Assembly: GCF_036785885.1 (NCBI RefSeq)
Contig: NC_092329.1
Coordinates: forward strand, 7,316,001-7,380,000
Direction: 5' to 3'
From: Coffea arabica
Taxonomy: Eukaryota > Streptophyta > Magnoliopsida > Gentianales > Rubiaceae
DNA length: 64,000 bases
Shown here: piece by piece, positions 1 through 64,000 of the stretch
Position numbering within the stretch: position 1 is the stretch's first letter
Layout: each line of letters starts with the position of its first letter
Translations under genes and position numbers: made by a program
The notes under the pieces: model-generated
Database searches by the model: none
Told to the model about the DNA's origin: nothing
Seen by the model: only the letters and a program-made list of their open reading frames with translations

Positions 1-1
1 T

Positions 2-97
2 GGTGCAAGCTACAATGCAGTGGGTACAAATGGGAGAAAGTATCTTTTGCCTGCCCTTGTTGACCCTAACACTTTAGAGTGCTCCACTATTGTGTGA
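2..97 (+). CDS. C-terminal end of an unidentified protein gene (partial)
   Basis: An open frame enters from the left edge and ends at a TGA at 95-97, giving about 31 residues that include [14 protein letters not shown] and finish CSTIV. The composition reads like real coding sequence, and the DNA after the stop becomes strongly AT-rich, as expected of a 3' UTR. I do not recognise the family, and the frame is too short to judge well. It could be the last exon of a gene lying mostly outside the window. Confidence 0.35.
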
Positions 98-311
98 AAA
101 AAACACATTGTACATTTTACTTTTTTTGTTCATGTAAATATTAATATTAAGTAATTTTCATATTCAATTTTGCAAAAGCTGCTGCTTCCTTTTTTTTTTT
201 TTTTTTTTTCCTTTTTCCTAACATTTTCCTTACGAAGGTCAAGTTTAATCTTCCATAAGAGAGAAAAGTAGATGTACAATCCCAATGTGACCAATTTTTG
301 ATGCCTTCATT

Positions 312-763
312 TAGATTTCATATTTCTTTTGGTTTGTTTATTTAAGTGATCTTAATTACAAGCTGGAACTCAAGATGCAAGGGCTCTAAGTTGAGCTAGC
401 CATTGGTTCATATTTTCCAATTACTTTTTTATCTTACATATATCAAATCATTACAATATATTTTTTTATAAAAAATTCAAAACATAGTAATCCAAATGCA
501 ACTGATTTCATATTTCTTTTAGTTTGTTTAATTGAGTGAGTTAAATTACAACTTAGAACTCAAGATGCACGGGCTCTAAGTTGAGCAGGCCCAAAATAGG
601 GTGGAGTGGCTTGGATTTGGCCATGTTCAGATTGAAGTTTTAAAGAATTTTTTTTATATTTTTATTTTCATATTTCCTAATCACCTTTTTACCTTGTATA
701 CATTAAATCATTACAGTATATTTTTTTACAAAAATTCTATAAAATGTCAATCCAAATGCAACC
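312..763. repeat. Diverged direct duplication in gene-free AT-rich DNA
   Basis: Two related units lie head to tail, about 312-502 and 504-763. Both contain TTTCATATTTCTTTT, then CTCAAGATGCA.GGGCTCTAAG, then a stretch ending AATCCAAATGCAAC. The second unit carries extra sequence in its middle. No gene is seen between the stop at 97 and the Helitron-like start near 993. Confidence 0.6.
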
Positions 764-823
764 TAATGTATCATGCGTCCTATGTCCCGGCCTAAAGGTG
801 CAAACCTTTGAGCTTAGATGAAT

Positions 824-892
824 ATCGCGCGCGTGAAGTTTATGACAATGCTCGTAACATGCCCTAATCTACTCAAGGTAAAGGTTTTTGTA
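824..892 (+). repeat. Dispersed repeat R1, partial copy
   Basis: GCGTGAAGTTTATGACAATG followed by ACTCAAGGTAAAGG and GGACGCACA matches the R1 repeat seen near 10.2, 28.9 and 56.4 kb and, inverted, near 39.5 kb. R1 usually lies beside UGT copies, so its presence here may mark old cluster DNA or just a scattered repeat family. Confidence 0.55.
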
Positions 893-992
893 GGACGCAC
901 ACATATAATCCTGGGTAACATCCTACAGTGTCCTTTAGTGTCACGGTGGTTAGTAGTTTCGGTTTGGATGATGCATTTTAGAATGGGCAAAC

Positions 993-1112
993 TCTTATTA
1001 TTATACATATGTATAAAAGAGCGAATGCAATGGCCGAATTGAGTGCTTGTGTTGGTGATGTGGCCAATTGTGATTGGCTAAAGAGTGTTCGTCCAAATTT
1101 TTTATTCCCACG
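993..1112 (+). repeat. Helitron 5'-end-like sequence, copy 1
   Basis: Starts TCTTATTATTATACATATG, passes TATAAAAGAG, then GTGCTTGTGTTGGTGATGTG, ATTGGCTAAAGAGTGTTCG and a CCCACG end. The same order of blocks occurs at 5774-5900. Both copies are preceded by the dinucleotide AC. Confidence 0.5.
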
Positions 1113-1676
1113 ATGCTGTTACTGTTCACCATTTGCTCTGCAGGCCACTTTTTGTGGCCTTTTACACCGCAGACTTGATTGATTGACTGGTTAGAATTTG
1201 GGAGAAGTAGTGGACAAAAAATTTTCCTCCTCTCCCCTGATTTGATTTGCAGATCACCGTCACAAGTCATCTCCCACTCTACACTTTCCCCTCTCCATTT
1301 CTTCATCATCACCGCCTCCATTACTCCCTTTCTTCCTCTGTTTTCACTTTCTTTCTTTTTCGTCACCCTGATCATTATCATTCAGAAATGAAAAACTACA
1401 TCCAACCACCTCCACTTCTCCATTTTTTTCTTCTTTGAAAGCCGACCTTTTCATTTCTTTTTTTTTTCCCTTTCTTCTTTCTTCCTTTACCCAAGGGACC
1501 AAAACAGAAAAATGCAGATGATTACTATTGTCTCACATCTTGGTTGGAGAGTGTTCGTCCAACTTGTTTTCATTTTTCCTCTTTCATTGTTTCTCTGTTT
1601 TTCCTTCTAACTGACTAACTGATAACGTCTAATTCTAATTCTATTCTAACAAGACCTAAACTCCTAAACTAAGCCC

Positions 1677-1686
1677 TAGGGTTTTT
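1677..1686 (+). promoter_or_regulatory. Telo-box-like motif of the RPL7a promoter
   Basis: TAGGGTTTTT lies about 45 bp upstream of the ATG of the RPL7a fragment. Telo-box motifs (AAACCCTA) near the start site are typical of plant ribosomal protein genes. This suggests the captured segment included the promoter as well as exons. Confidence 0.5.
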
Positions 1687-1727
1687 GACGTCGCGCCGTT
1701 GTTTCTCCAAACCCCTCAGGCAACGAA

Positions 1728-3428
1728 ATGGTAAGGCGGCTCTTCACCACCAAGTTATTTCTGTCTTCTCGATGATGATTGTTACTGATACACATATATG
1801 CAGATGCTGCATTCTAATTTCCAATCTTTCGTTTGGTTTTGAAAAAAAGGCCATATCTCTGACATTTTGAGTTCTTTGTGTTGTCATTGATGGATGCTTT
1901 TTTTTTGTTTTGAAGGCTCCAAAGAGAGGTGCGAGGGCTCCAGGTGCAGTGGCGAGGAGGAAAATCGAGAAGGTGGCGAATCCTCTGTTCGAGAAGCGTC
2001 CGAAGCAGTTTGGAATTCGAGGAGCCCTCCCACCGAAGAAGGATCTCACCAGGTTCATCAAATGGCCTCTCAATGTCCGGATCCAGAGGAAGGAGAGGAT
2101 CCTCAGGCAGTGCTTGAAGGTTCCTCCGACGCTCAACCAGTTCTCCAAGACTCGACAAAAAATCTTGGTCGCCTCTCCCTCACTCGCTTTTTATTTATTA
2201 TGCTGTTTCCCCTTTTTCTTAATGTTATACGATGATTTTTATCGGGACTCTAAGTTGTTCACCTTGATTGCACCATCTTGACAACCCTGGTCTGGTATTT
2301 GACTGCTGTAAAGAAAAATCCAGTTATTTTCTTGACATAAATCTGTGCTTTCTCGCATATTGATCACCTATTGCACTTGTAATCATACTTCAAATGCTTA
2401 CTCATTCTTATTCCCCCCCTTTCTCTCTGATGATTGCGTAGAATAGGATCCCATGGTTGAGCAGGGCAAACGGTGTTGCTGTAATTAAATAGGAAATGAA
2501 ATCTTTATGTAAATTTAAAAATCATTCTTTTATGGTTCTTAGCCAACTGGATATGCCAGATGTGGTAAATAGAAAGAAATTGAGGTTGCTCGGATCATAA
2601 TATTTGTACATGGTAATTGTACATTGTCTTCCCCTATAATCTCTTCGATGACTAGAAACTGAGTCGTAATGTGTCGCTCTATCTGTTGTCATGAAATTGG
2701 TAAAAGCTAATAATTTGCTGTGGTAGATTTAAGGGAGTCTCTAAATTTGTCCCTATCTTAATAATACCAGTCAAGGAGATATCCTGTTTCCTTTCGGGGT
2801 TGCCATTTCACTGCTTCATTTTTTCTCTTGCCAATGTATGTATTTTCTGATGCTTCCATTGATATGCAGCAACAAATCTATTCAAGATGCTTCTCAAGTA
2901 CAGGCCTGAGGACAAGGCAGCCAAAAAAGAGCGTCTTCTCAAGACAGCTCAAGCTGAGGCTAAAGGGAAAGCTTCTGATGCTAAGAAGCCAATCGTTGTC
3001 AAATACAGTTTACAGCATGTGACGTGCCTTGTTGAACAGGTCTTTATCGTACTTTTCTTCTATATTTTGTTCGTTTTCTGTAGTGTCTCACTCTTGGTAG
3101 TACAAGCTGTGGCTCATAGAAATTATTTTCTGCTGAACAAGGCACAATTGTTGCTCACGATGTGGACCCAATCGAGTTGGTTGTTTGGCTTCCTGCTTTG
3201 TGCAGGAAGATGGAAATTCCCTATTGTATTGTGAAGGGAAAATCGCGATTGGGAGTGGTAAGTTTCCTTCTTTGTGGAGCCTTTTTGGACGCTTTTTTTG
3301 TAGCCAGGACTGATGTAATTGACACTCTCTCGCAGATTGTTCATAAGAAAACTACATCAGTCTTGTGCCTGACCTCAGTGAAGAATGAAGATAAGTTGGA
3401 GTTCTCAAAAGTTTTGGAGGCCATTAAG
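1728..3428 (+). pseudogene. RPL7A: 60S ribosomal protein eL8 (RPL7a) fragment, intron-containing pseudogene
   Basis: The ATG at 1728-1730 is followed at once by a GT intron, as in plant RPL7a genes. Exon 2 (1916-2167) encodes [10 protein letters not shown] through [11 protein letters not shown]. Exon 3 (2870-3039) encodes [19 protein letters not shown] and [10 protein letters not shown]. Exon 4 (about 3136-3257) encodes [20 protein letters not shown], and exon 5 (3336-3428) ends KVLEAIK. Several defects are visible. Exon 2 is one base out of phase with exon 3 after the KT codons. The acceptor before exon 4 reads TG instead of AG. About seven bases are missing between two TTG triplets in exon 4. 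The final exon (family ending ..KERLLAKEAAQRMN) is absent. Retained introns exclude a processed pseudogene. It sits in the Helitron-like element, so capture is the best explanation. Confidence 0.88.
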
Positions 3429-5773
3429 GTGATACATAATTTCCTACAGGTTGTACAGGTAATGATATTGTGATTCAACTTAAGGTGACATAGCTATAAC
3501 AAAATATGTGTTATACACTAATATGTATTATTACCTTTTAAGATGGCTTTTCTTTCCACCTCATTTATCACACACATTCAATAGATGATTTTACCTTGTC
3601 TTAATCTCTTTTTTCCAATTTACCTAATTCAATATGTATTGTCAGGTTCTCTATATTGAGCCGATGAATATTATGATTTGTTATCTAACATTCAGCAGTT
3701 AGTTAAGGTACTTTCTGTCATACTTTCTGTTCTTTAATAGTTATCAAGAAATTGTGGGCCTTTTACAATATGTATGTGTTTTGTTTGTCCAGTGCAGCTA
3801 TGTATTATCAGGAATTTGTATTTAATTATATGCTTTTGGTATTATGTTAAATATGTTCTAAGTGATACGAAATAGGACTCTACTTCTTCTAAATTTTCAA
3901 GTCTCAACTTGTGCACTGATTATTAAAACCATTGACATTCATGTATTTGCTAATACTTGGGTGTTCGATTTTAGTTTGCCAAGTTCCATATCTGTTAATT
4001 TCAATGAATTCATTTGAATGAAGACAATAAATAATGCTTTGCATTTGATGCTTGCAAATAATCAGTGGTTCATTCCACTGGGGCAAATCTTGCTTTATTT
4101 TTTTTAATCTTTAATCCCTTTTTAAAAAGTAGAAGTGAGATTTTTTGTCCGTCATAGGTTTCTCTCAATTTGTAAACCTTCCAATATATAAGTTGTTGAC
4201 TGGAATTGTTTACAGCCTAGAGGGGCTTGACTTTTGATGATAATTTCATGGGATGCTTGACTTCAAAAAATTAATGATAAATCTCATTTTGTGCTTGTGA
4301 AATGAATGGTGGAATTTTCTCTTTCTATGAGGCAGAAGTGTTGTTTGGATTTAAGCATTTTTCTTCTACTATTTTCTTTAATATGCTTTTAGTACTTCTG
4401 GTAATAAAAGAGTTTCACTCATTTGCACTTTACATGGTGAGGTATTGTTATTTTTTCTGGTGGTGACTTTCTTTTAATTTGCAAAAGATTTTTCACAATT
4501 CACCTTGAGAATGAAAATTGTGATTCAACTTAAGGTGACATAGCTATAACAAAATAAATGTGCTTAAGAATAAAATGAGCTAAGGCTCGCAAAGAATCAT
4601 AGTCTTGAGTTTTTATCAAATAAAAAAGGTCAAATCATTTCTAATGAAACTATTGCATTACTTTGGCATTGATTGTAAACTATGGAAACATTTTGTTTTA
4701 TTATTGGTTATGCATGCAAGTATTTTGTGTAATTTTCTAACTGAAGGGGGAGAATTAGGAAGCATTAAGGGGAAAGCTCAGTGATTTGCTTGTCTTTATC
4801 TTCTACTACTATGCCTGTGATTGTGGTAAATAAGCTAGCTAGCTATCGTGGTAAAGTTTGCTATGCATTTTTTATTGTAAATTTTTTTAATTCTTTCTCC
4901 TGATCAAAAGTAGAAGATGAGAAGAAAAATAAGCAGCTTAAAAGAAAAACATGGAATTTCAGCCTAATTGAGTCATGTAAAATGGTCGTGAAAGGATGTT
5001 GTGCACGACACATGATTTTTTTGCATTGTAATTTCTTCTTCTTGCTTAGTACTTCTCTAACCTTTTGGATTTTTTGTGGGGTTTAGTAGTCTAATTTTTG
5101 TATATTAATTTGTATATATATGTTGTAGGTGCAAAAAATTGGAAATTTCTTCCAACATCAGATTCTGTAAAATTTTCCCCTTTAATAACGTGCATTCTAT
5201 TTGGTTATCTTTTTAAAAAAATAAAAATTGGAAAGAATCTTAATTTTTTTTCGCAACTAAAAAGTATCAGAATGAATTTAACAAATTTGAGAAAGTTCTT
5301 TTATGATTTTTTCGTTTAAAAGATATTTTTGGGCTATCTAATCTGTTTATTTTTTGTGGTATTGCAAGTCCAAAAATTGGAACTTTGCTTTCATTCCCTT
5401 CATAAACCACTTTGTATAGGGTCTTCCGCGGTTTTTCCTCATCTCTTGTAATTCTTTCTTTTGTTTGCTTTGCTTAACTACTTTTTTTCCCTATATTTTC
5501 TTTACCCTGTTTATTTGTTTATTTCATGTTTCTATCTATTATTTTTCAGTGCCAAAATCGACAAGAAACTCTGCCTCCCACTCTTCCTCTTCCTCTCCTT
5601 TTTCTATAGAAAAATCCCCTGGCAAAACCCAAGGCCCGAGCTTCGATTCTTCTATTGTTGGCAAAGTTGAAAAGTACCAACCCATCTTATAGCTATCTCC
5701 CTCATCCAAGGCCACTATGATTTTTCTAATTCAATCCTTTTCTCTGCCTTCGTTGAGAACAATTAAGAATTAC
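3429..5773. other. Gene-free AT-rich interior of the Helitron-like element
   Basis: No coding stretch, RNA gene or clear transposon was recognised. The only structure is an exact-looking 40-bp direct repeat (3467-3506 and 4517-4556, containing CAACTTAAGGTGACATAGC) about 1.05 kb apart. The short open frames here have low-complexity, A/T-driven composition. Confidence 0.5.
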
Positions 5774-5900
5774 TCTTTTGTTAATTAATTAACATATATA
5801 TAAAAGGGGGATGCCATATCTCAAAAGAGGTGCTTGTGGTGGTGATGTGGTCAATGGTTATTGGCTAGAGAGTGTTAGACCAAAATCTGTGCTCCTCACG
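5774..5900 (+). repeat. Helitron 5'-end-like sequence, copy 2
   Basis: TCTTTTGTTAATTAATTAAC, then TATATATAAAAGGGGG, GTGCTTGTGGTGGTGATGTG, TTGGCTAGAGAGTGTTAG and CTCACG. This is block-by-block similar to 993-1112 but clearly diverged. It may be the true 5' end of the element that carries the PDS5 and kinase fragments. Confidence 0.45.
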
Positions 5901-6307
5901 TGAGTTTACTTTGGATTCCATTGTTCCTTAAAAAAAAAAAGTGTCCTATGACAGATATTTACCACTGTTTTCATCTCACTTTCTCCGTCTCGGTCTCCCT
6001 CAGAGCTCAGACGAACACTCTTCCTCTCTTGCTCTCCCTCTCTCTCAAACGATGACCGAATCTATCATTCATCTACATGCTTTCTTTCTTCTTTGTTAAT
6101 CAACAAAAAGAAGAAAACAAAGAAGGCACTTTGATGTTTTTGGGTTTAGTTTTTGTTTCTTTCTTTATTTTCTTGAATTTGCAGTTACTCACAATCACAT
6201 TTTGCTTCTCATAGATTGAGGACAATGGATTGAAAGTCCACGAGAAGGAGAAAAAGAATCAACTTTTCAGGTTGTGCGATTTTCTTTAATTTATTTTTTC
6301 GGTTAAG

Positions 6308-7638
6308 ATCCTTCCAGTTTGATTCAAGATGGGCTCTTGCCTTCGATGATGGCTTTGATCTCTGATAGGCTGCTTAGACATCCTAATACAGATGTCAGGA
6401 TTTCAGTTATGTCTTGCATCTGTGAGGTGTTAAGGATTAGTTCTCCGTATCAACCTTATGAGAATGAAAGAATGAAGGTAAGCTGAACACCTGCAACAGT
6501 ATTTACTCTTTTCTGTATTTGTTTGTCTGCTTCCTGTTGTATACTTGTTTAGAGCCAGTTCTCAGCCTTTTCATTTGCATGCTGTACAAGATATTTTTCG
6601 GTTCACTTTAGCTGCATTCGAGAAGTTGTCGCTTTTCTCTGGTCGCTGCTATGCTAAAGCTTTGCACATTCTTGAAATCGTTGCGAAGGTCAAATGCTGC
6701 ATCATCTTGCTGGACATAGGCTGCGACTCATTGGTCACTAAAATCTTCGAAGTCCTTCTAAGTACCATTAAGTAAGGCTAAGATGTTACAGCTAATTTTT
6801 AATATGTATTTTTATTGTCAAGACATTTTGATTAACTGCCTTTTCTCTTTGGGTCTTGTAGTAATTGATATTTGTTAGCTTCTTTAAATTAACTCTAATA
6901 CTAACAATTAAGGTTATCTTGAATTCGAACTTGTAATAGCATTGAATTCGAACTTGTAATAGCATTCCCATTATGTTCAACCTTCTTTCCTGCAAATATG
7001 ATCTGCTTTCAACTTCGTGAACTCCTCATTTAGCAGCAATGAAATTGAAAATTTTGCTCGACTCATGGCAAACCTTTATTATTTGTTGTTGAGTGATCAA
7101 CTCATCGTATGCAATGCAACTAGCCTAACGGAGTAATTTAGAAAGTTGTACCAAATTAAACAAATTAGAGGTATTCATTTGCTAATCTTGCACCTGTCTC
7201 ATGCAAGTCAACACATTCAATTGTCATGTGCTGATTGTTGTTCTGTGTTTGAATGTCTAATACAAGGTTCAACCACCCACAAGCTGTATTCTCATACATG
7301 GAAGATATTATGACTTGGCTTTTAGATGAGAGTGATGACATCCCATTGGGTCTTTTAAAGCCGATTCTAGCTAGTGTGCAAAAGGAAAACGAGGTACCCT
7401 TCCTTGTATAGATCTCTGTTTCATTTATTCTTGTTCTTGTTTTATTATTACTCAGTTACCTTTATTGTTTGCCTCAGATTACTTCACCCGTTTCCTCTTG
7501 GTTAGGAGAGAGTATTAAAGAACTGCTCAACTAAAGTCAGACCTTTTCTTATGAATGCAGTGAAGTTGATGAGGCTAGATATTAATGATTATGCCGATAT
7601 AGTTGCTTCATTATGCCGAGAAATGCCAGCTGGGGACA
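6308..7638 (+). pseudogene. PDS5: PDS5 cohesin-associated factor fragment
   Basis: Four exon-like blocks match the HEAT-repeat region of plant PDS5, which regulates sister chromatid cohesion. Block 1 (6308-6477) encodes SMMALISDRLLRHPNTDVRI and ends YQPYENERMK. Block 2 (about 6586-6772) encodes AAFEKLSLFSGRCYAKALHI and VAKVKCCIILLDIGCDSL. Block 3 (7267-7393) encodes FNHPQAVFSYMEDIMTWLLD. Block 4 (7506 to about 7638) encodes VRPFLMNAVKLMRLDIN and CREMPAGDN. Most blocks have usable GT/AG edges. Plant PDS5 proteins are far longer, so only a short N-terminal slice is present and neither the protein start nor the rest is here. It is most likely a Helitron-captured fragment. Function as a protein is unlikely, though transcription as part of a chimeric RNA is possible. 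Confidence 0.8.
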
Positions 7639-7719
7639 ATGTGGTGCTCATCTTCTTGTAAAATTTTTTACCTCTTTTTATATGTTAAACAAGCATGGCT
7701 AAGCTTTTTATTATATATT

Positions 7720-8081
7720 AATTGTACTTGTTTTACGAGAGCTTACAGTCAGTGGCAAAGGAAACTCTGAGTGTATGGAAAATCAGTCCCTGGGAATGGT
7801 CTTTGCGTATAGAATGCTCCAATTTTCGCCACTTAAGTGGGAAGTAGTGTGACTAATATATTTTAGTTGAATTAGAAGGTTGTTAGTATATGTTCCTTTT
7901 AATTGTACTTGTTTTACGAGAGCTTACAGTCAGTGGCAAAGGAAACTCTGAGTGTATGGAAAATCAGTCCCTGGGAATGGTCTTTGCGTATAGAATGCTC
8001 CAATTTTCGCCACTTAAGTGGGAAGTAGTGTGACTAATATATTTTAGTTGGATTAGAAGGTTGTTAGTATATGTTCCTTTT
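7720..8081 (+). repeat. 181-bp tandem duplication
   Basis: Two adjacent units, 7720-7900 and 7901-8081, each begin AATTGTACTTGTTTTACGAG and end ATATGTTCCTTTT. They are almost identical, so the duplication is recent. It lies between the PDS5 and kinase fragments and encodes nothing obvious. Confidence 0.9.
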
Positions 8082-8260
8082 AAGTTTGCAACCTAGAGCT
8101 TGTCATGAGCAGCAAATTAGAGCTAAGGGAAAACCTGAAAGAAAGAAGAGAAATTAAGTAAACATTGTGTCTAATGAATTCCAGAAACACTAAAATGGCC
8201 TTTGTGCATAATTTGGTTTCATAGTTTTGTGAAAGAAATGGTGATTTTTCTTTGTATCAG

Positions 8261-9061
8261 GGCTGATATCTGCTCATTTGGAATCCACCACACTGGAGTT
8301 GGCTCATGGTCATGCACCATTCTCGAAATATCCCCCAATGAAGGTATGGACGTTATATGCAACAACACCAGATAACAATAATGAACTTGATGCAACATGT
8401 TCTTGAACTGTAGTTGTGCACTTAATGGAACTTCCTCGTTTTGGTAGGTTCCTTTGATGACCATACAAAATGCGCCTCCTGGACTTGATTATGACCGCGA
8501 TAAAAAGTTCTCCAAGGCATGTCCTTTTTCTTCTAATAGTTGGCTACCGTGCTTAGATATAAACATTTTCTAGCACACCAAACTGGATCAATATTCTATC
8601 TGTTTGTTTCTACTTAGATATAAACTTTCTCTAGGACACCAAGTTAGATCCATATTCTATCTGTTTGTTTCTATTTCGGCATTTCCTCATTCTTATGTTT
8701 TTTATTGCTAAAGCATTTCCTCAATTTCGAACAGTGTTTTAAAGAAATGGTTGCAATGTGCTTGGTGAAAGACTTGACAAAGAGGTCAACTGCAGAGAAA
8801 CTATTGAAACATTCCTTTTTCAAGAATGCAAAGCCTCCAGAGCTTTCTGTGCAAAAAGTCTCTGCTGACTTACCTCCGTTGTGGAATCATGTTAAGGCAA
8901 ATTTGAGTGTATGTCATTTTAATGGTACTGTTATGGAACTGCCAACCATCATTTTATTTTCTAATGATTTACCTACTAAAAAATTGCAGCTTAAGGATGC
9001 TGCACAACTAGCTTTGAAGAAAATACCTTCAGCTAAACAGGAAGCATTATCACACGTCTAA
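8261..9061 (+). pseudogene. STE20/FRAY-type Ser/Thr kinase fragment (plant BLUS1/SPAK-like)
   Basis: Four exon-like pieces cover the end of a kinase domain and the region just after it. Piece 1 (8261-8343) reads ADICSFGI, then slips one base out of frame before the family's LELAHGHAPFSKYPP block. Piece 2 (8448-8516) encodes NAPPGLDYDRDKKFSK and is followed by GC rather than GT. Piece 3 (8735-8908) encodes FKEMVAMCLVKDLTKRSTAE and HSFFKNAKPPEL. Piece 4 (8990-9061) encodes LKDAAQLALKKIPSAKQEAL and ends in TAA. The kinase N-lobe, catalytic loop and the long C-terminal tail are missing. The frame slip, the altered donor and the truncation mark a dead fragment. It is the third captured host gene in the Helitron-like element. 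Confidence 0.8.
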
Positions 9062-10132
9062 GACATCAGAAGAATTTATTGGCTGTTTGATCTTTTATTT
9101 GTAACTTTCTGAATGTACATTAATTTTGTGCTCAATCTTAGTTTAGATAAATCTTAGTTTAGATATTAGTTCGATTATTTTTTGTAGGTATCATCTGGGA
9201 CTTTTTCAGCAAAAAAAATGCAGGTTTAGTACATTCATTCTCATTGTTACAGTTGTTTTTAGGAAAAAAAAAACGTCCCTCGTTTAATGATCCTTTCTCA
9301 AAATATAAACCTCTTGTTTCCTTCAACCGTTTTTCATTTCTGATACTTCTAAATGCTCTATCAATCATATGAATACTGATTAGTCAATTTATTTAATATA
9401 AAAAATGTGTACAACCTTATTATTTTAGTGATTTCGATATGGCCGCATCTTCTCTGTAGTTAATTTCTTATACGCAACCAAACAAGAGCATGCATGGGCA
9501 ATTGGTAAATGTGATTTTTTCTCACCATTCTATACCTGAGAGGTCATTCTTTTTCTAGATCTTGGCAGTTAGTGTATCTATGAGGGTGGTTAGAACATCA
9601 AATGGAAAAGAAGTATGACTAATTAACATCTATTTACTTATTAAATTTGTTTATGACCAGGGGGCTCCTGTGCTTGTAGGTTCTGCAGTCACTTGTCTAA
9701 TTAATCTAAGATCCTGTCATGACCTCCACTTAACATGCATTCACTCACTTATTGCCTATTGCATGTAGGTGTGCACTCACTTAAACTTGTGTTGAGCATC
9801 TTCTATCATCTGACATGTTGGCCTTGTGTTGAGATCTTTAGAAAGAAAACGATTTGGAGCAGTCTACTGCACTTTCTGGCATATGGTAGGATTTAATTTG
9901 CTCATATGTTTATCTGAATATAAATGGGATCAAGACAGTTTTAAATTCATAGTTAAAAAAGCTGCTGAAACAACGAAACTTTTTAGCATTGTAGAAAGCT
10001 TTGTACCTATTATTTTCCATTGCAACAGATGAAATCTTCCATTTCGTCCATGAGGAGAGGCATCTAATAATTTTTTTTATATTTAATATTTGAATTTGAA
10101 TAATTGGGCATTTATGGGCAAGATTGAAAATT
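9062..10132. other. Gene-free 3' part of the Helitron-like element
   Basis: AT-rich sequence without recognised genes. Short open frames near 9.2 and 9.9 kb have no family resemblance and are treated as chance. Confidence 0.5.
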
Positions 10133-10164
10133 ACACCGCGCATCGCGCGGTGTTATTCTCCTAG
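10133..10164 (+). other. Helitron 3' terminal hairpin and CTAG end
   Basis: ACACCGCGC, loop ATC, then GCGCGGTGT form a perfect 9-bp stem. Seven bases (TATTCTC) separate it from CTAG, and the next base is T, as expected for Helitron insertion between A and T. Short GC-rich hairpins just before CTRR are the most reliable Helitron signature. Confidence 0.8.
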
Positions 10165-10171
10165 TTTCAAT

Positions 10172-11080
10172 TTCAAGGTAAAGGCGTGAAGTTTCTGACA
10201 ACGTTCGTAACTTCCCTTATTGTACTCAAGGTAACTTTTTTTTTTTTTAAAGGTGAAGGGTTGTTTTGATAGGGCTGTCAATAGGATCGGATTGGAGTTA
10301 GTTGGGCCTACTCAACCTGAAAAAAAATTGATGAATCTAATCCTTCATTGAGTTAGCTTGAATTTAACTTAAATATGAAGCTCGAATTAAATGCAAGTCG
10401 AAATTGAACTTTATTAGCCTCAAACCTCATACATGCTTGGCTCGTTAATCTATACCTATATGTATAATTATCTATATAATAGGTGTATATAATTATATCC
10501 AAATAAATATATAATTACTAAATCTTGCCTTTGTATGTCGTCTAAATCACCTCTAATATTAGGCATGTTATTAATGATGTTATAACTATGTCGTCTTTCT
10601 ATTCTAAAGTTGTATTAGATAAAGTTGGCAGGGACCAAGTCCTTCTTGCCCATGAGTTAGCGGTGCAAGCTCACTATTATGTTATTGCTACCTGTCATTT
10701 ATATTAATTTCAAGTTTGTGTTTTTTTTAAAAGTTTTAATGTTGTGGTCATATGAATATTAAATTAATTTTAAAACTTAATAGTTCTAATAATTATATTG
10801 GGTTAAACCCAAGTTAGGCTCACAGTAGAATATTTTGTGAGTCAAGTATGAGTTTTACGTTTATCAACCCAAAACTCATAACTCAAGATCCGAAAGTGAT
10901 ACTAACTATATGGGTTGAATTTGGACTTATTAAAGTCGGACTCAAATGGCTTGATTGATAGGCCTAGTTTTTTGGAATCAGATTGACAAGTCTAGTTTTT
11001 TAGGATGCAATAAATAGAAGATCATCTGCATATCGGCTTATGTTCCACGTTTATTTAAGTCAAAGCGCACACTTCCTTAT
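10172..11080 (+). repeat. Dispersed repeat R1, copy split by a MITE
   Basis: The first half (10172-10240) has AAGGTAAAGGCGTGAAGTTT and ACTCAAGGTAAC. The second half (11010-11080) has GCATATCGGCTTATGTTCC. In the 28.9-kb copy these halves are contiguous. Here about 0.75 kb, mostly the hAT-like MITE, separates them. Confidence 0.65.
10270..10966. mobile_element. hAT-like MITE
   Basis: The ends are inverted: TAGGGCTGTCAAT on the left and ATTGATAGGCCTA on the right. TAGGG.TGTCAA is a common hAT terminus in plants. The 697-bp interior is AT-rich and non-coding. The flanking 8-bp target duplication is not clean, so the class is probable rather than proven. It interrupts an R1 repeat. Confidence 0.55.
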
Positions 11081-13625
11081 ACTATATAAGAATGAGTTGT
11101 AGTCAAAAAGAGGTTTTGAATTTCAACCGATAGGAGCATTTTTGAAATGTGGAATGATGTAGAGTTTATTTTTAGCTTTGGGTACAGGTGATGGTAGCAT
11201 GTGTTTTGGTATATGTACAGAAATCTCCTCATGTTTGTACATTTAAAGCGTAAATTTATGGAGACATTAGGATATTTTTGGAATGTGAGATTGTTTATAA
11301 TCGTTTTTGTATCGAGTATATATATTGGTGTAATTACTTAAATGGTGTTACAGACACATTTACTTGAAGTGTAGTATTTATTGTGCAATTGAAATGAGGA
11401 CACATTACTGTAATCTTATCACTTGAGGATATTCAATTGCCTGAAACATATTCAATTGTTTTTGCCATTTACATCTCAATTAAACTGAAGGAAACGTGGG
11501 TATGTTAATGAATTAATGCCTCAGTATCGGTTTTTCGGTGGTTTAGCTTGAGGTGAGTTTTGTTCCTTAATTTTATTGTTTATGTGGGTGAGTTTGGTGG
11601 TGTGTAGCGTCGGTGACTGCTTTCATCTCAAAATTTGAAAATCTAATTACGTAATTTAACTGTAATATTATGATTTTTTCACAAATTTGGTTGGTCTGTA
11701 TAATTTGAATGGTGCGGTTATGATGTAATAGGTTTGGAGCAACTGCGAGAAAAAGTTTTCTAAGGGGTATCTAGAACAAGGTAATCCAAAAAAGTACTTT
11801 AATTAATTACTTCAATTATGGTGTGTTTTCTGCTGCATGTAGTAAGTGATTCATATATGAAATTCATTTTGATAGTAATTTGATATTGAAACATTGTGAA
11901 TTGGTAAGTTACATGGTATACTGCTGATTTGAGTTTGAATTATTTAGTCACTAATGAATTAATAAATAAACCCCTACTAAGCCATTCATATTGGTAGTAT
12001 TTTACATATACCTTCTAATTAAGCAAAGGTAATAGAGGCAGTGATGAATTTGTAAAAACTCCTTCAAGCAATCAAGCAAACAACTTCAATGAGTGCTCTC
12101 TTATATTATAGAATAATGAATGATTTCTTATACAAATAAACAAAACTAAAATTGCTGCAAAAAGCTAAAAAGATGAACCAAAATGATGGGAAACAAAACC
12201 TCACACTATACAAGATGAGTGTGTCTTTGAATTTTAACCCCAAAAACAGACACATAACTAATGAAATTACTTCTAATTCATGAAATGTAAATTGAATAAT
12301 AATCTGAAGAGAGGGAAACTTAAATAGCTTTTTTACAGATGCTATAGTCCTTCTTGATCAACAGGTTGATTAACATTTTAGCCTCAAGAGCAGACATATA
12401 GCTAATGAAATTACCCATAATCTGTGAAATGTAAGTTGAATAATAATTTAAAGAAAGGGAGACTTAAATGGCCTTTGCAGACAATCTATTATTGAAACAT
12501 ATGCTATGAAGTATTATCGTTTAGTATGATATCCCACTCTTATCTTCATTCATTTACTTTCCTATGAATTTAAATACTTTCGAAACTCCACGAAATAACA
12601 ACACAACCACCAACAAACAACTATTTAAAAAACATTTTTAATCACAGGTACCAAATACCCGTGCAATGTGTGGGCACTCCCTCCCTAATGCTTTCAAATA
12701 ATATCATCTGTTAATAGGAGCCCAAAAGTGTTAATTAGTGCACCAAAATAGGACGAATTACATATATTAACAGAATTTACTTTCTATACATTGATAATAT
12801 AATGATTTTTTTTATACAAACAACCATAAATGTATGTTACATGTATGATTTGAATTTCAAATTTGAATTTATTTTATATAATGTGATCTAACCTGTTAGT
12901 ATAAAAAAATTATCTACTAATAATGTATAAAAAAATTTACCCATGTTAATATTAATATTAATAAGGAGCACTTCTCAAAAGAATTCTTTGTTTCGACGGA
13001 CTTTTCTAGCAACTGCATAGGGTCACTTGTTAGACAAATTCAAATTTCATATGTTCCAACATCCGATGAAGGAGAAATTCTTATGTAAAATTGCACAACT
13101 TAAATCAACTTAAGTTGCAAATCAAATTAAATTGTAGTACAACATTTTATCAACTTAAATCATAATCGTTCTTTCTGTAAACTCGTACGTGTCCTCTAGT
13201 TTCATGCCATTCCGTAGTTTCGTTTAGGATTTGTTTTATCTTTAAATACATTTAGCGGTCAAAGTAAATTCTTAAACACATTTCAAATTACGTTTGCACC
13301 TTCGAACTCGGGTCCATGCGATGGGGCCATTTTCTCTAAGAAGTCATAAATCGAACTTTTTGTTAGTAACTGGAGCTCAAGTCATGTATGTAAAATTGTC
13401 CAAGCTACGTTTATGAATGCCAAAGTACATTAATCAATCAGTTACACATATTGAAATATTGCAGCAAACAACGGATCAGCAATTGAAAAAAATTAAACAT
13501 GAAATAACTCGAGAAACATTTTTCAAAACAAACCATGCATGTATGAGTAATTAAAAAGAAAATCTCTAAACAAATCTCAAATTCAATGAGCCCAACATCT
13601 CTATAAATTCACGGTTCTTGATGTA
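11081..13625. other. Intergenic region downstream of UGT copy A
   Basis: No gene was recognised. A diverged direct repeat lies at about 12244-12330 and 12378-12470 (shared AATGAAATTAC and TGAATAATAAT blocks). From about 12970 to 13120 the sequence (TCTTTGTTTCGACGGACTTT, GGGTCACTTGTTAGACAAAT) matches the 3' flank of UGT copies C and D, so it belongs to the duplicated UGT unit. Confidence 0.55.
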
Positions 13626-15427
13626 TCAAATACTTGGATTGAGAAGCACTTGATGAATCAAATTCTCAAGATTCAAGTTAGAATCTGTCACGGCCGTTTC
13701 TGCCAATTTTTTCCAGTCCATGGCCTTTTTCTTCATTTCCTTACCTTTCTCTCCAGCCATTAACTCGCTAACAAGGCCTTCAACCTCATCCCTCTTGACA
13801 TTATTGTCTATCTCCATTCCAATACCCCATTTAGTGCAGCAAAACCAGCAATTAGTTTGTTGGTCAGCAAAAAATGGCCAGCAGATCATAGGCACCCCAT
13901 AACTAATACTTTCGATTGTGGAATTCCACCCACTATGAGTTAAGAATCCTCCAACAGCAGGATGGCTGAGAACTTTCTCTTGAGGGCACCAGCCTGCAAA
14001 CATGCTTCTTTCTTTGGTTTCTTCAAGAAACTCACTTGGCAGAATAGCAGAATTGCCTGAGACAAGATCTGGCCTTAAAATCCACAAAAAGTTTTGTTTG
14101 CTATTAGCAAGTCCCCAAGCAAATTCGACTAGTTGCTCAGGTGTCATAACAGCAATGCTTCCAAAGTTGACATAAACCACAGAGTTTGGATCTTTCGAAT
14201 CAAGCCATTCAAGACATTCTGGCTCTTCCTTCCAGAGATTTGATTGAATATCTGTTAAAGACTTATCATGCACATGATTATCAAGGAAATGTAGTGGTCC
14301 AATGGTGTAAATTGGCGGAAGATAAGATGAAAGTGCATCTAATACACCATGTTCGAGTTGTTGATAGGTGTTTATAATGATGGCAGAAGCCTTTCTAGCT
14401 CTCTGAGTTTCTTGCAGGACGAATTTCACCATAAAATCATCGGGATTCGTGGTTCGTAAGAAGCTTGGAAGATCCTTCAAGCGTATACCCTCTAATTCTG
14501 GAATCCAGTCTAGAACAGTATCTAGATATCCATTTGTCAAATAACTGGCATCTGCAAGGCATAAGATGTACGACACCAAGTATCATCAGAATCATTCAAA
14601 GGGCATGGGGGCAGTGCAAAATTTGATGCTTTTTACAAAGTCATATTCTTGAAAAACAAATATTTTCCAACTTAGTTAAAAGAAAAAAAAAATCTTACAC
14701 TTTCTGATTCATTAAATTAAATTTTGACTACAAAGTCAATGTTATGCGTCCGCCAATGACTATATGAAGTAAACCACAAAAAAAAAATGGTGAGAATAGT
14801 ACTGACAGTGCTTGAAGAAGCAATATTATTTTATGGTGACACTGACAAAAATGGTCCGCAAAAAAATGGTGACACTGACAAAAAATTATTTTATTAAGAA
14901 TTAGTACCTTTGAGTGGTATGATACCCTTTTCCATAAGCTTGGCATACTGGAAGTACCCCAAGTAGGAACATGCACTGGCGGTCCAAAAAAGAACTTCAG
15001 GGATGCTTAGTTCTTCAGCAGCTGCAAGAGTGAAGGCCGTTACCGCATCAGAAACTATGCAAGAAACTGGGGGTACTTTCGAGGAAGATGTATCGTTGAG
15101 TTCAGCAAGTAGCTCCCTGAAGGGACCTAAGCAAGTTCTATCCATAGATTCACAAAGGGTTGGAACATCTTGGGTAGCATCGACATCTGAAGGCGGAAGT
15201 CCATCAGGAATGGCTTTAAATTGGAAATCAGGCAATCCGTTGAGGGCATCAGGACCTCTGGATTTAAGCAAGCGCCTGTGGTTGAATTCAGTGTTGACAA
15301 AGGTGATGTGGAAACCATTGTGATGGAGGAGCTTGGCTAGGTTCAGCATGGGGCCTATGTGGCCTTGGGCTGCAGCTGGTACGCAGACTGCATGAGGCTT
15401 CTTCTCCAATGGAGCAATGGAACCCAT
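13626..15427 (-). CDS. UGT85A: UGT85A-type glucosyltransferase, copy A (7-deoxyloganetin glucosyltransferase-like)
   Basis: Two exons, 15427-14908 (520 nt) and 14551-13626 (926 nt), with a 356-bp GT-AG phase-1 intron, give 481 residues, the usual UGT85A length. The family transfers glucose from UDP-glucose to small acceptors in the cytosol. The closest characterised relatives known to me glucosylate 7-deoxyloganetin in iridoid synthesis. His23 in [10 protein letters not shown] and Asp127 in SCIVSD form the catalytic pair. The 44-residue PSPG box runs from Trp361 ([15 protein letters not shown]) to Gln404, and that final Gln favours UDP-glucose. There is no signal peptide. The residue after His-Ile is Gly, where copies B, C and D have Asn. 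About 25 residues differ from copy B. It looks intact; the acceptor is inferred only from the family. Confidence 0.93.
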
Positions 15428-15533
15428 TCAGTTCTTCTTGCAGGGGAATTTGAACAGATTAAATGGAAATTGTCAATGGGATCTATGAGGCTTTGGGATT
15501 GGAACGATTGCAAAGTTGATGAAAAGGTAGCTT

Positions 15534-15543
15534 CATTTATATA
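15534..15543 (-). promoter_or_regulatory. TATA box of UGT copy A
   Basis: On the minus strand the sequence reads TATATAAATG, 107-116 bp upstream of the start codon. An identical motif at the same distance precedes copy B. Confidence 0.65.
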
Positions 15544-15544
15544 G

Positions 15545-17700
15545 ACGGAGTCGATCAGTGGCAAAGTACTGCTGCAGTAATATTTTTCGGGCTGGGTCTA
15601 CGGTCTACCGGGGAATAGTCTTCCGCAGTGGCTTTCAAAATAATGAGGCTGTCAATCTCATAAAGTGAAAAGTTAACATCTGTTAATAGTCATTAGTCTA
15701 TGCCAGGAACACTTCTTTCTTCGTCCAAGGATTAAAATAATTGCTTGGAGTTCTTCATTTTTTTCATCTACGTACTCAAGAAACGTCTGAGTAAGTTGGA
15801 ACAAAACAAAATGGTGAATACAATATATATAATAAAGAAAAAAATGACACTTGTGATCTACGTGCTTGCGTATTTATCACCAACACTAGACATTTTTGGC
15901 ATTTGAAAACGCCACGCTTCTGATTTTCTTGAATCAAACCCATTCCTTAGAGTTTAGCCAGGATGACCTTTTCTAATCCCCTACCAATTGATTTAGTCCA
16001 CTATAGTTTTTATTTTTTTTAAATCCATTTGATTTTCCATCATGTCTATTCATTTTTCTCCTCTTGGATTAGTCCGTGGCAATTTGAGGTTTAGATACAT
16101 GCACTCCTTTATTTTTTGTATGTACAACTTGTGAGGGGAATGACGTGAACCCTTCACGATTACTCATAGGCCATAGCTGATAATTTGGTAGGACCGCGGG
16201 GCGACCATCCGCTGTTGATTTGCCCACGTCGGCGAGTTAATTGATAGATAGACGAAGACATCTGGGTCACTCTTTATTCTGGGCAACGGCGAAGACACAA
16301 TTTTAGTATCTTAAAGGGTGAGGATTAAACTATTTCAACTTTTGGTTTCGCCGGCTTAGGCAAATAGTTAAATCCAACAGTCACCTTAGAAATCCTAACA
16401 AAAGAAGAGATCAGAAAGAAAGCATGCCAAATCCACCAATATGCAACAAGTGGTCTACGTAAATTTCTCATCAATTGCTTAATTACGAGAAAAGTACTCC
16501 AATTCTTGTAGTTTTGCATAGTTGTTGCAAGTGAAATTCATTTTTTTTTTTGGCGGGATTACTAAGAAAGTGATTAATTCCAACTTCAAAGAGGTTACTT
16601 ATGTTAACAATAGTATACGACTTGAGGAAGGAATATGCAATTTATGAAAATACAGGGTTCCAGATTTAGTATGTAAGATGCATTTGATAATAAAAAATCG
16701 CACATCTGAATAAATGACACCGAATTTCTTAAGCAAACTTGCTCCAAAAGTGAGAAGTTATCTGCTTCCCATTTAATGTGATTTACAATCAAATATATCA
16801 TATTAATATTTAATAATTTAGTAATATAATATATTCAAATTTTAAATTTTAGTTTGCAAATTTTAGTTTTATCAAACGCGCTCTTAATCGAATTATTGTG
16901 CCATTCAAAGCACAAGAAACCACCAAGAAGATTTTCATCGAATTAACTCTTTCTAAATGTTCGTACTACCTTCTGCTTCTCTATATGTTCAAAACATGTG
17001 GTTTGAATTATTTAATTAAATTAAATTAGACAAATTTTCAATTCAATAACTCCATGATTCTTATGTTTGCCCCTTTTTTTATTTTTTGTTTCAATTTTTT
17101 AAGGTTGAGCCTTATTCTATTACAGCATAAGCATAAAAAAAGTTTACAAAGAGAAATATCTAACCAACTTAGCTAACTTAATTGGCCATTAGAGTCCCCT
17201 ACTATAGGACCATTATTTAAAAAGAAAAAAAGAAATATCTCAAAGCAGTGAAAAAAGGAGGAATATCTCAATACAATGCACAAGCCTGTTCGAGCAACTC
17301 AAAGCTGCAATCAGAACTCAACACTCAAAAGAGGAAAAAAAACGGCTAAATAATACACAGACCAAAAAAACCTACACCGAGGAAAAAGCCGATTAAAATC
17401 CCATGCAGTACGATATCAAACCAATTAGCCTTCGTTCTGCTAATTCCTCTCCTCAAAGCAATAGAAGATTTAAAATGAATTTGCACATTTTTAACTCCAA
17501 GTAAACTGACATAGGCCGTCGTTTCACAAAAATTTACCTTGTAAAGAATTGGAGTTCGATTCAATTACATTTTCAACCAAACTACCAACAAAAAAATAAA
17601 TGCAAAAAGGACCGAAGAAACATTACAGCGATGCGCGCACTACAAGGCCAACAATATCTGTACCCAAGTCTCAAATTCAATAAGCTAAGCATGAGAATAA
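15545..17700. other. Upstream region of UGT copy A
   Basis: Roughly 15545-16310 is alignable by eye with 32390-32700 and 34321-34780 upstream of copy B (for example TTTGGCATTTGAAAACGCC and AGCCAGGATGACCTTTTC), so the duplication that made A and B included the promoter. From 16310 to 17640 no gene or transposon was recognised. An open frame on the minus strand at 17346-17564 ends in a hydrophobic stretch but matches nothing I know. Confidence 0.5.
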
Positions 17701-18031
17701 TTTGGATACATTCACTTTAACGTGTCTAGTGTCTTGGATTGAGAAGCACTTGATTGATCACATTCTCAAGATTGAAGTAAACCTTTTGCGTAGCTGCTTC
17801 CACCAATCTTTTCCACTTAAAGGCCTTTCTCTTCATCTTCTTGCCTTTTTCTCCTACCATTAACTCTGTAACAAGCCTTTCAATATCATCCCTCTTAACA
17901 TTATTGTCTATCTCCAATCCAATGCCCCATTTTGTGCAGCAAAATCAGCAATAAGTTTGTTGGTCAGCGAAAAATGGCCAACAGATCATAGGCAGCCCAT
18001 AGCTAATGTTTTCAATCGTGGAATTCCATCC

Positions 18032-21000
18032 TGTAATACCCCAAATTTTAGGATACTATTTTTGTTTAGTCTCAAAGAAAGGATTACGGTTTCTTTATTT
18101 TATTTTGTCGTAAAACATTGTTTTATTTTAAAAAAAGACTAGAAACCTTACTTGTACTTTAAAACCCTAGTTTACTTGTGACTAGCAGGTTATGTTTAAA
18201 TCCCTCATATTTGACTCAAAACCCTAATTTTATTCTATGGAATTGTAAAATTCATCACACTTTTCTTAAAATGCCCTTTTATTTGGAAATTATTCTTTTA
18301 CTATGGCCCTACTACTCAATCATTCCTCAATAAGTGCAAATGAACCTAGAAAGTAGGGTTTCACTCTTCGTTTTCAAGATTGGAGCAAATTAGGGTTTTC
18401 GCGATTTTTTCGCCGGATGATTTTTCGGTACGGAGCAAGGATCAAATTTGGTGATTAAAAGTGACTTTCAGGTGAGAAATAGTATGTGATTAGATGCAAT
18501 AATAAAAAGTTAGTGAATAGGAAGAAAAAAACCCTAGTACGGGTGATTTAAGGAAAATCGGCTCGAACCGACGGGTACCGTTTGTTACCGGGTAAACACA
18601 CCATTTGACCTATACTTTATTACCTTAATCTTCTCATTTTATTTTAGCTAATTAACCCTCAAAATATCTCATACATCAGCCACAATATTTGACCAAGAGA
18701 AATGAGAGAAAATGCTAGAAAGAAAACAAGTGTCAAGGCATCTATGGAAGTTGGACTTTGACCAACTTGTCTTAACCTTCACAAAACAGAAATTTGACCA
18801 AAATTTCCTCATTTCTTCCCGTTTTCTTAGTCTTGGCCGAAATTCTTGAGAGGAAAAATAAGAGAGGAAAAACTTCATGTTGCACCTCAATTTCAAGCCT
18901 CAATCTTGAGTTTCAACCGATAATCTTGCAAATTCCTCCACAAAAGTTGATCTCCAAGGAAGCTTAAGGGTTTTGGTGGAGTGATTTTGGGAAGAGGAAG
19001 GTCTTGGCAGCTTCTTGATATAGGGATTAAGGTGAATTTGGTAAGAAACTTCCCTCTACTTCTTATATGTGTGAACTAGAATCTTAAAGTTATAGTTTTG
19101 ATGGATTTATGGGGAAAATTTCATGGGTTAAATGGTATGTTGGGATGTTTAACTAGGGTTTATATTTTCAGCCTTGATTATGGTTATCTACCTCTTAATT
19201 GATGTTATTGAGCTAGTAATTGGTGGGTTTGATGATAGAGCACTTGTTAGATACGAATTTATAGAGTAAAGGTGCAAATTTCAGAATTTGGAAACCAAGC
19301 TACCCTGTTCTGTCCGGTTTTAGTGCTCCATGTTAGAGGTCGAATTGGCCTTGGCTTAAAACATGAAAGTTTCAGGGAATGACATTTTAGAGGTGCCTGC
19401 AAAATTTCAGGTCAATCGGAGTAGTGTAGAATGAGAAAAGTCGAAATTACTATTGCTGTTCTGGTTTTACTCGAAATTGAGAAGTGCGTCGGTAATGGGT
19501 TATTTTGATTGAGAATGCTTCCGAATTGGTTGTTGAGGTCTTCTGATGAAATGTATCCCTGTTTCTTAGCTTTTATCTGGTTTTGGAATTTCTAGATTTG
19601 GACTTATGTAGGCTGTTTTATGATGTTTACCCCAGAATGCGATTTGTGAATCTGTTTTTCCGGTTCTGGTGTAGTTTTCTTGCATTTTTGACCTGGTTAC
19701 ACTCGAAACTGGACTGAGTGGCCTTCTTCAATATTGTATCCTCTTATGTCTTGAATATATCTGCAAAATTTCCGGTCAAACGGATCTGTGTAGCTCGAGT
19801 TATAATCAAAACACTCGCACCTGTTTTGTACCCTGAAATTGTGTACGTTTTGAATTTCAGCTTCTGACCGTGCATTTTTCCGTTTTGATCCCGTACGATC
19901 TGGGTGTCAACTCCTTCATAAGAAATGTAGATCTTGGTTTTGGCTTCGAAATGGTATAAAGTGCGTCGAAATCCGAGTTCCGTAGCTTCCTTTATGACCA
20001 AAACAAGATCGATCGTCAGAACTGCCTTGAATCTGGACAGTTCTGATGGGTACTTTGGCACTCAATTTTCGTTCTGTTCTGAGTGGATTCAGGTCTTGGC
20101 CAAAACATCAAAGTTTTAGCCTTATGTCTCAGCTTTTTAATGCCTTTGAAATTTCCTGATTTAGATTTGTGAGCTGGGAGTTATGGTCCAGCAAACATAC
20201 CCTGTTCGTTACTCAAGAGTGCGAATTTCTGAAACGATTTTCCATACTTTCGACCTATTTCTGTTCAGATTCGGATTTAGGTGTCTTCATGAAAATTGTA
20301 TCCCTTCCTCTTATCTTCGTAACGGTACCTCATGTACCTTGATCCGATATTCCTAGCCTAACTTTTGATCAAAACGGTTTGAGAAGGCAGATTTGGCCAT
20401 TTCCGTTTGCCGTTCCGCGCGGGCGCGTGCGCTCGTTTTGCCGTTTCCGCACTTGCATGTGCCGATTTTGCCATTTTGCTTGTTTTAAGTATGTTAGTAG
20501 CCGTTTGTGATATATTGTGACACAATCTTCAATTTCAGACGGTGGTGAATTAGGTGGTGCCGGTGGGGCCTACTAGCTACTCCTCGCGGCACGAATTTCG
20601 TACTTTTGCTCTTTTGTTCGTTGTGTAAGTTTTCAGGCCGCTCTTGTGTGTTAGTTGCTTATGTGTTTCGATATGTATGAAGATGGTACCTAGGCGAGGG
20701 TGTACTTTATCGCACTCGACCTAAACCCTAACTTGCGCACATATTTGTACATGGCTTGTGTATATGAGCAATTTTGGAACTAAAACCCTTGAGCTTGTAG
20801 CTCAGGGTGACTTTTGAATAATTTTGTGAAGTTTGTGAGTTTGGGGTTGATCTTCCGACCTAGATGGACTATTCGAGTCGGTCAGGGCTTGGTCGAAGCC
20901 AGTCCAACTTAGTCTGGGGTCACCAAGTTTGTGAATCCGGTTCACCGAGAATGTGGACCAAGTTTGTGACCCGAGCTTGTGACTCAAGCTCAAGTTTGTG

Positions 21001-21678
21001 ATTTCGTTCGCTCGAGCAAGTTTGTGAGGTGACTGGCCAGAGAGGGTGATAAGGTGTACGGTGGGAGAACAAGTGGAGTTCTACGGACCATTATTTGTGG
21101 TCGACGGAGTGTCGGCAGGAGATCATATATGGCACATGAATTGGCTTTGGAGCCACCTGTATCCTTATTATGTGATGTTATTTTTCTGCTTTTGCTTTAC
21201 TCTTAATGTGTAATTGTTAATATGTGAGATTTATGCTTTTGCCCCTGTTTACTTACTAAGCATATAGTTTACCCCTTTCCTTTTGTTTTCTTTAGCAGGG
21301 GCCGACGCGGGGACTTTTGACACATACCCTAGTATAGTTAGGTTTGTTTATAATAGTAGAACAGCTAGGATGTTTGTTTTTGTTTTGGTGATTTGTATAA
21401 GGACCCTCCATAGGGCTCGTGGCGAAGGAAGGCTTGTGATTTTATTGTTGTGGAAATTCCTCTTGTATAATAGTGGGGATCATGGATCCGAGTGGCGCAG
21501 TGGAAGCGTAGACGCTTCGCTTTTGATATGTAATTCTTGGAGATTTATATTGTAATATTTGAGGTTTATTTTTGTAATTCATTTGAGGATTGTAATGAAC
21601 GACTGAGTCCCGGCGAGAGTTGGGCAGGCGACCCGCCGAACCCTGGGGTACGCCCTAGGGGGAGGTGGGGCCGTCACA
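18032..21678 (+). repeat. 5' LTR of the long-LTR element
   Basis: 3647 bp, TG...CA bounded and nearly identical to 22451-26099. It contains several AAACCCTA/TAGGGTTT telo-box-like motifs (near 18165, 18221, 18355, 18393, 18530, 19153 and 20726) and a run of CAAGTTTGTGA-like phrases between about 20820 and 21030. Confidence 0.9.
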
Positions 21679-21680
21679 GT

Positions 21681-21692
21681 TGGTATCAGAGC
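21681..21692 (+). other. Primer-binding site (tRNA-Met)
   Basis: TGGTATCAGAGC lies two bases after the 5' LTR. This is the usual complement of the 3' end of plant initiator tRNA-Met used by many plant LTR elements, and it fixes the element's plus orientation. Confidence 0.9.
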
Positions 21693-22450
21693 TTAGGTTT
21701 CAGATCTTTGTAGTGTATCCTAGGCTAATGTTTAGGATGCCGGACTGTGGGATTTGATTTGATTTGAAAGTTAAGCAATTGAGGGATAAAACCTATTGCT
21801 GCTTCGCGTGGTCTCTGCGCAGAGTGAGCCTGGATGAAGTAGCGAATAAGTATGAAGGACTAAGTGTTCATTCGAGCATAAGTTATGGATCATAAATGTT
21901 ATAGGCCTTAAAATCTTTCTCATGGTATCTGAGGACCATAGATAGGTACGTTAGGTAGGAATTTCGATTGTAGATAGTTTACTCTTAGGACTGCAGCTCG
22001 AGATGTGAATTACCTTATTTCGGATTCTTGTGCATGAGTACTCCGGAGTTGAGTACTTGAGACTAGCATTTTGGGAACATGAACAGGCTTTGTCTGGCTA
22101 GAGTGAGTACAAGATATCAACGGGCACCTTGGGAAGTGGAGTAAGAAACCGGACGAGGGTGATTTTCACTGAGCGTGGGACGATAAGTCGTGTTTTTTTC
22201 ATTTTGCCCTTGCATTGTCCCTACATGTCATTTATTTGTGGTTTGTGAATACGTACACATATAGTACTTGCTGCACTTGACATTGTCTAAATTGAAATGT
22301 CTCTTGGTGTATATGGTGCATTATATTGTGAACATTTTGATGACTTGTATATATATGTACACCTTTTGATCTTTTGATTATTTCGGGTATTCTAACCCTT
22401 AACTCGTTGATTGCAATTTCGAGAACGAAATTCTTTGAAGAATGGGAGAT

Positions 22451-25400
22451 TGTGATACCCCAAATTTTAGGATACTATTTTTGTTTAGTCTCAAAGAAAG
22501 GATTACGGTTTCTTTATTTTATTTTGTCGTAAAACATTGTTTTATTTTAAAAAAAGACTAGAAACCTTACTTGTACTTTAAAACCCTAGTTTACTTGTGA
22601 CTAGCATGTTATGTTTAAATCCCTCATATTTGACTCAAAACCCTAATTTTATTCTATGAAATTGTAAAATTCATCACACTTTTCTTAAAATGCCCTTTTA
22701 TTTGGAAATTATTCTTTTACTATGGCCCTACTACTCAATCATTCCTCAATAAGTGCAAATGAATCTAGAAAGTAGGGTTTCACTATTCGTTTTCAAGATT
22801 GGAGCAAATTAGGGTTTTCGCGATTTTTTCGCCGGATGATTTTTCGGTACGGAGCAAGGATCAAATTTGGTGATTAAAAGTGACTTTCAGGTGAGAAATA
22901 ATATGTGATTAGATGCAATAATAAAAAGTTAGTGAATAGGAAGAAAAAAACCCTAGTACGGGTGATTTAAGGAAAATCGGCTCGAACCGACGGGTACCGT
23001 TTGTTACCGGGTAAACACACCATTTGACCTATACTTTATTACCTTAATCTTCTCATTTTATTTTAGCTAATTAACCCTCAAAATATCTCATACATCAGCC
23101 ACAATATTTGACCAAGAGAAATGAGAGAAAATGCTAGAAAGAAAACAAGTGTCAAGGCATCTATGGAAGTTGGACTTTGACCAACTTGTCTTAACCTTCA
23201 TAAAACAGAAATTTGACCAAAATTTCCTCATTTCTTCCCATTTTCTTAGTCTTGGCCGAAATTCTTGAGAGGAAAAATAAGAGAGGAAAAACTTCACGTT
23301 GCACCTCAATTTCAAGCCTCAATCTTGAGTTTCAACCTATAATCTTGCAAATTCCTCCACAAAAGTTGATCTCCAAGGAAGTTTAAGGGTTTTGGTGGAG
23401 TGATTTTGGGAAGAGGAAGGTCTTGGCAGCTTCTTGATATAGGGATTAAGGTGAATTTGGTAAGAAACTTCCCTCTACTTCTTATATGTGTGAACTAGAA
23501 GCTTAAAGTTATAGTTTTGATGGATTTATGGGGAAAATTTCATGGGTTAAATGGTATGTTGGGATGTTTAACTAGGGTTTATATTTTCAGCCTTGATTAT
23601 GGTTATCTACCTCTTAATTGATGTTATTGAGCTAGTAATTGGTGGGTTTGATGATAGAGCACTTGTTAGATACGAATTTATAGAGTAAAGGTGCAAATTT
23701 CAGAATTTGGAAACCAAGCTACCCTGTTCTGTCCGGTTTTAGTGCTCCATGTTAGAGGTCGAATTGGCCTTGGCTTAAAACATGAAAGTTGCAGGGAATG
23801 ACATTTTAGAGGTGCCTACAAAATTTCAGGTCAATCGGAGTAGTGTAGAATGAGAAAAGTCGAAATTACTATTGCTGTTCTGGTTTTACCTGAAATTGAG
23901 AAGTGCGTCGATAATGGGTTATTTTGATTGAGAATGCTTCCGAATTGGTTGTTGAGGTCTTCTGATGAAATGTAGCCCTGTTTCTTAGCTTTTAGCTGGT
24001 TTTAGAATTTCTGGATTTGGACTTATGTAGGCTGTTTTATGATGTTTACCCCAGAATGCGATTTGTGAATCTGTTTTTCCGGTTCTGTTGTAGTTTCTTG
24101 CATTTTTGACCTGGTTACACTCGAAACTGGACTGAGTGGCCTTCTTCAATATTGTAGCCTCTTATGTCCTGAATATATCTGCAAAATTTCCGGTCAAACG
24201 GATCTGTGTAGCTCGAGTTATAATCAAAACACTCGCACCTATTTTGTACCCTGAAATTGTGTACGTTTTGAATTTCAGCTTCTGACCGTGCATTTTTCCA
24301 TTTTGATCCCGTACTATCTGGGTGTCAACTCCTTCATAAGAAATGTAGATCTTGGTTTTGGATTCGAAATGGTATAAAGTGCGTCGAAATCCGAGTTCCG
24401 TAGCTTCCTTTATGACCAAAACAAGATCGATCGTCAGAACTGCCTTGAATCTGGACAGTTCTGATGGGTACTTTGGCACTCAATTTTCGTTCTGTTCTGA
24501 GTAGATTCAAGTCTTGGCGAAAACATCAAAGTTTTAGCCTTATGTCTCAGCTTTTTAATGCCTTTGAAATTTCTTGATTTAGATTTGTGAGCTGGGAGTT
24601 ATGGTCCAGCAAACATACCCTGTTCGTTACTCAAGAGTGCGAATTTCTGAAACGATTTTCCATACTTTCGACCTATTTCTGTTCAGATCCGGATTTAGGT
24701 GTCTTCATGAAAATTGTAGCCCTTCCTCTTAGCTTCGTAACGGTACCTCATGTACCTTGATCCGACATTCCTAGCCTAACTTTTGATCAAAACGGTTTGA
24801 GAAGGCAGATTTAGCCATTTCCGTTTGCCGTTCCGCGCGGGTGCGTGCGCCCGTTTTGCCGTTTCCGCACTTGCATGTGCCGATTTTGCCATTTTGCTTG
24901 TTTTAAGTATGTTAGTAGCCGTTTGTGATATATTGTGACACAATCTTCAATTTCAGACGGTGGTGAGTTAGGTGGTGCCGGTGGGGCCTACTAGCTATTC
25001 CTCGCGGCAAGAATTTCGTACTTTTGCTCTTTTGTTCGTTGTGTAAGTATTCAGGCCGCTCTTGTGTGTTAGTTGCTTATGTGTTTCGATATGTATGAAG
25101 AGGGTACCTAGGCGAGGGTGTACTTTATCGCACTCGACCTAAACCCTAACTTGCGCACATATTTGTACATGGCTTGTGTATATGAGCAATTTTGGAACTA
25201 AAACCCTTGAGCTTGTAGCTCAGGGTGACTTTTGAATAATTTTGTGAAGTTTGTGAGTTTGGGGTTGATCTTCCGACCTAGATGGACTATTCGAGCCGGT
25301 CAGGACTTGGTCGAAGCCAGTCCAACTTAGTCTGGGGTCACCAAGTTTGTGAATCCGGTTCACCGAGAATGTGGACCAAGTTTGTGACCCGAGCTTGTGA

Positions 25401-26099
25401 CTCAAGCTCAAGTTTGTGATTTCGTTCGCTCGAGCAAGTTTGTGAGGTGACTGGCTAGAGAGGGTGATAAGGTGTACGGTGGGAGAACAAGTGGAGTTCT
25501 ACGAACCATTATTTGTGGTCGACGGAGTGTCGGCAGGAGATCATACATGGCACATGAATTGGCTTTGGAGCCACCTGTATCCTTATTATGTGATGTTATT
25601 TTTTTGTTTTTGCTTTACTCTTAATGTGTAATTGTTAATATGTGAGATTTACGTTTTTACCCCTGTTTACTTACTAAGCATATAGCTTACCCCTTTCCTT
25701 TTGTTTTCCTTAGCAGGGGCCGACGCGGGGACTTTTGACACATACCCTAGTATAGTTAGGTTTGTTTATAATAGTCGGACAGCTAGGATGTTTGTTTTTG
25801 TTTTGGTGATTTGTATAAGGATCCTCCATAGGGCTCGTGGCGAAGGAAGGCTTGTTGTGATTTTATTGTTGTGGAAATTCCTCTTGTATAATAATGGGGA
25901 TCATGGATCCGAGTGGCGCAGTGGAAGCGTGGACGCTTCGCTTTTGATGTGTAATTCTTGGAGATTTATATTGTAATATTTGAGGTTTACTCTTGTAATT
26001 CATTTGAGGATTGTAATGAACGACTGAGTCCCGGCGAGAGTTGGGCAGGCGACCCGCCGAACCCTGGGGTACGCCCTAGGGGGAGGTGGGACCGTCACA
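22451..26099 (+). repeat. 3' LTR of the long-LTR element
   Basis: 3649 bp, near-identical partner of 18032-21678. It ends directly at the second CATCC target duplication, after which the interrupted UGT exon resumes. Confidence 0.9.
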
Positions 26100-26175
26100 C
26101 ATCCACTATGAGTTAAGAATCCTCCGACAAAAGGGTGCTTAAGAACTTTCTCTTGAGAACACCAACTTGCAAACA

Positions 26176-28037
26176 TGTTGGGATTCAAGTGCGGAACAAA
26201 TAACTATTGAAATATCAAGACACAATAATTCAATGACAAATGAAACACAAATATGAAAGATAACGACATACAATATTTAACATAATCGACTTCATCGTTG
26301 AATCTACGTCCACAGAGAGAATACTAATTCTTTATTATAAGAGGAAAACTCTATACAAGAATATAATTTGAACCCAATCTCAACCCTTATGTACTATCTT
26401 TCATCTCCCAATAACCCTCTCTCATCCTATGTTTAAGACTACATGTCATTCTTGTGTGCCCATTGTGCATCAATATGTAATATGTTAACCCATCTATTTA
26501 TAAAAAATATTAGTTAGCCAAAAATCAAATAATAACAGAAAATCAATACTAATTCCTAAACTTGTATAAAATAGAAAATAACTTCTAAATCCTAAACAAA
26601 ATAGAAAATTTCTTGATTACTACTTTAAGTAACTAAAATCAATTAGAAAACTAGTTACTTCCACACAAATTAAGAAACTTATCTAAAAAAATTAAATCAA
26701 TTTCCTACAAATCTCCACTTCGATGAATATTTTTTTTAAGAAGCATTTGCCTTCAATTATCAAACACATATCCGAATCAATACAGTCTTGACATTCAATT
26801 GATTCAATCGACAATTGAATAAGTGTAGTTACTCTAAGTCCAACATCCTGTTGACTCGTGAGAAGGTGTCTCAATTTACCATCTTCCTTCATAGGATTTT
26901 TTCTTACCACCACTTGCAACTCGAAATCCCCTTCTGTGAGTTATATTTCTAACCATTGAGAAAATCAAATGATAAAATCACCATACTTCTTCCTATTCTC
27001 AGAACTGTCTTGCCAAATGTGGTTTTCAATACTCCACCTATTACATAAAACTCGTAGCCATCAGAGTTTTCTTGTGTTTGAAAATTAGATCCCTTCAATT
27101 CTTTAGAACACATGTCACGCCATTTAAAGAACATAATCCAAATAAAAAAAATCATCTGGGATGAAATATCAACCGTTAGAATTGCGAGAATATCTCCACC
27201 GGTTCATGTCCAAAATTAATATTGGATTTCACATTTTTCTTGACTCTTGAATCACCTGGCTAAATTCACCATCAAATGTTTTCATGTTTTTCGATTTTTC
27301 ATTTTTCACCCCCAATACTTTTTGTCAAACTCTTGAAACAAGGATATCATTCATTAAAATTTTCAATTGGCAACCGACACCAATATACTTGATCTCAATA
27401 ATCAACTAGGATCCAACGATAAACCCCGCTTTGATACCAATTTTTTAAGATTCAAGTGTTTGTGAACAATCCAATCTCACAATCAAACTTTGATATCACT
27501 TGTTAGAATCCAAACGCGGAACAAACAACAATTGAGATATCAAGTACACAACAATTTAGTGATAAATAAGTCATAAGTATGAATGATAAACGATATACAA
27601 TATCTAACGTGGTTCGATTCATCATTAAACCTACATCCACAGAGAGAATATCCATTCTTTATTATGAGAGGAAAACCCTATATAAGAATACAATTTAAAC
27701 CCAAATCCAACCCTTATATATCATCTCTCGTCTTCCAAGAATCTTTTCTCATCCTATGTATAAGGTTACATGTCGCCATTATATGTTCATTATGTGTCAC
27801 TTTATAGTATGCCAACTCACCTATTAATAGAGAATATTAGTTAGCTAAAAATCAAATAATAACAGGAACCAATGCTAATTCTTAAACTTGTACAGAATAG
27901 GAAATAACTTCTAAATTCTAAACAAAATAGGAATTTCCTTGCCTATTGCTTTAAGTAATTAAAACTAATTAGAAAATTAGTTATTTCCATACAAATTAAG
28001 AAACCTATCTAAAACAAATTAAACCAATTTTCTAACA
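26176..28037 (-). mobile_element. Small non-autonomous LTR element in UGT pseudogene E
   Basis: 1862 bp with two LTRs of about 535 bp (26176-26709 and 27501-28037) and a 0.8-kb non-coding middle. Orientation is minus: next to the right LTR the minus strand has a degenerate tRNA-Met-type primer site, and next to the left LTR a purine tract. The LTRs are clearly diverged, so this is an older insertion than the long-LTR element. A copy sits at the identical UGT position in pseudogene F. It carries no coding genes and is copia-like only by the look of its termini. Confidence 0.8.
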
Positions 28038-28303
28038 AAAAACATGCATCTTTCCTTGGTTTCTTCAAGAAACTCACTCGGAAGAATAGCTAAATCGCCT
28101 GAAACAAGGTCAGGCCTTGAAATCCAAAAAAAGTCTTGTTTACTATTAGCAAGTCCCCATGCAAATTCGACTAGTTGCTCAGGTGTCATAATAGCAATGC
28201 TTCCAAAGTTGACATAAACCATCGAGTTTGGATCTTTCGAATCAGACATTCAGGTTCTTCTTTCCAAACATTTGATCCAATTTCTTTCAAATTCTTATCC
28301 TTA

Positions 28304-28913
28304 ACTGTTGAAAATAGTTAGTGATGAACCCCACATCGAAAAGACATGAAGAATAGAAGAGGTTTATAATCAAGTGCACACCTATTCAAATCAATTTGGA
28401 TAATAGAAAATTTTGGAGGAAAACTTCAAAATTTCACATGCATTTGTCCTGTTGACTATTAAATTAAAAAATAAATTTAATGGTCAAAAGATTGGCACTT
28501 GGGCACTTGGGGCTCTTGGATCTTAAGAACCGAAATTAATTTTAATTAATTTCATTTTAATATTTCTTCCTAACTAAACGATTTTCGTTTAAGGGTCGCA
28601 TCTAATGATACAACACATACAACCATTTACGTGTCTATTCGTTTTGAAAAGGTACCTATTCATAAAGAAATACGTATCTAAAAGACATGACGTTTCTCTT
28701 GGGGTATCTGAACGTTATAAATAATAGTGTCCAGATAACAGAGGCCACACTTTACTTTTTTACTACTCTTCTATTTTAGTTCAAAACAATATTCTGTAAA
28801 TCGTTTTGGGAGAGTTTTTGCATACTACTGTGTGAAAATTCTGGTTGGCTTTGTTATTTCTAAAGGGAATTGCTGCAAACCCGGTAGTATGCAATCTCTT
28901 TGCACTTCTGTAA
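28304..28913. mobile_element. LTR-like fragment at the broken edge of pseudogene E
   Basis: UGT homology stops at about 28303 and a sequence beginning TGTTGAAAATAGTTAGTG starts, which looks like an LTR terminus. It contains a TATA-like TTATAAATAA near 28714. The right limit is set by the R1 repeat at 28914. No second LTR or target duplication was found, so it may be a solo or truncated LTR, or something else. Confidence 0.35.
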
Positions 28914-29060
28914 GGAGGATTTGTGCACTCAAGGCAAAGGCGTGAAGTTTCTGACAACGTTCGTAACGCGCCTTAACGTGCTCAAGGTAAAGTTTCTAGA
29001 ACGCACATAAATAAAAGCTCATCTGCAAATGGGCGTATGTTCCCCATTTATTCAAGTATA
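28914..29060 (+). repeat. Dispersed repeat R1, complete-looking copy
   Basis: GGAGGATTTGTGCACTCAAG through AAAGGCGTGAAGTTTCTGAC, GTGCTCAAGGTAAAG, GAACGCACATAAATAAAAGC and GCAAATGGGCGTATGTTCC. This contiguous copy is the reference for the split copies at 10.2 kb (MITE insertion) and 56.4 kb (LINE insertion). Confidence 0.7.
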
Positions 29061-29429
29061 AAACTACACCCGTGTTTCTAATAATATCAAATCTGATTAA
29101 ACACTGGTTAATAGTAAATTCTTAAATACATTTAGTGGTCAAAGTAAATTCTTGAATATATACTATGAACACATATCAAATTGCCTTTGCACCTTCGAAC
29201 TCTGGTCAATGAGATGCCAAAGCACATTCATCAATCAGTTACAAATATGATAGAAATATTGCAGCAAACAACGGATCAGCAATGAAAAATATTAAACAAG
29301 AAATAAAGAACTCAAGAAGCATTTTTGAAAACGAACAATGCATTACGAGTGATTAAAAAGAAAATCTCTAACCCAGTCCAAATTCAACGAGTCGAAGAAC
29401 AACTCTTTAGATTCACGGTTCTTGATGTT

Positions 29430-32274
29430 TCAAATGCTTGGATTGAGAAGCACTTGATGAATCAAATTCTCAAGATTTGAGTTAGAATCTGTCACAGCCA
29501 TTTCTGCCAGTTTTTTCCAGTCCATGGCTTTCTTCTTCATTTCCTTGCCCTTCTCTCCAGCCATTAACTCGCTAACAAGCCTTTCAATTTCATCCCTCTT
29601 GACATTATTGTCTATCTCCATTCCAATACCCCATTTAGTGCAGCAAAACCAGCAATTTGTTTGTTGATCAGCAAAAAATGGCCAGCAGATCATAGGCACC
29701 CCATAACTAATACTTTCGACTGTGGAATTCCACCCACTATGAGTTAAGAATCCTCCAACAGCAGGATGGCTGAGAACTTTCTCTTGAGGGCACCAGCCTG
29801 CAAACATGCTTCTTTCTTTGGTTTCTTCAAGAAACTCACTTGGCAGAATAGCAGAACTGCCTGAGACAATATCTGGCCTTAAAATCCACAAAAAGTTTCG
29901 TTTGCTATTAGCGAGTCCCCAAGCAAATTCGACTAGTTGCTCAGGTGTCATAACAGCAATGCTTCCAAAGTTGGCATAAACCACAGAGTTTGGATCTTTC
30001 GAATCAAGCCATTCAAGGCATTCTGGCTCTTCCTTCCAGAGATTTGATTGAACATCAGTTAAAGACTTATCATGCACATGATTCTCAAGGAAGTGTAGTG
30101 GTCCAATGGTGTAAATTGGAGGAAGATAAGATGAAAGTGCATCTAATACACCATGTTCGAGTTGTTGATAGGTGTTTATAATGATGGCAGAAGCCTTTCT
30201 AGCTCTCTGAGTTTCTTGCATGCCGAATTTCACCATAAAATCATCGGGATTCGTGGTTCGTAAGAAGCTTGGAAGATCCTTCAAGCGTATACCCTCTAAT
30301 CCTGGAATCCAATCTAGAACAGCATCTAGATATCCATTTGTCAAATAACTGGCATCTGCAAGCATAAGATGTACGACACCAAGTATCATCAGAATCATTC
30401 AAGGGCTTGGGGGCAGTGCAAAATTTGATGCTTTTTACAGTCATATTCTTGAAAAACAAATATTTTCCAACTCAGTTAAAAGAAAAAAAAATCTTACACT
30501 TTCTTATTCATTAAATTAAATTTTGACTACAAAGTCAATGTTATGCGCCCGCCAATGAGTATATGAAGTAAACCACAAAAAAAAAATTGTGAGAAGACTA
30601 CTGACAGTGCTTGAAGAAACAATATTTGAGCTTAATCCACAGAAACAAGAAAAGGGATTGAGGTTTGATCTCCTTGTGAGGTACCTCGCAGTGGTCCTTC
30701 TCCACTTGGGTTTCCTCCTGAAATATCTTCTCTAAATGTCTCCAAAATTTTCACACCACCCGCTCCACGACCCATCCTAGCGAATGGCCTACCTCGCTCA
30801 CCCTGTTCTGACCTTTGACTTTCAAGAGATGCACCCCTTTTCTTTACATGGGAGATCTTCACTTGTGGCGTTGCAATTTCTGTCCTTTGAGCTTTCTCCG
30901 GAACCCCCATAGAAGTAGTGCTTTGTGTCATTGCTAAGGTCTCCTCGGAAATTCCTTCTTATTTCCTTTTTAGCTCTATGTTCTTGTGCAAGAGCTCAAT
31001 TTTCTCCGAATACTAGTGTTTCCATCGCCCTTCCTAGTACTCGGCTAGTCTCCTTTGGACCTCTATTCATCTCGAAGAATTGCGATTTTCTTATACATAT
31101 TAACCCAATGTGCCATCTCACGGAGTCGCTGGAACTCAGATAATAGCCTGCCAGGCAAAACAATGGGTCATAGTAAGTTCCTAAGTACAAGCGGCATTCT
31201 CGGTCCTTGTCTTTGTTCAGCTATTGTTTCCCTTTCTTCTCTTGGCTCTTGGGCTCGCTTAGTTCCACGGCCACGACCATGTCCACGGCTACGTCTCCCG
31301 TCCATATATATATTTTTCCCCCCATACCCTTTTTTTTTTCTCTCTCTCTTTTCCAAAAAGTATTTTAATGGATAAATGCAGGAAGTTGATTAAAGTAACT
31401 TAAATTCTAGCACACCAAATACACAAATAGACATATGCACACATAACACACCATATATCAAAAAGACAGATGGTCAAATACACACATACATATCAAATTA
31501 GACAGATAATCATATACACAAGTACACAAACAAATTATATATATGTCACGTTAAGTGGTTTCTTAAAAAATCCAGATGGGTGTATAGTATAACTGTTTGG
31601 TCCGATGGTGGTTTAGTCATCACCGACCCCTCTTAGACCCAGTTGGGTCTCCCCCTTAGATTATGATAATGTAGAATTCTATATATAAAGTAACGATTAA
31701 AAAAAAATTTAACACTTTTACACTGACAAAAATTATTTTATTAAGAATTAGTACCTTTGAGTGGTATGATACCCTTTTCCATAAGCTTGGCATACTGGAA
31801 GTACCCCAAGTAGGAACATGCACTGGCGGTCCAAAAAAGAACTTCAGGGATGCTTAGTTCTTCAGCAGCTGCAAGAGTGAAGGTCATTATTGCATCAGAA
31901 ACTATGCAAGAAACTGGGGGTACTTTCGAGGAAGATGTATCGTTGAGTTCAGCAAGTAGCTCCCTGAAGGGACCTAAGCAAGTTCTATCGACAGATTCAC
32001 AAAGGGTTGGAGCATCTTGGGTAGCATCGACATCTGAAGGCGGAAGTCCATCAGGAATGGCTTTAAATTGGAAATCAGGCAATCCGTTGAGGGCATCAGG
32101 ACCTCTGGATTTAAGCCAGCGCCTGTGGTTGAATTCTGTGTTGACAAAGGTGATGTGGAAACCATTGTGATGGAGGAGCTTGGCTAGCTTCAGCATGGGG
32201 TTTATGTGGCCTTGAGCTGCCGCTGGTATGCAGACTGCATGAGGCTTCTTCTCTAATAGAGCAATGGAACCCAT
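29430..32274 (-). CDS. UGT85A: UGT85A-type glucosyltransferase, copy B (7-deoxyloganetin glucosyltransferase-like)
   Basis: Exons 32274-31755 (520 nt) and 30355-29430 (926 nt) encode 481 residues, the same plan as copy A and about 95% identical to it by eye. The family motif QGHINPML with the catalytic His, Asp in SCIVSDA, and a complete PSPG box starting [15 protein letters not shown] are all present, and no stop or frameshift is seen. Its 1399-bp intron is about 1 kb longer than that of A because of an insertion at about 30628-31715; the splice sites are unaffected. A TATA box lies about 110 bp upstream. Likely a cytosolic UDP-glucose-dependent enzyme; the iridoid acceptor is inference from the family. 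Confidence 0.93.
30628..31715 (-). mobile_element. Unidentified insertion in the intron of UGT copy B
   Basis: Compared with the copy A intron, about 1.09 kb is extra here, between CTTGAAGAAACAATATT and ACACTGACAAAAATTATTTT. It contains minus-strand open stretches rich in Arg and Gly ([19 protein letters not shown]) and a basic hydrophilic one at 30632-30931. These could be remnants of a retroelement gag or a captured exon; I cannot tell which. No clear terminal repeats or target duplications were found. Confidence 0.4.
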
Positions 32275-32380
32275 TCAGTTCTTCTTGCGTGGGAATTTGA
32301 ACAGATTAAATGGAAATTGTTAATGGGATTTATGAGGCTTTGGGGTTGGAACGATTGCAAAGTTGATGAAAAGGTAGCTT

Positions 32381-32390
32381 CATTTATATA
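32381..32390 (-). promoter_or_regulatory. TATA box of UGT copy B
   Basis: TATATAAATG on the minus strand, 107-116 bp upstream of the ATG, identical in sequence and spacing to that of copy A. Confidence 0.65.
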
Positions 32391-33043
32391 GACGGAGTCG
32401 ATCAGTGGCAAAGCACTGCTGCAGTAATATTTTTCGGGCTGGGTCTACGGTCTACCGGAGAATATTCTTCCGCAGTGGCTTTCAAAATAACATCTGTTAA
32501 TAGTCATTAGTCTATGCTAGGAACACTTCTTTCTTCGTCCAAGGATTAAAATAATTGCTTGGACTTCTTCATTTTTTTCATCTACGTACTCAAGAAACCT
32601 CTGAGTAAGCTGGAACAAAACAAAATGGTGAATACAATATATATAATAAAGAAAAAAAATGACACTTGTGATCTACGTGCTTGCGTATTTATTATGGGAA
32701 AAAAGTGGCCGCTGCTGGAGTCATCACCAACACTAGAGGGTTACCTCCAATTCAAGAAATCAAAGTTAGATTTCTTTATCGTCCCAAAAAGGGGTTCAAT
32801 AATAAAATACTCCCTCCGTCCCATTGTTAATGTCATGTTTCACCTTTTTCATTGTCCCAAAATTAGAGTCACCCTACACTATTTTCCTTCTAACGTTCCG
32901 TCCTTGCCCTGCATGTGCTAGAAAATCCAAATAAATTTGGTGGGACCTGCTATTTATTATCCATTTGGAGAAGCAAGAGGAGTACGTGAGACTAACTCTT
33001 ACTTTATAAGGCCAATAATAGCGCGTGTCTCTAACATACAAAG

Positions 33044-34095
33044 CAATGTTTTAAAAATCGGACCGTTAATTGGACCGGTGAAGTGAAAGGGTCGAGGTTC
33101 AACCGGTCGGACCGGTTCAACATCGGTTCAATGAATTTTTTTAAAAATAATTTATATAAATATATATATGTACAAAATAAGACATGTAATGGACTAATTT
33201 AATATTTTATATGATGAAAAGTTTACTATTTTTTAATAACTTGGATTTTTAAAAATAAATTTTTTAAATTATAAGTTAAAACAAATAAATTTCATCTCAA
33301 TTTCAATTATATCTAAATCCAACCCCAAAATATCACAATATTTTGAAATTATACAAAATTCATGTCTCTGAGAATTTAGATATTATGAACTTAAATTTTA
33401 ATTTATGTTTTGGGATTTAGAGATTGCAATTTAAAAAAGAAAATTTGGAGTTCGAAGGAAGTCAAGAAAATCGAAAATAGAAATGTAAATTTGATAAGAA
33501 ACAAAAAATAAGATAAAAGTGAGTGGTTGTGGCATTAAATAATTTGGGTTAAAAAAATTCTTTTTAACTTTTTTCAATTTAATGGACAAAAATAAAATTA
33601 AAAGATGGAAGAAAATATCAATAAATTAAAAATAAAGAGGTTTGATTAAAAAGGGAGTGACAAAAGAAAAGAGGATAGAGAGAGAGAGAGAGAGTTGAAA
33701 ATTAAAAAGAAAGAGTCATGAGGGGATGAGATTTTGTAAGAAAAATGGAAAAAAGAAATATGAGTGTTTGTTTTATATAAATAAGTTATCAAAAAAAACT
33801 AATAAGATGTGATGGTGCAACGGTTAATACATTGGTCTTTTATTACAAAGGTCTTTGGTTCGAATCTTGATAGCTGCATTTTGCAAAACTTAAAAAAAAA
33901 AAAAAAAAAAAAAGAGGGAAAGCTGAAAACCGGAAAACCGCCAGTTCAATCCGGTTCGGCGGTTTTCACGGTTCAACCGGTTTTTGACCGGTTTTCTAGC
34001 AAAGTCAACAATGTCATTGAACCGGACCGGTGCCATGGCCGGTTCGCGGTTCAACCGGTCGAACCGGCCGGTCCGGTCCGATTTTCAAAACATTG
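33044..34095. mobile_element. hAT-like non-autonomous transposon nested in the Stowaway element
   Basis: The ends CAATGTTTTAAAAATCGGAC and TCCGATTTTCAAAACATTG are inverted, and a perfect 8-bp duplication ATACAAAG flanks them (33036-33043 and 34096-34103). An 8-bp target duplication is the hAT hallmark. The subterminal regions are dense in GGTTCAACCGG/GACCGG repeats on both sides, able to fold strongly. The interior is AT-rich and non-coding apart from a SINE-like segment. Confidence 0.8.
33806..33913 (+). mobile_element. tRNA-like/SINE-like segment with poly(A)
   Basis: ATGGTGCAACGGTTAA resembles a Pol III A box, TTGGTTCGAATCTTG a B box, and a run of about 23 A bases follows. This is the layout of a short tRNA-derived SINE. 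No target duplication was found, so it could also be a tRNA-like segment native to this hAT-like family. Confidence 0.45.
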
Positions 34096-34284
34096 ATACA
34101 AAGGGATGCTTTTGGTTAAGATGGGACCCACGAAATCATTACTCCATAAAAACACAAAATGCAGCTGACCATTGTACTTGCGACGGGGCAAATTTGGAAC
34201 AAAGGCTTGGCTGTCAATAATGATACCACTGTACATAAAAGGTTGCATTCCCTATAAACGTCTCTAATATTGGGACGGAGGGAG

Positions 34285-35107
34285 TAGTAGAAAAAAAGCC
34301 AGGAGTTCTCTATCATTAGACATTTTTGGCATTTGAAAACGCCACGCTTCTGATTTTCTTGAATTAAATTAAGCGGAGGGCTGGATTATGGGAGAGTCAA
34401 ACCCATTCCTTAGAGTTTAGCCAGGATGACCTTTTCTAATCCCCTACCAATTGATTTAGTCAACTATAGTTTTTATTTTTTTTAAATCCATTTGATTTTC
34501 CATCATGTCTATTCATTTTTCTCCTCTTGGATTAGTCCGTGGCAATTTGAGGTTTAGATACATGCACTCCTTTATTTTTTGTATGTACAACTTGTGAGGG
34601 GAATGACGTGAGCCCTTAACGATTACTCAGAGGCCATAGCTGATAATTTGGTAGGACCGCGGTGCGGCCCTCCACCGTTGAGGAGGCATATTCAGCTACC
34701 ATTAGTTTGCCCACGTCGGCGAGTTAATTGATAGACGAAGAAATACTCTTTATTCTGGGCAACGGCGAAGACAAAATTTTATCACAACAGATGAAAAAGG
34801 AATACAGGATTATTAAAGTGGGACGGGGGGAGTATTAATTAAGACAAACATATAAATATAAAACGGAGTAATCATTGTTATTATGAAGTCATATGATAAG
34901 TTTGTTGTGATATAAATGTACTAACGAGTATCAATTGGGCACAGGTCATTAACTAATGGTTTGAAAAGCATATTGTGTCTTAACTCTAGAAATTAATTCC
35001 TTCTCAACATACGTGTCCCTCATCTAAATTTAATGAAGCAGAAAAAATCAGACATGTAGCTTCCAGAGATCAGAAATGCCTTGTGGCAGGGAATTTTCAA
35101 TATTTTA
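34285..35107. other. Junction region between the B and C upstream sequences
   Basis: 34321 to about 34775 matches the upstream DNA of copy A. At about 34775 similarity to A stops, and from about 34840 to 35010 the sequence is the reverse complement of the DNA upstream of pseudogene F (50517-50680). This places the outer edge of the inverted C block near 34.8 kb. A Stowaway-like end (GTGGGACGGGGGGAGTA near 34818) lies at this join. No gene is present. Confidence 0.6.
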
Positions 35108-35779
35108 TTATTTATTTATTTATTTTTCTTGGGACAAAGTATCATTTTAGCATTAATTATGGACTTTGAGGTAACCCTCTGGCGTTGGTAACGACTCGAG
35201 CAATGAGCTGTCTTTTTCCCCGTGCAATAAATACGCAAGCATTTAGTTCAAAATAAAAATTCAGCTTCTGCTGCATATTCATTACACCCTTTTGCTACCG
35301 CCTTCATGAAAGATTCCTGCAGGAGACGTAGAAATGAAGAATTTCCAGCATTTTTTTAAACTTTATCTTTGACTGAATTTACCATGTACGGAAGATTATT
35401 ACTATTGAGGAGAAATCACAGCATCAACGGTTAAAAGACGTAAAATTTGCTTTAAAAATTTGATTGAAGTTACCATGTACGGAAGATTATTACTTGGTGA
35501 AACATCGGAGCGTCTTCAAAATGGCACCATTTCATTGGGTATTAGACTGACCCGTCCTAACCCAGGTATTCAGTCTAATGTCACGTCAAAAATTTTTTTT
35601 TTTTTTAATGTCACGTCATTTGGATCCGGAAAAATTATAGCAGCTGAGCCGTCTAAACTTGTGGGGCCAAGTTAGCATAATGAAATCACAAAGTGCAGAA
35701 AATTGAATCGGAGAAAGAGCAAAATAATTGGTTGCTCGATGACGACGTCTGTGGAGATGTGAATGGTGGGTTAAAATTG

Positions 35780-36672
35780 GGGATAATTTCAAAAATCTTC
35801 CGTGAGGTTTCTAACTGTTTCACTCATCTCTCTTTTAAGTTTTAAAAATTAATTAACCTCCCTTGAGATTTATTATCTTGCAACATTTAGGTCCAGTCAA
35901 CAATTAAAAAATGATGTTAGGAGAGAAAAGATAGATATGATTTCACCATTACTCTTCATCTACTAAATTATTTAATTAATTTAATACTAGCCCAAATATT
36001 AAAGAAAACACTAGAATTTGTTGTTAATCATCAGGATTTAAATTACATATGGTATTAAAAATAGTATATCATTTTATATATTTTATTTAATGTAAGATTC
36101 AAATTACTCTTTTTAATTACGAATCTATTGTCAAACATGATCAACAACAAATAATCAAAAAATTTACAATTAAAATATTATAAGGAGTGAACTTTAATAC
36201 CATAAAATCTCAATAACTAATCTTAATATGCTGACAATAATATTTATGATGTTAAAAATTGTTCTCTATAATATTTTAATTACAAATTATTATTATTATT
36301 TATTGTTGATCATGTTTGATAATGGATATATAATTGAAAAGAGTAATTTAATTCTTGTATTGAGTGAAAAATATAAAATGATATATTATTTTTTTGATGA
36401 TAAATATGATTTGATCCCTAATGATAAACAGCAAATTTTAGTATTTTTCTTTAATGTGTGAATTGATATTAAATTAATTAAATAATATAATAGATGATGG
36501 GCAATGATGGAACTATGTTATCTTCTCTCTCCTAATATCACTTTTTAATTATTGGTTTGACCTAAATATTATAAAATAATTAACCTCAAGGGAGGTTAGT
36601 GTAATTTTTAAAATTTTGGAGAAAACCAGTGAAATAATCAGAAATCACAAGGGAGGTTTCCGAAATTATCCC
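35780..36672. mobile_element. Foldback MITE upstream of UGT copy C
   Basis: The 893-bp element starts GGGATAATTTC and ends GAAATTATCCC, and the two halves are imperfect reverse complements over nearly the whole length, centred near 36.23 kb. Imperfect 9-11 bp TTAAAATTG-type flanks suggest a Mutator-like origin. It carries no genes. Transcripts through it would fold into a long hairpin. The mirror copy is at 62437-63329 and a terminal fragment of the same family is at 56191-56278. Confidence 0.75.
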
Positions 36673-37070
36673 TTAAAAAATTGATAGAACCTATAACGTG
36701 CGGAAGATTATAATTTGCTTTAAATAATTGACAGTAGCTACCATGTGAAATATTGTATTTGGATTGTAAATTATTTGAGATAATTTTGTGAAAAAATACT
36801 GTAATATTTTTTTGATGTGATGTATGTGAGATAAAAAAATAATTGAAAAATATGTTGATGATGCAAGCAAATAAGTGTATGTAAATAAGATATAAATAAA
36901 GTGAAATAGAAGTCAATACAAACACATAATTATGTTACACTGCCCTTTCTCGAATATTTGCACTAGCTCTTCATTGGTTTTTTTTTTACTTTACCATCAA
37001 CCCAATTCCCAACTAGTGGCTGCTGTGTGATAACGTACAATTTGTCCACTCAAATCCGCTGGCAAGAAGA

Positions 37071-38737
37071 ATGGGTTCCACTGCTTTACTGGAGAAGAAG
37101 CCTCACGCCGTCTGCATACCAGCTCCAGCTCAAGGCCACATAAACCCCATGCTAAAGCTAGCCAAGCTCCTCCACCAAAAGGGTTTTCATATCACCTTTG
37201 TCAACACAGAATTCAACCACAGGCGCTTGCTTAAATCCAGCGGTCCTGATGCCTTAAAGGGACTGCCTGATTTCCAATTTAAAGCCATCCCTGACGGACT
37301 TCCTCCTTCTGAGGTCGATGCTACCCCAGATATTCCAACCCTTTGTGAATCTTTTGATAGAACTTGCTTAGGTCCCTTCAGGGAGCTACTTGCTGAACTC
37401 AACGATACCTCTTCCTCAGAAGTGCCCCCTGTTTCTTGCATAGTTTCCGATGGAGCAATGACCTTCACTCTAGCAGCTGCTCAAGAACTTGGCATCCCTG
37501 AAGTTCTTCTTTGGACCTCCAGCGCATCTTCCTACTTGCCGTATTTCCAGTTTGACAAGTTTATCGAAAAGGGTATCATGCCACTCAAAGGTACGACTAT
37601 TTTTTGATGAAAAATGTGTGTTCAAAATTTTTCGTGGTCATTTATTCTCTTCTTCCACATATTTTTGGAAACTTTTTCTCAAAAAAGAAAATAGCTTGAA
37701 CATTTAATGCCTCTTCCTAAATGGATGCCCTTGTATGATTCTGATGATACTCGGTGTCGTACATCTTATGCCTTGCAGATGCTAGTTATTTGACAAATGG
37801 ATGTCTAGACACTGTTCTAGATTGGATTCCAGGATTAGAGGGTATACGCTTGAAGGATCTTCCAAGCTTCTTTCGAACCACAAATCCCGATGATTTCATG
37901 TTGAAATTCGTCATGCAAGAAACTCAGAGATCTAGAAAGGCCTCTGCCATCATTATAAACACCTTTCAACAACTGGAACATGATGTATTAGATGAACTTT
38001 CATCTTATCTTCCTCCAATTTACACCATTGGACCACTACACTTGCTAGAGAATCCTGTGTATGGTAAGTCTTTAACAGATTTTCGATCAAATCTCTGGAA
38101 GGAACAGCCAGAATGTCTTGAGTGGCTTGACTCGAAAGATCCAAACTCTGTGGTTTATGTCAACTTTGGAAGCATTGCTGTTATGACACCTGAGCAACTA
38201 GTCGAATTTGCTTGGGGACTTGCTAATAGCAAACAAAACTTTTTGTGGATTTTAAGGCCAGATCTTGTCTCAGGCAGTTCAGCTATTCTGCCAAGTGAGT
38301 TTCTTGAAGAAACCAAAGAAAGAAGCATGTTTGCAGGCTGGTGCCCTCAAGAGAAAGTCCTTACCCATCCTTCTGTTGGCGGATTCTTAACTCATAGTGG
38401 GTGGAATTCCACAATCGAAAGTATTAGTTATGGGGTGCCTATGATCTGCTGGCCCTTTTTTGCCGATCAACAAACTAATTGCTGGCTTTGCTGCACTAAA
38501 TGGGGTATTGGAATGGAGATGGACAATAATGTCAAGAGGGATGAAGTTGAAAGCCTTGTTAGCGAGTTAATGGCGGGAGAGAAGGGTAAGGAAATGAAGA
38601 AAAAAGCCATGGACTGGAAAAAATTGGCAGAAGTGGCTGTGACAGATGCTAACTTGAATCTTGAGAATTTGATTCATCAAGTGCTTCTCAATCCAAGCAT
38701 TCGAGACATCAAGAACCGTGTATCTGTTAGAAAATAA
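37071..38737 (+). CDS. UGT85A: UGT85A-type glucosyltransferase, copy C (7-deoxyloganetin glucosyltransferase-like)
   Basis: Exons 37071-37590 (520 nt) and 37779-38737 (959 nt), with a 188-bp GT-AG phase-1 intron, encode 492 residues. The catalytic His lies in [10 protein letters not shown], Asp in SCIVSDGAM, and the PSPG box starts [15 protein letters not shown]. Compared with A and B the protein runs 11 residues further ([11 protein letters not shown]), because the stop after NPSI is absent. It differs from copy D at one visible residue: Cys here, Tyr in D, in the NG.LDT segment, where A and B also have Tyr. It is the only UGT in the window on the plus strand, because the whole block is inverted. 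The TATA position reads CGAATATTTG rather than a clean TATA, and a foldback MITE lies 0.4 kb upstream. Confidence 0.94.
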
Positions 38738-39557
38738 TTAAACCAAACCTGTATTTTTTTTTAATGATGTTGATGCCATATGTCATCAATGTATTGATTA
38801 GTACAGAAAGTTGTACTGTGGATTTGTAAGGTTGGCCGCGTGGGATTCAATCCCATAAATTTAGTATAGTAGTGGTAATAATAGTTAGCCGCATATGGCT
38901 TATTGGTGCGGTGAAGAATAGTCAATGTCTTTGTCGGTGGCTGTTGTCTTTGTATTGTAGCTGCAGCGTGTTTCATCTATAAGAAATTTTTCATTTGCCT
39001 CGTATATTGTTTTCCTTAATTGTTCCTTTGGATTTATGTTATTGATTTGGGTCCATCAGAATCTAAAGAGTTGTTCTTCGGCTCGTTGAATTTGGACTTG
39101 GTTAGAGTTTTTCTTTTTAATTACTCGTACATGCATGGTTCGCTTTCAAAAATGCTTCTTGAGTTCTTTACTTCTTGTTTAATATTTTTCATTGCCGATC
39201 CGTTGTTTGCTGCAATATTTCTATCATATTTGTTACTGATTGATGAATGTACTTTGGCAGTTTGGAAAATTTACAATCTAATTTGGCCAAAAGATGGCTA
39301 GTTGTGCAATTTTACATAAGAATTTCTCTTTCATCAGATGTTGGAACATGTAAAATTTCAATTTGTCTAACAAGTGACCCTATGCACTTGCCAGAAAAGT
39401 CCATCGAAACAAAGAATTCTTGTGATGCAAATTTTCCCATTTCGCTTCAGTCGAATTAACAATTTTGGGCTCCTATCAAAGAAACGTGCGTTTAGTTTTA
39501 CTTGAATAAATGTGCAACATACGCCCATATGCAGATGAGCTTCTATCTATGTGCGTT
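38738..39557. other. 3' flank of UGT copy C with part of repeat R1
   Basis: No gene. It shares blocks with the 3' flanks of A and B (TCTTGATGTCTCGAA-like DNA, GCAGCAAACAACGGATC on the opposite strand). At about 39497-39557 the reverse complement of R1 appears (CATACGCCCATATGCAGATG), ending where the LINE begins. Confidence 0.55.
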
Positions 39558-41724
39558 GTACATGCTCACGGCCTGATGACTCTGAGGAAATTCTGAATGG
39601 CATCGCAGGATAATTACAACTGAGATGAACTTGCAGCTTACCAAACTTGTCACAGAAAAGGAAGTCAAAGCAGCACTTTTTTCCCCGCATGCTAACAAGC
39701 ACCAGGAGGACCCCACGATATGTCCCCCATCTTCTTTCAAAGATTTTGGTTTATTATGGAGGCAATTCAAAACTTTTTTAGTATTGGCCACATGTTAAAA
39801 GCCTTTAATGAGACATTAATCACCCTCATCCCCAAAATTGATACCCCTGTCAATCTTTCCCACTTCAAGTCCATTAGCCTTTGTAATGTTTGTCTACAAA
39901 GTTATTGTTAATAGACTTAAACCCTTCTTAGGTGGTTATATCAGTCATTCTCAGGCTGCATTTGTCCTCGGGGCAGACAAATTATAGATAACATCATTAT
40001 TGCACATGAGTACATTCACTGGCTCAATAATATGAGGGGGGCAGACAAATTATAGACAACATCATTATTGCACATGAGTACATTCACTGGTTCAATAATA
40101 TGAGGGGAGGTAAAGATGCATCTATGTTTCTTAAGATTAAGATTGATATGTCCAAAGTGTATGATAGGGTTGAATGGAAGTTTTTGTTTGCTGTCATGTG
40201 TAAAATGGGCTTCTGCCCAAGGTGGATTAAATGGATTCGTGGTTGTTTGTCATCCATGTCTTTTAGTTTTAACATTAATGGGAGAAAAACAAGGCTATGT
40301 GTGTCTCACTAGGGGAATTAGACATGAAGATCCTCTATCTCGCTCTCTCTTCCTTTTTTGTGCAGAAGGCCTCTCTCATCTTCTTAAGCAAGCCAATGAG
40401 GATAACAGAATTTCTAGGATCAAAATCTCCAGACAAAGTCCAACAATTTCTCATATCTTTTTTGCTGACGACTCCCTTATGTTTTCCAAAGCCAACACAG
40501 GTGAAGCTGAAGAGATCAAGCGAATTCTCAAGCGCTATGAAAAGGCCTCGGAACAACAAATAAATATTGAGAAATCATCAGTCATATCCTTAGCAAAAAT
40601 ATTTCTCAAACAGAGGCAGAAGCTATCTTGAGACCACTTGGCAATATCCAACTTGTCACTCAAAGCAAATACTAGTGATCCTTGCCTATGGTGATAGGTA
40701 GATCAAAGAATAGTGTCTTCATGTTCATTAAAGAGAAGATGTGCAAAAAGCTACAAAGTTGGAAAGATAAAATGCTGAGTTTTGTAGGTAAAGAGGTATT
40801 ACTCAAATTTGTGGCCCTTGCTCTCCCTTCATATGCAATGTCAGTTTTCAAACTATCTGCTGAACTATGTAAAGAGCTTTACGGGATGATGGCTAAATTC
40901 TGGTGGGGAGGTGATTCTAGAGAAAAGAAAATGCATTGGAAGAGCTGGGCTGATATTTCTGATGTTAAAGGGAAAGGGAGACTTGGTTTCCGGGATATTC
41001 AATGCTTTAACACCGCCTTACTAGCCAAACAAGTTTGGAGAATGCTTACCAATTCAAACTTGTTGGTTAGTAAGATGGTAAAAGGAAGGTATTTCCCCAA
41101 ATCCTCTATTCTTGATGCACAGGTGAAAAATGGAGCTTCGTGGATCTGGCAAAGTCTGCACAGCTCAATTGGGATGCTGGAAAGTGAATTAAGGAAGCAG
41201 GTTGGAAATGGCAACACTATTGCAATTTGGAAATTTGGAAGGTTTGATGGCTCAAAAACAGCAGCTCAGGTAAAATCTCCACACCTAAGCCACACAATTG
41301 TCCATATGACAAAGTCTCGGATTTGATTCATGACTAGAAGTGGAATTCAAACATCATAAACTCCATTTTCTCTGCTGAAGAGGCCAAACTAATCACAGCA
41401 ATCCCACTTAGCTTATTTGGAGGGAATACACTTGGTGCAACAGTGCAAATGGTAAATACACTACCAAAACTAGATATGTAAAAGCCAAGGAAAGAATGGA
41501 AAGGAACAACAAAGGGCTTCTGCAACATGAGAGCACTAGTAAGAATACGCAGAATTCCAGAATTTGGCATCAAGTTTGGGACCTCAACATTAAACACAAG
41601 GTTAATCACTTCCTGTGGAAAATGCCTACACGACATTCTTCCCACCCACGAGAATATATTCCGAAGAACAGGAAAGAAGAACCTTGGTGCAGGAGTTGTG
41701 GAGAAAGTGCAGAAACATTAGAAC
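39558..41724 (+). mobile_element. L1-type LINE, left copy, truncated at both ends
   Basis: The pieces match plant L1 reverse transcriptase: LITLIPKIDTPVNLSHFKSI, a MRGGKDASMFLKIKIDMSKV block, the FFADDS active-site motif, and the downstream MHWKSWADISDVKGKGRLGF region plus the zinc-finger-like WKMPTRHS...WCRSCGES part. Frames are broken and a short block near 39970-40100 is duplicated (ACATCATTATTGCACATGAG twice). The endonuclease is missing (5' truncation, usual for LINEs). Unlike the right copy it lacks the RNase H and 3' end, because it stops 3 bp before the CACTA element. Confidence 0.85.
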
Positions 41725-41727
41725 ACC

Positions 41728-44700
41728 CACTACAGGAAAATAGGCTTTTTGTGACGTTTTCGCTGCGGCACAAGAAGAAAATGCAGCAAATAAAGAGCAC
41801 ATTTCAAATTATGTGGCAAGGTTGATAAAAGGGGCATAATTTTTGTGGCAAAACGACGTAGTTTTAATAAATCCAGAGTAAAGAAAAAGGGAAAAGAAAA
41901 GGGAAAGCGCCTTTCACTTCCAATGTCTCCTTCATTCTCCGCTAATTTCAAAACCCCCCCACTTCTTTCTTCTAAACTCTAAATTCTGATTCCAAATTCC
42001 CAATGAACTTGTCTCGCTTTCTCTCTCTCTCTCTCTCTCTCAAATGGTCAAATCTAATTCCACCTCCTCTATTTTCCACCCAATACGGCCAACGAATATG
42101 CGGCGACCACCTTCATCTTTGAGATACGGAGGAAATCCGGAAGAGTAGACAGATTGATTGCTAATTGGTTTTGACGCCTGAAGCTAGGGTTTTAACGCCA
42201 GGAAGATGGACCTCCTCCATTTTTATTCTCAGCAGTTGAAGTCGATTCCCAATTGCAGTGTTTCTTCCTTGTTGTTGTATCTCTCTTTGTTGCTCTTCTT
42301 CTTTGTCTCTTTCCAATTCTAAAGACTCTATCACATTCTCAAAGGAATATGGTGAGATTTATAGCTAACGATAGTTTTATCTCAATTTTGTGTTTGTTCT
42401 TAGGTTTAATGACTTCTGGCATGATTTTGAGAAGTTAAACAGTTTCAGGTCACTTTGCCAAAAGTGAATAAATTGGTTTTCACTGGCTGGATTTGCTTCT
42501 CCATGTAATTTTGATCATCGGTGAACTAATTGTAGCTTTGAGAGAACTTACCCAACAATTTTGCTAGCTATTCTGGTTCAAAAGCAAGGTAATTAAGCTC
42601 AATTCCTTTGCGATTTTTTTCACTTTATTCATTTATTTTATGGTATAATCAAGAGAATTTATTACATGCCCTTAGTGCTCAGGAGTTTATAGACTTTTGC
42701 GGTTATTTTTATGTATTTTTTGTAATTCTTTAAAATATTTTTAATGCGACTTAAGGGGAGATAATAGGAGTTTACTCTCGTTTTAAAGAGTCCAGCCCAT
42801 ATTGCAGATGGACAATGGAATCGCCTGAGAAACTCAATACAGTCGTTGTCTTGAAACAACGAGATAGCAGCCGTTGGCAGAAGGTACATTTGAAGCTTAA
42901 GTGCACTCCATTCTCTAGTTTATATATTTGTCCGATTATCATGCTACTGATATTAGGTGTTATTTGTAATTCTGTCATAAATGCCTGTAAACAACTCTCC
43001 CTGTTCTTGGAGACTGGGGACACACAAATAGTTTAGGAGAAATCCCAACTTTGGAGCATAATCATTTCAAGAAAGTGGAAAATGGCAATCAAGTATTGCT
43101 GTTTTAGATCAAGTAATTCCTGATTTAATCCTTAAAAATGGTTACAAGGCATACAAACTACTTAAAAATGCACTTGCTTATGGTAGTAAGAATTTTTGCG
43201 TCACACTATGATATGGTATGATAATATTGTAACACAAAATTGTTAAGCATGATTGCCTCTACGGGTATAATATTAGGCCCACCTTCTCTCATTATTAACT
43301 TGGTGTTACTACTTGTAGCAACTTTGGTTAATTCTTTTACGAGTTCCAGTTTCTTATATGTGTGTGTTATTCTGCCCAGATTAATACATGCAATGGCTTC
43401 TAGTTGGCTATATCCCAAATAAGCTTATAAACCCAGGATGCAGACTGAAGACTGGACTGGCTGGTAAATTATTGCTTATTTTTTCATAGATGGTTTGACA
43501 AAATTTTTGAAGTTTTATAACAAGAAATTCACTGTCTTATGTCTTCATTTGCAAGCTACTTCCCAAATAAGCTTATAAACTCAAAATTTTTGAAGTTTTT
43601 ATGCAAAATGGTCTGTTTTCTTACGAGAAAGTTTGGGGATCTATTTAGTAGAAGACAAGTGCTAAACTTCTCCTTCAATTATGTCCCTTTAACCCTGTGA
43701 TCTATATCAATTCATGCGCTCAATATATCTATAAGGGTACCACTACTAATGGTAGGAAGGTTGTGCTCAATAAGCTTGGGTTGTCCAGATGCAAGGTAAT
43801 TAAGCTTATATGATCTGCAATTCATTTTTATTTATATGCACCTTTTATCATATTTATGGAGAATGATTAAAAGTTGTTCAATGTTGGCAGTTGTTAGGTT
43901 CTAAATGTGGAATTTTATGGTGTTTTTGCCTTCTGCTGTTTTGGAATTTAAAGTGATTAAGGTGAAATAATGGGGATCTAGCATCAAATTTTGAATAGCA
44001 TTCAACTTTAATTCCAAAGTTTCTGATTTCGGCTAATTTTCTAATTCCCAGCAATAGTGTACTTCATATCATTAGCTTTTGACGATGCATTTATTATCTC
44101 ATGGATTTTGGCTTCATTTTTTTGCTATTTATACTTTATTTTGAGTGAAATTTTCAGAAAAAAAGGTTTTTTTTATTTAAATAATGGCTACTCTGCCATT
44201 CATTGTCATAGACCCATTGTCATGCCTACTCTGCCATTCATGGTCACAGAGTTACTTCCTAAAGCAGCTCAAATTCCGTTAGTCCATTGGTCATGCTCCC
44301 ATATCCTGAACCCCTAATGCCAGTGTGTGTTGGTTACCCCATCTCCAACGATGCAGTTATTACTAGTTAGACCCATATTATTGCTTGTTGATATTAATTT
44401 CATGTCATTCGCCATTATTGATGCCCATGATACCACCACCAAGCTGATTTGACATCATCGTTTCATGTATGATTTTTTGAACAGAACTCTGGGAATCATT
44501 TGCATCTGTGTCACTAGAAAGTGCTGGCTGCTGCAGTGCAATGTTCGGTGAACTAGCAGAATTCGTGTGCATTCCAGTCGGTAAGCCACCAAGTGAAGTC
44601 TGTGGAGGATCGTTAGATGATGATGCCGTTGGAGACTGGAAAGGAGAAGGATTGAGTTGCGGTTGTAGTAAGGTACTCAAGGAACACTAGGAGATGGCAT

Positions 44701-45414
44701 CTGAACACCATTTCCTCCGTAAGGACCATTTGTGCTACTCTTCGGGTTTTTGCTGTCTCGAGTTCATTGAGTTTTGATGACGCAGCCCAGTTATATATGG
44801 CACTAGTAGAGGAAGTTGCAGGAGCCGAATTCAGTGGATTATTTACATTTGCCATGCCATTTCTGGAAGGAAGTTGCAATTATTACGAAAAATGTTTCAA
44901 TGTGGCCTAACCATATTGAAACGTGATGACTTTTGCAAAATTGGTTGGAATTAGGAACTACTTGTACCTTTTAGAATTAGGTTATGATGATGAATTTGGA
45001 AATTTGCAGTGATTGTTTCCATTTAGATAGTGAATTGAATTACTTACTTGAAAGGGAAATGTACTACAAGCATGAAAAATAATTCATAAAATATGCAAAA
45101 AGTGTAAATCACTGCAGTGCATCTGTTTATTGAAGGAGACTATTTAATATTTGTGACGCAATTTTTGTGCCGCGTGACTATTTGCGGCACAATTTTTGTG
45201 CCGCTTGCAATTTTTGTGGCACTAATATGTGTCACTAATTGAGCCGCAAATGCTTGCGACACATTTAAACAGAGTGTTATTTTCTTTTGTAACGGCTACT
45301 TTTGAGGCACAAAAGACTTGTGCCGCAAAAGCGCCGCAAATACTTTTTTGCGGCGCTTTTTGGGCTTTTTGTGGCACATTCTTGGCGTCGCAACAAGCCA
45401 TATTTCTTGTAGTA
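41728..45414 (+). mobile_element. CACTA (En/Spm) transposon with captured gene fragments
   Basis: The left end CACTACAGGAAAAT and right end ATTTCTTGTAGTA are inverted CACTA termini, with the last base changed on the right. Both subterminal regions carry many copies of GCGGCACAA/TTGTGCCGC-type motifs, as CACTA elements do; they are clearest at 45150-45400. No transposase was recognised, so it is non-autonomous. The interior includes a UTR-like stretch with a CT run at about 42019-42041, exon-like pieces of unknown origin (42818-42882, 43660-43796) and a SEUSS-like fragment. No matching 3-bp target duplication is seen: the left flank is LINE and the right flank is UGT F DNA. Confidence 0.8.
44405..44880 (-). 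pseudogene. SEU: Captured fragment of a SEUSS-type transcriptional co-regulator
   Basis: The minus strand encodes MQLPSRNGMANVNN with APATSSTSAI, then in another frame STNGPYGGNGVQMPSPSVP, and then NPSPFQSPTASSSNDPPQTS, SSPNIALQQPALSSDTDAND and SQSSVQKIIHETMMSNQLGG. These blocks in this order are characteristic of the region after the LIM-binding domain in plant SEUSS proteins, which partner LEUNIG in repression. A frameshift and a stop interrupt it, and the LIM-binding domain and both ends of the gene are missing. It lies wholly inside the CACTA element. Confidence 0.78.
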
Positions 45415-45830
45415 AGCATGAGAACAATTTGAATACATTCACTTTAACGTGTCTAGTGTCTTGGATTGAGAAGCACTTGATTAATCACATTCTCAAGATT
45501 GAAGTAAGACTTTTGCGTAGCTGCTTCCACCAATCTTTTCCACTTCAAGGCCTTTCTCTTCATCTTCTTGCCTTTTTCTCCTACCATTAACTCTGTAACA
45601 AGCCTTTCAACATCATCCCTCTTAACATTATTGTCTATCTCCAATCCAGTGCCCCGTTTTGTGCAGCAAAATCAGCAATTAGTTTGTTGGTCAGCTGAAA
45701 AACGGCCAACAGATCTTAGGCAGCCCATAGCTAATGCTTTCAATCGTGGAATTCCATCCACAATGAGTTAAGAGTCCTCTGACAAAAGGGTGCTTAAGAA
45801 CTTTCTCTTGAGAGCACCAGCTTGCAAACA

Positions 45831-47953
45831 TATTGGGATTCAAGTGCGAAACAAATAACTACTAAAACATCAATTACACAACAACTTGATGACAAACAAA
45901 TCACAAATATGAAAGATAACGACATACAATATTTAACATAATCGATTCCATCATGGAACCTACGACCACAGAGAGAGCACCCGCTTTTTATTATGAGAGA
46001 AAAATCTTATATAAGAATACAATTTGAATCCAACCCCAACCCTTATATACTATTTCTCATCTCTCAAGAACCCTCTCTCATTTTATGTTTAAAGCTACTT
46101 GTCGCCCTAATGTACCTATTATGTGCCAATATATAGTATGACAACCCACCTATTTATAGAAAATATTATTTGGCTAAAAATCAAATAATAACAGAAAATC
46201 AATACTAATTCCTAAACTTGTACAAAATAGAAGATAACTTCTAAATTCTAAACAAAATAGAAAATTTTTTGACTACTATTTCAAATAAATAAAATCAATT
46301 ACTCCCTCCATCCCATTTATTTAGTCATGTTTAGGGAATTTAACTTTTTAAAAATAATGATTTGATTGTGATATTTGCACTTCTCTTTTCAATTTTACCC
46401 CAATAAATTCAAAATTTAAATTTGAATGGTAACATGCATATAATTAGAAAGAAGGGTTATATTAGAAAGAGAGATTAAAAGGTATTTTGACTTTTCTAAC
46501 ATGACAACTTTTTTTGAAACATATTAAAATGGAAAGTTTAACACTTTCAATGGGACGGGGGAGTAGAAAACTAGTTACTTCCACATAAATTAAGAAATAT
46601 ATCTAAAAAAATTAAATCAATTTCCTACAAATCTCCATATTGACGAATATTTCTTTTAGGAACCATTTGCCTTCAATTACCAAATACAAATCCGAATTAA
46701 TATAGTTCTGACATCCAATTGATTCAATCGGCAAGTGAACATGTGTAGTTACCCTAAATCCAATCTCTCGTTGACTCGCGAGAAGGTATCTCAATTCACT
46801 ATCTTCCTTCGTAGGATTTCTTCACACCAGCATTTGCAACTCGAAATCCCCTTCTATGAGTTATATTTCTAACCATTGAGATAATCAAGTGATAAAAGCA
46901 TCATATTTCTTCATATTCTTAGGATTGTCTCATCAAGTGTGATTTTCAAGACTCCCCCTATAACAAACTTGTAACTATCAAAGTTTTCTTGCATTTGAAA
47001 ATTAGATCCCTTTATTTCTTTAGAACACATGTCACACCACCTAAATAATATAATCCAAATCCAAAAATCATCTAAGATGAAGTACCAACCGTTAGAATTG
47101 CGAGAATGTCTCCATCGATTCATGTGCAAAATTAACATTGAATTTCACCTTTTTTTTTACTCTTGAATAACCTGTCTAAATTCACCATCAAGTATTTTCA
47201 TGCTTTTCAACTTTTCATCATTCACCACCAATGCTTTTTGTCAAATCCTTAAAACAAGGATACCACTTATTAAATTGTTCAATTGGCAATAGTCACCAAT
47301 CCACTTGATCACAATAATCAAACATGATCCAACCATGAACCCCGCTTTGATACTAGTTTGTTGGGATTCAAGTGTTTGTGAGCAACTCAATCTTACAATC
47401 AAGTTCTGATACCACTTGCTGGGATCCAAACGCGAACAAACAACTATTAAAATATCAAGTACATAACAATTTAATGACAAACAAGCCACAAACATGAAAG
47501 ATAAACGACACGCAATATTTAACATAGTTCGATTCTATTATTGAGTCTACGTCTACAGAGAGATCATCCGTTCTTTATTATGACAGGAAAATCCTATATA
47601 AAAATACAACTTAAACCCAATTCCAACTCTTGTATAGCATCTCTCATCTCTCAAGAACCTTTTCTCATCCTATGTATAAGGTTACATGTCGCCCTTGTAT
47701 TCTCATTATGTGTCACTTTATAGTATGTCAATCCACCTATTAATAGAAAGTATTATTTAATCAAAAATCAAATAACAACAGGAAATCAATACTAATTTCT
47801 AAACTTATACAGAATAGGAAATAACTTATAAATTCTAAATAAAATAGAAAATTTCTTAACTACTATTTTAAGTAATTAAAACTAATTAGAAAATTAGTTA
47901 CTTACACACAAATTAAGAAACCTATCTAAAAGAATTAAATCAATTTTCTAACA
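45831..47953 (-). mobile_element. Small non-autonomous LTR element in UGT pseudogene F
   Basis: Same family, orientation and UGT insertion site as 26176-28037, with a clean AAACA target duplication (45826-45830 and 47954-47958). The primer site on the minus strand is a better tRNA-Met match (TGGTATCAGAAC). It is about 1.86 kb once the nested Stowaway MITE is subtracted, and carries no genes. The shared site shows that one insertion was copied by duplication of the locus. Confidence 0.85.
46302..46563. mobile_element. Stowaway-type MITE nested in the small LTR element
   Basis: 262 bp between TA dinucleotides, with ends CTCCCTCCATCCC and GGGACGGGGGAG. The same site in the E copy is empty (TCAATTAGAAAAC), so it inserted after E and F separated. 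Confidence 0.9.
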
Positions 47954-48020
47954 AAACACGCATCTTTCCTTGGTTTCTTCAAGAAACTCACTCGAAAGAA
48001 TAGCTGAATGGCCTAAAATA

Positions 48021-48247
48021 AGCTTGGTCCCATTTGACAAGTGAGTTTTTTGAGTGTTTATCTAAAACTTTACTATAACTTACTGTAGAAATTTTTTAAA
48101 AAATTTTTGAAGTGTATTTTTTTTTAATATTTTGAAGTGTATAGTTTAAAATTTTTAAAATTTTTTTGAGGTTATTGTAGTTAAAGTTTTTAAAAAACTT
48201 GTAACAGACAAACTTGGCAAAAAACTTGTCTGCCAAACAAGGCCAAA
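48021..48247. mobile_element. Short MITE inside exon 2 of pseudogene F
   Basis: About 225 bp with inverted ends: CTTGGTCCCATTTGACAAG on the left and CTGCCAAACAAGGCC on the right. The A/T-rich interior (TTTTTTAAAAAATTTTTGAAG) can fold. UGT coding sequence resumes on both sides. The target duplication is too short or eroded to classify it. Confidence 0.65.
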
Positions 48248-49956
48248 GTCAGGTCTTAAAATCCATAAAAAGTCTTGTTTACTGTTAGCAAGTCCCAATG
48301 CAAATTCGACTAGTTGCTCAGGTGCCATAATAGCAATGCTTCCAAAGTTGACATGAACCATCGAGTTTGGATCTTTCGAATCAAGCCACTCAAGACATTC
48401 AGTTTCTTCTTTCCAAAGATTTGATCCAATTTCTTTCAAATTCTTATCCTTAACTTGATTATCGAGGATGTTTAGCGGCCCAATGGGATAAATCGGAGGA
48501 AGATAAGATGAAAGTGCATGTAATGCATGCTGTTCCAGTTGTTGAAAGGTATTTATAATGATGGCAAAAGCCTCTCGAGCTCTCCCAGTTTCTTGCGTGA
48601 TGTATTTTAGCATAAATTCATCTGGATTTGTGGTTCTTAAGAAAATTGGAAGATCCTTTAAACTTATACCTTCCAATCCTAGAATCCAATCTAGAACAGT
48701 GTCTAGATATCCATTTGTCAAGTAACTAGCATTTGCAAACCACAAATGTTTTACAACCAAAACATCCGAATCATAGAACTTGCAAGGAGAAAGGGGTTGG
48801 ACCCACTCAAAGTTAAAATGTAAAAAAAAAAAAAAAAATCATCTCGCACTCTATTATTCACATGAAATGAAATTTTTTGCCCACAAAAGTCAATGAGTTT
48901 GTTTGGATAAGAGTTTATTTGGATGATTTATTTGAGATATTTACTGTAACACTTTTGTGATGTGATGTATGTGAGATAAAAAGGTGGTTGGAAAAATAAA
49001 AAGGTGATTGGGATTTGTGAGGCAAAATTTTTTTTTCTAAATTTCCTTTATCCAAACAAACTCAATGTTTTGCTTCCACCAATGAGTAGAATGTAATGAA
49101 CCATGCAAGAATATCGTTGTCAAATGAGTCAAGAGTACTTTAGAAAGAAGCAGTAACTGTTCAAGCTATTTCTTTCCTTTTTTTAATTCCAGAAATACAT
49201 GGAAAAAGAAAATAAATGACCTCAAAAAATTTTGAACTAACATTTTTTTTAACAAAAATGAGCCGTACCTTTGAGCGGTATGATACCCTTTTCGATAAAC
49301 TTGGCAAACTGGAAATACGCCAAGTAGGAAGATGCGTTGGCGGTCCAAAGAAGAACTTTAAGGATGCCAAGTTCTTGAGCAGCTGCTAGAGTGGAGGTCA
49401 TTGCTCCATCGGAAACTATGCGAGAAACTGAGGGCACTTTTAGGGAAGAGGTATCAATATTGAGTGTAGCGAGTAGCTCCCTAAATCGACCTAAGCAATT
49501 TCTATCAATAGATTCACAAAGGGTTGGAATATCTTGGGTAGCATCGACATCAGAAGAAGGAAGTCCGTCAGGAATGGCTTTAAATTGGAAATCAGGCAAT
49601 CCATTGAGGGCATCAGTACCTCTAGATTTTAGTAGGCGCCTGTGGTTGAATTCTGTGTTGACAAAGGTGATATGAAAACGCTTTTGGTGGAGGAGCTTGG
49701 CGAGCTTTAGCATGGGGTTTATGTGGCCTTCAGCTGGAGCTGTTATGCAGATGACATGAGGTTTCTTCTCCAATAGAGCAATGGAAACCATTTTTCTTGC
49801 CGGGGAATTTGAGTGGACAAATTGTAAGTTATTACAGAGCAGCCACGCGTTGGGAATTGGGTTGATGGCCAAGGAAAAACACGTTAATACAGAGCAGTCA
49901 TGAGTTGGGAATTGGGGTGATGGCAAAGAAAAGAACCAACGAAGAAGCTGTGCAAA

Positions 49957-49962
49957 TATATA
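49957..49962 (-). promoter_or_regulatory. TATA-like motif upstream of pseudogene F
   Basis: The minus strand reads CTATATATTTGC about 170 bp upstream of the ATG. In copies C and D the aligned bases read CTCGAATATTTGC, so the motif is better preserved in the dead copy. Confidence 0.5.
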
Positions 49963-49964
49963 GA

Positions 49965-50789
49965 AAGGGCCGATCTATTCCACAACTTGTAAGTTAATGT
50001 TTCACCAAGTGGTCCTCAAGAATAATCTTCCGTACATGGTAGGTTCTATCAAAATTTTAAAGCAAATTTTACATCTTTTAACCGTCGATGCGCTGACTTC
50101 TCCTCAATTATCTGTCCAAAAATAAAGTTAAAAAAAATGCTGGAAGTTCTTCATTTCTTCGTCCACCGGACAAATCTTTCATGAAGGCGGTAGCAAAAGG
50201 GTGTAATAAATATGTAGCAGAAGCCGAATTTTTTTGAGCTAAATGCTTGAGTATTTATTGTGGGAAAAAGAGAGCTCATTCCTTGAGTTGTCTACTCAAA
50301 TTCCACAGGGAATAGGAGTGCTCATTGCTCGATTCGTAACCAACGCCAGAGCTTGCCTCAAATTCTAGAATTAATGCTAAAATGATACTTTGTCCAAAAA
50401 AAAAAATACTGAAAATTCTCTACCACAAGGCATTTCTGGCCGCTGGAAGCTATATATGTCTGATTTTTTAAAATTAAATTAAGAGGAGGGACCGGTAGAA
50501 TTAAACTCGTTCATTTTTAGAGTTAAAACACAATATGTTTTTCTAACCAATAGTTAATGAATTTTTCTAACGAATATCCAATTGATACTCATTAGTACAC
50601 TTAAATCATACCCAACTTATCATATTCCTACTAACAATTATTATTCTATTTTACATTTATATATTTTTCTTAATTAACATTATTTTTTTCAAAATATGAA
50701 CACCTTCCTAGACAAACCCATAATTAATTATTTGTTTCTCCACCATGTTTCCTCATTCTTCTCTTCCTAGATAGCAAATTGGCACCATA
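49965..50789. other. Upstream region of pseudogene F
   Basis: No gene. 50030-50340 matches the DNA upstream of C and D (CTTTCATGAAGGCGGTAGC, TTTTAACCGTCGATG), and 50517-50680 matches 34840-35010 in reverse. It ends at the CCATA target site of the chromovirus. Confidence 0.6.
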
Positions 50790-51100
50790 TGTTGTGGTTA
50801 ACCTTCTGAGCAAGGAGATATTAGGAGAAATCAGAAAAGGAATAGAACATATCTGAGAGGGAAGAGAGATACAGAGAGAGAATGAAGGAAATGAGAAAAT
50901 GTGATCTGAATGAATTAAGAATGAATCTATCTCAAAACTGCTGAACCAACACATCCTTCGGTCATTTATACAGGACTGAGCTCATTTGCATGCAAATGTC
51001 CGGCTAACAGAAAAGATGCCTTCCAACTAACTCCTCCAGCTAAGCCGCCAGCCTGGCATAACTGACTAATGATCTGCTTGGATTCTGCCAGGACACAACA
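50790..51100 (-). repeat. 3' LTR of the chromovirus
   Basis: Starts TGTTGTGGTTAACC and ends GGACACAACA as read on the plus strand. It is flanked outside by CCATA and inside by the polypurine tract (CTCCCCCC as read on plus). Confidence 0.92.
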
Positions 51101-51119
51101 TTGCTCCCCCCTTCAACAA

Positions 51120-52350
51120 TCCTAGTCCCTAGGATTCAATTCTGGAAATTGCACTCGAATAAAGGACCAATCTTCCCAAGTGGAGTCATCCTTATTCAAA
51201 TTCTCCCATTCAATCAACACTTGCTCAACCTCTTGACCCCTCCTGTAAATGTCTCTCCTGTCCAGAATGGCCTTAGGAGCTACCTTGAACTCTCCTTCCG
51301 CAGTTGCCTCCGGAGGTGTAGGATGTATTTGGCTCCCATTGACAGATTTCTTGAGAAGAGAAACATGGAACACAGGGTGCACTGAGCATCCATCTGGCAA
51401 CTTCAGTCTATAGGCCACGGATCCCACCTTCTGTTCAACCTGATAGGGTCCGTAATACCTGGCAGATAATTTTAGGTTCCTTCTCAAAGCCACAGAGGAT
51501 TGTCTATACGGTTGTAGCTTCAGGTACACCCAATCTCCCTCCTCAAATGTCCTATCTGTCCTGCCCTTATCTGTCAGTTGCTTCATTCTATTCTGTGCTT
51601 GCAACAAGTTCTCCCTGAGTAACGCATTCCAGTTCACTCTTTCGCTGGACCAATCCTCCACTGCAGCAACTAGTGTCTGTGTAGGGGATAACGTGAGTTG
51701 TGAAGGTTTGTATCCATAGAGGGCCTGAAAGGGAGTCATGGTCAGGCTAGTGTGGTAGTTGGTGTTGTACCACTATTCAGCTGTAGGCAGCCACTTCTTC
51801 CACTTGCCAGGTTGTTGCATGCACATACTCCTAAGGTAAGTCTCCACACATCTATTGACTCGCTCTGTCTGGCCATCTGATTGAGGGTGGTATGCAGTAG
51901 AGAAGCTGAGTTTAGTGCCTAGCAATTTGAAGAGCTCCTGCCAGAAAATGCTGGTAAACACCCTGTCCCTATCCGACACAATGCGAGAAGGCAGTTCATG
52001 AAGCTTAAAGATTTGATCAAAGAAAACTTCTGCAATACCCTTAGCCGTATAATGAGACGTTATAGGGATGAAATGTGCATACTTAGTGAGCCTGTCTACT
52101 ACCACATAGATGGCATCACTGCCTAAGGACTTAGGCAATCCTTCTATAAAATCCATTGAAATTTGTTGCCAAGCTTGATCTGGGACAGCTAGGGGCTGTA
52201 GGAGTCCAGGATATGGACAATTTTCAGACTTGCTCCTACTGCAAATATCACACCTCTGCACAAAAACCTCTATATCCTTCCTCATGTTAGGCCAGTAAAA
52301 GAAGGGCTTCATCCTCTGATAGGTACCCTGAATCCCTGAGTGTCCACCCC
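51120..52350 (-). pseudogene. Chromovirus integrase and chromodomain region (fossil)
   Basis: Integrase signatures are visible: CDICSRSKSE of the zinc-binding end, SMDFIEGLPKS and IVSDRDRVFTSIFWQ of the catalytic core, then a C-terminal part with VLIEWENLNKDDSTWEDW, which resembles a chromodomain. This places the element among the chromoviruses. Confidence 0.88.
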
Positions 52351-52379
52351 AACAGGTATCATGAAAACACGAAATTAAA

Positions 52380-53850
52380 TTCTACCTGAGGTCAGATCCT
52401 GATCCTACCAAAATTCTGTCCTTATGCCGTATGACTCCCCTTTGGTAAGTGTACTCAGGATGAGAGTTGGTACCTGTGGTCAAAGCCATCATCAGTTCCT
52501 TGATACTGTCATCACCAACATAGCTATCGCCCACTAGAGAGAGCCACTGAGGTGCTACTGCTGACACAGCATGCACTTCCGCTACCTCTTGTCCTTCCCT
52601 TCCGCTACCTCTTATCCTTCCCTTCCTTCCATTCCCTCTGTTCTCCTAGAGAGAGCATCAGCCACCACATTCTCCTTTCCTCGTTTATATTGAATCTCAT
52701 AATCCATCCCCATCAGCTTGGCCAACCATTTTTGTTGTAAGGGAGTTGTGATTTTCTGTTCCAGTAAGTACTTCAAGCTCTCATGATCAGTTTTAATCAC
52801 AAAGTGCCCTCCCAACAGATAATGTTTCCATTTTTGAACCGCAGTCATTAAGGACAGCAGCTCCTTCTCATATATGGATAAAGTCTGGCTTTTCCTCCCC
52901 AATACCTGACTCATATAGGCTATGACCCTACCTTGCTGCATCAAAACAGCTCCAATGGCAGCTTGGCTTGCATCAATTTCCAAAACAAAGGACTTAGTAA
53001 AGTCTGGTAGAGCCAAGACTGGTGTAGTACTCATTGCTTCCTTTAACTTCTGGAAGGCTTGATCCGCTTCTTTACCCCAAGAGAACTGCCCCTTTTTAAG
53101 CAGCTCCGTAAGAGGCTTGGCGATCACCCCGTAACTCTTCACGAATCTCCTATAGTAGCCTGTCAATCCCAGGAAGCCTCTGAGGCCCTTAACATGGGTA
53201 GGAGCAGGCCAAGAGAGCATAGCTTCAACCTTTGCTGGATCAGCCTTCACACCTGTCTCAGTGACTATGTGGCCTAAATACTCTACTTGATTCTGGCCAA
53301 ATGCGCACTTGGACAATTTAGCATAGAGGGAGTGTGTTCTAAGGGTGTTCAACACCAAGGACAGGTGATGTAAATGAGTGGTAAGGTCAGGGCTGTAAAT
53401 CAGAATGTCATCAAAGAATACCAGAACAAATTTTCTGATATAAGGTTCAAAAACAGAGTTCATTAAAGCTTGGAAAGTTGCAGGTGCGTTTGTTAAACCA
53501 AAAGGCATAACAAGGAACTCATACAAACCAGAATGTGTTCGAAAAGCTGTTTTTGGAATGTCATCCGGAGCCATTCGGATCTGGTGATATCCTGATCTGA
53601 GGTCTATCTTGGAAAATATTTTGGCTCCATGTAACTCATCAAGGAGGTCATCTATGATAGGAATGGGAAATTTATCTTTGATGGTCAAGCTGTTCAACTG
53701 TCTATAGTCAATGCAAAGTCTCCAACTGCCATCTTTCTTTTTTACCAGAAGAGGTGGAGAGGCAAAAGGGCTATGACTTTTATGAATGATACCAGAGGTT
53801 AACATTTCCTGGACTTGTTTTTCTATCTCTGTCTTTTGCGAATGGGGTAC
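52380..53850 (-). pseudogene. Chromovirus reverse transcriptase and RNase H region (fossil)
   Basis: Typical Ty3/gypsy blocks: [44 protein letters not shown] (active site), [14 protein letters not shown], then RNase H blocks such as [20 protein letters not shown] and VADALSRR. Confidence 0.93.
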
Positions 53851-53999
53851 CTATAGGGGGCAATTTTGAAGGGTCTAGCCTCAGTTTTAAGAGGTATTTT
53901 ATGGTCATGAGTTCTAGATGGGGGCAATGTTATAGGATCAGAAAAAATGTCCTCATATGCAGCCAGCAATTCAGTAAGAGAGTTAGGCACACTAGTCAC

Positions 54000-55700
54000 C
54001 TAACAGTTGTGAACCTTCACCATGCAGGATTGCTGCAGAGCTTTCCTGACCCTGTGCCTAATGGCTTTGGCCGCATTCTCTCCTCTTCTAAGATTCACCT
54101 GTGCAGTCTCAGAGTTCCCCTGCAATAGGACCTGTTCTCCCTCCCTGTCAAAGGTTATCTGCAATGCTCTGAAATCAAATGTTAGGGGACTGTATTTCTT
54201 CATCCAATCTACTCCAATTATAATGTCATAAGGTTCAAGTTCCAAAACAAATACATCATGCTCAAATTGGTGGCCCTGGATCTCCCACTTCATCTGAGGC
54301 ACCCACTGATCGCAATGCAAGACCTTCCCATCTGCAATTTTGACTTTGAAAGGTCTATGTCTCCTGATTTTCTCAGGATATAGTTGCGCAACCGTAGGTC
54401 GGATAAAGCAGTTAGTACTCCCTCCATCCACCAAAACCGATAGCTGCTGGTTACCATACAGTCCTTGCATTTTGATGGTGCTAGAAGATAACTCACCTGA
54501 GACTGAGTGTAGAGCCAGTACTACTGCCTGATCTGCAATGGTACCCACGTACTCTATGACCTCTTCCTCTTCTACTTTATCTGCCTCCTCCTCCTCAACT
54601 AGCAGCATGTGAAGCTCCTTGTTCTTGCAAGTGTGTCCAGGGGAGAACTTCTCCCCACATTTAAAACACAAATGGTTGTCCTTCCTATACTGAAACTCTG
54701 TAGGCGAGATTTTCTTAAAAACAGGCTGTGAGTCACTCCTTTTCTTAGTTTCTTCACTATTATTTGACTGCATCCTCCTGTTCCCGTTGGCACCAGTGTG
54801 TCCCCCACTGAAACTATATGGCAGCGGACCCCTGTGAGCTACTCTATTGTTTTTGGAGAGTGCTTCCAAGAGATGTTCCTGCCACCTAGCCTTCTCAAAA
54901 GCTAGCTGAAGAGAGTCTGGTTTGTGCATTTTCACAGCAGCCTTGATTTCATTCTTCAGTCCACCCAAGAAGCAAGAAACGTAATAGGACTCGGACAGAT
55001 TGGGGACTTTGGCCATCACTAATGCTCTTAGTTCTTCAAATCTCTCCTGGTAAGCAACTACAGATGCGGTTTGCTGCAGCTTGTTGAACTCCTCGATGGC
55101 ATCATCCTCTCCCAGTTCTCTGAATCTTCTACAGAGTTCCTCCTTGAATTCATTCCAACCAACTCCTCCCCTGTCTTTTTTGAAGTTCTGGTACCATAGG
55201 TCAGCTCGCCCTTCCAAATGCAGTTCTGCCATATCCACCAGGCTCTCTTCCGAGACCCTACAAAGGTGGAAGAATTTCTCACACTTCCTCACCCAATCTC
55301 TAGGGTTGCTCCCATCAAATTGAGGAAATTCCAGCTTAGGAATAGCCACTGTGTAGTGATTCCTTGCTGTTACTTCACCACCAGTTCCCCCTTCACCCAC
55401 TCTCCCAACGTGAGTCCCACTGTTATGATTAGGACTTCCCAAAATTCCCCTATCACCATGCACACCTCTTGCAAATGCACTGAACTGATTATTCATATCA
55501 GCCATGAATGTCTTCATTTCCAGTCTATTGGCTTCCAATAATGCCTTCACATCTTGGAAGGTATCTCCCACCTTTTCCTCCAGTGCCGCCGTAGAGTCCA
55601 AAACGGTCTGGATCCGTGCATCCTGTTTCCGCAGCTGTTCTTCGAAGCTCTTCATCCTCGTCCCTTCGGCCATGGCTAGTTGCAGCTGATAGTCCAAGGA
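54000..55700 (-). pseudogene. Chromovirus gag and protease region (fossil)
   Basis: A long frame with a coiled N-terminal part, the retrotransposon gag segment (FPQFDGSNPRDWVRKCEKFF), a CCHC zinc knuckle (CFKCGEKFSPGHTC) and an aspartic protease motif (VLVDGGSTNCFI) followed by IIIGVDWM. It lies directly after the primer-binding site. Confidence 0.9.
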
Positions 55701-55719
55701 CCACCAGCTCTGATACCAC

Positions 55720-56030
55720 TGTTGTGGTTAACCTTCTGAGCAAGGAGATATTAGGAGAAATCAGAAAAGGAATAGAACAGATCTGAGAGGGAAGAGAGAT
55801 ACAGAGAGAGAATGAAGGAAATGAGAAAATGTGATCTGAATGAATTAAGAATGAATCTATCTCAAAACTGCTGAACCAACACATCCTTCGGTCATTTATA
55901 CAGGACTGAGCTCATTTGCATGCAAATGTCCGGCTAACAGAAAAGATGCCTTCCAACTAACTCCTCCAGCTAAGCCGCCAGCCTGGCATAACTGACTAAT
56001 GATCTGCTTGGATTCTGCCAGGACACAACA
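55720..56030 (-). repeat. 5' LTR of the chromovirus
   Basis: 311 bp, nearly identical to 50790-51100. On the minus strand the primer-binding site follows it, next to the gag start. Confidence 0.92.
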
Positions 56031-56190
56031 CCATACCCCTCAAAACAAGTCTTTTTTTTTTGGGTGTTGTGCTTTTTGTATGAATAGGATGAAATAGACG
56101 GTTGTGGCCCAGATGACATATGGCTGTCACTTAGCCAGCAATGCAAAATCTGAAAATGTTAGGTTTAAATAATATGTTATAGTAATAAAA

Positions 56191-56278
56191 CTCAAAGGAG
56201 GTTAATGTAATTTTTAAAATTTGAACAAAAGCCAGTGAAATAGTCAAAAACCTCATAAGAGGTTTCTAAAATTATCCC
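56191..56278. repeat. Terminal fragment of the foldback MITE family
   Basis: GGAGGTTAATGTAATTTTTA, GCCAGTGAAATAGTC and AAATTATCCC match the right end of the element at 35780-36672. The rest of the element is missing. 56036-56400 contains nothing else that I recognise. Confidence 0.65.
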
Positions 56279-56403
56279 AATTAATTTTTTATAATGGAGA
56301 AAAGTAGGCATCAATTCCCAGTGCGACCAATTTTGGCTGACCAAGAGAGTTTTTATTTTGGTGACATTTAGGGTGCCCTTGAAAACTGTAGTAAATCATA
56401 CTT

Positions 56404-59400
56404 GGAGGATTTGTGCACTCAAGGTAAAGGCGTGAAGTTTTTGACAATGTTCATAATGCACCTTAATGTTCTGAAGGTAAAGGGTTTAGTATTTTTTACT
56501 CTGTCAAAAGTTATTCTTTTATATCATCAACATCTTTGATACTTACACATACATGTACTTACTAGCTGGCAACTGCCAGATAATCACTTTGTGCAGCCAT
56601 AGAGGTCCACACAGGGAAGCTATTCTTCCAAGGTTAGTGGCGAATTTTGCCAAGCCATGACTACATGTGTTGATTTCTCGCTTAACAAAGGAGAAAATAC
56701 AATGCCAAAAAGACCTACTTAATGCCCTGATATCTCTTAGGATAATGTTGATGTCAGACAGGTCCTCACTCCTATGGTTTAACTTCTCAACCAGAACGTT
56801 GCAGTCAGAAAGTATCAAGATGGACGTCCAATTTTCCTTCAATGCTTTGAGCAAGGTAGTTCTGATAGCATGAGCTTCTAGGGTTGTAGCCTCTCCTTTT
56901 AATGAGGTTGGGATGGACCATGTAGAGATTAGACTACCCTTATTGTCTTTGGCCGCTATACCAATACCAAACTTGTCTCTTTGCTGGTCCACTGCTGTAT
57001 CTATGTAGATGATAGACGAGTGTTATTGTTGGACCACCGCAATCTTGTCATGACTATCCAGCTGAGTATTGTTTTCTTGTTTGTCACAAGTGTTTAGGGG
57101 GTTTGCCTCTTTAAACTCAAGCCAATCTGTCATGGCCTATTGGGAGATTCGATAACCATCTTGGTTGATCAGGTTAAAGTTCCAATTATTCCTTACCTTC
57201 CATATATGCCAAAGTTCGTTAGCTGTCATTTCAATGTGAGCTTTGCCATCCACCATTTCTCTAGCCTATTGTAAGCTCTCCCACCACGTTCAAAAGCTCC
57301 CTTCCAATTGTTCTAGACCATCCCATTTGATAGGGAAAGTTTTCCAAATCTGCTCGCTTGTCCTACAAAAGGAGAGGAGGTACCGTTCTAATGTTTCTGC
57401 ACTTTCTCCACAACTCCTGCACCAAGGTTCTTCTTTCCTGTTCTTCGGAATATATTCTCGTGGGTGGGAAGAATGTCGTGTAGGCATTTTCCACAGGAAG
57501 TGATTAACCTTGTGTTTAATGTTGAGGTCCCAAACTTGATGCCAAATTCTGGAATTCTGCGTATTCTTACTAGTGCTCTCATGTTGCAGAAGCCCTTTGT
57601 TGTTCCTTTCCATTCTTTCCTTGGCTTTTACATATCTAGTTTTGGTAGTGTATTTACCATTTGCACTGTTGCACCAAGTGTATTCCCTCCAAATAAGCTA
57701 AGTGGGATTGCTGTGATTAGTTTGGCCTCTTCAGCAGAGAAAATGGAGTTTATGATGTTTGAATTCCACTTCTAGTCATGAATCAAATCCGAGACTTTGT
57801 CATATGGACAATTGTGTGGCTTAGGTGTGGAGATTTTACCTGAGCTGCTATTTTTGAGCCATCAAACCTTCCAAATTTCCAAATTGCAATAGTGTTGCCA
57901 TTTCCAACCTGCTTCCTTAATTCACTTTCCAGCATCCCAATTGAGCTGTGCAGACTTTGCCAGATCCACGAAGCTCCATTTTTCACCTGTGCATCAAGAA
58001 TAGAGGATTTGGGGAAATACCTTCCTTTTACCATCTTACTAACCAACAAGTTTGAATTGGTAAGCATTCTCCAAACTTGTTTGGCTAGTAAGGCGGTGTT
58101 AAAGCATTGAATATCCCGGAAACCAAGTCTCCCTTTCCCTTTAACATCAGAAATATCAGCCCAGCTCTTCCAATGCATTTTCTTTTCTCTAGAATCACCT
58201 CCCCACCAGAATTTAGCCATCATCCCGTAAAGCTCTTTACATAGTTCAGCAGATAGTTTGAAAACTGACATTGCATATGAAGGGAGAGCAAGGGCCACAA
58301 ATTTGAGTAATACCTCTTTACCTACAAAACTCAGCATTTTATCTTTCCAACTTTGTAGCTTTTTGCACATCTTCTCTTTAATGAACATGAAGACACTATT
58401 CTTTGATCTACCTATCACCATAGGCAAGGATCACTAGTATTTGCTTTGAGTGACAAGTTGGATATTGCCAAGTGGTCTCAAGATAGCTTCTGCCTCTGTT
58501 TGAGAAATATTTTTGCTAAGGATATGACTGATGATTTCTCAATATTTATTTGTTGTTCCGAGGCCTTTTCATAGCGCTTGAGAATTCGCTTGATCTCTTC
58601 AGCTTCACCTGTGTTGGCTTTGGAAAACATAAGGGAGTCGTCAGCAAAAAAGATATGAGAAATTGTTGGACTTTGTCTGGAGATTTTGATCCTAGAAATT
58701 CTGTTATCCTCATTGGCTTGCTTAAGAAGATGAGAGAGGCCTTCTGCACAAAAAAGGAAGAGAGAGCGAGATAGAGGATCTTCATGTCTAATTCCCCTAG
58801 TGAGACACACATAGCCTTGTTTTTCTCCCATTAATGTTAAAACTAAAAGACATGGATGACAAACAACCACGAATCCATTTAATCCACCTTGGGCAGAAGC
58901 CCATTTTACACATGACAGCAAACAAAAACTTCCATTCAACCCTATCATACACTTTGGACATATCAATCTTAATCTTAAGAAACATAGATGCATCTTTACC
59001 TCCCCTCATATTATTGAACCAGTGAATGTACTCATGTGCAATAATGATGTTGTCTATAATTTGTCTGCCCCCCTCATATTATTGAGCCAGTGAATGTACT
59101 CATGTGCAATAATGATGTTATCTATAATTTGTCTGCCCCGAGGACAAATGCAGCCTGAGAATGACTGATATAACCACCTAAGAAGGGTTTAAGTCTATTA
59201 ACAATAACTTTGTAGACAAACATTACAAAGGCTAATGGACTTGAAGTGGGAAAGATTGACAGGGGTATCAATTTTGGGGATGAGAGTGATTAATGTCTCA
59301 TTAAAGGCTTTTAACATGTGGCCAATACTAAAAAAGTTTTGAATTGCCTCCATAATAAACCAAAATCTTTGAAAGAAGATGGGGGACATATCGTGGGGTC

Positions 59401-59610
59401 CTCCTGGTGCTTGTTAGCATGCGGGGAAAAAAGTGCTGCTTTGACTTCCTTTTCTGTGACAAGTTTGGTAAGCTGCAAGTTCATCTCAGTTGTAATTATC
59501 CTGCGATGCCATTCAGAATTTCCTCAGAGTCATCAGGCCGTGAGCATGTACAACGCACATAGATAGAAGCTCATCTGCATATGGGCGTATGTTGCACATT
59601 TATTCAAGTA
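56404..59610 (+). repeat. Dispersed repeat R1, copy split by the LINE
   Basis: The left half at 56404-56485 (GGAGGATTTGTGCACTCAAG, AAAGGCGTGAAGTTT) and the right half at about 59552-59610 (CGCACATAGATAGAAGC, CATATGGGCGTATGTTGC) are contiguous in the 28.9-kb copy. The LINE lies between them, which gives a clear insertion site. Confidence 0.65.
56495..59551 (-). mobile_element. L1-type LINE, right copy, 5'-truncated
   Basis: Minus strand, about 3.06 kb. The part 57385-59551 mirrors the left copy: RT blocks, FFADDS motif, the GRLGF region and the WCRSCGES finger. Beyond it the element continues to its 3' end with a frame at 56992-56543 resembling a plant LINE RNase H domain (FGIGIAAKDNKGS, ATTLEAHAIRTTLLKALKEN, LILSDCNVLVEKLN, FVKREIN). 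A short A-run on the minus strand near 56497 may be the tail. The endonuclease and ORF1 are missing, and frames are broken in several places. Confidence 0.87.
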
Positions 59611-60371
59611 AAACTAAACGCACGTTTCTTTGATAGGAGCCCAAAATTGTTAATTCGACTGAAGCGAAATGGGAAAATTTGCATCACAAGAATTCTTTGT
59701 TTCGATGGACTTTTCTGGCAAGTGCATAGGGTCACTTGTTAGACAAATTGAAATTTTACATGTTCCAACATCTGATGAAAGAGAAATTCTTATGTAAAAT
59801 TGCACAACTAGCCATCTTTTGGCCAAATTAGATTGTAAATTTTCCAAACTGCCAAAGTACATTCATCAATCAGTAACAAATATGATAGAAATATTGCAGC
59901 AAACAACGGATCGGCAATGAAAAATATTAAACAAGAAGTAAAGAACTCAAGAAGCATTTTTGAAAGCGAACCATGCATGTACGAGTAATTAAAAAGAAAA
60001 ACTCTAACCAAGTCCAAATTCAACGAGCCGAAGAACAACTCTTTAGATTCTGATGGACCCAAATCAATAACATAAATCCAAAGGAACAATTAAGGAAAAC
60101 AATATACGAGGCAAATGAAAAATTTCTTATAGATGAAACACGCTGCAGCTACAATACAAAGACAACAGCCACCGACAAAGACATTGACTATTCTTCACCG
60201 CACCAATAAGCCATATGCGGCTAACTATTATTACCACTACTATACTAAATTTATGGGATTGAATCCCACGCGGCCAACCTTACAAATCCACAGTACAACT
60301 TTCTGTACTAATCAATACATTGATGACATATGGCATCAACATCATTAAAAAAAAATACAGGTTTGGTTTAA

Positions 60372-62038
60372 TTATTTTCTAACAGATACACGGTTCTTGA
60401 TGTCTCGAATGCTTGGATTGAGAAGCACTTGATGAATCAAATTCTCAAGATTCAAGTTAGCATCTGTCACAGCCACTTCTGCCAATTTTTTCCAGTCCAT
60501 GGCTTTTTTCTTCATTTCCTTACCCTTCTCTCCCGCCATTAACTCGCTAACAAGGCTTTCAACTTCATCCCTCTTGACATTATTGTCCATCTCCATTCCA
60601 ATACCCCATTTAGTGCAGCAAAGCCAGCAATTAGTTTGTTGATCGGCAAAAAAGGGCCAGCAGATCATAGGCACCCCATAACTAATACTTTCGATTGTGG
60701 AATTCCACCCACTATGAGTTAAGAATCCGCCAACAGAAGGATGGGTAAGGACTTTCTCTTGAGGGCACCAGCCTGCAAACATGCTTCTTTCTTTGGTTTC
60801 TTCAAGAAACTCACTTGGCAGAATAGCTGAACTGCCTGAGACAAGATCTGGCCTTAAAATCCACAAAAAGTTTTGTTTGCTATTAGCAAGTCCCCAAGCA
60901 AATTCGACTAGTTGCTCAGGTGTCATAACAGCAATGCTTCCAAAGTTGACATAAACCACAGAGTTTGGATCTTTCGAGTCAAGCCACTCAAGACATTCTG
61001 GCTGTTCCTTCCAGAGATTTGATCGAAAATCTGTTAAAGACTTACCATACACAGGATTCTCTAGCAAGTGTAGTGGTCCAATGGTGTAAATTGGAGGAAG
61101 ATAAGATGAAAGTTCATCTAATACATCATGTTCCAGTTGTTGAAAGGTGTTTATAATGATGGCAGAGGCCTTTCTAGATCTCTGAGTTTCTTGCATGACG
61201 AATTTCAACATGAAATCATCGGGATTTGTGGTTCGAAAGAAGCTTGGAAGATCCTTCAAGCGTATACCCTCTAATCCTGGAATCCAATCTAGAACAGTGT
61301 CTAGATATCCATTTGTCAAATAACTAGCATCTGCAAGGCATAAGATGTACGACACCGAGTATCATCAGAATCATACAAGGGCATCCATTTAGGAAGAGGC
61401 ATTAAATGTTCAAGCTATTTTCTTTTTTGAGAAAAAGTTTCCAAAAATATGTGGAAGAAGAGAATAAATGACCACGAAAAATTTTGAACACACATTTTTC
61501 ATCAAAAAATAGTCGTACCTTTGAGTGGCATGATACCCTTTTCGATAAACTTGTCAAACTGGAAATACGGCAAGTAGGAAGATGCGCTGGAGGTCCAAAG
61601 AAGAACTTCAGGGATGCCAAGTTCTTGAGCAGCTGCTAGAGTGAAGGTCATTGCTCCATCGGAAACTATGCAAGAAACAGGGGGCACTTCTGAGGAAGAG
61701 GTATCGTTGAGTTCAGCAAGTAGCTCCCTGAAGGGACCTAAGCAAGTTCTATCAAAAGATTCACAAAGGGTTGGAATATCTGGGGTAGCATCGACCTCAG
61801 AAGGAGGAAGTCCGTCAGGGATGGCTTTAAATTGGAAATCAGGCAGTCCCTTTAAGGCATCAGGACCGCTGGATTTAAGCAAGCGCCTGTGGTTGAATTC
61901 TGTGTTGACAAAGGTGATATGAAAACCCTTTTGGTGGAGGAGCTTGGCTAGCTTTAGCATGGGGTTTATGTGGCCTTGAGCTGGAGCTGGTATGCAGACG
62001 GCGTGAGGCTTCTTCTCCAGTAAAGCAGTGGAACCCAT
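60372..62038 (-). CDS. UGT85A: UGT85A-type glucosyltransferase, copy D (7-deoxyloganetin glucosyltransferase-like)
   Basis: Exons 62038-61519 (520 nt) and 61330-60372 (959 nt) encode 492 residues, identical by eye to copy C except Tyr for Cys in NGYLDT. His and Asp catalytic residues, the PSPG box with [15 protein letters not shown] and the 11-residue C-terminal extension are as in C. Its orientation agrees with A, E, B and F, so D is likely the ancestral position and C the inverted copy. The same foldback MITE lies upstream. If the inverted duplication proves artefactual, C and D are one gene. Confidence 0.94.
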
Positions 62039-62436
62039 TCTTCTTGCCAGCGGATTTGAGTGGACAAATTGTACGTTATCACACAGCAGCCACTAGTTGG
62101 GAATTGGGTTGATGGTAAAGTAAAAAAAAAACCAATGAAGAGCTAGTGCAAATATTCGAGAAAGGGCAGTGTAACATAATTATGTGTTTGTATTGACTTC
62201 TATTTCACTTTATTTATATCTTATTTACATACACTTATTTGCTTGCATCATCAACATATTTTTCAATTATTTTTTTATCTCACATACATCACATCAAAAA
62301 AATATTACAGTATTTTTTCACAAAATTATCTCAAATAATTTACAATCCAAATACAATATTTCACATGGTAGCTACTGTCAATTATTTAAAGCAAATTATA
62401 ATCTTCCGCACGTTATAGGTTCTATCAATTTTTTAA

Positions 62437-63329
62437 GGGATAATTTCGGAAACCTCCCTTGTGATTTCTGATTATTTCACTGGTTTTCTCCAAAATTTTA
62501 AAAATTACACTAACCTCCCTTGAGGTTAATTATTTTATAATATTTAGGTCAAACCAATAATTAAAAAGTGATATTAGGAGAGAGAAGATAACATAGTTCC
62601 ATCATTGCCCATCATCTATTATATTATTTAATTAATTTAATATCAATTCACACATTAAAGAAAAATACTAAAATTTGCTGTTTATCATTAGGGATCAAAT
62701 CATATTTATCATCAAAAAAATAATATATCATTTTATATTTTTCACTCAATACAAGAATTAAATTACTCTTTTCAATTATATATCCATTATCAAACATGAT
62801 CAACAATAAATAATAATAATAATTTGTAATTAAAATATTATAGAGAACAATTTTTAACATCATAAATATTATTGTCAGCATATTAAGATTAGTTATTGAG
62901 ATTTTATGGTATTAAAGTTCACTCCTTATAATATTTTAATTGTAAATTTTTTGATTATTTGTTGTTGATCATGTTTGACAATAGATTCGTAATTAAAAAG
63001 AGTAATTTGAATCTTACATTAAATAAAATATATAAAATGATATACTATTTTTAATACCATATGTAATTTAAATCCTGATGATTAACAACAAATTCTAGTG
63101 TTTTCTTTAATATTTGGGCTAGTATTAAATTAATTAAATAATTTAGTAGATGAAGAGTAATGGTGAAATCATATCTATCTTTTCTCTCCTAACATCATTT
63201 TTTAATTGTTGACTGGACCTAAATGTTGCAAGATAATAAATCTCAAGGGAGGTTAATTAATTTTTAAAACTTAAAAGAGAGATGAGTGAAACAGTTAGAA
63301 ACCTCACGGAAGATTTTTGAAATTATCCC
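62437..63329. mobile_element. Foldback MITE upstream of UGT copy D
   Basis: Mirror copy of 35780-36672 with GGGATAATTTC and GAAATTATCCC ends. It lies about 0.4 kb from the copy D start codon. 62039-62436 is UGT D 5' flank, and 63330-64000 is upstream DNA shared with C and F; no gene is present in either. Confidence 0.75.
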
Positions 63330-64000
63330 CAATTTTAACCCACCATTCACATCTCCACAGACGTCGTCATCGAGCAACCAATTATTTTGCTCTTTCTCCG
63401 ATTCAATTTTCTGCACTTTGTGATTTCATTATGCTAACTTGGCCCCACAAGTTTAGACGGCTCAGCTGCTATAATTTTTCCGGATCCAAATGACGTGACA
63501 TTAAAAAAAAAAAAAATTTTGACGTGACATTAGACTGAATACCTGGGTTAGGACGGGTCAGTCTAATACCCAATGAAATGGTGCCATTTTGAAGACGCTC
63601 CGATGTTTCACCAAGTAATAATCTTCCGTACATGGTAACTTCAATCAAATTTTTAAAGCAAATTTTACGTCTTTTAACCGTTGATGCTGTGATTTCTCCT
63701 CAATAGTAATAATCTTCCGTACATGGTAAATTCAGTCAAAGATAAAGTTTAAAAAAATGCTGGAAATTCTTCATTTCTACGTCTCCTGCAGGAATCTTTC
63801 ATGAAGGCGGTAGCAAAAGGGTGTAATGAATATGCAGCAGAAGCTGAATTTTTATTTTGAACTAAATGCTTGCGTATTTATTGCACGGGGAAAAAGACAG
63901 CTCATTGCTCGAGTCGTTACCAACGCCAGAGGGTTACCTCAAAGTCCATAATTAATGCTAAAATGATACTTTGTCCCAAGAAAAATAAATAAATAAATAA

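Follow-up and report, generated by a model that had tools for sequence, protein, structure and literature searches.

A CACTA transposon borders an inverted UGT85-like gene copy in Coffea arabica that probably arose by alternative transposition

Unequal crossing-over, which produces direct repeats, is the usual explanation for enzyme genes arranged in tandem arrays. How, then, did a UGT array of Coffea arabica come to hold one of its genes as a pair of inverted copies? The locus lies in a stretch of 64,000 nts (assembly GCF_036785885.1, contig NC_092329.1, positions 7,316,001 to 7,380,000 of the forward strand), referred to here as the window, in whose numbering coordinates are given unless a chromosome is named. 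Unequal crossing-over was rejected as it predicts the wrong orientation. Instead, the junctions of the duplicated block point to another maker, probably the abnormal movement of a CACTA transposon. The allele is a natural one, and the sister subgenome keeps its ancestral state.

When the window was compared with itself by BLAST, positions 35108-41724 paired with 64000-57385 on the minus strand over 6617 columns, with 3 mismatches and 1 gap, the latter being the sole 1-bp length difference between the arms within the window (35588/63521). The original prediction had set the outer border at 35108/64000; 35108 merely mirrors the end of the window, and after the addition of flanking DNA the real border was located at 34787/64320. 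Arm 1 (34787-41724, minus strand) and arm 2 (57385-64000 and on to 64320, plus strand, 320 bp beyond the window end) are about 6.94 kb long and 99.81% identical over 6938 columns (11 mismatches, 2 gaps, 12,739 bits). The near-identical inverted duplication that had been predicted, with its single 1-bp length difference and few substitutions in the window, is therefore confirmed. As was also predicted, each arm contains a MITE-like repeat, a two-exon UGT gene and a portion of a LINE-like repeat of the reverse-transcriptase kind. The MITE-like repeat is a foldback element that lies at 35780-36672, upstream of the UGT in arm 1, with its mirror copy at 62437-63329. At its outer end, arm 1 cuts off a MITE that arm 2 has in full length.

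The UGT85-like gene of arm 1 is encoded on the plus strand by two exons (37071-37590 and 37779-38737), and its counterpart in arm 2 on the minus strand (60372-62038). Both copies are open and encode proteins of 492 aa that differ at one residue, Cys182 in arm 1 and Tyr182 in arm 2, the latter shared with the homeologous chromosome C19. An earlier gene model with an upstream splice donor (486 aa, change at residue 176) was replaced by the model using the donor at 37591. The open reading frame holding exon 2 contains a UDPGT domain (PF00201, E 3.7e-30). The closest solved relatives are 2pq6 (E 1.4e-188), which we take to be UGT85H2, the family name UGT85 being likewise our assumption, and then the cyanohydrin beta-glucosyltransferase 7zer (E 7.4e-130). 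The arm 1 gene had been described as the only plus-strand UGT of the array, which is true inside the window; to the right of it, another three UGT genes are on the plus strand (72.8-74.6, 88.8-90.6 and 114.8-116.5 kb).

The direction of the duplication can be read from the corresponding interval of C19, which holds one copy only, situated and oriented like arm 2 (colinear with C19:6015064-6022005). Arm 1 is consequently the derived copy, inserted in inverse orientation in a backbone that is otherwise colinear with the homeologous chromosome. Between the arms, the spacer segments 45413-46360 and 46461-48794, together with 56769-59064, which crosses the inner border of arm 2, match the plus strand of C19 in order. 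The spacer also contains a Ty3-type LTR retrotransposon (50790-56030, minus strand; LTRs of 311 bp with 1 difference, flanked by CCATA/CCATA), for which no match was found in the corresponding C19 stretch. The original prediction offered a very recent doubling of an enzyme gene as one of two options; the doubling is supported, as arm 1 is a derived insertion and both copies are open, and its recency is uncertain.

At the inner end of arm 1 lies a CACTA transposon of 3.7 kb (41728-45413, plus strand), with the left end CACTACAGG and the right end CTTGTAGT, the final T of which is common with the target. Its terminal inverted repeats begin with CACTA, as seen in the left end (CACTACAGGAAAATAGGC) and in the reversed right end (ACTACAAGAAATATGGC), the latter lacking the final base(s) of the TAGTG with which such elements usually end. 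The joining of this end was therefore not textbook, a point against the model proposed below; one other family copy shows the same shortening. Five more long copies of the family, 97-99% identical, were found on C19, C3 (three copies) and C11. No open reading frame of at least 150 aa was detected inside the element, and 16 open reading frames of 60-109 aa overlap its span. The element is probably non-autonomous; no transposase gene was found in it by the 150-aa criterion, so that the model would need transposase supplied in trans, which also counts against it.

The flanks of this element are unlike each other: ACC on the left belongs to the LINE, and AAG or TAA on the right belongs to the array. 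Exact flanking triplet repeats were seen in two of the five other copies (AGT and CGA) and imperfect ones in three, the latter also fitting the model poorly. On the right, the CACTA end abuts TAAGCATGAG, which belongs to a UGT array unit (45413-45422, plus strand); the same site is an uninterrupted AATAAGCTAAGCATGAG in C19 and in two array units of C20. From its first base the DNA to the right is array unit, matching C19 from 45413 on, with no LINE remnant. Unlike flanks derived from two loci are what alternative transposition predicts.

The left flank could be traced to the LINE-like repeat that spans the inner border of arm 2 (56490-59066, plus strand), its arm 1 version ending at 41727; there, its reverse transcriptase match scores 23.5 bits, under the Pfam cut-off of 29.6 bits. 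The triplet ACC that adjoins the left end of the CACTA (41725-41727, plus strand) is LINE sequence, as all ten other LINE copies compared at this position (the C19 ortholog and nine more) read AAC-ACC. In arm 2, ACC is preceded at the inner end by an extra GGT (57382-57384, minus strand), its reverse complement, which none of the ten other copies examined carries. From this comparison, the extra GGT would be a 3-bp excision scar of the CACTA. ACC also precedes the CACTA end at C19:41278928, an observation that goes against the model and that we take as a coincidence; the idea that ACC is part of the element was dropped. Likewise, a CACTA already resident at the target with an adjacent break was no longer considered after the comparison of LINE copies had assigned ACC to the LINE.

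At the opposite end of arm 1, the arm meets the array at a microhomology, ACAGAT (34782-34792, plus strand). Between this outer repair junction and the target site, the locus has lost 1,373 bp that correspond to C19:6009253-6010625 in the ancestral state. The distance between donor and target is 12 kb here and 5 kb in C19.

We consider it probable that the inverted copy was made by alternative transposition of the CACTA, involving sister chromatids. According to this model, the element would first have inserted at the triplet ACC of the LINE beside the arm 2 UGT gene. Its right terminus would next have been released and attached to a target in the same array at a distance of 12 kb, with the left terminus remaining linked to a copy of the adjacent DNA; the two ends that paired presumably came from sister chromatids. 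Closure of the cut donor site would have left the footprint GGTACC. The attached flank would extend over 6.94 kb, either because it was copied anew up to that point (re-replication) or because a bridge broke there, and microhomology may have served to fuse it to the left break end of the target, at a cost of 1.37 kb. An inverted duplication would result, with the CACTA marking its junction and with a second UGT85-like gene that is open. The locus carries a CACTA terminus at the junction with donor flank, and that flank is inverted; the GGT of arm 2 may represent the donor-site footprint expected of such a product. Neither the reciprocal product nor an intermediate allele that retains the CACTA in arm 2 was seen.

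The microhomology and the 1.37 kb loss at the outer end would also suit a break in the array unit that was patched by copying the CACTA and 6.9 kb of its flank from the arm 2 locus, the arm 2 element being later excised normally. Fillers and deletions at excision sites are described in parts of a rice study (PMC4423477), where the fillers measure 1 to 123 bp, compared with 6.9 kb here. Such patching is unlikely, as the copied block must by chance end on the right at the CACTA terminus and two events are needed where one suffices. It is also conceivable that the inverted duplication and its CACTA arose earlier in some other way and that a transposon-linked deletion later trimmed arm 1 to the right end of the element, much as the same parts of the rice study report a one-sided 2,479-bp deletion from a transposon end (PMC4423477). 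However, this would require an unexplained prior duplication as well as the deletion, and the right side of the CACTA is array unit from the first base without a LINE remnant; we therefore hold it to be quite improbable. Alternative transposition by the CACTA would account for these borders in one event.

The remaining explanations concern the assembly and the spacer. The second option of the original prediction was that two haplotypes had been joined in assembly, and a fold-back read joined in inverse orientation would have a similar effect. The arms are indeed nearly identical, and the locus was judged from assembled sequence. However, the flanks differ on all sides, the backbone is colinear with C19, 13 differences separate the arms, the junctions bear transposon and repair signatures at base level, and the 264 kb examined contain 0 Ns. 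In addition, the genome analysed is very probably the di-haploid ET-39 assembly, of which the available description gives HiFi reads, hifiasm, a contig N50 of 30 Mb and 1,198 Mb in 132 scaffolds (PMC11018527), and a di-haploid source makes joined haplotypes unlikely. The artefact option is thus unsupported, and we judge it very improbable. Staggered breaks that invert a spacer and leave inverted duplicates at both of its ends would produce two inverted arms around a spacer, as outlined in part of a maize report (PMC8225341). Here, however, the spacer is not inverted but follows the plus strand of C19 in order, which leaves this explanation almost no credibility unless C19 is the chromosome that carries the inversion.

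The differences between the arms are not evenly spread, 9 of the 13 being located in the outer 311 bp. By length, this excess is significant when substitutions only are counted (Fisher P 2.8e-9). A test normalised by C19 divergence (P 0.03) was set aside as it rests on an unalignable stretch: for the greater part of 34787-35107, C19 cannot be aligned (about 41% mismatch), and its polarity was not used there. The outer differences were polarised with nine MITE copies and array paralogs instead. At 34810 and 34827, all nine MITE copies have the arm 2 state, and these positions look changed in arm 1, as do 35035, 35042 and 35097, with one of three paralogs siding with arm 1 at 35097. Positions 34793 and 34818 lean to a change in arm 2 (arm 1 state in seven of nine MITE copies each), and the direction is undecided from MITE copies and array paralogs at 34943 and 34999. 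Among the inner differences, C19 places the changes at 35588 and 37803 in arm 1 and those at 39824 and 41259 in arm 2. This clustering goes beyond what the transposition model predicts and requires a second process, for which either gene conversion or error-prone repair may be responsible.

At the coffee locus, the donor scar, the element, the target and the repair join are all readable, so that the duplication can be traced stepwise. The question whether CACTA elements, which are common in plants, make inverted gene copies as maize Ac/Ds elements do is thereby made testable. More tentatively, and with somewhat less than even confidence, we suggest that sister-chromatid alternative transposition by CACTA elements may occur in nature and create inverted copies of metabolic genes, with the arms since homogenised by gene conversion and the UGTs co-evolving. 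The UGT pair, one residue apart, is also material for studying dosage versus inverted-repeat silencing.

In maize, as described in portions of three reports, sister chromatid transposition of Ac/Ds leads to inverted duplications and insertion into unreplicated DNA to composite insertions; among the end-joined composite insertions sequenced there, two have 3-4 bp of microhomology and one has none (PMC8225341, PMC3744419, PMC4270019). The coffee locus resembles these cases in its junction transposon, inverted duplicate of the donor flank, nearby target and the microhomology end-joining found in some of them. It differs in that the element is a CACTA, the allele belongs to a reference genome and was not selected in a cross, only one transposon copy is present and 1.37 kb were lost at the target. 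VANDAL21, a class II element outside Ac/Ds, has also been proposed, on the basis of long reads, to undergo alternative transposition in Arabidopsis met1; as far as the consulted sections of that study describe it, that case is somatic and involves two head-to-head VANDAL elements, with no duplicated gene kept (PMC12312487). Similar to the post-excision repair described in part for rice (PMC4423477), transposon-induced breaks would have been repaired with deletions and foreign DNA, with the difference that the coffee block, far longer than the rice fillers, has a transposon terminus as one of its borders.

The near-identical inverted arms of the original prediction were borne out, and their borders were extended to 34787-41724 (arm 1) and 57385-64320 (arm 2, which ends 320 bp beyond the window), a duplication of 6.94 kb. 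The 15.7-kb spacer contains a CACTA element (41728-45413), a UGT array unit whose exons are decayed or incomplete, and a Ty3-type retrotransposon (50790-56030) with CCATA flanks and near-identical LTRs (311 bp, 1 position different), for which there is no match in the corresponding stretch of C19. The contig pairs C19/C20, C3/C4, C9/C10 and C15/C16 share many repeat and gene matches, and C19 is taken as the homeolog of C20, on which the window (C20:7316001-7380000) and the duplication lie. A translated exon at C2:680300-682400 matches the xanthosine methyltransferase 2eg5, a C. canephora protein, over 135 residues (E 1e-85). The genome analysed is presumably the published assembly of C. arabica ET-39, a di-haploid line sequenced with HiFi reads (1,198 Mb, 132 scaffolds; PMC11018527).

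Arm 1 is the derived copy. The stretch 56769-64067 is aligned by C19, plus strand, in three main pieces (95.4, 96.3 and 90.0%), and genome-wide the C19 sequence is, besides both arms, the sole counterpart of the non-LINE arm sequence at that identity level. At the inner edges, a LINE-like repeat continues across the border of arm 2 but is truncated where arm 1 stops; at the outer edges, a MITE of about 340 bp is complete adjoining arm 2 and truncated in arm 1. The ends of this MITE read CTCCCTCCGT, which we take to be of the Stowaway type.

C20 is colinear with C19 on both sides of the insertion formed by arm 1 and CACTA, 34568-34781 matching C19 joined coordinates 24045-24252 on the left and 45413-46360 matching 25626-26567 on the right. 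Between these flanks, the 1,373 bp of C19:6009253-6010625 are replaced at the C20 locus by arm 1 and CACTA; the same stretch is retained in two C20 array units, one of which has an insert in it. Both the donor and the product carry ACAGAT at the outer junction, where the array side has ACGGAT (array unit 1) or ACAGGT (C19), giving a microhomology of about 4-6 bp. On the right, the terminus of the CACTA, CTTGTAGT, continues into AAGCATGAG; the uninterrupted target in C19 and two C20 units is AATAAGCTAAGCATGAG. In five other CACTA copies, the right terminus is TAGTG (three), TAGT (one) or shorter (one). A CACTA copy at C3:28950874, flanked on the left by sequence that resembles the LINE family seen at the arms and truncated at its right end (CTTGTA), may mark a further irregular event of a CACTA within a LINE.

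The inner junction of arm 1 reads TTAGAAC-ACC-CACTACAGG and that of arm 2 (reversed) TTAGAAC-GGT-ACC-TCC. Because the C19 ortholog and 9/9 other LINE copies examined read AAC-ACC without GGT, ACC is LINE sequence, CACTA directly adjoins this triplet in the way a normal insertion would leave it, and 3 bp have been added to arm 2 at exactly the CACTA position. GGT is the reverse complement of ACC, and excision of plant transposons can leave inverted-complement scars. A chance 3-bp insertion at exactly this base is improbable, no formal probability being attached to a single event.

Summed across the inner 6.6 kb, 3 of 6,616 positions are substituted between the arms, compared with 191 of 6,323 for arm 1 versus C19. 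With equal rates and a progenitor split 4-6 million years ago, the inner part would be younger than the polyploidy, dated to 350,000-610,000 years ago (both dates from PMC11018527). The 13 differences between the arms are clustered, with 9 in 34793-35097, within the outer 311 bp (34787-35107 / 64000-64320), and 4 across the other 6.6 kb. Dated by its 8 substitutions, the outer 320 bp would make the duplication much older. Either conversion homogenised the inner part or repair introduced errors into the outer part. The first is mildly favoured by changes that seem to be distributed over both arms, whereas a young event is mildly favoured by the CACTA, which matches another copy at 99%.

Each arm carries an open two-exon UGT gene of 492 residues, with about 2.3 kb of upstream DNA preserved in both copies. 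The sole protein difference is Cys182 in arm 1 vs Tyr182 in arm 2 and C19. Since 2pq6, a solved relative, also has Cys at the aligned position, this change need not be damaging. Elsewhere in the window, a direct pair (18032-21678 / 22451-26099, 3.65 kb, 98% identity) interrupts another UGT unit, and the sequences on either side of it (17686-18031, 26100-26645) align nearly without a break to 45413-46301. Right of the window, the UGT array (~72.8-147.9 kb, window numbering) changes strand, with three two-exon genes on the plus strand (72.8-116.5 kb) and two on the minus strand (137.7-147.9 kb).

We propose that the CACTA right end was freed from the donor, the arm 2 locus, and joined to the new target, its left end having stayed on the LINE flank throughout. 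The donor site would have closed leaving the scar, and the attached flank would have been broken, or its copying halted, 6.94 kb out, the flank end then fusing with the target's left side. Titles and shown abstracts among the matches listed, which cover subscription journals thinly, hold no description of an inverted gene duplication made by CACTA through alternative transposition. For Ac/Ds, sister chromatid transposition was reported to generate flanking inverted duplications, as well as composite insertions where the element inserts into DNA that is still unreplicated (PMC3744419, PMC8225341), and a re-replication model was also described (PMC4270019).
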